In this document: in pieces, positions 1 through 52,112 of the stretch
Numbering within the stretch: position 1 is the first letter of the stretch
Layout of the letters: the number at the start of each line of letters is the position of its first letter
Source of the DNA: Pleurocapsa sp. CCALA 161
Lineage (GTDB): Bacteria; Cyanobacteriota; Cyanobacteriia; Cyanobacteriales; Xenococcaceae
Assembly: GCF_003003995.1 (NCBI RefSeq)
Contig: NZ_PVWF01000024.1
Location: 1 to 52,112 of the forward strand
Length of the DNA: 52,112 nucleotides
Reading direction: 5' to 3'
Program-made: the position numbers and the translations under genes
Notes under the pieces: model-generated
The model's database searches: none
Told to the model about the DNA's origin: nothing
What the model saw: only the letters and a program-made list of their open reading frames with translations

Positions 1-142
1 TACTCAGTATTTTTGCTTATTCTGAGTTTACATCTCAGCCTTTCTTTGTTTCTAATTTTTTCGTCGAACTCACGTTGTTATAGTAGACGTGGGCGCAAAT
101 ACAGCCCCCATTCGTAAATTGTCAAAGCCTCACAGTTAAATG

Positions 143-170
143 CTTCTGACTTCTGATTTCTGACTTCTGA
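143..170. repeat. heptanucleotide tandem repeat, 4 units
   Basis: Four consecutive 7-bp units (CTTCTGA, CTTCTGA, TTTCTGA, CTTCTGA) end 7 bp before the stop codon of the minus-strand UPF0182 gene, so they lie just downstream of it. They have the form of short tandemly repeated repetitive (STRR) sequences known in cyanobacteria. The same 7-bp periodicity, with other unit sequences, recurs at four further places in this window. Confidence 0.8.
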
Positions 171-177
171 TACCAAA

Positions 178-2901
178 CTAGTCTAATTCTCGCAAAATAT
201 CTTGCAACTGTTGTTGATAACGACCATAGTTGACCCAATCTCCTTTTTGTAAAGCTTGTTGAGCCTGCTGATAAATTTTTAATGCCGATTCTCCAGAGGC
301 AGAATCGATCGCTGGAAGATTTGAGTCGGTTAATCCAGGCGGAATTTGATCGAATATCCCAGCAAGAGATTGCTCTAAGCTGGGAGTCATGACTATTTCC
401 GTGTCATAGGCGACGATGACGCGGGTAAGTTCGGGTAATTCTCCCTGTTCGGCACTGAGATAAAGGGGTTGGACATAGAGCAATGAACCGTCGATGGGAA
501 TGACGAGGATGTCACCACGAATTACTTTTGAACCTCGTTGACTCCAGAGAGTTATTTGTTCGGCTATTTCTGGAGCTTGATCGATTCTGGCTTCGATTTG
601 AAAGGGACCATACACTAGTTCTTGTTTGGGAAATTCATAGACGTTCAGTTTACCGTAATTAGCACCATCTGAACGGGCAGCCATCCAAGCAATCATGTTG
701 TCGCGGTTGACGGGAGTAAAGGGCAAAATTAAGACAAATTCTTCGCTCTTTTCCCCTGGTAGCTTCATAATCAAATAATCGGGTTCAACTTGCTGTTGTT
801 GATCGCCATCAAGTTCGGTAGCAAATCGCCAGTCGTCTTCACGGTTGTAAAACACCTGCGGATCTTCGACGTGATAGCTTAAGTACATCTTGGCTTGGAT
901 TTCAAATAAATCTTGGGGGTAGCGGAAGTGAGCTTGAATTTCGGGCGGAATACTGGCGGTACTTTTAAATAGTTGGGGAAAGATCTTGCGGTAAGTTGCT
1001 AAGACAGGTTCATTTTCATCCACTACATAGAATTGCATCGTGCCATCCTTGGCATCTACGACAACTTTTACAGGGTTACGAATATAGTTAGTCTGCTGAT
1101 CTGTAATTAGTTCGGTTTTTTGTTCGTGTGCCACCGCTTCAGCATAAGGATAGCGATCGCTGGTAGTATAGGCATCAATAATCCACTTTAGTCTGCCGTC
1201 AACCACTACTAAATAAGGATCGTTATCGTATTTAAGAAAAGGTGCAGCGTGACGCACTCGTTCACTAATTTGCCGATAGTAATGGATGCGGGAATTAGGA
1301 GTAAAGTAGTTAGATATCAAAATTTTTAGACTACCCTGTTCATAGGCATAGGCTAATCTGCGCCACCAGTTACCTAACGGTACTCCCCCCAAGCCATCGT
1401 ATTTAATAAAGGCATTTTCATCGCCACGGGGATAATCAAACTCAAAGGTATCCATGCCTGTATAGACATAATCTTGAGTTAGTTCGCCATAATAAATCCT
1501 AGGTTCTTGAATTTTTAAATCGGTTTGGGATATAGGGGGAATATTTTTGACAAACAGTACGGGTAAGCCGTCGGCAGTTACTTCATTGACAGGATTCATT
1601 ACCAAGCCATAGCCATGGGTATATTTAAGTCTTTGGTTGACCCAAGTTTTTGCCGAAGAGGGAACTTGAGTATAGTCGAATTCTCTAGCAGACAGCATCA
1701 CCTGACGATAATCACCGTTTAGAGAATAGCGATCGACATCAACGTCATTAAACCGATAGTAAAAACGGATTTCTTGTAGCTGTCGATAAGTACTCAACAG
1801 TGGGCGATCATCCCAAAGACGAATATTGTCGATGGTAGCTTTGTTTTCGCTTAAGACATTGGCATTGGCATTGGCTAAAGAGGCAAGTTGATAATTTTGA
1901 TTATTTATTTTTTCTAAATCGTAAGCCTGTCGTGTAAACTCAATATTGTGTTTAATATAGGGAGTTTCCTTGGCTAGTTCGTTGGGTTCGACGATAAAAC
2001 GCTGCTGCAACACAGGATAAGTTCCATTGACTGCGATGAGAATTAAGACATAAACGCCGATGCCATAAACAGGACGGAGCAAACTATTTGACCAGGTAGC
2101 AGCAATGAGCCAGATCCCTAGCAAGATGGAAGCAAAAATCATCACCCAGAAGGCAAAGAGACGGGCATGGGTATCGGTATAGTCTGCTCCCCAGACTACT
2201 CCTTGAGAAGAATAGAGCAGTTCGTAACGTTCCAACCAAAAATCTACAGCAATATCTAAAGCGATCGCTGCCAGTAGCAAACTAAGATGAACTTTGATAG
2301 GTTTGGTAATTAATTTTTGCCATTGCTGTTCAATGACGAGGTTTTTCCACTGCCAGTCAAAGCGCAGAATGCCCTTAAAAACATACACTAGAATGGATAA
2401 AACTAATCCTGCAATTAAAAGGGTTAACCACCAGTTTTCTACGTTATCTAATAGAGGTAAGCGAAAGATATAGAAACCCAGATCTTTTTGGTAGATCGGA
2501 TCGAGACGTTTAAACTCAGTGGTGTTAATAAATCGCGGAAATAACTCCCAGGATACAGCACTAAGATTCGCTACACTTAGAGAAGTAAGGAAAATGACTA
2601 TAGCAATGAGATAATTAGCAATTTTATGAGTATAAGGCTCAAATTCGCTCGATTCTAAAAAACGAAAACGGCGATCGCCTGTCAGACGTAACGCCAACCA
2701 GTAATTAAGACCCAAAAAAACACTATAGATGGCGAATGTAGCCAGCCAAATGCTCACCTGCCAAGCGATTCGCTGCCAAAAAACCGTTCCCAACCCCACC
2801 GTTTCAAACCACCAAGACTCAGTGAGCAAATGTACTGCTGCGGAAACTAAAGTTAAAATTGCGATCGTGATGATGAGCCCAAAGGTGATTGCTTTTTGCA
2901 T
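178..2901 (-). CDS. UPF0182 family large membrane protein
   Basis: This 907-residue protein belongs to UPF0182 (COG1615), a widespread family of unknown biochemical function. The first ~310 residues hold about seven hydrophobic helices (roughly residues 5-25, 45-68, 95-118, 155-175, 202-222, 250-272 and 277-297). They are followed by a ~550-residue soluble region rich in Tyr, Asp and Arg that probably lies outside the cytoplasm. The C-terminal 50 residues are Gln-rich and probably helical. An in-frame TTG lies 24 bp upstream (2925), but ATG at 2901 is preferred because it has an AGG-type ribosome site and leaves the first helix intact. It is monocistronic here, with a heptamer repeat just past its stop. 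Family assignment is from overall architecture and recognisable blocks; no enzymatic role is claimed. Confidence 0.88.
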   Translation of the reverse strand: MQKAITFGLIITIAILTLVSAAVHLLTESWWFETVGLGTVFWQRIAWQVSIWLATFAIYSVFLGLNYWLALRLTGDRRFRFLESSEFEPYTHKIANYLIAIVIFLTSLSVANLSAVSWELFPRFINTTEFKRLDPIYQKDLGFYIFRLPLLDNVENWWLTLLIAGLVLSILVYVFKGILRFDWQWKNLVIEQQWQKLITKPIKVHLSLLLAAIALDIAVDFWLERYELLYSSQGVVWGADYTDTHARLFAFWVMIFASILLGIWLIAATWSNSLLRPVYGIGVYVLILIAVNGTYPVLQQRFIVEPNELAKETPYIKHNIEFTRQAYDLEKINNQNYQLASLANANANVLSENKATIDNIRLWDDRPLLSTYRQLQEIRFYYRFNDVDVDRYSLNGDYRQVMLSAREFDYTQVPSSAKTWVNQRLKYTHGYGLVMNPVNEVTADGLPVLFVKNIPPISQTDLKIQEPRIYYGELTQDYVYTGMDTFEFDYPRGDENAFIKYDGLGGVPLGNWWRRLAYAYEQGSLKILISNYFTPNSRIHYYRQISERVRHAAPFLKYDNDPYLVVVDGRLKWIIDAYTTSDRYPYAEAVAHEQKTELITDQQTNYIRNPVKVVVDAKDGTMQFYVVDENEPVLATYRKIFPQLFKSTASIPPEIQAHFRYPQDLFEIQAKMYLSYHVEDPQVFYNREDDWRFATELDGDQQQQVEPDYLIMKLPGEKSEEFVLILPFTPVNRDNMIAWMAARSDGANYGKLNVYEFPKQELVYGPFQIEARIDQAPEIAEQITLWSQRGSKVIRGDILVIPIDGSLLYVQPLYLSAEQGELPELTRVIVAYDTEIVMTPSLEQSLAGIFDQIPPGLTDSNLPAIDSASGESALKIYQQAQQALQKGDWVNYGRYQQQLQDILRELD

Positions 2902-3500
2902 GTGCCTGGAAATTAAAGCGCTCAAAGACTGAAATTTATGATGCTACTCTTCAGTATCATAGCTTTTCGAACTGTTTGACAGTATATTTGTTGCTAATTA
3001 TTTCTAATAACCTCTAGACCAGCTAAAACTTTACTACTAAACGGGTTTTCGTTCACCAGACTTTTACACAAATTAGCTACTTTATTAACATAAGCTTAAT
3101 CACTATTAAACTTTTTTCTTCTTGTCTATTTCTAACTTATTTTTATTGAAAACAATATTGTCCAAGCGATATCCCTGGTTGTACAAAGCCATGGTTATAA
3201 CCTGGTCAAAAAGTAAAGAAGTCGATTACAGAAGCTATTTTTTTTTAATTAAAAATAGTCATGAAATTGTAAAAAAGATTGTAAGAAAACCAAAGCTTAT
3301 GGCTGTGAAGCTTACTGAATACAAAGTTTGGTCAATAGGTATTAGAGTTCATTGCTTCGACTAAGTTGCTAGTTATCTCATATTTTATTTTTTTCAGTTT
3401 AGCTATTAATTCAAGCGCATTGAACCAGAGAGTATCTGTAAGCAAAAAACCGTAAAACCAGGTCTAAGACCTTTGAGTAATCATCAAGAGAGGATTAACT
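2902..3500. other. 600-bp intergenic region, no convincing gene
   Basis: This AT-rich region lies between divergent genes. An 80-codon open frame with a TTG start (3122-3364, plus strand) has no recognisable domain, no ribosome site and a skewed composition, so it is not called. A TTGACA at 2976-2981 is a possible -35 box, but no good -10 follows at the usual spacing. The ribosome site AGAGAGG at 3487-3493 belongs to the glycosyltransferase that starts at 3501. Confidence 0.5.
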
Positions 3501-4688
3501 ATGTTGGGCAACATCAGGGCTAGAGAAACACCAGTGAGTACCAGTTTTGAGCGTACAGAACAGACTAGCGCGCTCGAAGTATCAATCATTATGCCTTGCC
3601 TAAATGAGGCAGAAACTTTAGAAACCTGTATCCGCAAGGCTCAGTGGTTCATCACTGAGAACGATCTAGCAGGAGAAGTAATTATTGCCGACAACGGTAG
3701 TGATGATGGTTCTCAAGCAATAGCCAAAAGACTTGGTGCTAGAGTAGTAGATGTACCTGCTAAGGGTTATGGTAGTGCGCTCAAAGGTGGAGTGGCTGCT
3801 GCTCGTGGGCAATACATTATCATGGGTGATGCGGATGATAGCTATGATTTTAGTAATCTCAATCCCTTCATGGTCAAATTACGCAGTGGCTATGATTTAG
3901 TCATGGGGAATCGTTTCCGTGGCGGGATCGAATCGGGAGCAATGCCTTTTCTTCACCGTTATTTAGGTAATCCTGTATTGACTGGCATTGGTAAACTATT
4001 ATTTGGTAGTCCCTGCAATGATTTTCACTGTGGATTAAGAGGCTTTCGTAAGGATGCAATTACTAATTTGCAGTTGCAGACTACAGGCATGGAGTTTGCT
4101 AGTGAGATGGTGGTCAAAGCTACCCTGCACAAAATGCAGATCACTGAAGTGCCTACAACCCTTTCTCCTGATGGTCGCAGTCGCCCTCCTCACCTCAATA
4201 CTTGGCGTGATGGTTGGAGACACCTACGTTTCTTATTGATGTATAGTCCTCGTTGGCTATTTTTCTATCCTGGTATCTTTTTAATTCTGGGTGGATTATT
4301 GGCAACACTATCTTTATTGCCCAGCCCTAAAGTACACAGCTTGCTATATTCTTCCACCGCCATGACAATAGGTTTTCAGATTGTTATGTTTGCCCTGTTT
4401 ACTAAAGTGTTTGGTATCAGCGAAGGTTTATTACCAGAAGATAAACGTTTAAATAAACTGTTTAACTATTTAAATTTAGAAACAGGCTTGATTGCGGGAA
4501 CAGTACTGCTGGTTGTGGGGATGGCAGCTTCGATCTATGCTTTTGGTATTTGGGGACAGCATGATTTTGGCTCTCTCAATCCCACAGAAACTATGCCAAT
4601 AGTCATTCCTGGAGTTACCTGTTTGGCATTAGGCATTCAAGCGATTTTTTCCAGCTTCTTTCTCAGTATTTTGGGTCTAAAACGATGA
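3501..4688 (+). CDS. family 2 glycosyltransferase with C-terminal membrane helices
   Basis: This inverting GT-A transferase probably uses a nucleotide sugar and a lipid-phosphate acceptor, like dolichyl-phosphate mannose synthase relatives. The N-terminal domain (about residues 28-240) shows the opening SIIMPCLNEAETLE, a NGSDDGS nucleotide-binding block and the DADDSYDF segment that supplies the DXD metal site (about residues 113-120). After residue 245 come four hydrophobic helices, the usual membrane anchor of this subgroup. AGAGAGG sits 7 bp before the ATG. The stop codon overlaps the next glycosyltransferase by 4 bp (ATGA), so the two are probably translationally coupled. It is the first gene of a five-gene plus-strand glycan block. 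The transferred sugar cannot be told from sequence. Confidence 0.9.
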   Translation: MLGNIRARETPVSTSFERTEQTSALEVSIIMPCLNEAETLETCIRKAQWFITENDLAGEVIIADNGSDDGSQAIAKRLGARVVDVPAKGYGSALKGGVAAARGQYIIMGDADDSYDFSNLNPFMVKLRSGYDLVMGNRFRGGIESGAMPFLHRYLGNPVLTGIGKLLFGSPCNDFHCGLRGFRKDAITNLQLQTTGMEFASEMVVKATLHKMQITEVPTTLSPDGRSRPPHLNTWRDGWRHLRFLLMYSPRWLFFYPGIFLILGGLLATLSLLPSPKVHSLLYSSTAMTIGFQIVMFALFTKVFGISEGLLPEDKRLNKLFNYLNLETGLIAGTVLLVVGMAASIYAFGIWGQHDFGSLNPTETMPIVIPGVTCLALGIQAIFSSFFLSILGLKR

Positions 4689-5626
4689 GTAAGCAACCTT
4701 GGTTATCGGTCATAATACCTACCTACAATGGTAGTAAATATTTAACCGCAGCTTTAAATTCTGTGGTGGTGCAGCAAGATGATCGGCTTGAATGCGTGGT
4801 AATTGATGATGGTTCGACAGACAATACCCTGACCATTGTCGAAAGTTTTCAGAACCAACTTAACATTAAGTTAATTACTAAAGCACGAGCTGGTAACTGG
4901 GTTGTCAATACTAATCATGCTTTGACGGTGGCTGGGGGAGAATATGCCTGTTTCCTGCATCAGGACGATTTATGGATAGAAGGAAGATTAGAGCAGATCA
5001 AAAAAGCGATCGCTGCCTATCCTCAAGCTAGTCTATATCTCCACGACTCGGTATTTATAGACGAGCAGGGTAGACCATTAGGTATATGGAGTTGTCCTTT
5101 GGCAAATAAACGACGGATTATCTCCGCCGAGGAAATGAGCCAAAAGCTAATCATCCAAAACTTTGTAGCTATTCCTGCCCCTGTGTTTAAACGCTCTGCT
5201 GCAATAGAAATAGGGGGGTTAAATGATCGACTTTGGTATACCGCAGACTGGGACTTTTGGCTTAAGCTAGCTGCTTTAGGGAACACCTGTTATATCCCTA
5301 AACCTTTAGCAGCCTTTCGAGTACATGGTGATTCGCAGACAATTCGTCGCAGTTCAAGCGTCGCTGAGTTTCGCCAACAGATGCGCTCGGTGGTGGATAA
5401 ACACGCTCTTAAATCCAATCGAGAAGTTAACAGGGTGGCTTTGTTTTCCACCGAGGTCAATACAACCTTGGCAGCAATAGTTCATGGGGAGTCGACCAAT
5501 TTAGTAAAACTAGCCCTAGAGTTTGTTTTGCTAGGTCCTACAGGTTGGTGGAGATACTGGCAAGATTCGCGAATTCAAGAGCGTATTTCGGCTCGTCTGA
5601 AAGCAAAATTACAGACACAAGGGTAA
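4685..5626 (+). CDS. family 2 glycosyltransferase
   Basis: A 313-residue soluble GT2 enzyme. The donor-binding half begins SVIIPTYNGSKYL (residues 8-20), followed by VVIDDGSTDNT (about 38-48) and the metal-binding QDDLW (about 97-101). An acceptor-side WDFWLKLA block lies near residue 190 and a conserved FRVHG near 215. This is the pattern of enzymes that add side-chain sugars to surface polysaccharides. Its start overlaps the preceding transferase by 4 bp, and 58 bp separate it from the following sulfotransferase, which contains a short CATAAGC-type repeat around 5643-5660. Sugar specificity is unknown. Confidence 0.9.
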   Translation: MSKQPWLSVIIPTYNGSKYLTAALNSVVVQQDDRLECVVIDDGSTDNTLTIVESFQNQLNIKLITKARAGNWVVNTNHALTVAGGEYACFLHQDDLWIEGRLEQIKKAIAAYPQASLYLHDSVFIDEQGRPLGIWSCPLANKRRIISAEEMSQKLIIQNFVAIPAPVFKRSAAIEIGGLNDRLWYTADWDFWLKLAALGNTCYIPKPLAAFRVHGDSQTIRRSSSVAEFRQQMRSVVDKHALKSNREVNRVALFSTEVNTTLAAIVHGESTNLVKLALEFVLLGPTGWWRYWQDSRIQERISARLKAKLQTQG

Positions 5627-5684
5627 ATTATTAGTTATTAATCATAAGCTATAAGCTTATGCCGAGGTATTAAGCATAATCTTT

Positions 5685-6635
5685 ATGAAGCCTAATTTAT
5701 TTATTGTCGGGCAACCAAAATCAGGAACAACAGCTTTACATCAGTTTTTGGGACAGCATCCCGAAATATATATGTCGAGCATCAAAGAGCCACATTTTTT
5801 TTGTGCTGATTTTCATTTAGAAAGCGATCGCGCCTATGGCAAACAGCGTTTTTATGACTTTAGAAGTGAGTCGGCATATCTCCAGCTATTTAGCAAGGCG
5901 AAAAACGTCAAAATTGCGGGAGAATCTTCCACTAATTATCTTTATTCTCAAGTAGCAGCAGAAAAAATTCATAATTTCAATCCTGATGCAAAAATCATTA
6001 TAGTGCTGCGAGAACCTGCCCAGTTCCTCTATTCTCTCCATAGCCATTACGTTAAGTTTACAGAAGAAAATGAGCCCGACTTTCTCACAGCTTTGGCATT
6101 AGAAACCAAGCGCCAACAAGAAGAAGCTCTCAGTCCAAGGGTTACCAGTCCTAGCTATTTATATTACTCACAACGAGTACAGTATTATCAGCAGGTAAAA
6201 CGTTACCGCGATCGCTTTAAACCAGAGCAAATTAAAGTAATTCTTTTTGAAGAATTTAAGTCAGCAAACGAGCGCATTTTTCGCGAGATCTTAGAATTTT
6301 TAGGTGTGCAACCCAACTTTACCCCAGAATATGCAGCGATTAACGTCAATAAAGAAGTTAAGTTTAAAACTATTAATAATTTAATTAATAATCCTGTGGC
6401 AAAAAGTATTTTTAAGAACTTACTTTCTCAAGAATTTAATGATTTTGTGCGAGATAAGATTGTCGAAAAACTTCTCTGGCATCAAGCACCCAAAGCAACT
6501 ATGTCAGAAGCAATTAAACTACAGTTAAAACAACAATATCAACCAGAAGTAGCAAAAATTTCTGATTTACTCCAGTTAGATTTGCTTTCTAAGTGGGGAT
6601 ATAATAATTTGCCAAGCCAAGTAAGTAGTCTCTAA
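5685..6635 (+). CDS. sulfotransferase domain protein
   Basis: This protein probably transfers sulfate from PAPS to a carbohydrate. The 5'-phosphosulfate loop is clear at residues 7-15 (GQPKSGTTA), and the 3'-phosphate-binding region is IIIVLREPAQFLYSLHSHY at about residues 104-122. A C-terminal KEVKFKTINN stretch fits the length of cytosolic/Golgi-type sulfotransferase folds (316 residues). No signal peptide or membrane helix is seen, so it should act in the cytoplasm on a nucleotide- or lipid-linked glycan or on an envelope precursor. It lies between glycosyltransferases and a flippase-like membrane protein, which points to a sulfated surface polysaccharide or glycolipid. The acceptor is inferred from context only. 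Confidence 0.88.
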   Translation: MKPNLFIVGQPKSGTTALHQFLGQHPEIYMSSIKEPHFFCADFHLESDRAYGKQRFYDFRSESAYLQLFSKAKNVKIAGESSTNYLYSQVAAEKIHNFNPDAKIIIVLREPAQFLYSLHSHYVKFTEENEPDFLTALALETKRQQEEALSPRVTSPSYLYYSQRVQYYQQVKRYRDRFKPEQIKVILFEEFKSANERIFREILEFLGVQPNFTPEYAAINVNKEVKFKTINNLINNPVAKSIFKNLLSQEFNDFVRDKIVEKLLWHQAPKATMSEAIKLQLKQQYQPEVAKISDLLQLDLLSKWGYNNLPSQVSSL

Positions 6636-6716
6636 TCAAGGAAAATAATGGTTCGTGGAGAGATTGATTTTGATACTTAATAATAATTATTTCACATCTA
6701 AAACGTATAAGAGGAA

Positions 6717-7715
6717 ATGCTGAATAAAAAGAATATTATTTCTAGTGTTTTATCTCTAGCTTTAGGGATTTTCTTAGTTTGGCTAATTTTACGTTTTACT
6801 GAGGTTGATTTAAACGAAGTTGTTGCTACTTTTTATAGCTTAAATCCTTTATTTGCTGGATTAGCTATTAGTACTCTAATTATCCATACAGTTTTTACCG
6901 CCTACAAGTGGGCGCTGGTTACACAAAAGCTAACTCCCGACAATCAACAGCCGTTAAAATTTTATCTGTTTTATACGACCTTAGGCTCTTTGACTATGCA
7001 GTTCATGCCCCAATACGTGGGTATGGTCATTGTGCAGAACTTCGCTCTACGGGCGCATAAAATCAGTTCTTTTTCTCGTGGTTTTTTGTCAATCATTTAC
7101 GATCAGTTTTTTAATATGCTGATTCCGCTACTGCTATTTCCTGCTTCAATACTTTATGTATTGCAATACATTTCTTTGTCGGTAGCGGTTTTTTTGTCCA
7201 TTACGTTTATTATTGCTACCCACTTTATTATTAATAAATGGCATCGTCGTTTGATATCTTGGTTGATTAAAACTTTAACTTGGTTCAAGCAGTTAAAGTC
7301 GGGTAAAAATAAATCTGCCCAACTAGAAATAGGTAGCAGTAGCGACTCAATTTTAGGTAAAGAATTTACCCTTTATTTATATTGGATTTCAGTTGTTCGT
7401 TATATAGTTTGGATTGTTCGAGGACTGTTGATTGCGATCGCTGGTGGTTTTAAAATTAAATTATGGGCGGTTTTCTTTGTTACGCCGATTGTTCAGTTAG
7501 CCATGCTACTTAGTTTTACTCCAGCCAACTTAGGCTTTATGGAGTTTAGCTGGATTGGTCTACTCGAACTGTTTGATGTGCCAGGACAAGCTGCTGTTCA
7601 ATTTTCGCTGATGCAGCGTTTTCTCTACGTGGTGGCGGTGGTCATTATGCTCGCGGTGTTCGCTGTAGTTTCCTTTGTGGAGCGATTTTCCCTTTTCTCT
7701 TCTAAACAAAATTAA
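6717..7715 (+). CDS. flippase-like integral membrane protein (LPG synthase TM / UPF0104 type)
   Basis: This 332-residue protein has about eight hydrophobic segments (near residues 7-25, 43-63, 82-100, 127-150, 155-175, 220-240, 250-270 and 300-322). It resembles the membrane part of lysylphosphatidylglycerol synthases (PF03706), often annotated as 'flippase-like domain'. The typical polar pattern TAYKWALVTQ near residue 61 and the late FTPANLGFMEF motif (about 263-273) support this. There is no aminoacyltransferase domain, so phospholipid lysylation is unlikely. Such standalone proteins usually sit among glycosyltransferases, as here. Start: ATG with AAGAGGA 4-5 bp upstream. The role in glycan lipid transfer is inferred. 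Confidence 0.82.
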   Translation: MLNKKNIISSVLSLALGIFLVWLILRFTEVDLNEVVATFYSLNPLFAGLAISTLIIHTVFTAYKWALVTQKLTPDNQQPLKFYLFYTTLGSLTMQFMPQYVGMVIVQNFALRAHKISSFSRGFLSIIYDQFFNMLIPLLLFPASILYVLQYISLSVAVFLSITFIIATHFIINKWHRRLISWLIKTLTWFKQLKSGKNKSAQLEIGSSSDSILGKEFTLYLYWISVVRYIVWIVRGLLIAIAGGFKIKLWAVFFVTPIVQLAMLLSFTPANLGFMEFSWIGLLELFDVPGQAAVQFSLMQRFLYVVAVVIMLAVFAVVSFVERFSLFSSKQN

Positions 7716-7751
7716 AAATTAATTAGTATTAATAGTTATTGTTTATTCTTA

Positions 7752-9293
7752 ATGTTGAATCTTGCCACTAAAGAACGATCAAAACAGCACCGAATAGGGC
7801 TAGAGATAATTTTATCTGGCGTTGCCTTGGTTTTAATCGTCGCAATCTTGCTCAAGGCAGTCTTAGATGTTGATAACAACTACGATCCTGGCTGGTATCA
7901 TATTCCTTTTGCTGGCAGAATTTGGGGGATTTTGCCCAGATCGATGTTTATCGGGGACGAGAAATGGTTTGAGCCACGCTTTGACGGTTTTCCTCTATTA
8001 GCCCACTTCCTTCAGGGTTTTTTCTGGCGCATTACTGGAAGGATGCAGTCAACTAACCTAGTCAGTTTTCTGTCGGTAATTGGCTACTTATTCTTTCTCA
8101 AAAAATTCTTTCGAGTTCCTCTTTACCTTTCGGCGATCGCCTTATTTTCAATTCCCTTAGTTCTTACCCATGCTAGTACTAGCTTTGTCGATTTACTGGG
8201 CAACATCGGCACCTCAATTCTGGTAATGATGAGCTATCGCTTTTATCAAAATCAGCAGTTACCCACAAAGAGTGAACTGTTTGTTGCTTTTTTAGGAGCG
8301 GCGATCGCCGTCAATACTAAAACCCAGCTACAGCCTTTGGTCTTTGTCATCCTAATTATCACAGGGATTAGGCTCTGTTGGCTATGGCGACGACACCAAG
8401 TAGCTGTTAAACAGTTAATTAAAATAGTAACCGTTGCTTTACTCGCCAGCGTCATTATTTTTGCCAGCCCGATTAAAAATACAGTTTTATATGGTAACCC
8501 CCTCTATCCGATCAAAATACAGATAGCAGGAAAAGTACTCAACCACAAACTTAGTCCTGAAGCCTATGAAGAGGGTAATCGTCAGCTTAATTGGCTTAAA
8601 TCAGTGTTAGACATTAATACCCCAATAGCCTGGACTGCCGATCAGTGGAGTGACGAGGTGGAACGTAATCGTCGGGGAGGTTTCTTTGGCGCATATGTAT
8701 TGTTTAATTTTTTGCTACTGCTAGGATTTTTCGTACGCGAATTAATTCAAAACAAATCTGTGCCTAAAAGCGATCGCTCTCAATCAGCAAAGTTAGCCTT
8801 GTTAACAGCGATCGCCATGTCTCTCCCTCCGCTTAACTTTCCCCAATCCCACGAATTGAGATACTTCATGTACTGGATGATTTCTCTGGTATCTCTCAAT
8901 CTGTCTTTGATTGCCTTACCCAAAAACAAGCTATTGGCAAAATGGTTGCAACCCAAATATATGGGTTTAGTCTACGTTATTTTTCTCACGATTGTCTTGG
9001 TCAAGACTCAAGGTTTCTATGTCAAACCATCGTTAATAACTGAGGATCAATACGTCAATTCTGGGGTTAAGCAACAATTTTTGAGTAAAATCCTGCCTGA
9101 CGAAAAAGTTTGTTTGATCAGTAAACATATTGGCAAAAATGTCAAAAGAGAGCCGATTGTCGCTTTGAAATATGTGTTTGCCTACAGTTCTTATTTCCAT
9201 CCTGAAAAAAACTATGATTACTCAATTCAAGCCGCTTTAAAACCAGAATCTTGTGGGGATCGCAAAATTATTCCGCTTTATTTTCAGAAATAA
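7752..9293 (+). CDS. polytopic membrane protein, possible GT-C glycosyltransferase
   Basis: A 513-residue protein with a hydrophobic N-terminal helix (residues 17-40). After it comes an acidic first loop, NNYDPGWYHIPFAGRIWG (about 42-59). About nine more membrane segments follow, and a ~70-residue soluble tail begins near residue 445. An acidic residue pair in the first large loop followed by many helices is the general plan of GT-C glycosyltransferases, which use lipid-linked sugars. I do not recognise a specific family, and a polymerase-like role is equally open. It closes the plus-strand glycan block, 36 bp after the flippase-like gene. Confidence 0.7.
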   Translation: MLNLATKERSKQHRIGLEIILSGVALVLIVAILLKAVLDVDNNYDPGWYHIPFAGRIWGILPRSMFIGDEKWFEPRFDGFPLLAHFLQGFFWRITGRMQSTNLVSFLSVIGYLFFLKKFFRVPLYLSAIALFSIPLVLTHASTSFVDLLGNIGTSILVMMSYRFYQNQQLPTKSELFVAFLGAAIAVNTKTQLQPLVFVILIITGIRLCWLWRRHQVAVKQLIKIVTVALLASVIIFASPIKNTVLYGNPLYPIKIQIAGKVLNHKLSPEAYEEGNRQLNWLKSVLDINTPIAWTADQWSDEVERNRRGGFFGAYVLFNFLLLLGFFVRELIQNKSVPKSDRSQSAKLALLTAIAMSLPPLNFPQSHELRYFMYWMISLVSLNLSLIALPKNKLLAKWLQPKYMGLVYVIFLTIVLVKTQGFYVKPSLITEDQYVNSGVKQQFLSKILPDEKVCLISKHIGKNVKREPIVALKYVFAYSSYFHPEKNYDYSIQAALKPESCGDRKIIPLYFQK

Positions 9294-9320
9294 GTTGAGA
9301 ACAATAGCAATAATGAAAAA

Positions 9321-9761
9321 TCAATCAAAAGCTGCCTTTAAATAATCTTTAAGGGTTAGCTGATGGCGCTCAACTATAATTGCTTGACCAATTTTCAAAT
9401 GATTAATTTGGTCAAAATTAAAATTAGCTTTTGCTGTAGCGTTACAGGATTGATAACTCACTAGTCCCACATCAAAGCGACAGGGTAATTCAGCCAAGTC
9501 AGGATGTTTACTTAAGAACAGAGATGCAGTTTGAATTAACTTTTGCTGTTTAGTAGCATTGATCGACAGCAAACCATCGACATCCCAATTATAAGCACTG
9601 CGGGTTTTAACCTCAACAAAAGCGATCGCCCCAGTCGGATCTTGAGCAACTAAATCAATTTCTCCCCAGCGACAACGCCAATTATATTCTAGTAGCTCGT
9701 AGTTCCTAAGTTGTAGCCAGCGAGCTACTAACTGTTCCCCTAACGTGCCGATTGCTTTCAT
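9321..9761 (-). CDS. YraN/UPF0102 family nuclease-like protein
   Basis: This 146-residue protein of the YraN family has an endonuclease-like fold, but its cellular role is poorly defined. Residues 6-50 show the family start GEQLVARWLQLRNYELLEYNW. The nuclease-like core follows as GEIDLVA (about 33-39) and AFVEVKTRS (about 46-54), which matches the E, D and ExK positions of PD-(D/E)xK enzymes. The C-terminal part ends in a Leu-rich helix. It converges on the end of the glycan block (27 bp gap). Confidence 0.9.
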   Translation of the reverse strand: MKAIGTLGEQLVARWLQLRNYELLEYNWRCRWGEIDLVAQDPTGAIAFVEVKTRSAYNWDVDGLLSINATKQQKLIQTASLFLSKHPDLAELPCRFDVGLVSYQSCNATAKANFNFDQINHLKIGQAIIVERHQLTLKDYLKAAFD

Positions 9762-9858
9762 GAGAACTGATTACTGATACTGACAGAATTGGTGGGCATT
9801 ATTCAAATAGATTGATAATTTGACAATCAAGACAATCGCTATAATTTGCTGAGTACAT

Positions 9859-10440
9859 TTAAGGATTAACTGTTTGATGTGTCCAAGTTTGCTCGGCTTG
9901 CAGAGTATATAAGCAACGTTGTTGAGGATCGCCTTTTAGTTGGAGATGATCGACTCTTTCGGGAGTTAATAGTAATAAACAAAAATTAGCCAGAGGATCA
10001 TTAGCGTCTGGAGGCTCTAGTTCAAATGCCGATTTATCTGACATGGGTTGAGCAGGATCTGGCCAAGTAAATTGCGATCGCGCTGAGTCAGAAAGTTCAT
10101 ACCAAGTTATTTTCCGTGCTTTTTGTAAATTAAGATCAGTTTCTGCCACAGTAATTAATTGAAGCTTCCCTAAGATCCTAAACTGTTCGCGAGTTTTCGT
10201 AAAATACCAACAAACTTCAGCTAAGGGTTGATGCTCAATGTCTTGAATTTTGGCACTACGAGCATCAGTAATTATTTTCAGCCGATTTTGTTCGTCATCG
10301 AAAAAGCCTCGAAAAACCACAGTACGATTAGCAGGATAGCCTGCTGAGTTAACGGTAGCTAACTGAAAATAACGAGAATAGGGTTTAGAACGGTTGCGGT
10401 GAATAGCACTAGAAAGTGGCGATCGCCAAGGAGCAAGCAT
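9859..10440 (-). CDS. PPOX-type FMN-binding flavoprotein (Alr4036/Npun_F5749-like)
   Basis: A 193-residue split-barrel flavoprotein of the pyridoxamine 5'-phosphate oxidase superfamily, in the cyanobacterial Alr4036-type branch. The N-terminus LAPWRSPLSSAIHRNRS and the FMN-contacting NRTVVFRGF (about residues 38-46) are typical, as are AEVCWYFTKTREQFRI (about 78-93) and the C-terminal HLQLKGDPQQR block. The open frame runs 59 codons further upstream, but that part is entirely the translated heptamer repeat. ATG at 10440 is therefore taken as the start, at the first non-repeat codon. The substrate is unknown; family members bind FMN and may not be true PNP oxidases. The repeat array fills its 5' flank, so its ribosome site and promoter must lie in or beyond the repeat. 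Confidence 0.85.
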   Translation of the reverse strand: MLAPWRSPLSSAIHRNRSKPYSRYFQLATVNSAGYPANRTVVFRGFFDDEQNRLKIITDARSAKIQDIEHQPLAEVCWYFTKTREQFRILGKLQLITVAETDLNLQKARKITWYELSDSARSQFTWPDPAQPMSDKSAFELEPPDANDPLANFCLLLLTPERVDHLQLKGDPQQRCLYTLQAEQTWTHQTVNP

Positions 10441-10441
10441 G

Positions 10442-10614
10442 GGCAATGAGCAATGAGCAATGAGCAATGAGCAATGAGCAGTGAGCAATGAGCAATGAGC
10501 AATGAACAATGAGCAATGAGCAATGAACAGTGAGCAATGAGCAATGAGCAATGAACAATGAGCAATGAGCAATGAACAGTGAGCAATGAACAGTGAGCAA
10601 TGAACAGTGAGCAA
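10442..10614. repeat. long heptanucleotide tandem repeat, about 25 units
   Basis: The repeat is a 173-bp run of 7-bp units. Most are GAGCAAT, with scattered variants GAACAAT, GAGCAGT and GAACAGT, so the consensus is GARCARTG-like with two variable purines. Because 7 is not a multiple of 3 and no unit creates a stop, all three minus-strand frames stay open and encode the same Leu-Leu-Ile-Ala-His-Cys-Ser cycle. This generates spurious overlapping open frames. It is a cyanobacterial STRR-type array. It directly abuts the start codon of the flavoprotein gene. Confidence 0.95.
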
Positions 10615-10745
10615 CACATTGTAGAGTGTGCGTTGTCAATCAGAATAACAAATACCAACATTTATGGTATTGTCTACCAGTCATTATTTTGAGTATTTAT
10701 GCCCGTCATTTTGGGTAAATCGAGATAACCAGTAATCAGTAATTG

Positions 10746-11318
10746 TTATCCTGTGGATAGATAAAAACGGAAATAGCCAAATAGATAAAATAAATCGATC
10801 GCAATTACAATTCCTTGTGTCCAGGAGGAATGCAGCCAACTCAGCACCAGCGGATTTACTCCTAATACTAATGCCATCTCAATAAAAGCAACGATTCTGC
10901 CGTGGTGATTAACATCCCAGTAAGAAAAGGGACTGATGAAACGGTAGTTGCTCAAAGGAAAAAAGTGTCGATGAGCATCATCATGATGCACGGGAAGATC
11001 CAATAAAGAATGACAGACTAAACTAACACATAAAATTATCCCTGGTTTATAGTCAAGGCGATAAAAAATAGCAGCCCCGATCAGCGCCACAGGAATCGAA
11101 TGGAACAAAGCCACTGTGTTTTGCCAGACAGGTTCGTAATAAGCCTCTGACCAAATTTTGCCTTCAGGCATTTTATAGATAAACTTGGCAACAAAGTAGA
11201 AAACAAATATTGGCAGATCGGGTAAAATTGCGCCGATTGCGATCGCTAAATGATCTTTAGGAGCAATTGTCTTTCCTAGTAAAGCTAGATTAAGAATATA
11301 GTGACCAGGAGTATTCAT
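10746..11318 (-). CDS. YdjM-like membrane protein, putative metal-dependent hydrolase
   Basis: A 190-residue membrane protein with about four hydrophobic segments. The histidines are spaced as in membrane-bound metal-dependent hydrolases of the YdjM/LexA-regulated type. They include an early His in MNTPGHYILN, a GAILPDLPIF segment, and CHSLLDLPVHHDDAHRHFF (about residues 104-122), where the clustered His and Asp could bind metal. A Ser/Tyr/Trp-rich SPFSYWD follows. The sequence matches a conserved cyanobacterial group rather than the enteric protein, and no substrate is known. Start ATG at 11318. It is monocistronic between two other minus-strand genes. Confidence 0.72.
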   Translation of the reverse strand: MNTPGHYILNLALLGKTIAPKDHLAIAIGAILPDLPIFVFYFVAKFIYKMPEGKIWSEAYYEPVWQNTVALFHSIPVALIGAAIFYRLDYKPGIILCVSLVCHSLLDLPVHHDDAHRHFFPLSNYRFISPFSYWDVNHHGRIVAFIEMALVLGVNPLVLSWLHSSWTQGIVIAIDLFYLFGYFRFYLSTG

Positions 11319-11435
11319 CTATGGTGTTTAGATAGCTAATTCAGATCAGACTTATAGTAGCTTAATGTGCCGTTTTGTAGTTTTTTTATACTAAATTAGT
11401 AATCAGTCCTAAAGGATAAGCTTCGCAAATAATTA

Positions 11436-12005
11436 CTAATCGGTAATCAGCCAAAAAAAGGCTCTTACTCCATCCCGCACAGTCTTTTCGATAGGTTCAG
11501 GTGGATTTTTTGAAGGCACAGAGATGGGTTGAAAATTAATTCCCCGACTACGCAGCACTATGTCGCCAATGACTTTTGCTCGTTGCATATGGTTTTCTGA
11601 GGTGATGAGATATACGCTGTCTATTCCCTGAGTTTTCAGCTCATCCACTAAAGTCGTAAAATTAGTGACAGTATCGCTAGCTCTGTAATCAAAATGAAGG
11701 CGATCGCTTTTAATTCCTGCATTCTGGAAGATCTCTTGTGCATATGCTTGAGGACTACCAGAAGAAATCCAAATGGGTAGATCGGGGTGTTGTTGAGCTA
11801 ATTGAGCTGCATATCGTTCTCGCTCTTCATGCCCCCCCAAAACCAATAAAGCTTCGGGACTGGAGGTTATTTTAAGATGAGCTGGTTTAAATCCGACGCA
11901 GAGGGATGTTGCCACAACGGAGAGCGAAAATAAGTATTTAAAATTGCTGGCTCGATTGAGATTGGTTAAATTGGGTTCTGTTTTTGGGGAGAAACGAAAT
12001 AACAT
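11436..12005 (-). CDS. YdcF/ElyC-SanA family protein (DUF218)
   Basis: A 189-residue protein with an N-terminal hydrophobic stretch (about residues 22-38) that should act as a signal anchor, followed by a DUF218 domain. The domain starts with EALLVLGGHEERERYAA (about 52-68) and continues through IWISSGSP, a DTVTNF segment and VYLITSENHMQRA (about 132-144). Members of this family (SanA, ElyC, YdcF) sit at the envelope and are linked to peptidoglycan or envelope-barrier maintenance; the enzymatic reaction is not established. The ATG at 12005 is the only reasonable start. Confidence 0.85.
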   Translation of the reverse strand: MLFRFSPKTEPNLTNLNRASNFKYLFSLSVVATSLCVGFKPAHLKITSSPEALLVLGGHEERERYAAQLAQQHPDLPIWISSGSPQAYAQEIFQNAGIKSDRLHFDYRASDTVTNFTTLVDELKTQGIDSVYLITSENHMQRAKVIGDIVLRSRGINFQPISVPSKNPPEPIEKTVRDGVRAFFWLITD

Positions 12006-12335
12006 AAGTACAATAAGATTCGGCTCTAATTGCTTGCAGGATAGCTCGTGTAGTGTCTTGCTGAAAAGTGCTGCTGAAATAGATCATCAGTACTGAGTAC
12101 ATATGAAAATGCGATTGCTAATGATACACAATTTCTGGAAAAACTATGAATAAACTCAATCCATTGTATGTAGCTTTGTTTTAGATGTCTCGTATCTAAA
12201 GCATTATTTCTGTATAGTCTGGACAAAAATTGAGCCAGCGATCGCTTTAAGCGATTAAAAAATAAACATGAGGGGGACAGATTTTGTTACTCTTAGAGAC
12301 GCTGTATTTTACTTAATTACTTTAGCTACTTGGGC
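12006..12335. other. 330-bp region between divergent ydcF-like gene and aspS
   Basis: No gene is supported. A 66-codon minus-strand open frame (12026-12226) has no recognisable content. Around 12241-12260 a HIP1 octamer continues into a short inverted repeat (ATCGCT-TTA-AGCGAT), followed by an A-rich run. This could form a weak hairpin upstream of aspS. The region should hold the aspS promoter, but no clear -35/-10 pair stands out. Confidence 0.4.
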
Positions 12336-14126
12336 ATGAGAACAAATTACTGTGGCGAATTGCGACCGGAACATATAGATCAAACTGTTACTATCTTTGG
12401 CTGGGTAGATCGTCGTCGTGACCACGGAGGAGTTATTTTTATTGACTTGCGCGATCGCACTGGGACAGTCCAGATTGTCAGCGATCCTCAACGTACTCCC
12501 CAATCTTATGCTAATGCTGAATCGCTTCGTAGTGAATATGTAGCCAAGATTGTAGGGCGAGTTAGCCAGCGTCCCCCAGAATCACTCAATGATCATCTAC
12601 CGACAGGACAAGTGGAGATCTATGCTGAATCCATTGAAGTCCTCAACGCTGTGAGCAAGCAACTTCCTTTTCAGGTTTCTACTGCCGATACGGAAACTGT
12701 TGGGGAAAAATTGCGCCTCAAACATCGTTATTTAGATTTAAGGCGCGAGCGCATGGCGAAAAACCTTCAGTTACGTCATCAGGTAGTTAAAGCAATGCGA
12801 CGTTTCTTAGAAGATGAACAAAACTTTATGGAAGTTGAAACACCGATTCTGACTCGCTCAACTCCTGAAGGTGCGAGAGATTATCTTGTGCCATCAAGGG
12901 TCAATCCTGGAGATTGGTATGCCTTGCCTCAGTCCCCCCAGTTATTTAAGCAACTCTTAATGGTATCGGGATGCGATCGCTATTATCAAATCGCTCGCTG
13001 TTTCCGTGATGAGGATTTACGCGCCGATCGACAGCCAGAGTTTACTCAGCTAGATATGGAAATGAGTTTCCTCTCTCAAGATGAAATTATTGAACTTAAT
13101 GAAGGGTTAATCAGCCACATTTTTCAAAAGGTTAAGGGGATTGAATTAAATACACCATTCCCCCGCATTACTTATGCCGAATCGATGGCTCGTTACGGTA
13201 CAGATCGTCCTGATACTCGCTTTGAGTTGGAATTAGTCGATGTCTCTGATATTGTGCAAGATTCTGGCTTCCAAGTTTTTTCAGGGGCGATCGCCAGTGG
13301 GGGGCAGGTGAAAGTATTACCTATTCCTGGGGGCAATGATGCCATCTCTAATGTGCGGATTAAACCCAAGGGGGATATCTTTAATGAAGCCGTGACCGCA
13401 GGGGCAAAAGGGATTGCCTATATTCGCGTGCGGGAAAACAACGAAATCGACACTATTGGCGCAATTAAAGACAATTTGAATGAAGAGCAAAAACAGGAGT
13501 TATTGCGCCGTACTGGAGCAAAACCAGGGCATTTACTCTTATTTGGTGCAGGAGACACCGCCACTGTCAATAAATCTTTAGATCGTCTCCGTTTATTTAT
13601 TGCTCAAGAAATGGGCTTAATTGATAACCAGCAGGTTAATTTAATCTGGGTGACAGAATTTCCTATGTTTGAATGGAATGCCGATGAGAAACGTTACGAA
13701 GCACTCCACCATCCTTTTACTGCGCCTTATGCTGAAGATCGAGCCGATTTAACTACCGCAAGAGCGCAGGCTTATGACTTGGTATATAACGGAATTGAAA
13801 TTGGCGGAGGTAGCTTGAGAATCTATCAAAAAGATCTTCAAAAAGAGGTGTTCAAGGCAATTGGTTTATCTGATGCGGAAGCCGATAACAAATTTGGCTT
13901 CTTACTGGAAGCTTTTGAGTATGGCACACCTCCTCATGGAGGGATTGCCTTTGGCTTAGATCGTCTGGTAATGCTACTGGCAGGAGAAGAATCAATTCGA
14001 GATGTGATTGCTTTCCCCAAAACCCAACAGGCTAGCTGTCCTTTAACTAATGCCCCTGCTGCGGTAGATAAGAAGCAGCTTAAAGAACTGGAAATTGCTT
14101 CAACTTATAAACCCAAGCAGGATTAG
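12336..14126 (+). CDS. aspS: aspartyl-tRNA synthetase
   Basis: This 596-residue class II enzyme charges tRNA(Asp), and possibly tRNA(Asn) if non-discriminating. The N-terminal OB anticodon-binding domain includes [21 protein letters not shown] (about residues 20-40). The catalytic core has motif 1 near [20 protein letters not shown] and motif 2 with [20 protein letters not shown]. Motif 3 is [17 protein letters not shown] near residue 530. A bacterial-type GAD insertion lies between motifs 2 and 3 (about residues 290-420), as expected for a ~600-residue bacterial AspRS. ATG at 12336 begins MRTNYCG, like other cyanobacterial AspRS; a TTG two codons earlier is also in frame. Monocistronic. Confidence 0.97.
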
Positions 14127-14322
14127 AAAGTTAACCAGGGGAAACAGTGAAGAAGAGTTCAGAGTTAATTGACTACTGCCCTGTTTTCTAACCGACTCGT
14201 TTTTTACTGCTGAAAAAATGGTATTCTGTAGTCTAATATAAACGTATCAATCAGCCTGATTAAGGAGGCTTTGAGCCTATTGAAAAGTTTATTATTTAGC
14301 AAAATTTTATAGCTTAAAAACT

Positions 14323-14883
14323 ATGCCATCATCTGAGTTTAACCACAACGAACAATATGACGAGGAAACTCTGACAATTGTTGACGAGGATGGGCGATCG
14401 CTTCCTTGCTACATTGAACAATCTTTGGAAGTAGATCATCTGACTTATTTGTTACTAGTGCCTGTTGATATTCCTGTAATTATCATGACGATTAATCAGG
14501 ATAGCGAAGATGAACTAGAAGCAGCGGTACTGGATGACGAAGAGGCGATCGCCGAAATTTTTGACAACGCCAAAGCGGTGTTGGCCGAACAAAATCTTTA
14601 TTTACACCACACTGCCTATACTTTGACGGCTACGGGAGAATTACCCCCGATTGAAGAAGAGCAGGTTTTAACTCTCGACAGTGGCGAAGATGATGATGAA
14701 ATCGAGGAAGAATTGCAGTCTTTGTGTTACTTTTTTCATGCCGACCAGAAATACGGGATTTATACGCCTTTAACTCCTCTGTTGTTTTTTGCGCGATACG
14801 ATGCAGAAAATCGTTTGGAATTGGTTTCTCCAGATCAAGAAAACTTACTGCCAATTTTAGAAGAATTGTTGTCGGAAGAGTAG
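14323..14883 (+). CDS. DUF3727 domain protein
   Basis: A 186-residue acidic soluble protein conserved in cyanobacteria and plastid-bearing eukaryotes (DUF3727), of unknown function. It starts ETLTIVDEDGRSLPCYIEQ (about residues 14-32), then VDHLTYLLLVPVDIPV. Acidic stretches follow around DDEEAIAEIF and SGEDDDEIEEEL. The C-terminus repeats the 'YGIYTPLTPLLFFARY' type of strand-rich segment. It lies 392 bp upstream of mltG in the same direction. These two genes are commonly adjacent in cyanobacteria, which suggests an envelope-related role, but that is inference from neighbourhood. Confidence 0.88.
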   Translation: MPSSEFNHNEQYDEETLTIVDEDGRSLPCYIEQSLEVDHLTYLLLVPVDIPVIIMTINQDSEDELEAAVLDDEEAIAEIFDNAKAVLAEQNLYLHHTAYTLTATGELPPIEEEQVLTLDSGEDDDEIEEELQSLCYFFHADQKYGIYTPLTPLLFFARYDAENRLELVSPDQENLLPILEELLSEE

Positions 14884-15275
14884 TTTTTCGCAAAAAATGG
14901 TCAGTTCTATAGTCATTTCACATAGAAACTAAAAACTAAACTAATAGTACAAGCTGGCAAATTTGTTGTACAGCTTCTGAGACTAAATCCGCTTGGCAAA
15001 AGTAATGTTTAATTTCTGCGTAAAAATTTGGTGAGGAAATCAGAATAACTAATAACTAATACTTATTACTCATTACTCGTTACTCAATTTTTTAAGTTAC
15101 TTATATGAACCTGATTTAGTATGACTTTTAACTTCCATCACAGATATACCGCAGTATCTTATGGGCATCAATTAGATTGAAAACAGACAGTTCTAAAAAA
15201 CCAGGGTAAGATCAGACCCAGCTTTATTTTTATAAGCCCATGATTAATGATTTAACTTAGCTAGATCTATTTAAA
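14884..15275. other. 392-bp intergenic region upstream of mltG
   Basis: No gene is seen. The middle carries a heptamer repeat (15044-15085) followed by a T-run (15088-15092). The part after it is AT-rich and probably includes the mltG promoter; no -35/-10 pair with good spacing was found. Confidence 0.4.
15044..15085. repeat. heptanucleotide tandem repeat, 6 units
   Basis: Six 7-bp units in register: AATAACT, AATAACT, AATACTT, ATTACTC, ATTACTC, GTTACTC. The unit sequence shifts gradually along the array while the 7-bp period is kept. The array lies in the DUF3727-mltG intergenic region. Confidence 0.75.
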
Positions 15276-16361
15276 ATGACTGCTCAAAAAAAGCGTAAAA
15301 AGCAAACTGCTCGCACTAAACCTAACATAAGCTTGGCGCTCAAACTTATCCCAATAGCTTTGGGCGTGGCTGCTCTTTTGGGTTGGGTTGGCTGGAAAAG
15401 TGCCATTGCTCCTGTTGAGGCGAACAGCAATGGCAAACCACAACCAGTTCAATTTACTGTTAAGCCTGGAGTTTCAGGAAATGAGATTGGTGAACGCTTG
15501 GCTGATGCTGGTTTAGTCAAATCTGTTAATGCTTGGAAGCTGTGGACTAAGTTCAAGCAAGCCAGCGACTCTGCTGGTGGCTTTAAAGCTGGCACTTATC
15601 AATTGTCTCCCGAAGAATCTTTAACTGATATTGCAGGCAAGATTTGGGATGGCAAAATCATGCAGGTCAACTTTACCATTCCCGAAGGTTGGTCAACCAT
15701 GCAAATGGGTAAATACTTTGAATCTCAAGGTTACTTTAGCGCTGCCAAGTTTGCCGAGGCGGTTAAAAACATACCTTACGACAAATATCCTTGGCTTCCC
15801 CAAGGTCTACCAATCTTAGAAGGATTTTTATATCCCGATACCTATAGAATATCTAGCGATTTGACCAACGATCCTCAAGCAATTATCAATACTATGCTGA
15901 CTCGTTTTGAAAAGACAGCTTTGCCAGTTTATGAAGCAGCAAAACCAGATATGAGCTTGTTAGATTGGGTTACTCTCAGCAGCATTGTTGAGAAAGAAGC
16001 TGTAATTGCCAAAGAGCGTCCCTTAATTGCTGGAGTTTTCACCGCTAGGCTGGCTCAGGGAATTAAGCTAGAATCAGACCCCACGGTAGAATACGGCTTA
16101 GGGATCAGACAGACAGCAGATCAACCTTTAACCTATGCTCAAGTAGGAACTCCTTCTCCTTATAACACATATATGAATAAAGGCTTAACCCCTACTCCCA
16201 TCGCTGCGCCTGGTTTGGCGAGTCTTAAAGCTACCTTGAACCCAGAAGATACTAATTACCTCTTCTTTGTCGCACGTTATGATGGTACACACGTCTTCAG
16301 CAAAACTTTAAGTGAGCATGAAGCAGCAACTAGAGAGATTCGTCGCCAGAGAAATCAGTGA
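15276..16361 (+). CDS. mltG: endolytic murein transglycosylase MltG (YceG)
   Basis: This inner-membrane lytic transglycosylase cuts nascent glycan strands and so helps set their length. The first ~18 residues are very basic (KKRKKQTARTKP) and are followed by one membrane helix (about residues 22-42), giving a cytoplasm-in, periplasm-out topology. A LysM-like subdomain covers roughly 50-115 (VQFTVKPGVSGNEIGERL). The catalytic domain holds IPEGWS, the FLYPDTYRI block, and the active-site glutamate in SSIVEKEA (about residues 237-244), then LESDPTVEYG and SPYNTY. All family landmarks are present at the usual length (361 residues). A heptamer repeat begins within the stop codon region. Confidence 0.95.
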   Translation: MTAQKKRKKQTARTKPNISLALKLIPIALGVAALLGWVGWKSAIAPVEANSNGKPQPVQFTVKPGVSGNEIGERLADAGLVKSVNAWKLWTKFKQASDSAGGFKAGTYQLSPEESLTDIAGKIWDGKIMQVNFTIPEGWSTMQMGKYFESQGYFSAAKFAEAVKNIPYDKYPWLPQGLPILEGFLYPDTYRISSDLTNDPQAIINTMLTRFEKTALPVYEAAKPDMSLLDWVTLSSIVEKEAVIAKERPLIAGVFTARLAQGIKLESDPTVEYGLGIRQTADQPLTYAQVGTPSPYNTYMNKGLTPTPIAAPGLASLKATLNPEDTNYLFFVARYDGTHVFSKTLSEHEAATREIRRQRNQ

Positions 16362-16390
16362 ACAGTGATCGATGATCAATGAACAGTGAT
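16356..16390. repeat. heptanucleotide tandem repeat, 5 units
   Basis: Five 7-bp units: CAGTGAA, CAGTGAT, CGATGAT, CAATGAA, CAGTGAT. The first unit contains the TGA stop of mltG. The units match the CARTGAR theme of the long array at 10442-10614, so both probably come from the same repeat family. Confidence 0.75.
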
Positions 16391-16431
16391 TAAATTAATC
16401 CCTAGTTTTCATTTTTTCTCTGACAAAAGAC

Positions 16432-17403
16432 ATGGATTTATTGCGATCGCTTCCAATTGGTTCTTATTTAGAACAACCCGTAACTTGGCTACACAAGGTC
16501 GATCCCAGAGTTAAATTAGCCTGGCTCATGACTTTTTTAATTGCGCCTGTACTGGCTAATCCCTGGTGGCGCATCATCTTGGCAGGGTCATTAATCTTGT
16601 TAACTGTTGTTGCTGGAATTCCATTTCGTGTCTGGCGTAAGCAAATCGGCTGGTTGTTGTTATTATGTACCTTCTTATTTTTATTTGGTAGCGTTGCTCC
16701 CGATACTTTGGCGGTAGAACATCAGCCGAGAATCCCACCCTTTTGTGCTGATTTAAAAGCTGATCCTCAAATAGCCACTAATCATACACCTGACACTTCA
16801 GCATTCTTATCATCTGACTGCAATTTGTTACCAAATGCCAGTAACTATCGCTACGTTTACTTTGATCGACCAAAATTTGGTTTTATTCCCCGCCTGACAA
16901 TTACTCGTCGTTCTTTAGACATAGCCATCAAGATTTCAACTCTTATTTTTACGTTAATTTATAGTACTAGCCTGTATCTTCTAACGACTGCTCCTGAAGA
17001 GATTACCGCAGGCTTAGAAGATCTCATGAGTCCCTTGAGTCGCTTAAATCTACCCATTGCGGAAATTACTTTAACCTTGACTCTTTCTTTGCGCTTTATT
17101 CCTTTGGTGCTAGAAGAAGTACAGAATCTAGTACGTTCAATTCGCACTAGAGCGATCGACTGGAAAAAACTGGGGTTGCGTCGTAGCGCTCAACTGTGGT
17201 TAATTGTTTCGGAAAAATTGCTCGAAAATTTATTGCTGAGAGCGGAACAAATTGCCACAGCAATGGACGTTCGCGGTTTTACTAGTCCTAACGAGCATAA
17301 GGTTCAATGGCATCAATTGAAGCTGAGGTGGCGCGATTGGATCGCTTTAGGCGTTTTAATTCCCTTTTGGTGTGCGCGGTGGTTTATTGGGGGAACGTAT
17401 TAA
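16432..17403 (+). CDS. CbiQ/EcfT-type energy-coupling factor transmembrane protein
   Basis: A 323-residue permease component of an ECF-type transporter. Hydrophobic segments lie near residues 30-50, 52-75, 82-98, 165-190 and 295-315. The conserved opening is TWLHKVDPRVKLAWLM (about 20-35). Ala-Arg-Gly-like coupling helices occur as IRTRAIDWKKLG and LLRAEQIATAMDVRGF (about 270-285), which contact the ATPases. A ~60-residue soluble loop (about 98-155) is inserted after the third helix, as is usual in the cyanobacterial version. No EcfA ATPase or EcfS substrate component lies in this window, so the substrate is unknown. It follows mltG by 70 bp and may be co-transcribed with it. Confidence 0.87.
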   Translation: MDLLRSLPIGSYLEQPVTWLHKVDPRVKLAWLMTFLIAPVLANPWWRIILAGSLILLTVVAGIPFRVWRKQIGWLLLLCTFLFLFGSVAPDTLAVEHQPRIPPFCADLKADPQIATNHTPDTSAFLSSDCNLLPNASNYRYVYFDRPKFGFIPRLTITRRSLDIAIKISTLIFTLIYSTSLYLLTTAPEEITAGLEDLMSPLSRLNLPIAEITLTLTLSLRFIPLVLEEVQNLVRSIRTRAIDWKKLGLRRSAQLWLIVSEKLLENLLLRAEQIATAMDVRGFTSPNEHKVQWHQLKLRWRDWIALGVLIPFWCARWFIGGTY

Positions 17404-17624
17404 GAGTTAGGAGTTCTAAATTTGATTTGTTGGGTTTCGTCCCTCAACCCAACCTACCAACCTACAAAATCGGCGATCGCACTATTTGGAACGACTAGAA
17501 CGTTAAAGAATATATTTGTTGCTTCACTTGAAGGTTTAATATTAGTAAAGATATTACCAATAAAAGGCTAAAAGCTTTTAAAAAAAATAGTTCAAACTAT
17601 CTATCTTAGTTAATAAAAATAAAA

Positions 17625-17960
17625 ATGACTGACCAAGCCAAAGCAAATTATGTCAACGAAAGTGAATTTAATCAGCTGCTGACGGATGAAAAGTTGGTGG
17701 TTGCTGACTATACGGCTAGTTGGTGTGGTCCTTGTAAAGTAGTTGCCCCTCTAATGGATCAGTTAGCTACAGAGTATGGCGATCGCGCTACCGTCGTCAA
17801 AATTGATATTGACGAGAACAAAGATAATGCTAAAAAATATGGGATCAGAAGTATTCCAGCAGTCTTGGTGTTTCGCGATGGAGAAATGGTAGAGAGTTTC
17901 TTTGGTAGCAAACCTTACGAAACTTATAGCAACATTCTAGAAACCCAGTTAAAACTTTGA
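17625..17960 (+). CDS. trxA: thioredoxin
   Basis: A 111-residue cytosolic disulfide reductase. It has the active site WCGPC at about residues 33-37 within YTASWCGPCKVVAPLMD. The cis-proline block is IRSIPAVLVFRDGE (about 75-88), and the C-terminal helix is normal. Length and motifs are canonical for an m-type or x-type cyanobacterial thioredoxin; the exact class cannot be decided by eye. The start ATG follows an A-rich leader. A large palindromic repeat element begins 25 bp after its stop. Confidence 0.95.
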   Translation: MTDQAKANYVNESEFNQLLTDEKLVVADYTASWCGPCKVVAPLMDQLATEYGDRATVVKIDIDENKDNAKKYGIRSIPAVLVFRDGEMVESFFGSKPYETYSNILETQLKL

Positions 17961-17984
17961 AGTTTATTAGCGAGGCATAATGTG

Positions 17985-18106
17985 TGCGATCGCGAAGCGT
18001 ATACCCATTCGGGTACGACGCGAAGGACGGACGCGCCAGCTAATCCTTTAGGACGAGCTGGCGAGCTAATCCTTTAGGGCTAGTCCTTTAGGGCAAGGGC
18101 TTGGAG
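17985..18106. repeat. composite palindromic interspersed repeat
   Basis: This 120-bp intergenic element has nested inverted repeats. The first is GCGTATACCC-ATT-CGGGTA..ACGC (about 17996-18020). The second is a GCCAGCT...AGCTGGC stem enclosing CCTTTAGG (18035-18062). After these come two more CCTTTAGGGC units and an AAGGGCTT end. The first hairpin matches, in reverse, the segment inside thiO-thiG at 39869-39893. The second part resembles the element at 44112-44213. It sits between trxA and the chorismate-enzyme gene and could be a REP-like element or a folded RNA region. Confidence 0.75.
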
Positions 18107-18191
18107 TCTAATCGCTTTTTTCGCCTCCATAGCTTTTTAAATAATCTTAGTGAAAATTTAGTGAAGAGTTGATCGCTATTTAATCCCATTC

Positions 18192-19595
18192 ATGCTTATC
18201 AAAGAAGTAATACAGCCAGTGAAACCGTGGCAATGGCGATCGCTGACTCTTAATCATCGTACTGCTTCAGAAGTTTTTACTGCCTTATTTCTTGATGAGC
18301 CAGTTGCTACTCTGCTCGAAAGTCCAGGCACAATCGAAGATTTAGAACAACCACAATTATCACGTTATTCAATCTGTGCTGGTGCGCCTCGCCTGAGAGA
18401 GGGGGAATCTCAATTATGGACACCGAAAACTGGTGAAATTTTATCTTTTCTACAGTCATTACTAAAGCAGCCTACGAGTGATAATTTTCAGGTGGCTCAT
18501 TTACCCTTTACTGGTGGTTGGCTGGGTTGGCTGGGTTACGATCTTGCTTGGGAGATTGAAAAATTACCCAAACTCAACCAGGATACTTTACCCTTTCCCG
18601 TCGCCTATTGGTATGAGCCAGATTGCTTTGCCGTATTAGACCATGTAGTTCAAACTTTATGGCTGGCTGCTGGTGATTTTGAGCAGTTAGAAAACTTGGA
18701 AGCCAAACTTGCTGCATTTAGACCCTGTCAAGAAATTGCGCCAAATACCCCAACAACATCTATTACTTTCTTAACTAATCAAGAACAGTATCAAAACTCA
18801 GTCAAACGAGCCAAACAGCACATACAAGCAGGAGATATTTTTCAGGCTAATTTATCCTTGAGATTTCAAACTAGTACAACTCATGATAGCTGGTCGATCT
18901 ATCAGCAGCTACAGAAAATTAATCCTTCTCCTTTTGCGAGTTATTGGCGATCGCCTTGGGGAGATGTGATTAGTTGTTCTCCTGAAAGATTAGTACAGTT
19001 AGAAGGCAATATAGCTCAAACTAGACCCATTGCGGGAACAAGAAGAAGAGGAGGCGATTACCAAAGCGATCGCGCTTTAGCAGCAGAATTACTTGCTAAT
19101 ACCAAAGAACGAGCCGAACACATTATGCTAGTTGATTTAGAACGGAATGATTTAGGACGAGTATGTCAGTGGGGTTCGGTTGAGGTAGACGAGCTATTGG
19201 TAATTGAGCGCTATAGCCATGTAATGCATTTAGTCAGCAACGTTAAAGGAATTTTAAACAGCGATCGCGATGCCATCGATTTGATTCGCAGTGTCTTCCC
19301 TGGAGGCACAATTACTGGTTGTCCTAAGGTACGCTGTATGGAACTGATTGAAGAACTAGAACCAGCGCGCCGTAGTCTCTTTTATGGTTCTTGTGGCTAT
19401 CTCGACCAACGAGGAAACTTAGACTTAAATATTTTAATTCGGACTTTGCTTTATGTACAATCTGATGACAGCGACATCGCTCAAGTATATGGGCAAGTTG
19501 GGGCAGGGATAGTTGCCGATAGCGACCCAGAACAAGAGTGGTACGAATCTTTAAATAAAGCAGAAGCTCAAATCGCAGCTTTACAAGGAAAGTAA
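18192..19595 (+). CDS. anthranilate/aminodeoxychorismate synthase component I family
   Basis: A 467-residue chorismate-utilising enzyme. The N-terminal half (to about residue 180) is the TrpE/PabB-type ligand-binding region with FTGGWLGWLGYDLAWEIE (about 106-123). The catalytic half begins KRAKQHIQAGDIFQANLS (about 204-221). It continues with FASYWR, ISCSPERLVQ, RPIAGTRRRGGD (about 279-290), ERAEHIMLVDLERNDLGRV and FPGGTITGCPK, and ends in GQVGAGIVADSDPEQEW. The PIAGT block carries Ala where many PabB enzymes have a nucleophilic Lys (PIKGT). That leans toward anthranilate synthase chemistry or a Lys-less PabB, so no symbol is given. No glutaminase partner is adjacent. Confidence 0.88.
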   Translation: MLIKEVIQPVKPWQWRSLTLNHRTASEVFTALFLDEPVATLLESPGTIEDLEQPQLSRYSICAGAPRLREGESQLWTPKTGEILSFLQSLLKQPTSDNFQVAHLPFTGGWLGWLGYDLAWEIEKLPKLNQDTLPFPVAYWYEPDCFAVLDHVVQTLWLAAGDFEQLENLEAKLAAFRPCQEIAPNTPTTSITFLTNQEQYQNSVKRAKQHIQAGDIFQANLSLRFQTSTTHDSWSIYQQLQKINPSPFASYWRSPWGDVISCSPERLVQLEGNIAQTRPIAGTRRRGGDYQSDRALAAELLANTKERAEHIMLVDLERNDLGRVCQWGSVEVDELLVIERYSHVMHLVSNVKGILNSDRDAIDLIRSVFPGGTITGCPKVRCMELIEELEPARRSLFYGSCGYLDQRGNLDLNILIRTLLYVQSDDSDIAQVYGQVGAGIVADSDPEQEWYESLNKAEAQIAALQGK

Positions 19596-19648
19596 GCCGT
19601 TTTTTAACTAAACAACCTGAAAATTTGCCCTCTTATCTTTAAAACAGC

Positions 19649-19672
19649 GGGGACACTAAAAATAGTATCCCC
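19649..19672. terminator. candidate hairpin between convergent genes
   Basis: GGGGACACT and AGTATCCCC can form a 9-bp stem with one mismatch and a 6-base AT loop. It lies between the plus-strand chorismate-enzyme gene and the minus-strand petN pair, where a bidirectional terminator would be expected. Flanking T-runs are short on both strands, so termination strength is uncertain. Confidence 0.45.
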
Positions 19673-19723
19673 ATTATTACAAATATTGCTTTTTGTTAAG
19701 CTGGCTAAGATGTTCGGACACTT

Positions 19724-19867
19724 TTAAAGCCCGCCTCGCTTATCCCGCCCTTGACGACGGCGATCGCGCCACTGAACGACGGAAAGATAGCCAACTCCTA
19801 AACTCAATAGCCCTAGAATGCCTATGGCGACTAGAAACAGAGTATTTAGTAATTGATTTGTTTCCAC
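19724..19867 (-). CDS. 47-residue single-helix membrane protein behind petN
   Basis: This is a short gene that begins GTG only 2 bp after the petN stop codon and ends at TAA. The product has one membrane helix (about residues 8-31, rich in Leu, Gly and Ala), then YLSVVQWRDRRRQGRDKRGG, a strongly basic tail that should face the cytoplasm or stroma. An in-frame stop lies five codons upstream, so the start is confined to this GTG. Size, topology and the W-R-D-R-R motif after the helix resemble tiny subunits of photosynthetic complexes. NdhP of the NDH-1 complex is one possibility, but I cannot confirm it. Tight coupling to petN argues for a thylakoid role. Confidence 0.6.
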   Translation of the reverse strand: METNQLLNTLFLVAIGILGLLSLGVGYLSVVQWRDRRRQGRDKRGGL

Positions 19868-19869
19868 GA

Positions 19870-19959
19870 CTAAAATCCGTTACGACCCCAAACAACCATT
19901 GCGATCGACCAGGAAAATAAAGCTAAGATTGTGACCCAGCCTAAAGTTAAAATATCCAT
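19870..19959 (-). CDS. petN: cytochrome b6f complex subunit PetN (subunit VIII)
   Basis: This gene encodes a 29-residue protein with the canonical beginning MDILTLGWV, a single membrane helix and the ending MVVWGRNGF. This is essentially the standard PetN sequence of cyanobacteria and chloroplasts. PetN is a small structural subunit at the hydrophobic edge of the cytochrome b6f dimer in the thylakoid membrane and is needed for complex stability. Start ATG at 19959. A second tiny membrane-protein gene follows 2 bp after the stop, so the two are probably translated from one mRNA. This also fixes the organism as oxygenic. Confidence 0.95.
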
Positions 19960-20240
19960 GCTTTGTATCTTTATTTTGAAATATCTATTTGATCTAGCAA
20001 CTATAAACCTTATCATACTTCTTTAGCGGTATTTTGTGGGATGAAACCCCATGATACTTATCTTTAACAAAGGCGATCGCTATCAAGAGCTAAGAAAATC
20101 AGTCAAGGGCAAAAACATGCTGACCAGGATATTATTTAAATAAATTAACTCGGATGCTGTTTTATGAACTAGTAAAACAGATTAACGAAAAATAATAACT
20201 GCCTGTAACTTAACCGCGATCATTAGCAAACTATAATTTC

Positions 20241-21344
20241 ATGGAACAAGAACGAGCTTATTGGTTAGCCTGGTCGCAAATTGAGGGAATTGGAGCGGTT
20301 TCCCAAAAAAAAATTTATCAACATTTCGGTTCTCTAGAGGTAGCTTGGAATGCTCCTGGGATTGCTTTTGCCGAAATTGACGGCCTCAATAGCAAAGCTG
20401 CGGTGGCAATACAGAATAAACCTAGACCTAAACATCTTCCAGCTGAACTTTTTGCCCAGCACCTCCAGCAAAATCCTCACTTTTGGACACCAGACGACGA
20501 GCTATATCCTCGACTTTTAGCCGAAATTCCTAGTTCACCACCGTTGCTTTACTATCGAGGACAGGTTGAGCCTGAAGAAAATCTGGGTAGTCAACCGATG
20601 ATTGGCATTGTGGGAACTCGCGATCCCTCGGAATATGGTAAACGCTGGACTAAAAAAATTACTCAAGCTCTTGTCAGTCACGGTTTTGGTATTGTTTCAG
20701 GAATGGCAGCAGGAATTGATGCGATCGCTCATCAAACTTGTTTAGAAGCTAAAGGTAGAACCATTGCAGTGTTGGGTACAGGTGTCGATCTGGTCTATCC
20801 TTTAAGCAATCGTGAGCTGCATCGCCGATTGACCGAACAAGGCTTAATAGTTAGTGAATACCCTGCTCAGACTCAACCAGATCGGGGGCATTTTCCCGCT
20901 CGTAATCGCATTATCGCTGGCTTGTGCCGTGCAGTTTTGATTATTGAAGCACCTCAGCGTTCGGGAGCTTTGATTACTGCCCGTTTTGCCAATGATTTTG
21001 GTCGCGATGTCTATGTCTTGCCAGGCTCTTTGGATAATTCTCGCTCTTTAGGCTGTTTAGCCCTGCTCAATTCTGGAGCCCATGTCATTTTGGGGATCGA
21101 ACACTTGTTAGAAATGCTGGGTACAATGCCCTGTCTCGATCGCTTACCTACAACCAAGCCCAAACCAGAACTCAACTCTAAATTAGCGCGTATTTATGAT
21201 TTGATTGAGCGCGAATCTATAGCGGTTGATGCGATCGCCGAACAAACAGGACTAGAGATTAACCAGATTTTAGCAGCCTTATCTGAATTAGAAATGATGG
21301 ATTTAGTTGTTCAACTACCAGGAATGCGCTATCAAAAGCAGTAG
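20241..21344 (+). CDS. dprA: DNA-processing protein DprA
   Basis: This protein loads RecA onto incoming single-stranded DNA during natural transformation. It is 367 residues. The N-terminal part has an HhH/SAM-like region (WSQIEGIGAVSQKKIYQHFG, about 11-30). The Rossmann-like domain holds IGIVGTRDPSEYG (about 126-138), GFGIVSGMAAGIDAIAH (about 151-167), TIAVLGTGVDLVYP, FPARNRIIAG and APQRSGALITARFA. A C-terminal winged-helix domain (about 305-367) ends the protein, as in the full-length bacterial version. All expected blocks are present, so the gene looks functional. Monocistronic. Confidence 0.95.
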   Translation: MEQERAYWLAWSQIEGIGAVSQKKIYQHFGSLEVAWNAPGIAFAEIDGLNSKAAVAIQNKPRPKHLPAELFAQHLQQNPHFWTPDDELYPRLLAEIPSSPPLLYYRGQVEPEENLGSQPMIGIVGTRDPSEYGKRWTKKITQALVSHGFGIVSGMAAGIDAIAHQTCLEAKGRTIAVLGTGVDLVYPLSNRELHRRLTEQGLIVSEYPAQTQPDRGHFPARNRIIAGLCRAVLIIEAPQRSGALITARFANDFGRDVYVLPGSLDNSRSLGCLALLNSGAHVILGIEHLLEMLGTMPCLDRLPTTKPKPELNSKLARIYDLIERESIAVDAIAEQTGLEINQILAALSELEMMDLVVQLPGMRYQKQ

Positions 21345-21518
21345 ATTTAGATCGGCTTGAGTATTACTCTATTGGAAATCATGATCCGCACTTGATCTTA
21401 ATCGACAAATTAAAAGTTGATTATTAGCACAATCATTGAGCAAGCGCTGTGATCTTGTTACTTAGTGACTAGTTTGGGGAACTTTATAAAGGTTACTCTT
21501 TCAAGGCTAGTGACTAAT

Positions 21519-23195
21519 ATGCTGACATCAGATAATTTGGAGAGAAAATTAAGCTTAGATTATTTTTTCAATTACTTTACTAGGGTCAATTTACCTGCTT
21601 TATCTTTTGTTTTAGCGATCGCTATCTGCTTATTAGAATTACAGCCAATCAGCGCCCAGGTTTTAAGCAAGTCTCCAAAGCAAACTCGCACCACTCCAGA
21701 TAACCATGTTCCTCAACATATCATAGTCACAAAGTTTGATGTTGTCGGCAGCACTATTTTTAGTCAATCAGAACTAAATCAGTCGGTTAAATCTTATCTC
21801 AACCGTCCTCTGACTTTGCCAGAGCTATTTCAAGCCAGAAGTAGTATCACCAAGCTTTATACGGATCAAGGCTACGTTAGTTCAGGAGCTTATATTCCTC
21901 CTCAAAAACTAAATGATGGTACAGTGCAAATTACTGTCTTGGAAGGAAAATTAGAAGAGATTAAGGTTTCAGGCACAAAACATTTATCTACTGACTATGT
22001 TTCTGCGCGCATTGAAACGGCAGCAGGAAAACCACTGAATGTCAATTCGCTACTTTCAGCACTGCAATTATTACGTCTCGATCCGCTCATTGATAATGTA
22101 TCGGCAGAACTATCGGCAGGAATTCGTCCAGGTACTAATCTACTAGAGATCACAATTAAAGAGGCAGATGCCTTTAATGTTGCTACCAACTTCAATAACA
22201 GTAGATCTCCCAGTGTTGGGACAAATCAAAGATCTATCGGCATCAACCATGGCAATTTACTAGGATTTGGCGATCGCTTTACCTGGGAATATGCCAATAC
22301 CAAAGGGAGCAATGGTTTTGATCTGGCTTATGGTTTCCCTGTCAACTCTGAAAACGGCACGATTAAGGCTGTTGTAGGGGTTAACTCTAATCATGTGATT
22401 GAAGATCCCTTTACGGCGATCGATATCGAATCTAAATCTCGCTACTATGAGCTAAGTTTGCGCCAGCCAATTCTGCTTAAGCCAACTCAAGAATTTGCTC
22501 TGGGAATAAGTTTTACTCGTAGCGAAAGTGAGACTTTTTTGATGAACGACAAGTTCTTTCTCTCTCGCGGTGCTAATGAAGAGGGGGAAACCAGAATTAG
22601 CGCCGTCAGACTATTTCAAGAATTTATCAAGCGTAATGAACAAGAAGTTTTTGCTTTGCGTTCCCAGTTTAGTTTTGGAATAGATGCTTTCAACTCAACC
22701 ATTAATAACAATGGTGAACCTGATAGTACTTTTGTTTCTTGGCGTGGTCAGAGTCAGTGGACAAGACGTTTGGACGAAGACTTTTTGTTACTGCTGCGGG
22801 GAGATATCCAGATATCAGGGGGAAGTTTAGTACCCCTAGAACAGTTTAGAATTGGTGGCTTTAATAGTATTAGGGGTTATCGCCAAGATTTAAGCTTGGG
22901 TGACAATGGTTTATTTGTTTCAACAGAATTACGCATCCCTGTTTGGCGGTTTAAAAAATTTGATGGCTTATTACAAGTTGCCCCTTTCTTCGACCTAGGG
23001 ACAGTCTGGAATAGTGATGATGTAGAAATTGCTAATGCAACTTTACCCGCTTTAGGAATCGGCTTAAACTTGGTGATGGGAGATAGATTTAATGCCCGTT
23101 TAGATTGGGGAATTCCTTTAGTTCAGATTGAAACTAAAGGAAATTCTCTGCAAGAAGATGGAGTTCATTTCTCTATAGACTATAGTTTCTTTTAA
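21519..23195 (+). CDS. TpsB-type outer-membrane transporter (ShlB/FhaC/HecB family)
   Basis: This two-partner-secretion outer-membrane barrel exports or activates a large TpsA exoprotein. It has an N-terminal signal segment (hydrophobic run about residues 27-43, cleavage near ISAQVL). A POTRA-2 domain follows (VTKFDVVGSTIFSQSEL to QITVLEGKLEEIKVSG, about 65-150), then a second POTRA-like region. The ~16-strand barrel includes the conserved GGFNSIRGYRQD motif (about residues 446-457) that corresponds to the lid loop L6. It ends in a Phe, as outer-membrane proteins usually do. The frame is open to a GTG at 21465, but ATG at 21519 gives a more normal signal peptide. No TpsA partner is nearby. 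Confidence 0.88.
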   Translation: MLTSDNLERKLSLDYFFNYFTRVNLPALSFVLAIAICLLELQPISAQVLSKSPKQTRTTPDNHVPQHIIVTKFDVVGSTIFSQSELNQSVKSYLNRPLTLPELFQARSSITKLYTDQGYVSSGAYIPPQKLNDGTVQITVLEGKLEEIKVSGTKHLSTDYVSARIETAAGKPLNVNSLLSALQLLRLDPLIDNVSAELSAGIRPGTNLLEITIKEADAFNVATNFNNSRSPSVGTNQRSIGINHGNLLGFGDRFTWEYANTKGSNGFDLAYGFPVNSENGTIKAVVGVNSNHVIEDPFTAIDIESKSRYYELSLRQPILLKPTQEFALGISFTRSESETFLMNDKFFLSRGANEEGETRISAVRLFQEFIKRNEQEVFALRSQFSFGIDAFNSTINNNGEPDSTFVSWRGQSQWTRRLDEDFLLLLRGDIQISGGSLVPLEQFRIGGFNSIRGYRQDLSLGDNGLFVSTELRIPVWRFKKFDGLLQVAPFFDLGTVWNSDDVEIANATLPALGIGLNLVMGDRFNARLDWGIPLVQIETKGNSLQEDGVHFSIDYSFF

Positions 23196-23490
23196 ACTAC
23201 GGCGTTACTGGATTTAGGTGTGAAACTAATAGTTTTATTGTTCTTAGCTATTAGCTTTTTAAGATATCCCCATTGATGAAAAATTTTATCCTGCATATTT
23301 CAATTCAGCAACGCCTAAAACCTCAATTTATCCATTTGGTGTTACAAAATACATCAGTAAATTATACATACTTCAAGAAACAAAAACAAATTAAAATAAC
23401 AAGTTAAAATAAATTGAAGTATTAAAAGTAGCAAAAAAAATACAGGAATAAACTATAGTATCTTTTTAGTCACAAGTGTGGTTAAAGTGA

Positions 23491-24384
23491 TTAAAAACTA
23501 TAATTGGCAGTTAGATTGTAATCACTCCCCGCAGCTATTTCAATTATTTCTTGAGCAGCATTAGCAGTTTCGACACAAACGAAATGCTGATAATCACGAT
23601 CGCCCAAATCAGCCATTTTTGCTGAAATATCTGCCCCTGGATTCCAAACAATTGCCGTCTTACTATTGGTAGCAGTCAAGGTAATTTGACGATTTAAAGC
23701 TGGATCGGCGATCGCTAATTGGGCGGGGACATCCAAATAAATGCGATCGCATTCTCCAGAGAAAGTAATTGCCCCAGACTGGGTTTTTTGTTGACCGCGA
23801 TCGACCTTATCTAAATAAGCTTTATTTTCTAAACCCAATACCTCAACTTGATTAAGATCGCCAATTTTAAAATAAGTATGCAACGCCTGAGTAATGGAAA
23901 AAGATTCTGATCCCGTGTTACGAGTAACTAAATTGATTGTCAAGGTATGCCCCACGGTAATCACAATGGACAAATCAAAACTATAATTCCAGATTGCTTT
24001 GGTTTCTGGGGTATCTACTAGTCCCATGGTTACTTGAGTTGAACCATCTTGAGTACTGATTACATCTCGTACTTGCCAGAGGCGATCGCGTACAAAACCA
24101 TGACTAGCACGCCCTTTGCCTTCAGGATCAGGGCCAAACCAGGGCCAACAGATTGGGGTACCGCCTTTAATGGCTTTCCCTGTCTGATAATAAGCTTGGC
24201 TACTGACAAACATCATTTCAGTTTGACCAACTGGCTTAAAAGACAATACTTGTCCTGCATAAACAGAGATTGTAGCTTCGGCGTATTCATTGCTGATTTT
24301 AATTAAGGGAAAATTGCCTTGACCCTCAACAAACTTTACTTTGTCTGCAATACCGTAATCGGCGTTCAACTGTTCAATATTCAT
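23491..24384 (-). CDS. D-hexose-6-phosphate mutarotase (aldose 1-epimerase family)
   Basis: This 297-residue cytosolic enzyme probably interconverts the alpha and beta anomers of glucose-6-phosphate. It is related to YeaD/Ymr099c. Diagnostic pieces are the early ISNEYAEATISVYAGQVLSFKP (about residues 30-51) and GGTPICWPWFGPDPEG, and then ASHGFVRDRLWQV with the catalytic-type His (about 94-106). They are followed by LHTYFKIGD with the second His and a late AIVWNPG. All are in family order. It ends 296 bp from the convergent TpsB gene; that gap is AT-rich with no feature seen. The start ATG at 24384 is the first in frame. Confidence 0.9.
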   Translation of the reverse strand: MNIEQLNADYGIADKVKFVEGQGNFPLIKISNEYAEATISVYAGQVLSFKPVGQTEMMFVSSQAYYQTGKAIKGGTPICWPWFGPDPEGKGRASHGFVRDRLWQVRDVISTQDGSTQVTMGLVDTPETKAIWNYSFDLSIVITVGHTLTINLVTRNTGSESFSITQALHTYFKIGDLNQVEVLGLENKAYLDKVDRGQQKTQSGAITFSGECDRIYLDVPAQLAIADPALNRQITLTATNSKTAIVWNPGADISAKMADLGDRDYQHFVCVETANAAQEIIEIAAGSDYNLTANYSF

Positions 24385-24695
24385 TTGGCAACTCAGTAAA
24401 TTGACATCGATGTTTAGGGAAATATAAAAGATAGGGTGTGTTACTGCAAAGCATAACGCACCAATCCCATTAAATAGAGCAAAAATATGTGGTACGTTAC
24501 CCTTACGGGAAACACACCCTAAGAGCTAATCCCATCCAATTGACGAAATATTTTCCCAATGTCCAATTATCGCAGACCATATGTTAATGGTGGGACATAT
24601 TTTATTACCCAAGTTACCTACCAACGTTGTTGAGAAAGCAAGACTGAAAAGTTTTGTTTTCTCAGCTAAAAAAAATGTCCTTAAACTCTCAACAA
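24385..24695. other. 311-bp intergenic region with repeat element
   Basis: This stretch between purQ and the mutarotase gene holds a ~90-bp inverted-repeat element (24433-24520, listed separately). Its remainder is AT-rich with no open frame or convincing promoter. Confidence 0.4.
24433..24520. repeat. MITE-like element with 10-bp terminal inverted repeats
   Basis: AGGGTGTGTT (24433-24442) and AACACACCCT (24511-24520) are perfect inverted repeats 88 bp apart end to end. Inside, GCATAACGCACC and TACGTTACCC resemble pieces of the common cyanobacterial 'gtgcgttatgc' repeat. There is no coding capacity, so if mobile it would depend on a transposase elsewhere. Confidence 0.6.
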
Positions 24696-25391
24696 CTAAG
24701 TAACAACCAAAGAATTCAGTAATCCTTGAAACAAAGCTAAACCATCCGTACCACCAATCGCTTTGTCCGCAGCTCTTTCAGGGTGGGGCATCATCCCTAA
24801 TACGTTACCCTGACGATTAATAATTCCCGCAATATTATTCATCGACCCATTCAAATTATGCTTGGCATCGGTTTCTCCTGAAGAGCTACAGTAACGAAAC
24901 AGCACCTGATTATTATCTTCGATATTTTTCAAAGTATCATCATCGGCATAATAGCAGCCTTCTCCATGAGCTACAGGTAGAGTGAGTACCTGTTGTGGGT
25001 GATAATTTGCTGTCCAAATTAAATCATTGCGTTCTACTCTAACAGGAGCGCGATCGCAAATAAAATGTAAACCACGATTACGAATTAATGCCCCAGGAAG
25101 TAACCCCACTTCTGTAAGTACCTGAAAACCGTTGCAGATGCCCAAAACATATTTACCTGCTTGAGCATGTTCGATGATGCTATTCATCACAGGGGAAAAC
25201 TGCGCGATCGCTCCACAGCGGAGATAATCACCATAGCTAAATCCCCCAGGAATAATAATTACATCTAAATCAGCAATATCTGTTTCCTGATGCCACACCA
25301 TACGAGTAGGTGCAGCTAATAATCCTTGAGTTACGGTTAAAACGTCGCGATCGCAATTTGACCCAGGAAAGACGATAACGCCAAACTTCAT
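24696..25391 (-). CDS. purQ: phosphoribosylformylglycinamidine synthase subunit PurQ
   Basis: The glutaminase subunit of FGAM synthetase releases ammonia from glutamine for the fourth step of purine synthesis. The class I amidotransferase triad is visible: the nucleophile Cys in VLGICNGFQVL (about residues 82-92) and the His and Glu in MMPHPERA (about 201-208). The start is MKFGVIVFPGSNCDRD, the standard PurQ opening. Length (231) is typical. It lies 43 bp downstream of purS on the same strand, so the two form an operon and should act with a PurL subunit encoded elsewhere. Confidence 0.97.
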   Translation of the reverse strand: MKFGVIVFPGSNCDRDVLTVTQGLLAAPTRMVWHQETDIADLDVIIIPGGFSYGDYLRCGAIAQFSPVMNSIIEHAQAGKYVLGICNGFQVLTEVGLLPGALIRNRGLHFICDRAPVRVERNDLIWTANYHPQQVLTLPVAHGEGCYYADDDTLKNIEDNNQVLFRYCSSSGETDAKHNLNGSMNNIAGIINRQGNVLGMMPHPERAADKAIGGTDGLALFQGLLNSLVVT

Positions 25392-25434
25392 AATTTACTC
25401 CTGTGGTAATAAATTTAAGTAATAGATTTAAATT

Positions 25435-25701
25435 TTAGGCTGTAGCCATCTCGGTGAGTTCAAAGCAATAATTTTCAATTACTGTATTTGCCAAGAGGCG
25501 ATCGCACATTTCATCTAGATGCTGTTTTGCCTGCTCTTCATCGTTGGCGCTCAACTGCATTTCAATATACTTGCCAATCCTCACCGATTCTACCTCGGTG
25601 TATCCCATTTGCTTGAGTCCCGATTCTACTGCCGTACCAGCAGGGTCTAGGACTGAGGAGCGTAAGGTCACATATATACGAGCATGATATTTGGTAGCCA
25701 T
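25435..25701 (-). CDS. purS: phosphoribosylformylglycinamidine synthase subunit PurS
   Basis: This 88-residue small structural subunit bridges PurL and PurQ in the three-part FGAM synthetase. It has the family pattern YHARIYVTLRSSVLDPAGTAV (about residues 4-24), GLKQMGYTEVESVRIGKY (about 29-46) and the ending VIENYCFEL. It is first in a purS-purQ operon and diverges from the zur-like gene, with about 140 bp between the starts. Confidence 0.96.
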   Translation of the reverse strand: MATKYHARIYVTLRSSVLDPAGTAVESGLKQMGYTEVESVRIGKYIEMQLSANDEEQAKQHLDEMCDRLLANTVIENYCFELTEMATA

Positions 25702-25842
25702 AAAATGATTGTCAGTAATTATTTGACGCGAGTAACCCTTTTCGATTTTATAGCTTTATTTCCTTCAGGGATAGATAAAAGTTAAGATCAACTAATCTAA
25801 CAAGGTAAGCTAAACTCAGGTTTGATTTTCCATCGCAAATAT

Positions 25843-26232
25843 ATGAAAACGCAACGTACCCGTTCGCAAAAGCGCATTCTGACCTTACTTCAAAGTCTCA
25901 AATGTTCTATTTCGGCGCAAGATTTATATATTGAACTCCGTAATCGTCAACAGGACATGGGGTTGGCTACGGTTTATCGTTCTCTTGAGGCTTTAAAGCT
26001 ACAGGGCGAAGTCCAGGTGCGTACTCTAGCTAATGGAGAGTCTGAATACAGCTTGATTAAAAGCGATCGCCATCATCTCACCTGTGTTAACTGTGGCACG
26101 TCGATTGCGATCGATGAATGTCCTGTACATAATCTAGAAAAGCAATTGGAAACAGAGCATACTTTTAAGGTTTACTATCACACCCTCGAATTTTTTGGAT
26201 TGTGCCAAAAATGTCATCAAGTTAGTTGCTGA
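25843..26232 (+). CDS. zur: Fur-family regulator, Zur/FurB-like
   Basis: A 129-residue metal-dependent repressor. The winged helix spans about residues 5-80 with RTRSQKRILTLLQ, ISAQDLY and a recognition helix MGLATVYRSLEALK. The dimerisation domain has HHLTCVNCG (about 86-94) and LCQKCHQVSC at the end. These supply two CxxC pairs for a structural zinc. The short length, the KTQRTRSQ start and the ECPVHNLE block match the cyanobacterial Zur (FurB) group better than Fur or PerR. An in-frame TTG seven codons upstream is a less likely start. No Zur-type operator was recognised nearby. Confidence 0.85.
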   Translation: MKTQRTRSQKRILTLLQSLKCSISAQDLYIELRNRQQDMGLATVYRSLEALKLQGEVQVRTLANGESEYSLIKSDRHHLTCVNCGTSIAIDECPVHNLEKQLETEHTFKVYYHTLEFFGLCQKCHQVSC

Positions 26233-26251
26233 TCTGGAAAAAATTAATCAA

Positions 26252-26287
26252 GCGATCGCCTCTTACTATTCAGACTTACGTGCGATC
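26252..26287. repeat. 36-bp direct repeat, copy 1 (methyltransferase 3' end)
   Basis: This segment covers the stop codon and last codons of the minus-strand methyltransferase and the HIP1 site just past it. It matches 27032-27067 in the same orientation at 31 of 36 positions (counted by eye). The two copies bracket the methyltransferase gene. Confidence 0.75.
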
Positions 26288-26910
26288 ACTGCATAGAAGG
26301 GATCTCCTCCAGCCAAACCAAGCATCTGGAGAAAACCAGGTAAGGGAGGTTGATGCACGACAACTTTAGGTTCAGTGAAGCCGTCAACCGACTGAAAATA
26401 CTGTTTAACTAAATTGACCCGATCTGTATCTGTTCCATCTCGCCAAGCGGCGATCGCTTTTTGATAAAACATGCGATTAGAAAAGCTAATAATTACTACC
26501 CCGTTGGGCTTAAGCACGCGATAAATCTCCGATAAAACTGCTTCAGGATATTGTAGATATTGAATGGAAACAGTAATTAAAACAGCATCAAAATCAGCAT
26601 CATTTAAAGGTAATTTGGGATTTTGGTTGAGATTTTGCACAAAATAATGGTCTAAACGGGGATTTTTGGCTAACTCCGCTTCATTCATCCCATGCCCTTC
26701 TACATGAGCAAACTGCATTTGGGCTGGTAAATGGGATACCCAACTGCTCATTAAGTCTAAAATACGACTATCTGGCTCTAGTTCTTGCTGATAGAGATCG
26801 CTCAGGCGAGCAATAAAGCCTTCATCTACATGGGTTACTAGTCGAGGATAATCATAGAAATCGAGATCGTTGGTATCATCTAATTTCGCTCTTTGCTCTG
26901 GACGCAGCAT
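26266..26910 (-). CDS. class I SAM-dependent methyltransferase
   Basis: A 214-residue soluble methyltransferase with a Rossmann-like core. SAM motif I is the variant RILDLMSSWVSHLP (about residues 48-61). An acidic second strand VEGHGMNEAEL follows, then the motif IV region DFDAVLITVSIQYLQYPE (about 104-121) and the post-motif IYRVLKPNGVVIISFSNRMF (about 127-146). The sequence matches a conserved cyanobacterial and plant group with no confirmed substrate. Its last codons are duplicated about 780 bp upstream (27032-27067), beside the restriction-modification gene. Monocistronic. Confidence 0.85.
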   Translation of the reverse strand: MLRPEQRAKLDDTNDLDFYDYPRLVTHVDEGFIARLSDLYQQELEPDSRILDLMSSWVSHLPAQMQFAHVEGHGMNEAELAKNPRLDHYFVQNLNQNPKLPLNDADFDAVLITVSIQYLQYPEAVLSEIYRVLKPNGVVIISFSNRMFYQKAIAAWRDGTDTDRVNLVKQYFQSVDGFTEPKVVVHQPPLPGFLQMLGLAGGDPFYAVIARKSE

Positions 26911-27031
26911 AAATAAAACATTCTATAAAGTTTTGTTAAACACTATAAATTCTAGCAAAATCTTTAGATTTCCAGAATCAGGCGATCGCTGAAGAGTTAT
27001 AGTTAATTTTGCCATCTTCTAATTCAATAAG

Positions 27032-27067
27032 GCGATCGCTACTTGCTATTTAAACTTACGTGCGATC
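27032..27067. repeat. 36-bp direct repeat, copy 2 (duplicated methyltransferase tail)
   Basis: This is a second, non-coding copy of the methyltransferase gene tail, 31 of 36 matching bases, in the same orientation as 26252-26287. Read on the minus strand it still gives Ile-Ala-Arg-Lys followed by a stop. It ends 68 bp before the restriction-modification fusion gene. Confidence 0.7.
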
Positions 27068-27135
27068 GTTGTGGGAATTATTCTCTATCTGTAGGTAATT
27101 AATAAATTTATCTCTACCAAATCTTGTTATATTAG

Positions 27136-29328
27136 TTGACTGTTCTTTATTGTTCGGATGTGGATAAGTACCAAGCAAAGTTTATCGATCTTTTTGCTGG
27201 GATTGGAGGTTTTCGATTGGCGTTTGAACAGGCAGGATATGAGTGTGTGTACTCTAGTGAAATAGATTCTGCTTGTCAAGAGGTATACTTTAATAATTTT
27301 GGAGATAAACCACAGAATGATATTACTCAAATAAATATTGAAGAAATACCTGACTGTGACATTTTGACCGCAGGTTTTCCTTGCCAGCCTTTTAGTATCT
27401 GTGGCAAAAGACAAGGTTTTGAAGATACACGCGGTACGTTATTTTTTCACATTTGCGAAATTATAGCCGTTAAGCAACCTAGCGTTGTACTTTTAGAAAA
27501 TGTAAAACATTTAATTCATCATGACAAGGGAAGAACGTTAGATACGATTCTTTATTCTTTAGAATATCTGGGATATTTAGTGGATTATAAAATATTAAAT
27601 TCTAAAGATTTTGGTCTTCCTCAAAATAGAGAAAGAATAATTATCTTTGCCACTAAAAACAAAAAATTTGATTTTAATAAAATTGAAACGAATAAATCAA
27701 TCAAAAAACTCGAAGATTATCTTTGTAAAAATGGAAATTTTGAATATTTAAAAACTCAAGACTACACCTTGATAGATAATCCTAAACAGCAACCTTCAGG
27801 TTTAATTTTTGCTGGATATAGAAATGATAAAACAACCTGGAAGAAAGGAGTAAGACCAAATACACAACATCTTTCAAGAGTACATCATCAACCAAATCGT
27901 ATTTATTCGGTAGAAGGAGTTCATCCTACAATTCCATCTCAAGAAACTTCTGGAAGATTTTTTATTTATATATCCAAGGAAAATAAAGTACGTAAATTAA
28001 CAGTTAAAGAATGTTATAGAATTATGGGATTTCCCGATACATTTAAAATACATAATTCAATAGCAGAGTGTTATAAGCAAATTGGTAATTCTGTACCTAT
28101 TCCAATGATTTATCAATTAGCAATTCAAATCAAAAAACAAAATTTATTAGCATCAAAACAGAAATTACAAAAGAATAACATTAATTTTTATCAACCAAAA
28201 CCAAAACAACTTGATATTTCAGGGATTGTTGTTATGAATCATAAGCAAAAACTATTAGAGATATATAATAAATCTTCAGATATTAAAAATACATTATCAA
28301 ATCAATTATTTATATACATCCAGACTATTGCTCAAAATTGTACTAAGCAAAAAGGAGTTTATACCGTATTAATTACTTTATTAATACATAAAATTATTGA
28401 ACCTACACAAGATATTCGATATCATCAATCAAATCTGCCTGGAGGATTTTCTGGTAGAACAATTGATACTCAATACATTACACCTACCCTCAAAGAATTA
28501 GGTTTGCCTGCTATGGCAGAAAGCGGTTGGTTGACTCGCTCCTTGGAACAGCCTTATCCTTATAATTTAAATTACAATGGCAAAATAAGTAACAAAATTG
28601 TAAAAGAAGCATTTTTAAATATCATTGATTTTGTAGAAAATAATCCTGATCAAGCAGAGTTAATTGCTCAGTTATTAATTTTTCAAGTAATACAAGCTAC
28701 ACAAGCTAATCAAATTTCTATTATTAAGCTAATTAATCCTGAAAAACTAAATATAGCAACAGTAATAAACTGTTTAGAAGCTCACTTCAACCATAAATAT
28801 AAAACTTTTGGTGCTTCTAAACTGCCTGTAATAGCTTTTTATGCTATCTATTTAAGGTTAGTTGAAGAAGTTGAAAGATATAAAGGCTGTAGTTTAAAAG
28901 ATTTAGGTAGTCATACCGCATCAGATCGTACTTCTAAAACAGCAGGAGATATTGAAATTTTTGATAAAAAAAAGAGTGTCATTGAAGCTATAGAAATTAA
29001 ATATGGCAAACCAATTAACTTACAAATGGTTTTAAATGCAAAAGATAAAATATTAAAATATCATCCCAGAAGATACTATATATTTTCAACTACCCATATC
29101 GATAAGGTTGATGAAATGAAGATTCAAGATGAAATTGAACTTATTGCCAGAAATCATGGTTGTCAAGTTATTGTTAACGGTATTATCCCGACACTTAAAT
29201 ATTATTTACGGTTAATTGCATCAGTAGAAAAATTTGTTAAGGATTATTCAAAACTTATAGAACAAGATAAAGAATTACAAGCTATTCACAAAATTCAGTG
29301 GAATAATATCTTGAAAACTCTTGAATAA
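27136..29328 (+). CDS. fused cytosine-C5 DNA methyltransferase and SacI-like restriction endonuclease
   Basis: A 730-residue type II modification-restriction fusion. The methyltransferase (about residues 14-340) shows motif I FIDLFAGIGGFRLAF, motif IV GFPCQPFS with catalytic Cys83, motif VI LLENVKHL, motif VIII LPQNRERIIIF and motif X QIGNSVPIPM. The C-terminal half (about 367-730) resembles SacI-family endonucleases: LPGGFSGRTIDTQYITPTLK, ESGWLTRSLEQPYPY, and a PD-(D/E)xK-type core with Asp605 (AGDIEIF) and Glu620-x-Lys622. Recognition sequence is unknown. The TTG start gives MTVLYCSD; GTG at 27160 is an alternative. The gene is markedly AT-rich and lacks any HIP1 octamer over 2.2 kb, unlike its surroundings, which indicates transfer. 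It sits among duplicated gene tails. Confidence 0.85.
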   Translation: MTVLYCSDVDKYQAKFIDLFAGIGGFRLAFEQAGYECVYSSEIDSACQEVYFNNFGDKPQNDITQINIEEIPDCDILTAGFPCQPFSICGKRQGFEDTRGTLFFHICEIIAVKQPSVVLLENVKHLIHHDKGRTLDTILYSLEYLGYLVDYKILNSKDFGLPQNRERIIIFATKNKKFDFNKIETNKSIKKLEDYLCKNGNFEYLKTQDYTLIDNPKQQPSGLIFAGYRNDKTTWKKGVRPNTQHLSRVHHQPNRIYSVEGVHPTIPSQETSGRFFIYISKENKVRKLTVKECYRIMGFPDTFKIHNSIAECYKQIGNSVPIPMIYQLAIQIKKQNLLASKQKLQKNNINFYQPKPKQLDISGIVVMNHKQKLLEIYNKSSDIKNTLSNQLFIYIQTIAQNCTKQKGVYTVLITLLIHKIIEPTQDIRYHQSNLPGGFSGRTIDTQYITPTLKELGLPAMAESGWLTRSLEQPYPYNLNYNGKISNKIVKEAFLNIIDFVENNPDQAELIAQLLIFQVIQATQANQISIIKLINPEKLNIATVINCLEAHFNHKYKTFGASKLPVIAFYAIYLRLVEEVERYKGCSLKDLGSHTASDRTSKTAGDIEIFDKKKSVIEAIEIKYGKPINLQMVLNAKDKILKYHPRRYYIFSTTHIDKVDEMKIQDEIELIARNHGCQVIVNGIIPTLKYYLRLIASVEKFVKDYSKLIEQDKELQAIHKIQWNNILKTLE
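28221..28236 (+). promoter_or_regulatory. possible internal ribosome site and start for the endonuclease half
   Basis: AGGG at 28221-28224 stands 9 bp before an in-frame ATG at 28234, which is codon 367. Starting there would give a 364-residue protein, the normal size of a standalone SacI-like enzyme. It lies exactly at the junction of the two domains, so separate synthesis of the endonuclease is possible. Confidence 0.45.
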
Positions 29329-29395
29329 TGTAAATAAACCAAACCAAAAATAACTGTAGTATTAAGAGTTAAGACTATTCTAGATAATTTGGGCT

Positions 29396-29481
29396 GTTTA
29401 ACTCGAACCTATTTAGTCTTAACTTTTTGATAGATTAAAGTAATACCTTGTGCTTGTAATTCATCTCGAAGGCGCTCGCTT
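29396..29481 (-). pseudogene. duplicated 3' tail of cysS, degraded
   Basis: This is an 86-bp copy of the cysS 3' end (intact at 29799-29885), with about 80 of 87 aligned positions identical by eye and a 1-bp gap. On the minus strand it encodes RLRDELQAQGITLI like CysS. It then runs YQKVKTK to a TAG where CysS has its penultimate Trp region, and its HIP1 site is mutated. It has no upstream coding part and is non-functional. With the intact tail it brackets the 71-residue gene at 29496-29711. Confidence 0.85.
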
Positions 29482-29495
29482 ATCCTTAAAATTAT

Positions 29496-29711
29496 TTAAC
29501 CAATTAACTTAAAAATTACCGTAATTATTACGCTTAACAAAATTAAAATAAAGCTTAACAGCCCACCAAACAACCACTTAATATACGCAGTATCAACTTT
29601 AATACCAGCAAGTTCAATTCTGATGTCATTGATCTTCTCATCTTGCTTATAAAAGCGATCGCCGATTAGCTTTTTAATTTCTTTTAGTTTTAGTTGTTGT
29701 TTAGTGGTCAT
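29496..29711 (-). CDS. 71-residue protein with coiled coil and membrane anchor
   Basis: I do not recognise this protein. The first ~40 residues are charged and helical (KQQLKLKEIKKLIGDRFYKQ), probably a short coiled coil. They are followed by a hydrophobic C-terminal helix, WLFGGLLSFILILLSVIITV (about residues 45-65), so it is probably a tail-anchored inner-membrane protein. It lies between two copies of the cysS 3' end and close to the restriction-modification gene, in an otherwise AT-rich insertion. It carries one HIP1 site at 29655. The start ATG at 29711 has no strong ribosome site. It could be an accessory gene of the insertion. Confidence 0.55.
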   Translation of the reverse strand: MTTKQQLKLKEIKKLIGDRFYKQDEKINDIRIELAGIKVDTAYIKWLFGGLLSFILILLSVIITVIFKLIG

Positions 29712-29798
29712 TAAATTAAATTATTGTTCTGTATTCAGATTTACATCTTCTCTAATTTAATAAGCTTTATTATAGTCAAGTTAATCCGTAGCAAAAAA

Positions 29799-29885
29799 GT
29801 TTAACCTCGAACCCATTTAGTCTCACCTTTTTGATCGATTAAAGTAATACCTTGTGCTTGTAATTCATCCCGAAGGCGATCGCTT
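29799..29885. repeat. intact cysS tail, partner of direct repeat
   Basis: This segment covers the cysS stop codon and the last ~28 codons. It is the intact member of the direct-repeat pair with 29396-29481. Confidence 0.8.
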
Positions 29886-31234
29886 TGGGCATAATCTTTA
29901 TTACTTCTAGCTTCATTCCGCTGCTGAACTAAAGCGTCAATTTCTGAGTCACTTAAACCTGTATTACTACTATCTTCATCAATACTGGCTGTAAAACCTA
30001 AAATAGCAGCTAATTGGGTCAAAGTTTGCCATTGTTGATTTAATTCCTGTGCATCAGCTTGAATCTTTCCTTGATGAATCAAGATATTACCTTCTTTACT
30101 CAGATTTTTGGCAATTTCAAACAGTACCGCTAATCCACCCGCAAAATTGAAGTCATCATCTACGGCGGATTTAAATCTTTTTACTAGTTCTTCGTCTAAT
30201 AAATCTATCCCAGAGAAACCTAATTGTTGACCATATTGATAACCAAAGAGCAATCCTTCCTTTAATGTTTGCCAGCTATTAGTTGCAGTAGCTAAAGCTT
30301 CTTCCGTAAAATCTACAGGTTTGCGATATTGAGCCTGCAAAATAAACAAACGTACTGCCATGGGTTCATATTTATCTAGCAATTCGCGAATCGTAATAAA
30401 GTTGCCTAAAGATTTAGACATCTTTTTCCCTTCAACAATAATCATGCCGTTGTGTAGCCAATAATTAGCTAAGGGTTTGCCCGTAACTGCTTCGGATTGG
30501 GCAATTTCATTTTCATGATGGGGAAAAGTCAAATCTCCTCCACCCACATGAAGATCGATAGTTTCTCCTAATCTTTCGCGCACCATTGCCGAACACTCGA
30601 TATGCCAGCCAGGACGACCATTTCCCCAAGGAGACTCCCAAGCTGGTTCACCCTCCTTAGCCGCCTTCCAGAGGGCAAAATCAAAGGGATATTGCTTTTT
30701 ACTAGCTTCTGGATCTTCATCAACTCTACCGCTAGCACCCGCTTGCATATCTGCTAACTTCCTACCCGACAGCTTGCCATAGTCAGGAAACTTCTGTACA
30801 GAATAATAAACGTCTCCCTCAGCAGGATAGGCAAAACCTTTTTGTTCTAATTCATAAACTAAACGTTTAATCCCATCTAGGGTATGGGTTGCACGAGGAT
30901 AGGCATCAGCTTGTCCAACTCCTAAACGTTCCATATCTTCAAAGTAGGCAGCGATATACTTCTTTGAAACCGCTTCCATCGATGTTCCTTCTTCCCTAGC
31001 GCGCTTGAGAATCTTATCGTCAATATCGGTAAAGTTCTGAATATAATTAACTTCGTAGCCACTCCACTGTAAATAGCGACGCACCACATCCCAAACTAAA
31101 CAAGTTCGAGCATGACCTAGGTGGCAATAGTCATAGACAGTTATGCCGCAGCAATACATCCGCACTTTATGCTCTTCAATAGTCTGAAACGCTGATTTGT
31201 TGCGAGTGAGGGTATTGTATACGGTTAAAGTCAT
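29801..31234 (-). CDS. cysS: cysteinyl-tRNA synthetase
   Basis: This 477-residue class I synthetase charges tRNA(Cys). The zinc-binding Cys and HIGH-type site appear as YCCGITVYDYCHLGHART (about residues 27-44). FTDIDDKIL follows. A second zinc region, GWHIECSAM, and HVGGGDLTFPHHENE are in the middle, and the KMSKS loop occurs as GKKMSKSLGN (about 266-275). The C-terminal helical domain ends with SDRLRDELQAQGI. ATG at 31234 (MTLTVYNTLTR) is chosen over an upstream in-frame extension of 19 codons. The last ~28 codons are duplicated downstream. Confidence 0.97.
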   Translation of the reverse strand: MTLTVYNTLTRNKSAFQTIEEHKVRMYCCGITVYDYCHLGHARTCLVWDVVRRYLQWSGYEVNYIQNFTDIDDKILKRAREEGTSMEAVSKKYIAAYFEDMERLGVGQADAYPRATHTLDGIKRLVYELEQKGFAYPAEGDVYYSVQKFPDYGKLSGRKLADMQAGASGRVDEDPEASKKQYPFDFALWKAAKEGEPAWESPWGNGRPGWHIECSAMVRERLGETIDLHVGGGDLTFPHHENEIAQSEAVTGKPLANYWLHNGMIIVEGKKMSKSLGNFITIRELLDKYEPMAVRLFILQAQYRKPVDFTEEALATATNSWQTLKEGLLFGYQYGQQLGFSGIDLLDEELVKRFKSAVDDDFNFAGGLAVLFEIAKNLSKEGNILIHQGKIQADAQELNQQWQTLTQLAAILGFTASIDEDSSNTGLSDSEIDALVQQRNEARSNKDYAQSDRLRDELQAQGITLIDQKGETKWVRG

Positions 31235-31410
31235 GACTAAAGGTTTATTAGATAATCTAGATAATCTTAATTGCAGACTGCCAAAGATCAAAGTTACAAG
31301 TCAAGGGCAGACTTAATACTTTAGCGTTGATTTAAGCAGCAGTTTTTTCTGTTTACCAACTAATTCTAGATTTTAGCTCTTTCACCTACGTACAATTTGT
31401 AGTGCTTGAC

Positions 31411-31416
31411 TATAAT
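31411..31416 (+). promoter_or_regulatory. candidate -10 box for ssb
   Basis: A perfect TATAAT lies 55 bp upstream of the SSB start. The -35 region is not convincing. A TTGACT overlaps just upstream but at the wrong distance, so the promoter call rests on the -10 alone. Confidence 0.35.
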
Positions 31417-31470
31417 TTGCTAAACTGAGAAATCTTAACTTAGTTCCTTAGTACTATAAATATCAAACTC

Positions 31471-31848
31471 ATGGCTCTTAATGTAGTTAATTTAGTAGGT
31501 CGTGCTGGTGCTAATCCAGAGGTAAAATATTTTGATTCTGGTTCAGTTAAATGTACATTGCCTTTGGCAGTCGATCGCCGTACTCGCAATAGCGATCAGC
31601 CAGACTGGTTTAATCTCGAAATTTGGGGTAAAACTGCCGAGATAGCAGGAAATTATGTAACCAAAGGGAAACAAATTGCGGTGCAAGGTTCTTTTAAAAT
31701 TGAAACCTGGACAGATCGCAATACAGGAGGGTTGCGATCGCGCCCCATTATCAAAGTCGATCGTTTAGAGTTACTGGGTTCAAAAAGAGATAGTGACTCT
31801 GGCTCAGTAGGTGGTTACCCTGGTGCAGTTAGTGGCTACCCAGAATAA
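31471..31848 (+). CDS. ssb: single-stranded DNA-binding protein
   Basis: A 125-residue OB-fold protein that coats single-stranded DNA. It matches the short SSB type seen in cyanobacteria, with NLVGRAGANPEVKYFDSG (about residues 7-24), the aromatic PDWFNLEIWGKTAE (about 45-58) and GKQIAVQGSFKIETW (about 67-81). The tail after residue 105 is only ~20 residues, Gly/Ser-rich, and ends SGYPE. It lacks the acidic DDIPF-type tip that recruits partners in typical bacterial SSBs, so it may be a secondary SSB paralogue. It is followed 18 bp later by a GT39 gene and is possibly co-transcribed with it. Confidence 0.9.
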   Translation: MALNVVNLVGRAGANPEVKYFDSGSVKCTLPLAVDRRTRNSDQPDWFNLEIWGKTAEIAGNYVTKGKQIAVQGSFKIETWTDRNTGGLRSRPIIKVDRLELLGSKRDSDSGSVGGYPGAVSGYPE

Positions 31849-31866
31849 AAGAAACCAGCGATAGAC

Positions 31867-33456
31867 ATGAAGGACGAGGCTGTTGAAGATTCAAGGTTAT
31901 TTAAGAGAGATAGTCTGTGGTTAATCTGCTTGCTGTTGGCTGCGGTGATGCTCTATACCTCTGGAATAGAAGATCTGCCTTTAAGAGATTGGGATGAAGG
32001 AATTGTGGCGGGAGTTGCCCGCAATATTTGGCGGGCTGAACCAGGGACTCAAACTTGGCTTTATCCCACCATTAACTACGGCGAACCTTACTGGAATAAA
32101 CCGCCCTTAATTCATTGGTTAATTGCCCTGAGTTACAGACTATTTGGTGTCAGCGAATGGAGTACGCGCCTAGTTCCTGCTCTTTTAGCTGCCTGTTCTG
32201 TTCCTTTGGTGTATTTAATTGCCAGAGAACTTTTTCCTAATCTCTCCACAGCAATTTTTAGCGCCTTAGTCTATTTAACTTTACTGCCTATAGCTCGTCA
32301 TGGTCGCTTAGCAATGCTCGATGGCGCGATCGCCTGCTGGTTTTGTTTAGGGGTTTGGTGTTTGTTGCGCGGTAGAAAACGTAATTCCTGGTTGTTGGGT
32401 ACAGGCATCGCCTTGGGCATGATCTGTCTGACTAAAGGCATCATGATGGGTGTCTTGTTGGGGGGAATTATACTGCTCTTTACAGCTTGGGACAGCCCTA
32501 AGTTGTTGAAAAATCCTTATCTATGGGCTGGTTTACTGTTAGGGGAAATTCCCGCGATCGCCTGGTATTGCCTACAATATTTTCATTACGGAACGCAATT
32601 TTTAGGCATAAGCCTAGGAGATCAAACCTTTAAACGCATTTGGTCGCCCGTCAGCACTATTTCTGGCCCTCCTTGGTACTATTTGCTAGAAATAGCCAAA
32701 TACAGCCTTCCTTGGCTCATATTTCTACCTCATGGAGTCAAACTAGCATGGGTTAATCGTCACCTTAGTTGGGGAAAACTAACTTTAGTCTGGACGGGAG
32801 TTTATCTGCTGGCGATTTCTTTGATGGAAACTAAATTGCCCTGGTATGTAATTCCTGTGTATCCAGGATTATCACTGCTGATTGGCGTTAGTTTGGGCAA
32901 AGTTTGGCACAAAAAACAGTCAGCTTACTTTTGGCAGATATTCCTAAGTTTCATTACCCTAATCTGTTGGTTGGGTAGTGTTTACTATAGTTTCATCGCG
33001 CCAGTACCACAAATCGATTTAGCTTTGATCTTATTAGTCGTAGCGATTAGCTTCACTGCTGCATCAGTGTTAATCTGGCTACGCAATCGTCACTTTATTT
33101 TAATTATTGCGGGAGGGTTTTATCTCGCTCTACTGCTGCTGTTTAATTCTAGTCATTGGCTGTGGGAATTAAATAATGATTTTCCCGTTCAACCTGTAGC
33201 GACAATGCTGCAAGCACAAACTCCTAGTCTGGAGAAAATATACACTAATCATCCTTATTTTCGTCCGTCATTAGAATTTTATAGCGATCGCCTAGTCATC
33301 CCTCAGTCCAACGAGCAACTAGAACAGCTCTGGCAAGGATCGCAACCTGCTTATTTGCTAATTAATTCAGATATATTACCCGTCCCCAAGCTAGAAGGGA
33401 AACAAGTTTTAGGAAATGTTGTATCATGGCAACTGATTACTCAGATCAACAATTAA
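31867..33456 (+). CDS. GT39/ArnT-like membrane glycosyltransferase
   Basis: A 529-residue GT-C enzyme that uses a polyprenyl-phosphate sugar as donor. The first periplasmic loop carries LRDWDEGIVAGVARNIW (about residues 38-54), in which the Asp-Glu pair is the conserved catalytic/metal site of the ArnT/PMT group. The next signature is EPYWNKPPLIHWLIALSYRL (about 74-93). About eleven hydrophobic segments follow, and a soluble C-terminal domain begins near residue 440. It opens a polysaccharide gene block. Whether it modifies a lipid, protein or glycan is not visible. Confidence 0.87.
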   Translation: MKDEAVEDSRLFKRDSLWLICLLLAAVMLYTSGIEDLPLRDWDEGIVAGVARNIWRAEPGTQTWLYPTINYGEPYWNKPPLIHWLIALSYRLFGVSEWSTRLVPALLAACSVPLVYLIARELFPNLSTAIFSALVYLTLLPIARHGRLAMLDGAIACWFCLGVWCLLRGRKRNSWLLGTGIALGMICLTKGIMMGVLLGGIILLFTAWDSPKLLKNPYLWAGLLLGEIPAIAWYCLQYFHYGTQFLGISLGDQTFKRIWSPVSTISGPPWYYLLEIAKYSLPWLIFLPHGVKLAWVNRHLSWGKLTLVWTGVYLLAISLMETKLPWYVIPVYPGLSLLIGVSLGKVWHKKQSAYFWQIFLSFITLICWLGSVYYSFIAPVPQIDLALILLVVAISFTAASVLIWLRNRHFILIIAGGFYLALLLLFNSSHWLWELNNDFPVQPVATMLQAQTPSLEKIYTNHPYFRPSLEFYSDRLVIPQSNEQLEQLWQGSQPAYLLINSDILPVPKLEGKQVLGNVVSWQLITQINN

Positions 33457-33580
33457 AAGCCTGAATTTGAGAAATCAAAATAGTAGACTTAGTGATATTC
33501 TGGATCTCAAATTAGCCACGCTTGGCTATTTATCACCCAATTATCGTCAAACAATCTTTGTAATTAGTAAATAACTAGCT

Positions 33581-34756
33581 GTGGAATTAAAATACGCTCT
33601 AGTCCACGAGTGGTTGACTCCTAAAGCGACTGGAGGCTCTGAGCTAGTAGTCCAAGAAATTTTAAACTATATTGATGCTGATTTGTACGCTCTCATTGAT
33701 TTTGAGTCCACCAATCCGCAAAGTTATCTCTATCAGCGAGCAATCACAACCACCTTTCTGCAACATTTTCCTCAAGCTCGCAATGGAGTACAGAAATATT
33801 TACCCTTGTTACCCATCGCGATCGAACAATTAAATCTCAATCAATATGACATCATTTTGTCTTCTTCTCATGCTGTAGCAAAAGGAGTTTTAACCAATCC
33901 CTATCAACTACATATTTGTTATTGTCATACTCCAATGCGTTATGCTTGGGACTTAACTTTTGATTATCTGCAAGGCGATCGCCAAGGAAAGGGTATACAA
34001 GGGTTAATTGCCCGCTACATTCTGCATCGAATGCGCGAGTGGGATGTCATTTCTGCCAACCGAGTTGACTATTTTATTGCCAATTCCCAACATACTGCTA
34101 GGCGTATTTGGCGTTGTTACCGTCGCCAAGCTAAAGTTATTTATCCGCCAGTTGACCTAAAAAAATTTCATTTTCAGCCAGAAAAAGCTGATTTTTATCT
34201 GACAATTTCTCGATTAGTAAGTTATAAACAAATATGCTTAATCGTCAAGGCGTTCAATCAACTCAAAAAACCCCTGGTAATTATTGGTGCAGGGTCGCAA
34301 TTATCAGTAATACGTCAGCTAGCAGAATCTCATATACAGGTTCTCGGTTGGCAACCCGATGATGTTGTTCAAGAGTATATAACCAAAGCTAAAGCTTTTG
34401 TTTATGCAGCCTGTGAAGATTTTGGGATTGCTCTGGTTGAGGCTCAAGCCTGTGGTACACCAGTAATTGCTTATGGAAAAGGAGGCGCGCTAGAAACAGT
34501 TAAAGATATTCGTCAATATTCTGAAGATGGTACAGGTCTATTGTTTGATACTCAACAACCAGAAGCATTAGTTGCTGCGGTCGAGAGTTTTGAGCAACTA
34601 CAACCTCAAATTAATCCGAAGAATTGCCAGTTGCAAGCTAATAAATTTAGCCCAGCGGTATTTAAGCAGTCCTATCTAAAATATATTGAGGATTGCTATC
34701 AAGAATGGCGATTGGGCTTTGCCCCGGCTTCGCGATCGCCATCAGAAATAATCTAA
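33581..34756 (+). CDS. family 4 glycosyltransferase
   Basis: A 391-residue GT-B enzyme, probably mannosyl- or fucosyl-type. The N-terminal domain starts KYALVHEWLTPKATGGSEL (about residues 3-21) with the acceptor-side Gly-Gly. ICYCHTPMRYAWDL follows near residue 112. The C-terminal donor-binding domain has YLTISRLVSYKQ (about 206-217), VIIGAGSQ and the retaining catalytic block EDFGIALVEAQACGTPVIAYGKGG (about 282-305). GTG is the start codon. The last ten codons contain a HIP1-bearing CCCCGGCTTCGCGATCGCC stretch, similar to interspersed repeats, so the C-terminus may have been altered by a repeat. It is followed by the priming sugar transferase. Confidence 0.9.
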   Translation: MELKYALVHEWLTPKATGGSELVVQEILNYIDADLYALIDFESTNPQSYLYQRAITTTFLQHFPQARNGVQKYLPLLPIAIEQLNLNQYDIILSSSHAVAKGVLTNPYQLHICYCHTPMRYAWDLTFDYLQGDRQGKGIQGLIARYILHRMREWDVISANRVDYFIANSQHTARRIWRCYRRQAKVIYPPVDLKKFHFQPEKADFYLTISRLVSYKQICLIVKAFNQLKKPLVIIGAGSQLSVIRQLAESHIQVLGWQPDDVVQEYITKAKAFVYAACEDFGIALVEAQACGTPVIAYGKGGALETVKDIRQYSEDGTGLLFDTQQPEALVAAVESFEQLQPQINPKNCQLQANKFSPAVFKQSYLKYIEDCYQEWRLGFAPASRSPSEII

Positions 34757-34844
34757 ATAAGCTCTAAAATTGGCAAAGATCAGCCAATTCAAGCTTGATC
34801 GATTTATCATTGAACGGTGTGGTGTGATGTAATGAAGGAGTAAG

Positions 34845-35573
34845 ATGACTGCAAACAGCCAGCTTGTTTCCGTCAAGATAGTACAGGGACTAATTAAAAA
34901 AAGCGGTCAAGCTTTATTCAATCCTCAGGGATTGAAATTATCCTTTTTGATCTTAAACGGAAATTTTCACAAACGAATATTTGATATAGTTTTTTCCCTG
35001 TTAATCTTAACTATATTCTCTCCCTTATATTTGATTTTGGTAATTTTAGTTGCCTTAAATTCTCCAGGACCAATATTTTATGTTCAAAAGAGAATTGGCA
35101 AGAATTACCAGGCTTTCAACTGCATCAAATTTAGAACTATGATTGATCATGCTGACGAAGCATTAGAGGCAATCATGCAAGATTCTGACCAAATGCGTCA
35201 AGAATTTCAAGCCAGCTTCAAGCTTAAGCAAGATCCTAGAATTACTAAAATGGGTCAATTCCTACGCTTAACTAGTCTAGATGAACTACCTCAATTCTGG
35301 AATGTTTTAAAGGGAGAAATGAGTGTAGTTGGACCAAGACCATTAGTACCAGAAGAATTACCAAAATACGGTCGCAAAATCAATATAGTGCTTAGGGTTA
35401 AACCAGGAATTACTGGACTGTGGCAGGTTTCTGGTCGAAACGATATTCCTTACCCCAAAAGAGTAAAAATCGATGTTTATTATGCTAACAATTACAATTG
35501 GCTAATGGACTTATGGATTATCTCCAAAACTATTGGTGTCATGTTATTTCCGCGTAAAAATGGTGCTTATTAA
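34845..35573 (+). CDS. polyprenyl-phosphate sugar-1-phosphate transferase (WcaJ/WbaP type, priming)
   Basis: A 242-residue bacterial sugar transferase that adds the first sugar-1-phosphate to undecaprenyl phosphate and so starts repeat-unit assembly. It has one membrane hairpin (about residues 46-70) and the catalytic core. The core includes IFYVQKRIGKNYQAFNCIKFRTM (about 80-102), SLDELPQFWNVLKGEMSVVGPRPL (about 143-166) and KPGITGLWQVSGRNDIPY. The length indicates the short form without the N-terminal multi-helix region. Together with the neighbouring Gmd and Fcl it suggests a fucose-containing exopolysaccharide. Confidence 0.93.
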   Translation: MTANSQLVSVKIVQGLIKKSGQALFNPQGLKLSFLILNGNFHKRIFDIVFSLLILTIFSPLYLILVILVALNSPGPIFYVQKRIGKNYQAFNCIKFRTMIDHADEALEAIMQDSDQMRQEFQASFKLKQDPRITKMGQFLRLTSLDELPQFWNVLKGEMSVVGPRPLVPEELPKYGRKINIVLRVKPGITGLWQVSGRNDIPYPKRVKIDVYYANNYNWLMDLWIISKTIGVMLFPRKNGAY

Positions 35574-35763
35574 AAGCTTAATCATTGAGCCGAGAGCCGA
35601 TCAGTTTGCCTTAATCAAGTTTCAATCATTGTTCATTGTTGAATAGCTATTTATCTAGACTATCAATATCATCTTGAAATGTATTTTATTGCCGATGTAT
35701 GATCGGAGCAATAAAATATACATAGCATCAAGCATTAATAATTAATAGGTAAAATTATATATA

Positions 35764-36834
35764 ATGAATGAACGTAAAATAGCTTTGATTACGGGTATCA
35801 CGGGTCAAGATGGTTCATATTTGAGCGAATTTTTATTAGATCAAGGTTATGAAGTTCATGGTATTATTCGGCGAACTTCTACCTTTAATACCGATCGCAT
35901 TGATCACATTTATATCGATCCTCATAGTCCTGACGCGAAATTATTTCTGCACTATGGTGATTTAACTGATGGTACTACCCTAAGAAGAATTCTCGAACAG
36001 GTCAAGCCTAGAGAAATTTACAATTTGGGCGCACAGTCTCATGTTCGTGTCAGTTTTGATTCTCCCGAATATACCGTCGACTCTGTGGCTATGGGTGCTT
36101 TACGTATCCTCGAAGCAGTTAGAGACTATCAGCAAAGAACTGGAATTGAAGTAAGATTTTATCAAGCTGGCTCATCAGAAATGTTTGGTAAAGTCATTGA
36201 AGTTCCCCAAACAGAGACTACTCCTTTTTATCCTCGTAGTCCTTATTCCTGCGCTAAAGTCTATGCTCACTGGCAGACGATTAACTATCGCGAATCTTAC
36301 GATTTATTTGCCTGTAACGGTATTTTATTCAACCATGAATCTCCTCGCCGTGGTGAAACCTTTGTTACCCGCAAGATTACTCGCGCCGTAGCGCGGATTG
36401 TTGAAGGTACTCAGCAGAAACTTTACTTGGGTAATCTAGACTCGAAAAGAGATTGGGGCTACGCTAAAGACTATGTCAGGGCAATGTGGATGATGCTGCA
36501 ACAAGATCAACCCGATGATTATGTCGTAGCTACGGGGGAAACTTACGAAATCAAAGAATTTCTCGATATTGCCTTTGGTCACGTTAATTTAGACTGGCAC
36601 AATTATGTCGCTTTTGACCCGCGCTATCTTCGTCCTGCAGAAGTAGATCTTTTAATTGGCGATCCGACTAAAGCTAGAGAAAAACTAGGATGGAAGCCAT
36701 CAGTTACCTTTGAAGAACTGGTCAAACTGATGGTTAATGCTGATTTAATCAATCTTAATCTACCAACTCCCGACGGTAGCAAGGGAGTCGATAGCACTTT
36801 AAATCGGCGTAATTTTGCCAGCATTGTCGATTAA
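35764..36834 (+). CDS. gmd: GDP-mannose 4,6-dehydratase
   Basis: A 356-residue SDR-type enzyme that converts GDP-mannose to GDP-4-keto-6-deoxymannose, the first step to GDP-fucose. It has the NADP-binding [17 protein letters not shown] (about residues 9-25), then the RRTSTFNT and YNLGAQSHV blocks (about 82-90). The catalytic region is [12 protein letters not shown] followed by [11 protein letters not shown] with the Tyr-x-x-x-Lys pair (about 158-168). [16 protein letters not shown] follows, matching the family very well. Fcl lies 132 bp downstream, so the two enzymes complete the pathway. Confidence 0.97.
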
Positions 36835-36854
36835 GTAAACGAGCTTTGCTCGTA

Positions 36855-36888
36855 GCTCTAAGCTATAAGCCATAAGCTTTAAGCTTTT
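36855..36888. repeat. heptanucleotide tandem repeat, about 5 units
   Basis: Units GCTCTAA, GCTATAA, GCCATAA, GCTTTAA, then a partial GCTTTT. A two-unit relative, ATAAGCT, occurs around 5644-5657. The array lies in the gap between gmd and fcl. Confidence 0.7.
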
Positions 36889-36966
36889 CAAGGTAAGACT
36901 CTAGTAATTTGCGCTGATTCGCGACTTAATACTTAAAATACTTACGTATCCAAATCTTAATTAGCA

Positions 36967-37914
36967 ATGTTAAGTTTACAAGACAAAAATATCCTGGTAA
37001 CAGGTGGCAATGGTTTTCTAGGTAAGCAGGTAGTCCATCAGCTATGTCAAGCTGGGGCTAGCATCGACAGAATTAGCACACCGCGATCGCGCGAATTAGA
37101 CTTATGCAAGTGGGAAAATTGCCAACAGGCAGTTAAGCAACAGGAGATAGTGGTTCATTTAGCTGCTCATGTAGGTGGCATTGGTCTAAATCGAGAAAAA
37201 CCCGCTGAGTTGTTCTACGACAACCTAATGATGGGGACGCAGTTAATTCATGCTGCTTATCAAGAAGGTGTGCAAAAGTTTGTTTGTGTTGGTACAATTT
37301 GCGCCTATCCTAAATTTACTCCTGTACCATTTAAGGAAGATGACCTGTGGAATGGTTATCCTGAAGAAACTAATGCTCCCTATGGGATCGCTAAAAAAGC
37401 TTTGCTAGTTCAGCTAGAAGCCTATCGCCAGCAGTATGATTTTAATGGCATTTATCTTTTGCCTGTTAATCTCTATGGTCCTGAAGATAATTTTGATCCT
37501 CGTAGTTCTCACGTAATTCCTGCTTTAATTCGTAAAGTTCATGAAGCACAGGAGCGAGGAGATAAAAAGTTACCCGCTTGGGGTGATGGTAGTCCCACTC
37601 GCGAGTTTCTTTATTCGACTGATGCTGCGCGGGGTATTGTCATGGCAACTCAGAGCTATGATGAAGCTGCTCCAGTAAATCTAGGCACAAATCAGGAAGT
37701 AAGGATTAAAGATCTGGTTGAAACTATCTGTGAGTTAATGGGTTTTGAGGGGGAAATCGTCTGGCAAACAGATCAGCCTAATGGACAACCCCGTCGTTGC
37801 TTAGATACTCAAAGGGCGAAGGAAAAGTTTGGCTTTGTGGCGGAAACTGAATTTCGCCAAGGTTTAAAAAATACGATTGAATGGTATCGTCAACATGCAG
37901 TAATTTCAGTTTAA
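36967..37914 (+). CDS. fcl: GDP-L-fucose synthase
   Basis: A 315-residue SDR epimerase/reductase that makes GDP-L-fucose from the Gmd product. It has the NADP-binding [13 protein letters not shown] (about residues 11-23), then [25 protein letters not shown] (about 61-85). The catalytic Tyr-x-x-x-Lys is in [10 protein letters not shown] (about 138-147), and [20 protein letters not shown] is also present. All are typical of WcaG/Fcl. It closes the plus-strand polysaccharide block. Confidence 0.96.
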
Positions 37915-37976
37915 TTAAGCTTACTTAAAATCTGAAAGTTAACTATTTTGCCGATCGCTTTGAAAGTAAGCTGAAG

Positions 37977-38165
37977 CTACTCTTGGCGATCGCTTATTTT
38001 TTTACCGAACAAGGCTTGGATTACAGGGGCAAAAAACCAGTAAATTCCAGCAACTAACACAATTAACAGTAAAGGTGCAAATCCAGCAAAGGGAGCTAAG
38101 ACAAACATCACCAATAGACAAAAAATTGTGACTTTATACCAAAAATCGTTCATTTTACTTTCCAT
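37977..38165 (-). CDS. 62-residue two-helix membrane protein
   Basis: A small hydrophobic protein with a helix at about residues 11-33 and another at about 32-50, interrupted by a Pro/Gly turn. It has a short charged tail (KKISDRQE). No known family is recognised. A second possible start is the Met at residue 5. It is convergent with fcl. The function is unknown; single-copy small membrane proteins like this are common in cyanobacteria. Confidence 0.55.
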   Translation of the reverse strand: MESKMNDFWYKVTIFCLLVMFVLAPFAGFAPLLLIVLVAGIYWFFAPVIQALFGKKISDRQE

Positions 38166-38394
38166 TACTATCGATCACATTATTAATTAGGTTGACTGCG
38201 ATCATCACCTATCTCTGGTTAGAAATATTGCTTAATTGCTTAATAGATAATCTGCTAGAGCAACATCTAACTCTTGCTGTCTTTGGCTTTGATTAGATTA
38301 AAACTTAGTTGTGCCAATTTAATACCTGTAATAATACGGAGAAAAATGTCCTTGAATTATTTCACCATAATAAATATTAGGGTGTATGGAGAAC

Positions 38395-38538
38395 ATGAAA
38401 GTTGTGTCTAATAATTTATTGCCGCTTTTTAATCGTTTATTTACGGCTATTTTGCTGGTAGCTCTATTATTTGCCTGCCAAGAAACGCCTGAAGCTAAAA
38501 AAGTTGATGGAATTCAATTTAATTATCAAGGCAAATGA
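38395..38538 (+). CDS. putative 47-residue lipoprotein
   Basis: This is a short frame with a hydrophobic signal segment (about residues 15-27) ending in a lipobox-like LFAC (Cys28). The short mature peptide, QETPEAKKVDGIQFNYQGK, has the charged/Ser-poor nature of small lipoproteins. GGAGA lies 3 bp upstream of the ATG, and an alternative ATG exists 9 bp further upstream. There is no homologue I can name. It is placed 136 bp before thiO-thiG on the same strand. Confidence 0.45.
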   Translation: MKVVSNNLLPLFNRLFTAILLVALLFACQETPEAKKVDGIQFNYQGK

Positions 38539-38683
38539 TCTAAAATCGATTTCAACTTAAAAGTTACTTGGCTCTCATTTAAGAAAGCATTTAACAATTA
38601 GTATCTGAAATTATAATACTTGGTTTACTATAGATTAAGTTTTTTTCTGAAAGATTATTTTCACGTTAGAGTAGTTGAAGATA

Positions 38684-40693
38684 ATGGCTTTTAGAAATAT
38701 GATAGCAAGAGATATTCTAATTGTGGGTGGTGGTGTAGTTGGTTTAGCGATCGCCATCGAGTTAAAACGTCAGGGTGCAAAAGTCACCGTGGTTAGTCAA
38801 GATTTTACCCAGGCAGCATCTCACGCCGCAGCAGGGATGTTAGCACCGTTAGCAGAACAGCTTTCCTCTTCACCATTGCGAGATTTATGTCTACGCTCTC
38901 GCTGGCTGTATCCCGAATGGACGCAAAAACTGGAAGAATTGACGGGGATAGAAACTGGATATTTACCCTGTGGGATTCTTGCCCCTACCTATAGTCAGCC
39001 CGAAGTAATTGCTGAAGACAAGGGTACATTTTGGTTAGATCGAGCAGCAATTAAGCAATATCAGCCAGGACTAAGCGATCGCGTGGCTGGCGGTTGGTGG
39101 TATCCCGAAGATGGACAGGTTGATAATCGCTGTTTAATGCGATCGCTGTTACAGGCTGCTCAAACTTTGGGGATAGAGCTAAAAGAAGGAGTTAGCGTTA
39201 AGGCTTGGCAACAAAAGCAGGGTCGAATTGACGGCGCATTAACTAATATTGGGCAGCTAACAGCCCAGCAATATGTTTTGGCTGCTGGCTCATGGTCGAG
39301 TCAGTTAACACCTCTAACTGTGCGTCCAGTCAAAGGGCAAATGCTTTCCCTGAGAATGCCCCAAAAGCTACATCAGCCTTATCCTCTACAGCGAGTTTTA
39401 TATGGCGAGGGAGTTTATCTGGTTCCGCGACAAGACGGTAGATTAATTGTAGGCGCAACAGTAGAAGAAGTAGACTGGACTCCCTTTAATACACCGCAAG
39501 GTATTCAAAGTTTATTGGCAAAAACGACAGAACTATATCCTGCCACAGCAGATTGGCAAATTGAAGAATTATGGTGGGGTTTTCGCCCTGGAACAGCTGA
39601 TGAACTGCCTATTCTAGGCCGTAGTGCTTGTGAAAACTTATTCCTGGCTACGGGACATTATCGCAATGGAATTTTACTCGCACCCATTACTGCATCGCTG
39701 ATGGCAGATTTGATTTTAGAACAGAAGTCTGATCCTTTACTAGCTGAATTTAGCTATCAACGTTTTTATCAACCTGCAAATATGACTCTAAGCAACCCGC
39801 AATTACTACAGATTAAATCTACTTCTCAAACTCCCTTAACTGCTGCGACGACCTCTTTGGCTGGCGATTACCCGAAGGGTACGCTTTGCGATCACATTGA
39901 AGATGATCGCCCGTTAACCATCGCTGGACGTACCTTTAACTCCCGTCTGATGACAGGGACAGGGAAGTATCCTAGTATGCAGGCTATGCAAGCCAGCGTA
40001 GCTGCCAGCGGATGTGAGATTATCACTGTGGCAGTACGCAGAGTCCAAACCAAAGCACCAGGACATGAAGGATTAGCTGAGGCGATTGACTGGAGCAAAA
40101 TCTGGATGTTACCCAATACCGCAGGCTGTAAAACCGCCGAGGAAGCAGTCAGAGTGGCGCGTTTGGGTCGAGAGATGGCAAAACTGCTGGGACAGGAAGA
40201 TAACAACTTTATTAAATTGGAGGTAATTCCTGATGCCAAATATCTGTTACCAGATCCAATTGGCACACTACAGGCAGCTGAACAGCTAGTTAAAGAAGGT
40301 TTTGCGGTGTTACCCTATATCAATGCCGATCCTTTGCTTGCCAAGCGCTTAGAAGAGGCAGGATGTGCTACAGTAATGCCCCTAGGTTCACCTATTGGTT
40401 CAGGGCAAGGAATCAATAATGCTGCTAATATTGCCATTATCATCGAAGAAGCGAACGTTCCTGTTGTAGTAGATGCGGGAATTGGTACTCCAAGTGAAGC
40501 AGCTTTGGCGATGGAGATGGGGGCAGATGCCCTGCTAGTTAATAGCGCGATCGCTTTGGCACAAAATCCTGTAGCGATGGGACAAGCGATGGGTTTAGCT
40601 GCGGTTGCAGGAAGACTGGCTTATCTATCGGGGAGAATCCCCGTGAAGCAATATGCCACAGCTAGTTCTCCTTTGACTGGTACAATTAGCTGA
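38684..40693 (+). CDS. thiO/thiG: bifunctional glycine oxidase ThiO / thiazole synthase ThiG
   Basis: The fusion makes the thiazole part of thiamine. The N-terminal FAD-dependent oxidase (about residues 8-365) has [17 protein letters not shown] and a DAAO-like active site, and oxidises glycine to iminoglycine. The C-terminal ThiG (about 405-655) carries RLMTGTGKY and the Schiff-base Lys in [16 protein letters not shown]. It ends with [30 protein letters not shown]. The order and length (669 residues from this start) match the cyanobacterial fusion, which channels the labile imine. ATGs at 38684 and 38699 and a TTG at 38675 are all in frame, so the exact start is uncertain. The linker contains a palindromic repeat (39869-39893). 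Confidence 0.95.
39869..39893. repeat. palindromic interspersed repeat fragment within the ThiO-ThiG linker
   Basis: TACCCGAAGGGTACGCTTTGCGATC lies in frame at the domain junction and encodes YPKGTLCDH. Read in reverse it closely matches the repeat at 17987-18015 (GATCGCGAAGCGTATACCC plus the CGGGTA hairpin). The linker of the fusion therefore appears to have been built from, or extended by, an interspersed repeat. Confidence 0.6.
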
Positions 40694-40726
40694 TCAAAGT
40701 CACACTGTAAATACAGTTTGCTAGCG

Positions 40727-40732
40727 TATAAT
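40727..40732 (+). promoter_or_regulatory. candidate -10 box downstream of thiO-thiG
   Basis: A perfect TATAAT stands 225 bp before corA and 34 bp after thiO-thiG. No consensus -35 is seen at 17 bp; TGTAAA at 40706-40711 is a weak candidate. It could drive corA or a short RNA that ends at the palindrome at 40886-40905. Confidence 0.4.
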
Positions 40733-40739
40733 TGGTGTA

Positions 40740-40916
40740 ACAGTTAATACAATTATTATTTTTTTACAAAAATAGCGTATCTTCTGTTACGATTCTTATT
40801 GAGTCAAGAGATTTTGAGAGTTGTCTCGTTGGGGAACGCGCAACTAAAGATTTTTCCAGACTTAAACAACAACAATTTTAATTAGCCAGCGATCGCGATC
40901 GCTGGTATTTTTTTTG
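40740..40916 (+). ncRNA. candidate structured leader or small RNA upstream of corA
   Basis: About 175 nt lie between a TATAAT box and an intrinsic-terminator-like palindrome. Inside, 40819-40845 can fold as an AGTTG...CAACT stem enclosing CGTT-GGGG-AACG. It resembles no RNA family I know, including the magnesium (M-box) riboswitch. Either an attenuating leader for corA or an independent sRNA would fit. Confidence 0.35.
40886..40916 (+). terminator. perfect 20-bp palindrome with T-run, intrinsic terminator-like
   Basis: CCAGCGATCGCGATCGCTGG (40886-40905) is a perfect palindrome made of two overlapping HIP1 octamers. Two bases later a run of eight or more T follows on the plus strand. This is a good Rho-independent terminator shape, only about 40 bp before corA. 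Confidence 0.65.
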
Positions 40917-40956
40917 GGTCATAATTAGTCTAGTAATTTAGGATTCGCATCATCTT

Positions 40957-42114
40957 ATGAGTTATGAACAGAATTTAGATTCAAGTAAAGCCATACTGTC
41001 TACAGAAGAGGAAGAAGATTTATTCGACTATTCCTATGAACAGCCAGGAAGTATTCCAGGGACGCTCAATATTGAAGATGATGCTGAGATCCCGAACATC
41101 GTGTTAATTGACTATAGTAGCGATCTCGCCCAAAAAACAACCAACTTGACCCCAGAAGCCTGTGCAGAACACATGACTACAGAATCAGTGTCTTGGGTGG
41201 ATGTCAAAGGTTTGGGTAGCGAAAACATTTTGCAAAGGTTAGGAAAAGTATTTGGGTTGCATCCTCTAGTATTAGAAGATATTGTCAATGTTCCTCAAAG
41301 ACCAAAAGTCGAAGATTACCCACAGCAGTTGGTAGTTATTACTCAGATGGTAGTGCCTAAGCCATCAGGGACAGGCTTTTCTCTAGAACAGGTAAGTTTG
41401 GTAGTTGGCAAAAACTATCTTTTGACGGTACAAGAATATCCTGAAAAAGACTGTTTTCGACCAGTACGTCGACGCATTAAATTTAATAAGGGTTCAATTA
41501 GGAACATGGGTGCAGATTATCTAGCCTATGCTCTTTGGGATGCCATTATTGATGGGTTTTTCCCTGTACTAGAAATTTATGGTGAAAAGATTGAAAATCT
41601 AGAAGATGAAGTTATCTTTAATCCTAGCAATCAAAGTTTGGCAAAAATATATCAAATCAAACGGGAATTGTTGGCGCTGCGACGAGCGATTTGGCCTCAA
41701 CGCAATGCTTTAAACACTCTCATTAGAGATGGCAGTAGTGTAATTAATCCAGAAATCTTAGTTTTTTTGCGCGACTGCTATGACCACGCCGTACAAATTA
41801 TTGACATTATCGAAACCTATCGCGAACTTGCTTCTAGTTTGACGGATATTTATCTTTCAGCAATCAGCAACAAAATGAACGAAGTGATGAAGCTGTTAAC
41901 AGTGATTTCTAGTATTTTTATTCCCCTAACCTTTATTGCAGGCATCTACGGTATGAACTTCAACCCTGATACTTCGCCGTTTAATATGCCTGAACTTGAA
42001 TGGTATTGGGGTTATTTTTTTTGTTGGGCAATTATGCTGGCTACGGCAGGAGGTTTAATTTATTTCTTTTGGCGCAGAGGTTGGTTTGAAAATTTTTCTG
42101 GCACTATCAAATAA
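40957..42114 (+). CDS. corA: CorA-type magnesium/cobalt channel
   Basis: This 385-residue channel mediates divalent cation influx through the inner membrane. It has a long cytoplasmic N-terminal domain (SVSWVDVKGLG near 86, HPLVLEDIVNVPQRPKVEDY near 108-127) and a long coiled region. At the C-terminus, two membrane helices (about 320-345 and 352-372) are separated by the signature GMNF within IYGMNFNP (about 330-337). The first ~60 residues are acidic. A terminator-like palindrome lies just upstream, so expression may depend on read-through or on a leader. Confidence 0.95.
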   Translation: MSYEQNLDSSKAILSTEEEEDLFDYSYEQPGSIPGTLNIEDDAEIPNIVLIDYSSDLAQKTTNLTPEACAEHMTTESVSWVDVKGLGSENILQRLGKVFGLHPLVLEDIVNVPQRPKVEDYPQQLVVITQMVVPKPSGTGFSLEQVSLVVGKNYLLTVQEYPEKDCFRPVRRRIKFNKGSIRNMGADYLAYALWDAIIDGFFPVLEIYGEKIENLEDEVIFNPSNQSLAKIYQIKRELLALRRAIWPQRNALNTLIRDGSSVINPEILVFLRDCYDHAVQIIDIIETYRELASSLTDIYLSAISNKMNEVMKLLTVISSIFIPLTFIAGIYGMNFNPDTSPFNMPELEWYWGYFFCWAIMLATAGGLIYFFWRRGWFENFSGTIK

Positions 42115-42219
42115 GCTTGTTGTTATGTGTTGAGAGTATGACTTAGTTATCTTGGTGATCTGAATCATTGCTAGAAAGGGAACAATAAACATAGATCTAT
42201 TAACGACTGCTCACTAATT

Positions 42220-44028
42220 ATGGGTTCTATTGTAAAAAATAAATTTCAAAACTATCGGGATTACCCTTCAGGAAAATATAGCGATCGCACTGTCGGTAGT
42301 CAACTTCAGGCAATTCCCATTATTACAGTTATCAGTATTATTTTTTGGGGAGGTATTGGCTGGCGTTTGTATTATCTTCAGCTACAGCAAGGAACAATCA
42401 ACCAACAGAAAGCTGAGGATAATCGTACTCGGATTGTTCCCAAACAACCTGTACGGGGCAATGTTACAGATCGCCACGGCAAAATGTTAGCAACTAGTAA
42501 GCAGTCTTATTCAGCATATCTGTGGCCCAAAGCCCAAAAAGAGCAAAATTGGGCAATAAATCGCCAGATTATTGCGCAAATACTTAAAATAGAGCAACAA
42601 GAACTTCAACAAAAAGTAGCAGAAGCAGGATATAACTATCCTAGCCTGATTCCGATTGGGCGTAACCTAACTCCAGAGCAAGTAACCGCCTTTGAAGAAT
42701 ATAAGCCTCAGCTCAAATGGGTAGAAACGGATATTGATAAGGTACGTTATTATCCTCAAGGTAAGCTAGCCGCTCACATTTTAGGCTATACGGGAGAGCT
42801 AAACCAAGAAGAGCTAGAAGAGAGAAAGTCTCGAGGTTATCGCCTAGGAGATGTCATGGGTAAGATGGGCATCGAATCTAGTTATGAAACTCAGCTAAGA
42901 GGACAATGGGGAGGCTTAAAATTAGGAGTAAATGGCGCAGGGCAGGTTATTAGCTGGTTAGGGGAAAAACCAGCCGAATCAGGGGAAAATCTGACATTAA
43001 CCATTGATGCCAAGGTTCAACAGGCTGCAGAAATTGCTTTAGGTACAAAAAAGGGTGCCATAGTTGCTCTAGATCCTCATGATGGCTCTGTCCTCGCCAT
43101 GGCTAGCTACCCTAGCTTTGACCCGAATATTTTCTCCAGCAACGTTACGCCCAAAGTCTGGCAGGAATTGCAGTCTCAAGGAAATCCTTTTCTAAATATG
43201 GCTTTACGGGCTTTTCCTCCCGCCTCTACTTTTAAAGTAGTTACCGCTACTGCTGGGATGGAAAGCGGGAAATTTTCTCCCAATACTGTGTTAGGAACTT
43301 ATCCTTATTTATCGGTAGGAGGTACGAGATTTGGCGAATGGAATAAAAGCGGTTTTGGTTCATTGGGCTTTGTGCAAGCCCTTGCCTGGAGTAGTAATAC
43401 CTTCTTTGGTCAAATTGGACAGGGTACTGGTGGCGAAGACTTAATCAAATATGCGAGGCTATATGGCTTTGGTAAACCAACGGGAATTGAGCTAGATGGA
43501 GAAACAAAGGGTTTGATTGCTGATGATGCCTGGAAACGGCTTAATTTTGACGATTGGGGCTGGACTGTAGGTGACACAGTAAATATGTCCATTGGTCAAG
43601 GCTTTACTAGTGCTACACCTTTACAGGTAGCAGTCATGTTTAGTGCGATCGCCAATGATGGTTATCGAGTACAGCCTCATTTGGTGCAAACAGCAAAACC
43701 GCCCGAAAAAGTTAATCTTAATTTTAAACCCACCACTATTGATACCATCAGCAAAGGACTTAGGGCTGTGGTGGACAGCGGTACTGGTACAAAACTCAAC
43801 TCTCCTAATATTCCTCCAGGAGCAGGCAAAAGTGGTACAGCGGAAGCCCCTCCAGGAGACTCTCATACCTGGTTTGGCGCTTATGCCCCTTATGAAAAGC
43901 CTGAAATTGTAGTCGTAGCTTTTCTCGAACATTCTGGCGGTGGCGGTGGTTCCTTGGCAGCACCTCTGGTTAGGCAGGTCATGGAAGCTTTCTTTAAACC
44001 GCAAAACCAACCTCCGAAGAAAAAATAG
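42220..44028 (+). CDS. mrdA: class B penicillin-binding protein 2 (MrdA/PBP2 type)
   Basis: This 602-residue transpeptidase crosslinks lateral-wall peptidoglycan. It has an N-terminal cytoplasmic tail and one membrane helix (about residues 33-53). The dimerisation domain includes RGNVTDRHGKMLATS (about 79-93) and GYTGELNQEELEE. The penicillin-binding domain has all three active-site motifs: SxxK in PPASTFKVV (about 337-345), SxN in WSSNTFFG (about 391-398) and KSGTAE (about 536-541). Length and motif order are normal. It is monocistronic; an interspersed repeat region follows. Confidence 0.94.
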   Translation: MGSIVKNKFQNYRDYPSGKYSDRTVGSQLQAIPIITVISIIFWGGIGWRLYYLQLQQGTINQQKAEDNRTRIVPKQPVRGNVTDRHGKMLATSKQSYSAYLWPKAQKEQNWAINRQIIAQILKIEQQELQQKVAEAGYNYPSLIPIGRNLTPEQVTAFEEYKPQLKWVETDIDKVRYYPQGKLAAHILGYTGELNQEELEERKSRGYRLGDVMGKMGIESSYETQLRGQWGGLKLGVNGAGQVISWLGEKPAESGENLTLTIDAKVQQAAEIALGTKKGAIVALDPHDGSVLAMASYPSFDPNIFSSNVTPKVWQELQSQGNPFLNMALRAFPPASTFKVVTATAGMESGKFSPNTVLGTYPYLSVGGTRFGEWNKSGFGSLGFVQALAWSSNTFFGQIGQGTGGEDLIKYARLYGFGKPTGIELDGETKGLIADDAWKRLNFDDWGWTVGDTVNMSIGQGFTSATPLQVAVMFSAIANDGYRVQPHLVQTAKPPEKVNLNFKPTTIDTISKGLRAVVDSGTGTKLNSPNIPPGAGKSGTAEAPPGDSHTWFGAYAPYEKPEIVVVAFLEHSGGGGGSLAAPLVRQVMEAFFKPQNQPPKKK

Positions 44029-44361
44029 AGTAGCACTGAATCCGATTGGTAAAGGTAAAGATCAATTTACTGACTTTTGATTTGCGCAGCTTATACTAAA
44101 GCACTTGCTGCATATCGTCTGAAGGTATCCCTAAAGGGATATGTTAAGCCCTTTTCCTAAAGGACAAAGGCTTAAGCCGCATGTAGCTTCGCAAATGGTA
44201 CACTGCGATATATCCTTGAAGACTTCTGACTCAAAAATATAGATAAATCACCTATAAGAACAGGATTTAGTCTGAGATGTTTCGTTTAGCTCTTTCTCCG
44301 AGAACAATAATCTGCTATTTATCAGTTAATCGATATCGACCATAAACTATAGTCTATATCC
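44029..44361. other. 332-bp intergenic region with palindromic repeat element
   Basis: No gene is seen. The first half holds the composite palindromic element at 44112-44213. The rest (to 44361) is AT-rich without clear signals. Confidence 0.4.
44112..44213. repeat. composite palindromic element, second relative
   Basis: The element contains a TATCCCT-AA-AGGGATA hairpin and an AAGCCCTTTTCC...GGACAAAGGCTT stem. Its flanking part, CATGTAGCTTCGCAAATGG, resembles the ends seen in interspersed cyanobacterial repeats. The CCTAAAGGAC...AAGGCTT block is the reverse of the CCTTTAGGGCAAGGGCTT block at 18087-18104. It sits after the penicillin-binding protein 2 gene. Confidence 0.6.
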
Positions 44362-44583
44362 TTACTTGTGCATGATTATCAACTTTTGAATGCGTTCTCC
44401 TATTTGCCATATCCCTTGAATAATCTGCTCTGAATTGATTCCTAATGTCACTTGCAACAAGATTAAGAGCGCTGCAATTATCAAAACTGTCTTGATAGTT
44501 GATTTGAGAACATTTAGTAACCAAGTAAATAACAGCAACAAAATGATTGCTGCTGCGATTGGAATAATTATTTCTAAAGACAT
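44362..44583 (-). CDS. 73-residue two-helix membrane protein
   Basis: A small protein with two helices, about residues 4-24 and 30-50, separated by a short basic turn (LKSTIKT). It ends in a mixed charged and hydrophobic amphipathic tail. It follows the pattern of small cyanobacterial membrane proteins of unknown function. ATG at 44583. It is minus strand, well separated from its neighbours. Confidence 0.6.
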   Translation of the reverse strand: MSLEIIIPIAAAIILLLLFTWLLNVLKSTIKTVLIIAALLILLQVTLGINSEQIIQGIWQIGERIQKLIIMHK

Positions 44584-44740
44584 AGGCTTAGGAACATTGC
44601 CGATCTTAAATATGAGACTGATAAATTATAGCTGTTGGTTATTTCGTTCTATCAGCTGAAGCAAAGATTAGGATGATCGGTAATCAGTTTCCACAGAAGT
44701 ACAGGGTTACAGAGCGATTCCTGTAAACAGATAAATATAG

Positions 44741-44848
44741 TTGCCAATAAAAAAGAGAGGGTGTGATTTCCCTCTCCTGTTGGTTGAACTTTTCTGGTTT
44801 CGACGAGCCGTTACTTTTCAGCCTTTGCCGTAGCATTTGTTCTCGTTT
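44741..44848. repeat. 108-bp direct repeat, copy A (derived from the 86-residue gene)
   Basis: This segment matches 46495-46602 in the same orientation at about 98 of 108 positions. It contains a complete terminator hairpin and the codons for REQMLRQRLKSNGSSKPEKF of the 86-residue protein in the minus-strand frame. The remainder of that gene is missing here. It lies just downstream of the CHAD gene. Confidence 0.9.
44748..44776 (-). terminator. intrinsic terminator of the CHAD operon
   Basis: On the minus strand GAGAGGG and CCCTCTC form a 7-bp stem with an 8-base loop, directly followed by a T6 run. It is 95 bp beyond the CHAD stop codon, in a good position to end that transcript, and is part of the duplicated segment. 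Confidence 0.75.
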
Positions 44849-44871
44849 GAAAACTGCTACAATTGCTGATG

Positions 44872-45831
44872 TTAAGCTTGCTGTATTATCTGCCTGAATT
44901 CTGTGCGAGTTTTATCTGCAAGGAATTGTTTCTGTGAGATTTGCCATTCTAGCCATTTTTGGGATTGAGTTTTTAAGAATAAACCAGCTAGTTCTGGTAA
45001 TTTTTCACCGATTGGCGATCGCAACACTTTTTCTAGTACCTCAATCAAAACATGAATATCTTGAATCTGTCCCAAAATCTCTTGAACTCCTTCTGTTTTC
45101 TTCAGGTAAAGATGATAAGACTCTCCGTAGAATTGAGAAAACAACTCTAAACTGTAGCGGGTTTTCTTGGCTGATTTACGTAAATCATGTAACAAACTGC
45201 CTTCTAATTTTAACAGCCGATCTATTGCATCCATATTCAAAATTGTCGAAAATTCTATCTCACCCTCTTGAAAATTGACTCCTACTAACCAGCCAGGATG
45301 AAGTAAAAATTGGCAAACCTGGGGTAAAAGCAAGTCTGGCAGTACAAAGTCAAGGGAATAATCACCAAATACTGTATACTTTGGTTCTTCAAGCCAAGCA
45401 TTTAATTCCTGCTTAAGGTTTAAATACAGTTTGCCGTTGAGAGTTTTACGCACCTGTTTTAATTCATGTTGGCGTTTTTTACCGAGGGATTCGATCGCTT
45501 TAGCTAATTTCTTCTGCTCTTTAGTTGGCAATAGTGGTAAATAATTATCATTTAAGACAGCTAACAAAACATCTAAATCCCTCAGCTTACCCAGAGAATG
45601 TCCGATTTTAGCTATATTTTTCACCGTCACGTTCTTTGGTAAATCCATCGCCAGAGTAAAGCCAGCGATCGCACTTCGTAAGCGTCTCATACCTACCCGC
45701 ATCTGATGCAGGTCTTCTGGGTCTTTATCTTTTAGTACTCCAGCTTCGTGCTTAAATATTCGGCGACTGTGTTTGGCGATCGCTCCATCTGCCAGTTCTT
45801 TTAAAGTAACTACATTATTGCTATCGTTCAT
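44872..45831 (-). CDS. CHAD domain protein
   Basis: A 319-residue all-helical protein with the CHAD domain, which binds polyphosphate. Diagnostic conserved His and basic patches are EDLHQMRVGMRRLRSAI (about residues 39-55) and LLHDLRKSAKKTRYSLELF (about 213-231), where His, Arg and Lys line the anionic-ligand surface. No CYTH phosphatase domain is attached, so it is a polyphosphate-granule-binding type rather than a triphosphatase. Translation likely couples to the upstream short gene (3-bp gap). Its transcript probably ends at the duplicated terminator downstream. Confidence 0.93.
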   Translation of the reverse strand: MNDSNNVVTLKELADGAIAKHSRRIFKHEAGVLKDKDPEDLHQMRVGMRRLRSAIAGFTLAMDLPKNVTVKNIAKIGHSLGKLRDLDVLLAVLNDNYLPLLPTKEQKKLAKAIESLGKKRQHELKQVRKTLNGKLYLNLKQELNAWLEEPKYTVFGDYSLDFVLPDLLLPQVCQFLLHPGWLVGVNFQEGEIEFSTILNMDAIDRLLKLEGSLLHDLRKSAKKTRYSLELFSQFYGESYHLYLKKTEGVQEILGQIQDIHVLIEVLEKVLRSPIGEKLPELAGLFLKTQSQKWLEWQISQKQFLADKTRTEFRQIIQQA

Positions 45832-45834
45832 CGC

Positions 45835-46182
45835 TTATCGCCGCTCATTAATCGGGGCTAAAGTTGCTATTTGTTTAGATTGCTCTAGCTGTCGCCAAAG
45901 CTGCTTAATTTGCCTATAAGTTTCTTCAGCAGTGATTTTGCCATTGGTTTCTAAATTGCAAAGATAAAATGCCTGTTGGGCAAACTCTTGTAAATTGGCA
46001 TTAAAAGCTAAGTTATTAGGAGTAAACTCGCCATGGTATCTGCCTAACGGGTTCAAAAAACCTTTTTTAAAATTTTGTGATTCTTGTGGTTTAGTCAATT
46101 TTTTATTTTCTAGATACTGATCTTTATTTATCTTTAAATATAAGTAAGTATTGTAAAGGAGACAAGTTACAAAAATTGCCAA
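45835..46182 (-). CDS. DUF7219-like cyanobacterial protein
   Basis: A protein of up to 115 residues. The conserved part begins FLNPLGRYHGEFTPNNLAFNANLQEFAQQAFYL and continues ITAEETYRQIKQLWRQLEQSK (about residues 42-102). It is predicted all-helical and occurs widely in cyanobacteria under a DUF number. The first ~40 residues have no ATG; TTG at 46182 or a later TTG (about codon 30) is the start, so the N-terminus is uncertain. It precedes the CHAD gene by 3 bp, which suggests a functional pair. Confidence 0.65.
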   Translation of the reverse strand: MAIFVTCLLYNTYLYLKINKDQYLENKKLTKPQESQNFKKGFLNPLGRYHGEFTPNNLAFNANLQEFAQQAFYLCNLETNGKITAEETYRQIKQLWRQLEQSKQIATLAPINERR

Positions 46183-46434
46183 CCTTAAGATAGATTTAAA
46201 GCTTGAATTTTAAAACTACGAACAACTACAAACAATATTATTATCATTTTAATAACTTGAATAATTAAATCCTAAAAACCAATAAGTATATTGTCATTTA
46301 TTGCTAAGTTTTTATAAAGCGCAACAATTTTTTGTCGCAAATCGGGGGGGGGTAAAAGACTTCATTAAAAATGCAATTCGCTGTAACTATTTTGTAAAAA
46401 TATTGTATTTATTTTACTTGCACACCTCTATAGG
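46183..46434. other. intergenic AT-rich region with G9 run
   Basis: No gene is visible between the DUF7219-like gene and the 86-residue gene. A run of nine G (46344-46352) stands out in an otherwise very AT-rich stretch. Confidence 0.4.
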
Positions 46435-46695
46435 TTAGTAATACTTTTGTGCAGAAGCATAGACTTGGAAAAAGATTTCTGAAAACAAACAATATTGCCA
46501 ATAAAAAAGAGAGGGTATAATTTCCCTCTCTTGTGGCTTGAACTTTTCTGGTTTCGATGAGCCGTTACTTTTTAACTTCTGCCGTAGCATTTGTTCTCGT
46601 TTTCGGAGTTGTCTTGCTCTAGCAGTACCACCTTTTCCTTTATCATTACGTCCTTGTTTGCGGGGAGATTCCCACCGTTTAAGTCTTTGAACCAT
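46435..46695 (-). CDS. 86-residue basic protein, possibly with read-through tail
   Basis: I do not recognise a family. The first ~55 residues are strongly basic (RLKRWESPRKQGRNDKGKGG, ARARQLRKREQMLRQKLK), as in nucleic-acid-binding or ribosome-associated small proteins. From about residue 55 the frame runs through an intrinsic terminator hairpin and into a hydrophobic, unrelated tail (SLFYWQYCLFSEIFFQ). The authentic C-terminus may therefore be near residue 50-55, or the gene may have lost its stop. The 3' half with the terminator is duplicated downstream of CHAD. Start: ATG at 46695. Confidence 0.5.
   Translation of the reverse strand: MVQRLKRWESPRKQGRNDKGKGGTARARQLRKREQMLRQKLKSNGSSKPEKFKPQEREIIPSLFYWQYCLFSEIFFQVYASAQKYY
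46495..46602. repeat. 108-bp direct repeat, copy B (parent copy inside the 86-residue gene)
   Basis: This is the parent of copy A at 44741-44848. It comprises the second half of the basic-protein frame and its terminator. The two copies bracket the DUF7219-like and CHAD genes. Confidence 0.9.
46503..46530 (-). terminator. intrinsic terminator inside the 86-residue frame
   Basis: GAGAGGG/CCCTCTC form a 7-bp stem followed on the minus strand by a T6 run. It lies about 70 bp before the stop codon of the frame, so a terminating transcript would lack the stop. Confidence 0.65.
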
Positions 46696-46743
46696 ATTTT
46701 AGTAACTTATAATGTCATACTTATTGTAGCATTTAATTTGTTT

Positions 46744-48069
46744 TTAGGAAGAACTGAGAGAGGGCAAGAAACTGACTATCTGAGGAAAAATAATAATCAG
46801 AGTCAAAACCAGAAGCTGTAGCAAAATAAAAGGTATTGCTCCTCGATAAATATCTTCAGTTTTCAGTTCTGGTGGTGCGACTCCTTGCAGATAGAAGAGA
46901 GCAAACCCAAAAGGAGGGGTGAGAAACGAGGTTTGTAGATTAGCCCCCAGCACTACTCCATACCACAATAGATCTAATCCTAGCTGTTGAGCTACTGGGG
47001 CAAAGATAGGAATAACAATAAAAGCAATCTCAAAGAAATCAATAAAAAAGCCGAGTAAGAAAATTACCAGCATATTAACAAACAAGAAACCAACTTTTCC
47101 TCCAGGAAGGTTAACCAGTAAGTGTTGCATAAAGCGATCGCCTCCCAAACCTCGGAAGACCAAACTAAAAGCAGTAGAACCAATGAGGATAAACATCACC
47201 ATTGTGGTAATTCGCAAAGTGGCATCACAAACTTCTCGTAGTGCTGCCCAAGTTAATTGACGATTAACGGCTGCCAAGATAATTGTTCCCAGCGATCCCA
47301 AAGCTCCCGCCTCTGTTGGTGTAGCAATACCCATGAAAATACTGCCCAAGATGATCACAATTAACACCAAAGGGGGTAACATCACCGTTATTATGCGCAC
47401 CAAGAGCTTTTTTCCACTAATCCTGACGTTAGTAGGTAAGGCAGGAGCGACTTCAGGTTTGAGATAAGCTACGATTAAGACGTGGAGAGCAAAAGCCCCC
47501 GCCATCATCAATCCTGGAATTAATGAACCAACGAATAAATCACCGACGGGAACACCTAGCTGATCGCCTAAAACAACCAGCACCACACTAGGAGGAATAA
47601 TTTGCCCTAAGGTCCCCGACGCGACAATTACCCCCGCAGCTAATTCTTTGTTGTAGCCATAGCGCAACATAATTGGTAGAGAAATTAAGCCCATCGCCAC
47701 CACAGTTGCAGCTACCACCCCAGTAGAAGCAGCGAGTAATGCCCCCACTAGCACCACGGCTAAAGCCAAACCACCTCTCACTCTGCCAAAGAGCATTCCG
47801 ATTGTCTCTAGTAGCTTTTCGGCAATACCTGTTTTCTCCAGCATTGAACCTAGAAAAATAAAGTAGGGAATCGCCAGCAGCGTATAGTTAGACATGATGC
47901 CAAAAATACGGCTGGGCATGGCATTGAAAAAGCTAAAGCTAAATTCCCCTACTGCCGAACCAATTAAAGCAAAGATAATGGCTACTCCACCAAGAGAAAA
48001 GGCGACAGGGAAGCCAAAGGAGAGAAGGAATAATGCCCCAGCAAACATGGCAATACCTAACCATTCCAT
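46744..48069 (-). CDS. TRAP transporter large permease (DctM type)
   Basis: A 441-residue, 12-helix permease that drives organic-acid uptake with a sodium gradient. Family blocks are seen: PVAFSLGGVAIIFA near residue 20, NYTLLAIPYFIFLGSML (about 61-77), GGLALAVVLVGALLAASTGVVAATV, GTLGQIIPPSVVLVVLGD (about 152-169) and the late IDFFEIAFIVIPIFAPVAQQLGLD. Cyanobacterial relatives include GtrB of the glutamate TRAP system. The start overlaps the stop of the small subunit gene (TAATG), so the two are coupled. No periplasmic binding-protein gene is nearby. Confidence 0.93.
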   Translation of the reverse strand: MEWLGIAMFAGALFLLSFGFPVAFSLGGVAIIFALIGSAVGEFSFSFFNAMPSRIFGIMSNYTLLAIPYFIFLGSMLEKTGIAEKLLETIGMLFGRVRGGLALAVVLVGALLAASTGVVAATVVAMGLISLPIMLRYGYNKELAAGVIVASGTLGQIIPPSVVLVVLGDQLGVPVGDLFVGSLIPGLMMAGAFALHVLIVAYLKPEVAPALPTNVRISGKKLLVRIITVMLPPLVLIVIILGSIFMGIATPTEAGALGSLGTIILAAVNRQLTWAALREVCDATLRITTMVMFILIGSTAFSLVFRGLGGDRFMQHLLVNLPGGKVGFLFVNMLVIFLLGFFIDFFEIAFIVIPIFAPVAQQLGLDLLWYGVVLGANLQTSFLTPPFGFALFYLQGVAPPELKTEDIYRGAIPFILLQLLVLTLIIIFPQIVSFLPSLSSS

Positions 48070-48596
48070 TAGTTCTCCTCCTTACTACTATAGATATTCC
48101 AGTTTTTAATCGCCTCAGAAATTCCCTGTAAGATTAATAAAATACAAGCCAAAATAATCGCCGATTTAATTGGATAACGAGGTAAACCACCTGGATCGGG
48201 AGACATTTCGCGTATTTTCCAAGAATTAATCACTGTTCCCCAGGAATAGTAAATTAATAGACTGCTGAAGGGAATTAACAATATGAGATTGCCCCAAACG
48301 TTCGCTAGTGCTTTGCGTCGACGACTCCACCCTCGATAAAATATATCTACTCGAACATGTTCGTTGTATTTCAGGGCATAGGCAGCACCAAATAAAAATA
48401 TCACATCAAATAAATACCACTGCACTTCGATCAAAGAATTAGAAGTGAGATTTGTTCCCACCATCTTCCCTAAATAACGTCCCAAGACATTCCATGCGCC
48501 GATGGCAACCATCAACAGCACGAGCCAGTAGCTAATTCGACCAACCAATTCATTGAGCAGATCGATCGCCCTAACTATTTTTAATAGCTTGCTCAA
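48069..48596 (-). CDS. TRAP transporter small permease (DctQ type)
   Basis: A 175-residue, four-helix subunit that joins the large permease. The core is RISYWLVLLMVAIGAWNVLGRYLG (about residues 20-43). NSLIEVQWYLFDVIFLFGAAYALKYNEHVRVDIFY (about 53-87) follows, with the typical E-V-Q-W and H-V-R-V-D motif. The TTG start at 48596 is supported by GAGG 8 bp upstream. Its stop overlaps the large-subunit ATG. The nearest upstream gene on the same strand is glcE, 118 bp away. Confidence 0.92.
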   Translation of the reverse strand: MSKLLKIVRAIDLLNELVGRISYWLVLLMVAIGAWNVLGRYLGKMVGTNLTSNSLIEVQWYLFDVIFLFGAAYALKYNEHVRVDIFYRGWSRRRKALANVWGNLILLIPFSSLLIYYSWGTVINSWKIREMSPDPGGLPRYPIKSAIILACILLILQGISEAIKNWNIYSSKEEN

Positions 48597-48686
48597 TCTT
48601 TTTCCTCAACTATGACTTCAACTTAGTAGCTAATGCTAAATCTTTTAGAGCTTGAAGTCTAGCTGTGTTCAATCAATCGTATTAAT

Positions 48687-48712
48687 TTAAATATTTAAAT
48701 ATTTAAATATTT
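48687..48712. repeat. octamer AT repeat (TTTAAATA)3
   Basis: Three copies of a self-complementary AT-only octamer lie just past the glcE stop (48715, minus strand). They can form a small cruciform or help a weak terminator. Confidence 0.6.
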
Positions 48713-48714
48713 CG

Positions 48715-50028
48715 TTAGACGATAAAACGGTCAGGATTAAGGATATTTTGTGGATCGAACTGATGTTTAATCGCTTCCATGGTTTTGATCGCGTTACCTG
48801 AATAACCCCAAATATCTATCTGTTGCTTAACTGCCTGGGGTGCATCCAGAATAGTTAAAAATCCTTGATGTTGCTGACAGTGCGCTCTTATTTGCTCTAT
48901 TAGCTCATAATTTGTATTGAGCTGTAGTCGACCCAGACCGCTATTAGCATGAACTCTAGCTAGTATATTATTATGGCGATTTCCCATCGAGAACTCTTCG
49001 GGATCGCCAATTTGCTTGAGCAAACCGACAGCCGCCACAGGGGGGATGCCAAATTTGCAGGTAACAGCCTCTTCAAATTGAGGAATACTGATAATCTTGC
49101 CACATTCTTGCCAGAGATTTTCTTCTGGCTCATCTTGATAAATACTGGTGGCTAAATCTAACTCTTGAGCGATCGCCTTAACCTGCGATCTTTGTTGTTC
49201 AATGCTTTCAGGAATTGTTTGCCAGCGGATCATTAAGCCTAGATCTGAGCCTAAACCTAGCTGCTTAATCACCGTAGCAGATAACAAATCCATTGCTGTG
49301 GGAGTCAAGCCAGAATTACGAATAGTTTGGGTGGCTTGAGCAATCTGTTCGGCTTTTCCCGTTATTAGCAGTGTTTGAGAATTAGCTATCAAAGGATAGA
49401 GACGAAAGGTAAGTTGAGTCATTACCCCCAAAGTGCCATAAGCTCCTGTAAACAACTTCATCAAGTCATAACCCGCAACGTTTTTGACTACTCTACCTCC
49501 AGCTTTGGCGACTTCTCCATCAGCACGCACAAAAGACAAGCCTAATAATAAGTCTCTTACGCCACCATAACGCTGTCGCCAACTTCCTGTATCTGCTGTG
49601 GCGACAATTCCTCCTAGAGTGGCATGAGCATAAGGGGAGTCTATCGGCAAAAACTGATTATGCGATCGCAATTTTGACTGTAAATCAGCCAACTTCATTC
49701 CAGCTTCTACCGTTACCGTCAGATCTCCTGCGGCGTGTTCAATCAGGCGATCGCATTTTTGAGTACTAATAACTAGCTGAATATCCTGGCTGATCTTGCC
49801 CCAGTTTATTTTGCTGGCGTTACCACAAACAAGCATACGCCAATGCTGCTGTGCTGCCTGCCTAACAATTGCAGTCAATGCCTCGATAGTTTGGGGAAAT
49901 AATAGATAAATCGGCGCGTTTTTGCCTATTACTTGATAAATTTTGTGCCAACCAACATCTGCCTCATCTAGTTCAATGAGTTCAGTATTAGTAATTGATT
50001 TTAATTGAGAGGCGATCGCAGTTGTCAT
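48715..50028 (-). CDS. glcE: glycolate oxidase subunit GlcE-like FAD-binding protein
   Basis: A 437-residue FAD-dependent subunit that works with GlcD/GlcF in glycolate dehydrogenase. The PCMH-type FAD fold shows PQTIEALTAIVRQAA (about residues 44-58) and RMLVCGNASK. The flavin-binding block is LPIDSPYAHATLGGIVATADTGSWRQRYGGVRDLLLG (about 128-164), with GGRVVKNVAGYDLMKLFTGAYGTLG (about 178-202). The C-terminus DPQNILNPDRF matches the family. Photorespiratory glycolate oxidation in cyanobacteria is the likely role. GlcD and GlcF are not in the window. Confidence 0.88.
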   Translation of the reverse strand: MTTAIASQLKSITNTELIELDEADVGWHKIYQVIGKNAPIYLLFPQTIEALTAIVRQAAQQHWRMLVCGNASKINWGKISQDIQLVISTQKCDRLIEHAAGDLTVTVEAGMKLADLQSKLRSHNQFLPIDSPYAHATLGGIVATADTGSWRQRYGGVRDLLLGLSFVRADGEVAKAGGRVVKNVAGYDLMKLFTGAYGTLGVMTQLTFRLYPLIANSQTLLITGKAEQIAQATQTIRNSGLTPTAMDLLSATVIKQLGLGSDLGLMIRWQTIPESIEQQRSQVKAIAQELDLATSIYQDEPEENLWQECGKIISIPQFEEAVTCKFGIPPVAAVGLLKQIGDPEEFSMGNRHNNILARVHANSGLGRLQLNTNYELIEQIRAHCQQHQGFLTILDAPQAVKQQIDIWGYSGNAIKTMEAIKHQFDPQNILNPDRFIV

Positions 50029-50161
50029 ATTTTAGCGGGGAATTTCTATCATCACTTTATCAATTAAGTAGGTAGGCATAATTATTTATCATCATTGCAG
50101 TAACTAGTAGCTATTAGCCATGTTTTACTTTATAGCAGCTAAGTTATTTTGATACTTGTCT

Positions 50162-50298
50162 TCAAACAAACCTCATACTTAAATCTAACCAAGGCGATCG
50201 TATTATCGGTGCGCTACTAGAAATATAATCAACTCCAGTTTCAGCCACTGGTAAGAATAGTTTTTACAGTAATATCGCCCGATACTTCAATTCTGACT
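50162..50298 (-). pseudogene. duplicated 3' tail of nadC, degraded
   Basis: About 137 bp match the 3' end of nadC (51066-51201) in the same orientation, with roughly 120 identical positions by eye, small indels and a mutated stop codon. The frame is disrupted, so it is a remnant. It lies in the 337-bp gap between glcE and the GNAT gene and, with the intact nadC tail, brackets that acetyltransferase. Confidence 0.85.
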
Positions 50299-50365
50299 AA
50301 CGTTTGATACTATACAACTCACTGGAAGTTGACCAACTTCCAGAGCAAAATATTTTGTGAAAACC

Positions 50366-51004
50366 ATGACTGATTTCAATACTGCACTGCTTAAGTCATC
50401 CGAAATAGATCAAGCTAGCAAAATTCTTGTCAGAGCATTTAGTGAAGATCCTATGTTTCGCTATCTTGGCATCAAAGTAAAACCAGGACAGTTAAAAGTA
50501 GATACAGATATTCTCCAATGGTTTTGTAATTTCAACTTACGAAATTGCCAGCTATATAATCATATTTATACAACTCCAGGTGATTTGAAGGGTGTAGCAG
50601 TTTGGGTACCGCCAGGAAAATCTGAAATGAACACACGAAAAGCTTTATCGATGTTGTTCATCCTATTTTACAAGTGTGGTTGGCACAGAACAAAAAGATT
50701 TTTATCATTATTTTCCACCCTAAATAAACGTCATCAGGAAGATATGACTGAGCCTCATTGGATACTCAGTTTAATAGGTGTTGAACCAGCTTATCAAGGA
50801 GAAGGAATTGGCAGTTTACTTTTACAACCTATTTTTAAAAAGGCAGATCGACAAGGTTTATCATGTTACCTTTCTACTTTTAGCGAACAAGCTGTTGGTT
50901 TTTACCAAAAACACGGGTTTATTGTTTTATGGCAAGGTGGATTATCAGATGACAGTCCTCGCATTTGGACAATGAAGCGAAAACCCCAAACAGTAGACAT
51001 CTAA
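50366..51004 (+). CDS. GNAT family N-acetyltransferase
   Basis: A 212-residue acetyltransferase (215 if GTG at 50357 is used). The acetyl-CoA loop is VEPAYQGEGIGSLLLQPIF (about residues 135-153). A typical C-terminal Tyr-containing strand, AVGFYQKHGF (about 173-182), follows. GVAVWVPPGKSEMNTRKALSM near residue 75 fits a small-molecule-modifying subgroup. Overall it resembles single-domain acetyltransferases that act on antibiotics, amines or polyamines, but the substrate is unknown. It is on the opposite strand from nadC and sits between the two copies of the nadC tail, which suggests it arrived as an insertion. Confidence 0.87.
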   Translation: MTDFNTALLKSSEIDQASKILVRAFSEDPMFRYLGIKVKPGQLKVDTDILQWFCNFNLRNCQLYNHIYTTPGDLKGVAVWVPPGKSEMNTRKALSMLFILFYKCGWHRTKRFLSLFSTLNKRHQEDMTEPHWILSLIGVEPAYQGEGIGSLLLQPIFKKADRQGLSCYLSTFSEQAVGFYQKHGFIVLWQGGLSDDSPRIWTMKRKPQTVDI

Positions 51005-51065
51005 CCCGAATCATAGTGAACTAGATTGCCAAATATGATTGATCAAATGTTCATAACTCATTTCC

Positions 51066-51920
51066 TTAAACAAACCTCATACTTAAATCTAACCAAGGCG
51101 ATCGCGTTATTGGTGCGCTACTAGAAATATAATCAACTCCAGTTTCCGCTACCGCACGAATAGTTTTCAAGGTAATATTGCCCGACCCTTCAATTCTGAC
51201 TTGAGGATTGGTCTGCCGAATTATTTTTACTGCTTCAGTCATGATTTCCAGGGGCATGTTATCCAACATAATAATATCTGCACCGTACGCCAATGCCTGG
51301 CGCACTTCTTCTAGATTGCTGGTCTCCACTTCTATATTTAAGGGATAGGGAATATTGTTTCTGAGCAGGGCGATCGCTTTTTCTATTCCCCCTGCTGCTT
51401 TTATGTGATTATCCTTAATCATCACCGCATCATCTAATCCCATGCGATGATTTACTGCACCACCTACTCTTGTGGCATATTTTTCTAATACTCTTAAACC
51501 TGGCGTAGTTTTTCGAGTATCCACTAATTTAGTTGGCAAGTCACTAATCTCTGTTACATAACTACGAGTTGCGGTAGCAATTCCACTCAAACGCATTGCC
51601 AAATTAAGTGCAACTCTCTCTCCTGTTAGCAATGCTTCCCTACTTCCCTTTATGCTGGCAATCTTCGTTCCCGACTTACAATAGTCCCCCTCGCTTACAT
51701 CACAGGTGAACTGAGCTTGCTTATCTAATAATTCAAAAACTCTCGCTGCGATCGGTAATCCTGCAATTACCCCGTCTTCTTTTACAACCCACACTGCTTG
51801 ATTAATTTCAATGTTGCCATTGAACAATCCTTGCGTAGTAAGATCTCCTCTGCCAAGATCCTCTAACAACCAATTTTCTAGCAGGCGATCGACAATTATT
51901 AAGGAAGGTAAACTAACCAT
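51066..51920 (-). CDS. nadC: nicotinate-nucleotide pyrophosphorylase (carboxylating)
   Basis: This 284-residue quinolinate phosphoribosyltransferase makes nicotinate mononucleotide in NAD synthesis. It has the N-terminal domain ENWLLEDLGRGDLTTQGLF (about residues 16-34) and GVIAGLPIAARVFELL. The core includes LLTGERVALNLAMRLSGIATAT (about 96-117), VDTRKTTPGLRVLEKYA and GGAVNHRMGLDDAVMIKDNH (about 156-175). RIEGSGNIT and VDYISSSAPITRSP are at the C-terminus. ATG at 51920 is preferred over an upstream TTG. Its last ~45 codons are duplicated at 50162-50298. The divergent promoter at the right edge faces the other way. Confidence 0.96.
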   Translation of the reverse strand: MVSLPSLIIVDRLLENWLLEDLGRGDLTTQGLFNGNIEINQAVWVVKEDGVIAGLPIAARVFELLDKQAQFTCDVSEGDYCKSGTKIASIKGSREALLTGERVALNLAMRLSGIATATRSYVTEISDLPTKLVDTRKTTPGLRVLEKYATRVGGAVNHRMGLDDAVMIKDNHIKAAGGIEKAIALLRNNIPYPLNIEVETSNLEEVRQALAYGADIIMLDNMPLEIMTEAVKIIRQTNPQVRIEGSGNITLKTIRAVAETGVDYISSSAPITRSPWLDLSMRFV

Positions 51921-52042
51921 ACAAACTTTTTTAGCTGATTTAAGCAATAAATTAAATGCCCTAACACTATACCTGGCAAAGGTTAAAAGTAATATACAAG
52001 GAACAACAAAGTTTTCATGGCAAAATAATCTTGTTCAAGGGG

Positions 52043-52071
52043 TTGACAGAGCTTGTAATAGTCCCTATATT
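52043..52071 (+). promoter_or_regulatory. strong sigma70-type promoter at right edge
   Basis: TTGACA (52043-52048) and TATATT (52066-52071) are separated by exactly 17 bp on the plus strand. The following bases are GC-richer (GCGCGGTTGAGAGGG). It reads out of the window, so the gene it serves is not visible; an RNA operon or a highly expressed gene would fit. Confidence 0.72.
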
Positions 52072-52112
52072 GGTAAATGCGCGGTTGAGAGGGATTCGTC
52101 CCCCGCAAACGC

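Follow-up and report, generated by a model that had tools for sequence, protein, structure and literature searches.

The window analysed here, a stretch of 52,112 nucleotides, contains three minus-strand genes, namely cysS, a gene of 86 residues and nadC, whose tails each have a direct copy 0.3-1.6 kb downstream, also on the minus strand, with unrelated genes in between. With the distal copy given first, the cysS pair (29396-29481 and 29799-29885) covers 87 alignment columns at 92% identity. The pair at the 86-residue gene (44741-44848 and 46495-46602) covers 108 nt at 91%, and BLAST extends it to 44680 and 46438, i.e., to 169 columns at 80%. The nadC pair (50159-50298 and 51063-51201) covers 140 columns at 88%. 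Within a 27-kb stretch, the E-values of these pairs are 6e-25, 1e-36 and 3e-40, respectively; the lowest value in 100 first-order Markov resamples was 5e-4. All three pairs exceed chance, and realignment reproduced the pairing and coordinates given in a first-pass annotation. A fourth tail reported there as copied is likewise a repeat beyond chance, though a weaker one: the end of the methyltransferase gene and the following intergenic bases (26241-26287, minus strand) match 27021-27067 (minus strand) over 47 nt at 81% (E 7e-6). Its geometry differs from that of the other three, because the second copy sits upstream of the methyltransferase gene. Eight of its nucleotides are the motif GCGATCGC, which is HIP1 (PMC4390886). 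HIP1 was rejected as the origin of the repeats, since 8 bp cannot yield pairs of 85-170 bp.

The cysS gene encodes a cysteine--tRNA ligase (29801-31291, minus strand; NCBIfam TIGR00435). Between its two tails lies a gene for a 71-residue protein (29496-29711, minus strand), to which family library scans assigned no family. The same gene lies behind cysS in the relative G002, and blastn finds a 57-bp match in G003. The distal cysS copy carries a change from TGG to TAG, as does the copy in G002, where 1.4 kb more separates tail and copy. A clean insertion at cysS is not supported, since the window and G002 have the tail copy, the restriction gene and the 71-residue gene in common. Nor is the restriction fusion the cargo of this pair: the gene concerned, encoding a C5 cytosine methylase with a long C-terminal extension (27136-29328, plus strand; PF00145, TIGR00675, PADLOC MTase_II), falls outside it. 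No restriction domain was recognised in that extension by the libraries used. The C-terminus encoded by cysS in the window, LIDQKGETKWVRG, is unlike the LID[KQ]PG[GR]xTIWNR- of the 11 same-genus relatives read; G009 gave no cysS match. In G002, the working tail is of the usual type and the distal copy is of the odd type. No donor for the odd tail was found among 291 genomes of the order, 98 of which matched at E 1e-12, the best matches outside the genus being no better than the in-genus ones that head the list.

The 86-residue gene (46435-46695, minus strand) belongs to no family recognised in our scans, and is matched in 23 of the 30 genomes searched, its own included. Its true 3' end is uncertain, because the G002 version stops after 65 residues. 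The cargo between its tails consists of two minus-strand genes, one for a DUF7219 protein (45835-46182; PF23856) and one for a CHAD-domain protein (44872-45831; PF05235), the latter with a counterpart of 91% amino-acid identity at G003:C93. Beyond the 108 nt noted above, identity between the tails falls to about 62% over the next 61 columns, a drop that we read as resembling that between coding and intergenic DNA of orthologues. In the cargo-free relatives G002, G012, G011 and G010 the gene has one tail, which adjoins a 73-residue gene; in the window, that gene lies at 44362-44583 (minus strand).

The nadC gene (51066-51947, minus strand; PF01729/PF02749) is separated from its distal tail copy, which carries a 1-bp insertion, by a GNAT acetyltransferase gene on the plus strand (50357-51004; PF13508/PF00583). 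In G003, nadC has a single tail with no GNAT gene behind it, and the downstream flank of the distal copy in the window resembles the G003 flank. The GNAT gene was found in 17 of 120 genomes (own included), with a best match of 61%, in another genus. The donor form, i.e., nadC followed by GNAT elsewhere, was not seen in these 120 genomes, some of them fragmented. A plasmid origin of the GNAT gene was rejected, the one match being distant and in a Deinococcus record.

In some genomes, conserved genes are followed directly by unrelated genes that relatives do not have there. One flank of such an insert is the complete parent gene; the other is a partial copy of that gene's end, which adjoins the native neighbour where this is checkable. 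The single-tail relatives at nadC and at the 86-residue gene bear out the earlier proposal that DNA entered beside gene 3' ends while the gene was kept whole.

Single-tail sites could alternatively be secondary deletions between the repeats. Such deletions would account for the relatives if a gene end and its neighbours had been duplicated in tandem long ago and trimmed later: recombination between direct repeats restores exactly a single-tail site, and the extra 1.4 kb at cysS in G002 is absent from the genome of the window (G000). However, of 12 same-genus relatives, 9 (G003 and eight others) have no GNAT match at E 1e-20, G002 and G012 carry their CHAD genes elsewhere, one tail is seen in several relatives both at nadC and at the 86-residue gene, and the cargo at recF, another parent gene, is not the same in G000 and G001. 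We therefore regard an old tandem duplication as improbable.

The search for spaced direct repeats that had been suggested, run on part of the genome, gives more cases, and the pattern recurs with different cargo. Our sample was 2.28 Mb from three same-genus genomes: 996 kb of the 5.37 Mb of G000 (62 pieces), 851 kb of G002 (44 pieces) and 436 kb of G006 (22 pieces). Pieces were picked by contig number or in even steps, with others added on account of the finding (the window, L060-L064, L072 and L073), and genes were taken as the longest open frames, not as curated calls. The sample contains 66 direct and 4 inverted clusters of spaced repeats, with repeats of 50 to 534 bp and gaps of 258 to 7737 bp under the limits set for the search. 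In 19 of the 66, a gene tail has its copy downstream (3 in the window, 3 elsewhere in G000, 13 in G002 and none in the 436 kb of G006), the G000 and G002 counts being enriched because some pieces were fetched for the finding. Without the window, G000 retains 3 such clusters in 944 kb, and without L062, G002 retains 12. By comparison, E. coli K-12 (500 kb) gave 1 direct and 1 inverted cluster when divided into pieces of 20, 20 and 10 kb, and 2 and 1 in uncut 50-kb pieces. Tail copies are not equally common without cargo, as no tail/intergenic pair has a gap below 250 bp. Parents include the housekeeping genes cysS, nadC, recF, ileS and uppS. The first-pass annotation had placed all three parents on the minus strand; this holds in the window, but elsewhere in G000 the parents at L093, L121 and L129 lie on the plus strand of their contigs. 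In the clusters scanned, cargo is mostly ordinary genes, toxin-antitoxin genes and restriction genes; at L197, a homologue of the restriction gene of the window is bracketed by ileS tails. Triple tails occur at L180 in G002 and at L197.

A 75-bp repeat of G006 and the dense repeat stretches L108 and L111 of G002 account for some of the 66 clusters, as would be expected if a dispersed repeat family or paralogues had been mistaken for a pattern. As an account of the whole, such noise is the least probable reading, given the low counts in the inverted and E. coli controls and the occurrence of the nadC and 86-residue tails at only two genomic places each. A single dispersed repeat family is rejected for these two tails on the same ground. 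The protein search with cysS saw only the gene itself, and was too insensitive to reveal even the known cysS copy.

A site-specific element, in which an integrase or transposase, perhaps acting in trans, targets and duplicates gene ends, would leave a whole gene and a partial copy, which is the arrangement at integrase targets. In one G002 cluster, L187 (12257-12316 and 16071-16130), the proteins of the insert include a member of the phage integrase family and a replication-initiation protein, so that at least one of the 66 clusters is an integrative element, and an RRXRR protein lies within the recF insert. The scan of insert proteins covered part of the clusters and found no integrase or transposase family in the other inserts. 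Among the proteins encoded between the window copies, the family scan likewise found no integrase or transposase, in line with the earlier statement that no recombinase is visible there, and ARAGORN found no tRNA gene in the window. An integrase is unnecessary, and the idea that the window loci derive from an integrase element or an insertion sequence was rejected. The wide ranges of repeat length and gap also argue against a site-specific element, which we hold to be very unlikely.

The differences between copies bear on two remaining readings. One is plain long target duplication, in which the copy that is not needed decays and allele differences come from later exchange with relatives. The geometry and the variable repeat length fit this reading, restriction and toxin-antitoxin type genes recur as cargo, and restriction genes are said to insert with long, variable target duplications (PMC3031569). 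At L093, the ABC-transporter gene and youngest case in G000, both copies share a derived base relative to G002, G003 and G008, and two further changes occur in the copy alone. Some pairs look simply decayed, e.g., cysS in the window (1 synonymous and 5 nonsynonymous differences) and ileS (2 and 10). Over 17 curated copy pairs, however, there are 77 synonymous and 72 nonsynonymous differences, an excess of synonymous changes against 25% (P 2.7e-12) and even against 38% (P 4.7e-4), the latter being our own unsimulated estimate for duplication followed by decay of one copy. An earlier set had 18 pairs (78 and 70); the 17-pair set omits L117, L180a, L187 and L184, whose reading frames are doubtful, and adds L214, L197 and L149. 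On account of the synonymous excess, the view that a duplicate simply decayed was rejected as a complete explanation. It had been argued that copies differing by 7-14% record old events; this does not follow. Many copies are not simple decayed duplicates.

The two copies also differ in their affinities to relatives. At the 86-residue gene, the distal copy is nearer to G003 (5 differences in 100) than the intact copy is (9), against the expectation from plain duplication. Across five segments (the 86-residue gene, nadC, recF a, recF b and the ABC gene), the distal copy agrees with G003 and the intact copy with G002 at 9 sites (4, 1, 3, 1 and 0, respectively), and the reverse holds at 1 site (one-sided P 0.011). 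The distal copies of the 86-residue gene and recF, and weakly that of nadC, share sites with a relative. Over all sites where copies differ, G003 agrees with the intact copy at 21, with the distal copy at 19 and with neither at 4. The distance between copies is similar to their distance to G003 (nadC, 14/134 versus 15/134; recF a, 14/104 versus 13/104), and a four-way comparison of L129 and L189 gave a mosaic that fits neither simple tree. Lastly, in 8 of 15 tail entries the end of the repeat falls between -1 and +11 nt relative to the stop codon, a clustering that a blind break would not predict. On balance, plain duplication is a serious contender, with perhaps one chance in three.

We favour the other reading, homology-assisted one-sided capture, over plain long target duplication. 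We give about an even chance to the view that the brackets are scars left when foreign DNA was captured by recombination, with no transposon or integrase of its own. Incoming DNA from a relative would bring the end of a conserved gene together with other genes. Homologous pairing of the RecA type would align the incoming gene end with the resident gene, and the incoming end would become the working 3' end. The other end of the piece would be joined, at a site without real homology, within the resident tail, which might be that of a sister chromosome. The resident tail would then be pushed downstream as a relic, and the two tails would start as two alleles, already different. An excess of gene ends may be seen because selection keeps those events that leave the gene whole, and later exchange between the copies and with DNA of relatives may produce mosaics. 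We count in favour of capture the single-tail sites, the predominance of direct over inverted clusters, the synonymous excess, the sites with G003 alleles, the distances between copies at nadC and recF a, the drop in identity beyond the 108 nt at the 86-residue gene and the repeat ends at stop codons, as well as the finding of a ComEC-type Competence family gene (PF03772), the failure to find Ku (PF02735) and the proposal made for V. cholerae that is described below. We count against it the fit of L093 to plain duplication, the near-even agreement of G003 with intact and distal copies over all differing sites, the decayed cysS and ileS pairs, the cysS arrangement in G002, which is opposite to the simple model, the lack of a donor form for GNAT or the odd cysS tail, and the few clusters outside the window in G000 and none in G006.

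How small accessory genes that lack transposases enter bacterial chromosomes is an old question, and many gains leave no trace of the mechanism. The scars described here show which gene was the landing site and on which side the DNA entered; should the allele reading be right, they identify the donor lineage too. They suggest a route for restriction and toxin-antitoxin genes between unrelated sites, and caution against equating repeat divergence with age. More tentatively, donor and resident alleles of one housekeeping gene may be kept side by side as a widespread record of capture in this cyanobacterial lineage, at several per megabase and up to about 15 per megabase in the G002 sample; donor lineage, order and rate of captures could then be read from single genomes. 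On the same reading, and with similar reserve, gene 3' ends might be where addiction modules and small accessory genes chiefly land, with no mobile-element enzyme involved.

Several known systems resemble this architecture. Integrative islands at tRNA genes or gene 3' ends restore the target end and leave a partial copy at the far end; here, the window inserts hold no integrase, the repeats are longer and the inserts are very small. Insertion sequences of the IS1549 type make long duplications, and differ in that the window inserts encode no transposase. In the model for pneumococcal merodiploids, as given in PMC3784515, a duplication arises when a single incoming fragment links two copies of the chromosome, as in the capture considered here, but a chromosomal repeat must already be present and the duplications reach almost half the genome.

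Capture and long target duplication are both known mechanisms; we found no published account of their recurrence at housekeeping genes in cyanobacteria. Insertion of restriction-modification genes with long target duplication (Nobusato et al. 2000, as described in PMC3031569) shares with our loci the long, variable direct repeats, the relative with one copy and no insert, found here at nadC and the 86-residue gene, and the restriction cargo, found inside the repeat pair at ileS in L197; at cysS, the restriction gene lies outside the pair. Insertion of this kind differs in that most cargo here is not restriction genes and the copies often behave as different alleles. Homology-facilitated illegitimate recombination, a process of transformable bacteria, has been proposed for a like architecture in the type VI secretion effector-immunity arrays of V. 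cholerae, which, as presented in PMC5361080, likewise show a conserved anchor, new downstream DNA, a displaced old 3' part and serial arrays, comparable to the triple tails found here. Non-homologous DNA beside a stretch of homology is seen in the single-tail sites and patchy cargo; as for donor alleles, the 86-residue gene and recF, and weakly nadC, speak for them, and L093 and the G002 cysS speak against. The displaced parts in V. cholerae belong to toxin effector-immunity modules, whereas here they come from housekeeping genes with unrelated cargo.

A repeat search and BLAST bore out the three pairs of gene tail and distal direct copy that the first-pass annotation had described in the window, at cysS (29799-29885 and 29396-29481), at an 86-residue gene without known family (46495-46602 and 44741-44848) and at nadC (51066-51201 and 50162-50298). 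The respective inserts encode a 71-residue protein without family, DUF7219 and CHAD proteins, and a GNAT protein. The three pairs were not equaled in 100 Markov resamples of a 27-kb stretch, and the window contains no tRNA genes. A fourth pair, at a methyltransferase gene (26241-26287 and 27021-27067), is also real, although it is short and has its second copy upstream of that gene. Separately, the repeat listing shows a tandem array of a 7-bp, CAATGAG-like unit at 10411-10648, and positions 38675-40693 encode a 672-residue protein in which NCBIfam identifies a ThiO domain and whose second half we take to be ThiG-like.

The search for spaced direct repeats at gene ends covered 996 kb of this genome (G000) and 851 kb and 436 kb of the same-genus relatives G002 and G006. 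Pairs were retained if they had at least 50 bp, 70% identity and 250-8000 bp spacing, and if one copy or both lay outside reading frames of at least 80 codons. This yielded 66 direct versus 4 inverted clusters (P 1.7e-15), counts that are enriched, as the G000 and G002 samples include pieces fetched because of the finding. A gene tail with its copy downstream accounts for 19 of the 66 (6 in G000, 3 of these in the window; 13 in G002; 0 in G006), versus 7 with a gene head copied upstream (P 0.03). The remainder are tails copied upstream (9, including 4 of a 75-bp repeat of G006), heads copied downstream (3), internal pairs (6) and intergenic pairs (22). Tail copies did not prove equally common without cargo, the outcome by which the annotation would have been contradicted: no pair of a tail with an intergenic copy had a gap below 250 bp. 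As a control, E. coli K-12 (500 kb, cut into pieces of 10-20 kb) gave 1 direct cluster (prophage DLP12) and 1 inverted, and uncut 50-kb pieces gave 2 and 1. Another 180 kb of same-genus loci gave 4 direct clusters and 1 inverted, with no tail copied downstream among them. Direct repeats are dense along two contigs of G002 (C15 and C12, pieces L111 and L108), which are perhaps plasmid or mobile DNA.

Other targets, with their cargo, include a nitrate-type ABC ATPase gene (L093; a 188-residue protein), a 99-residue gene ahead of a speE-like gene in G000 and G002 (a response regulator), uppS (a DUF3500 protein), squalene-hopene cyclase (a DUF3465 protein), the precorrin-8X methylmutase gene, with a PIN/antitoxin pair behind it, and a 453-residue gene, with an RHH/PemK pair at its head. 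In G000 the insert at recF is 6 kb long and has about five genes (acyl-CoA dehydrogenase, PIG-L, RRXRR, methyltransferase, glycosyltransferase), while in the relative G001 recF carries a PIN-domain toxin-type pair. Further cargo includes P450, acetamidase, GST, GFA and Uma2 genes. A 465-residue gene of G002 (L180) has three tail copies (17127-17214, 18072-18142 and 18594-18681), between which lie a GST gene and a 66-residue frame. Elsewhere in G002, direct repeats at L187 12257-16130 probably delimit a small integrative element, which carries a phage integrase and a Rep-type protein.

In L197, from a Xenococcaceae metagenome genome, the window's restriction gene has a homologue (79% identical) placed between the ileS end and an ileS tail copy (81%), and a third, more decayed copy follows. 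The three ileS ends are at 5856-5988, 8224-8357 and 9058-9147, and the intervals between them hold the restriction gene and a 146-residue protein. The cargo is the same as in the window, the target different and the geometry the same, and the triple ileS end is like an array of serial captures. No bracketing tail pair is present at the other five homologue loci examined (L198-L200, L202, L204).

The window corresponds to contig C88 of a genome of 5.37 Mb, and the empty sites anticipated in relatives were found for two of its loci. The relative G003 has one tail and no GNAT gene behind nadC, and its downstream flank is similar to that of the window's distal nadC copy; of 12 same-genus relatives, 9 show no GNAT match at E 1e-20 and the remaining three match at just 43-65%. 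Likewise, a single tail of the 86-residue gene adjoins a 73-residue gene in G002, G012, G011 and G010. The CHAD genes of G002 and G012 are located at other places, and a second CHAD gene of G000 (L064 9748-10843, two overlapping frames) lies directly behind pheS. Two contig ends of G003 suggest that DUF7219-CHAD adjoins its 86-residue gene, with an ATP synthase gamma gene on the other side; the frame at this break is presumably transposase-like, and G003 yielded no second tail. A G run occupies window 46344-46360, and the G003 contig end (end of L057) has the transposase-like frame at the corresponding place, an apparent insertion in the same spacer. At cysS, G002 has the 71-residue gene, distal copy and restriction gene in common with the window, with 1.4 kb extra between; over 136 bp, the G002 distal copy aligns with the intact tail of the window. 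The G003 locus has, instead of the restriction gene, other DNA with a DDE transposase.

If the distal copies were decayed duplicates, about 25% of differences would be synonymous with decay alone, and, by our estimate, about 38% with one decaying and one constrained copy. Across 17 curated pairs there are 77 synonymous versus 72 nonsynonymous differences, i.e., 52% (P 2.7e-12 against 25%; 4.7e-4 against 38%). Individual loci are synonymous-rich (86-residue gene 6/4, nadC 8/6, G000 recF 12/6, 99-residue gene 16/5) or nonsynonymous-rich (window cysS 1/5, ileS 2/10, G001 recF 8/10, L189 7/11). Among the sites that distinguish the intact from the distal copy, G003 agrees with the intact copy at 21, with the distal copy at 19 and with neither at 4; with G002 as a second reference, 9 sites join distal to G003 and intact to G002, versus 1 the reverse. 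The distal copy of the 86-residue gene is closer to G003 (5 versus 9 differences in 100), while for nadC the intact copy is (15 versus 20 in 134). The cysS C-terminus read in 11 same-genus relatives is unlike the window's; G000 and G002 both have distal copies of the window's form, with a common stop. The repeat terminates at -1 to +11 nt relative to the stop codon in 8 of 15 tail entries, of which two represent a single gene.

We prefer one-sided homologous recombination at a gene end: the end would recombine on one side only, and the far side of the incoming piece would be joined illegitimately. This reading accounts for the absent enzyme, the gene-end bias, the allele-like copies, the serial copies (L180, L197) and the different cargo at recF. 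A ComEC-type gene is present in the genome and Ku gave no match there, so that uptake with homologous recombination fits better than end joining. A serious rival is plain duplication of a long target, followed by exchange. It fits better at the ABC gene (L093), whose intact and distal copies have a derived base in common and whose distal copy has two private changes, counter to the allele-like pattern.

Keyword searching of the openly accessible literature turned up no publication that describes gene-end scars in cyanobacteria. One-sided events of the preferred kind can be set beside homology-facilitated illegitimate recombination, proposed for displaced effector parts in V. cholerae (PMC5361080) and for variable segments (PMC2884548); duplications made by transformation have been shown (PMC3784515), as have mosaics following it (PMC13344027), and restriction genes inserting with long variable target duplications are cited in PMC3031569.
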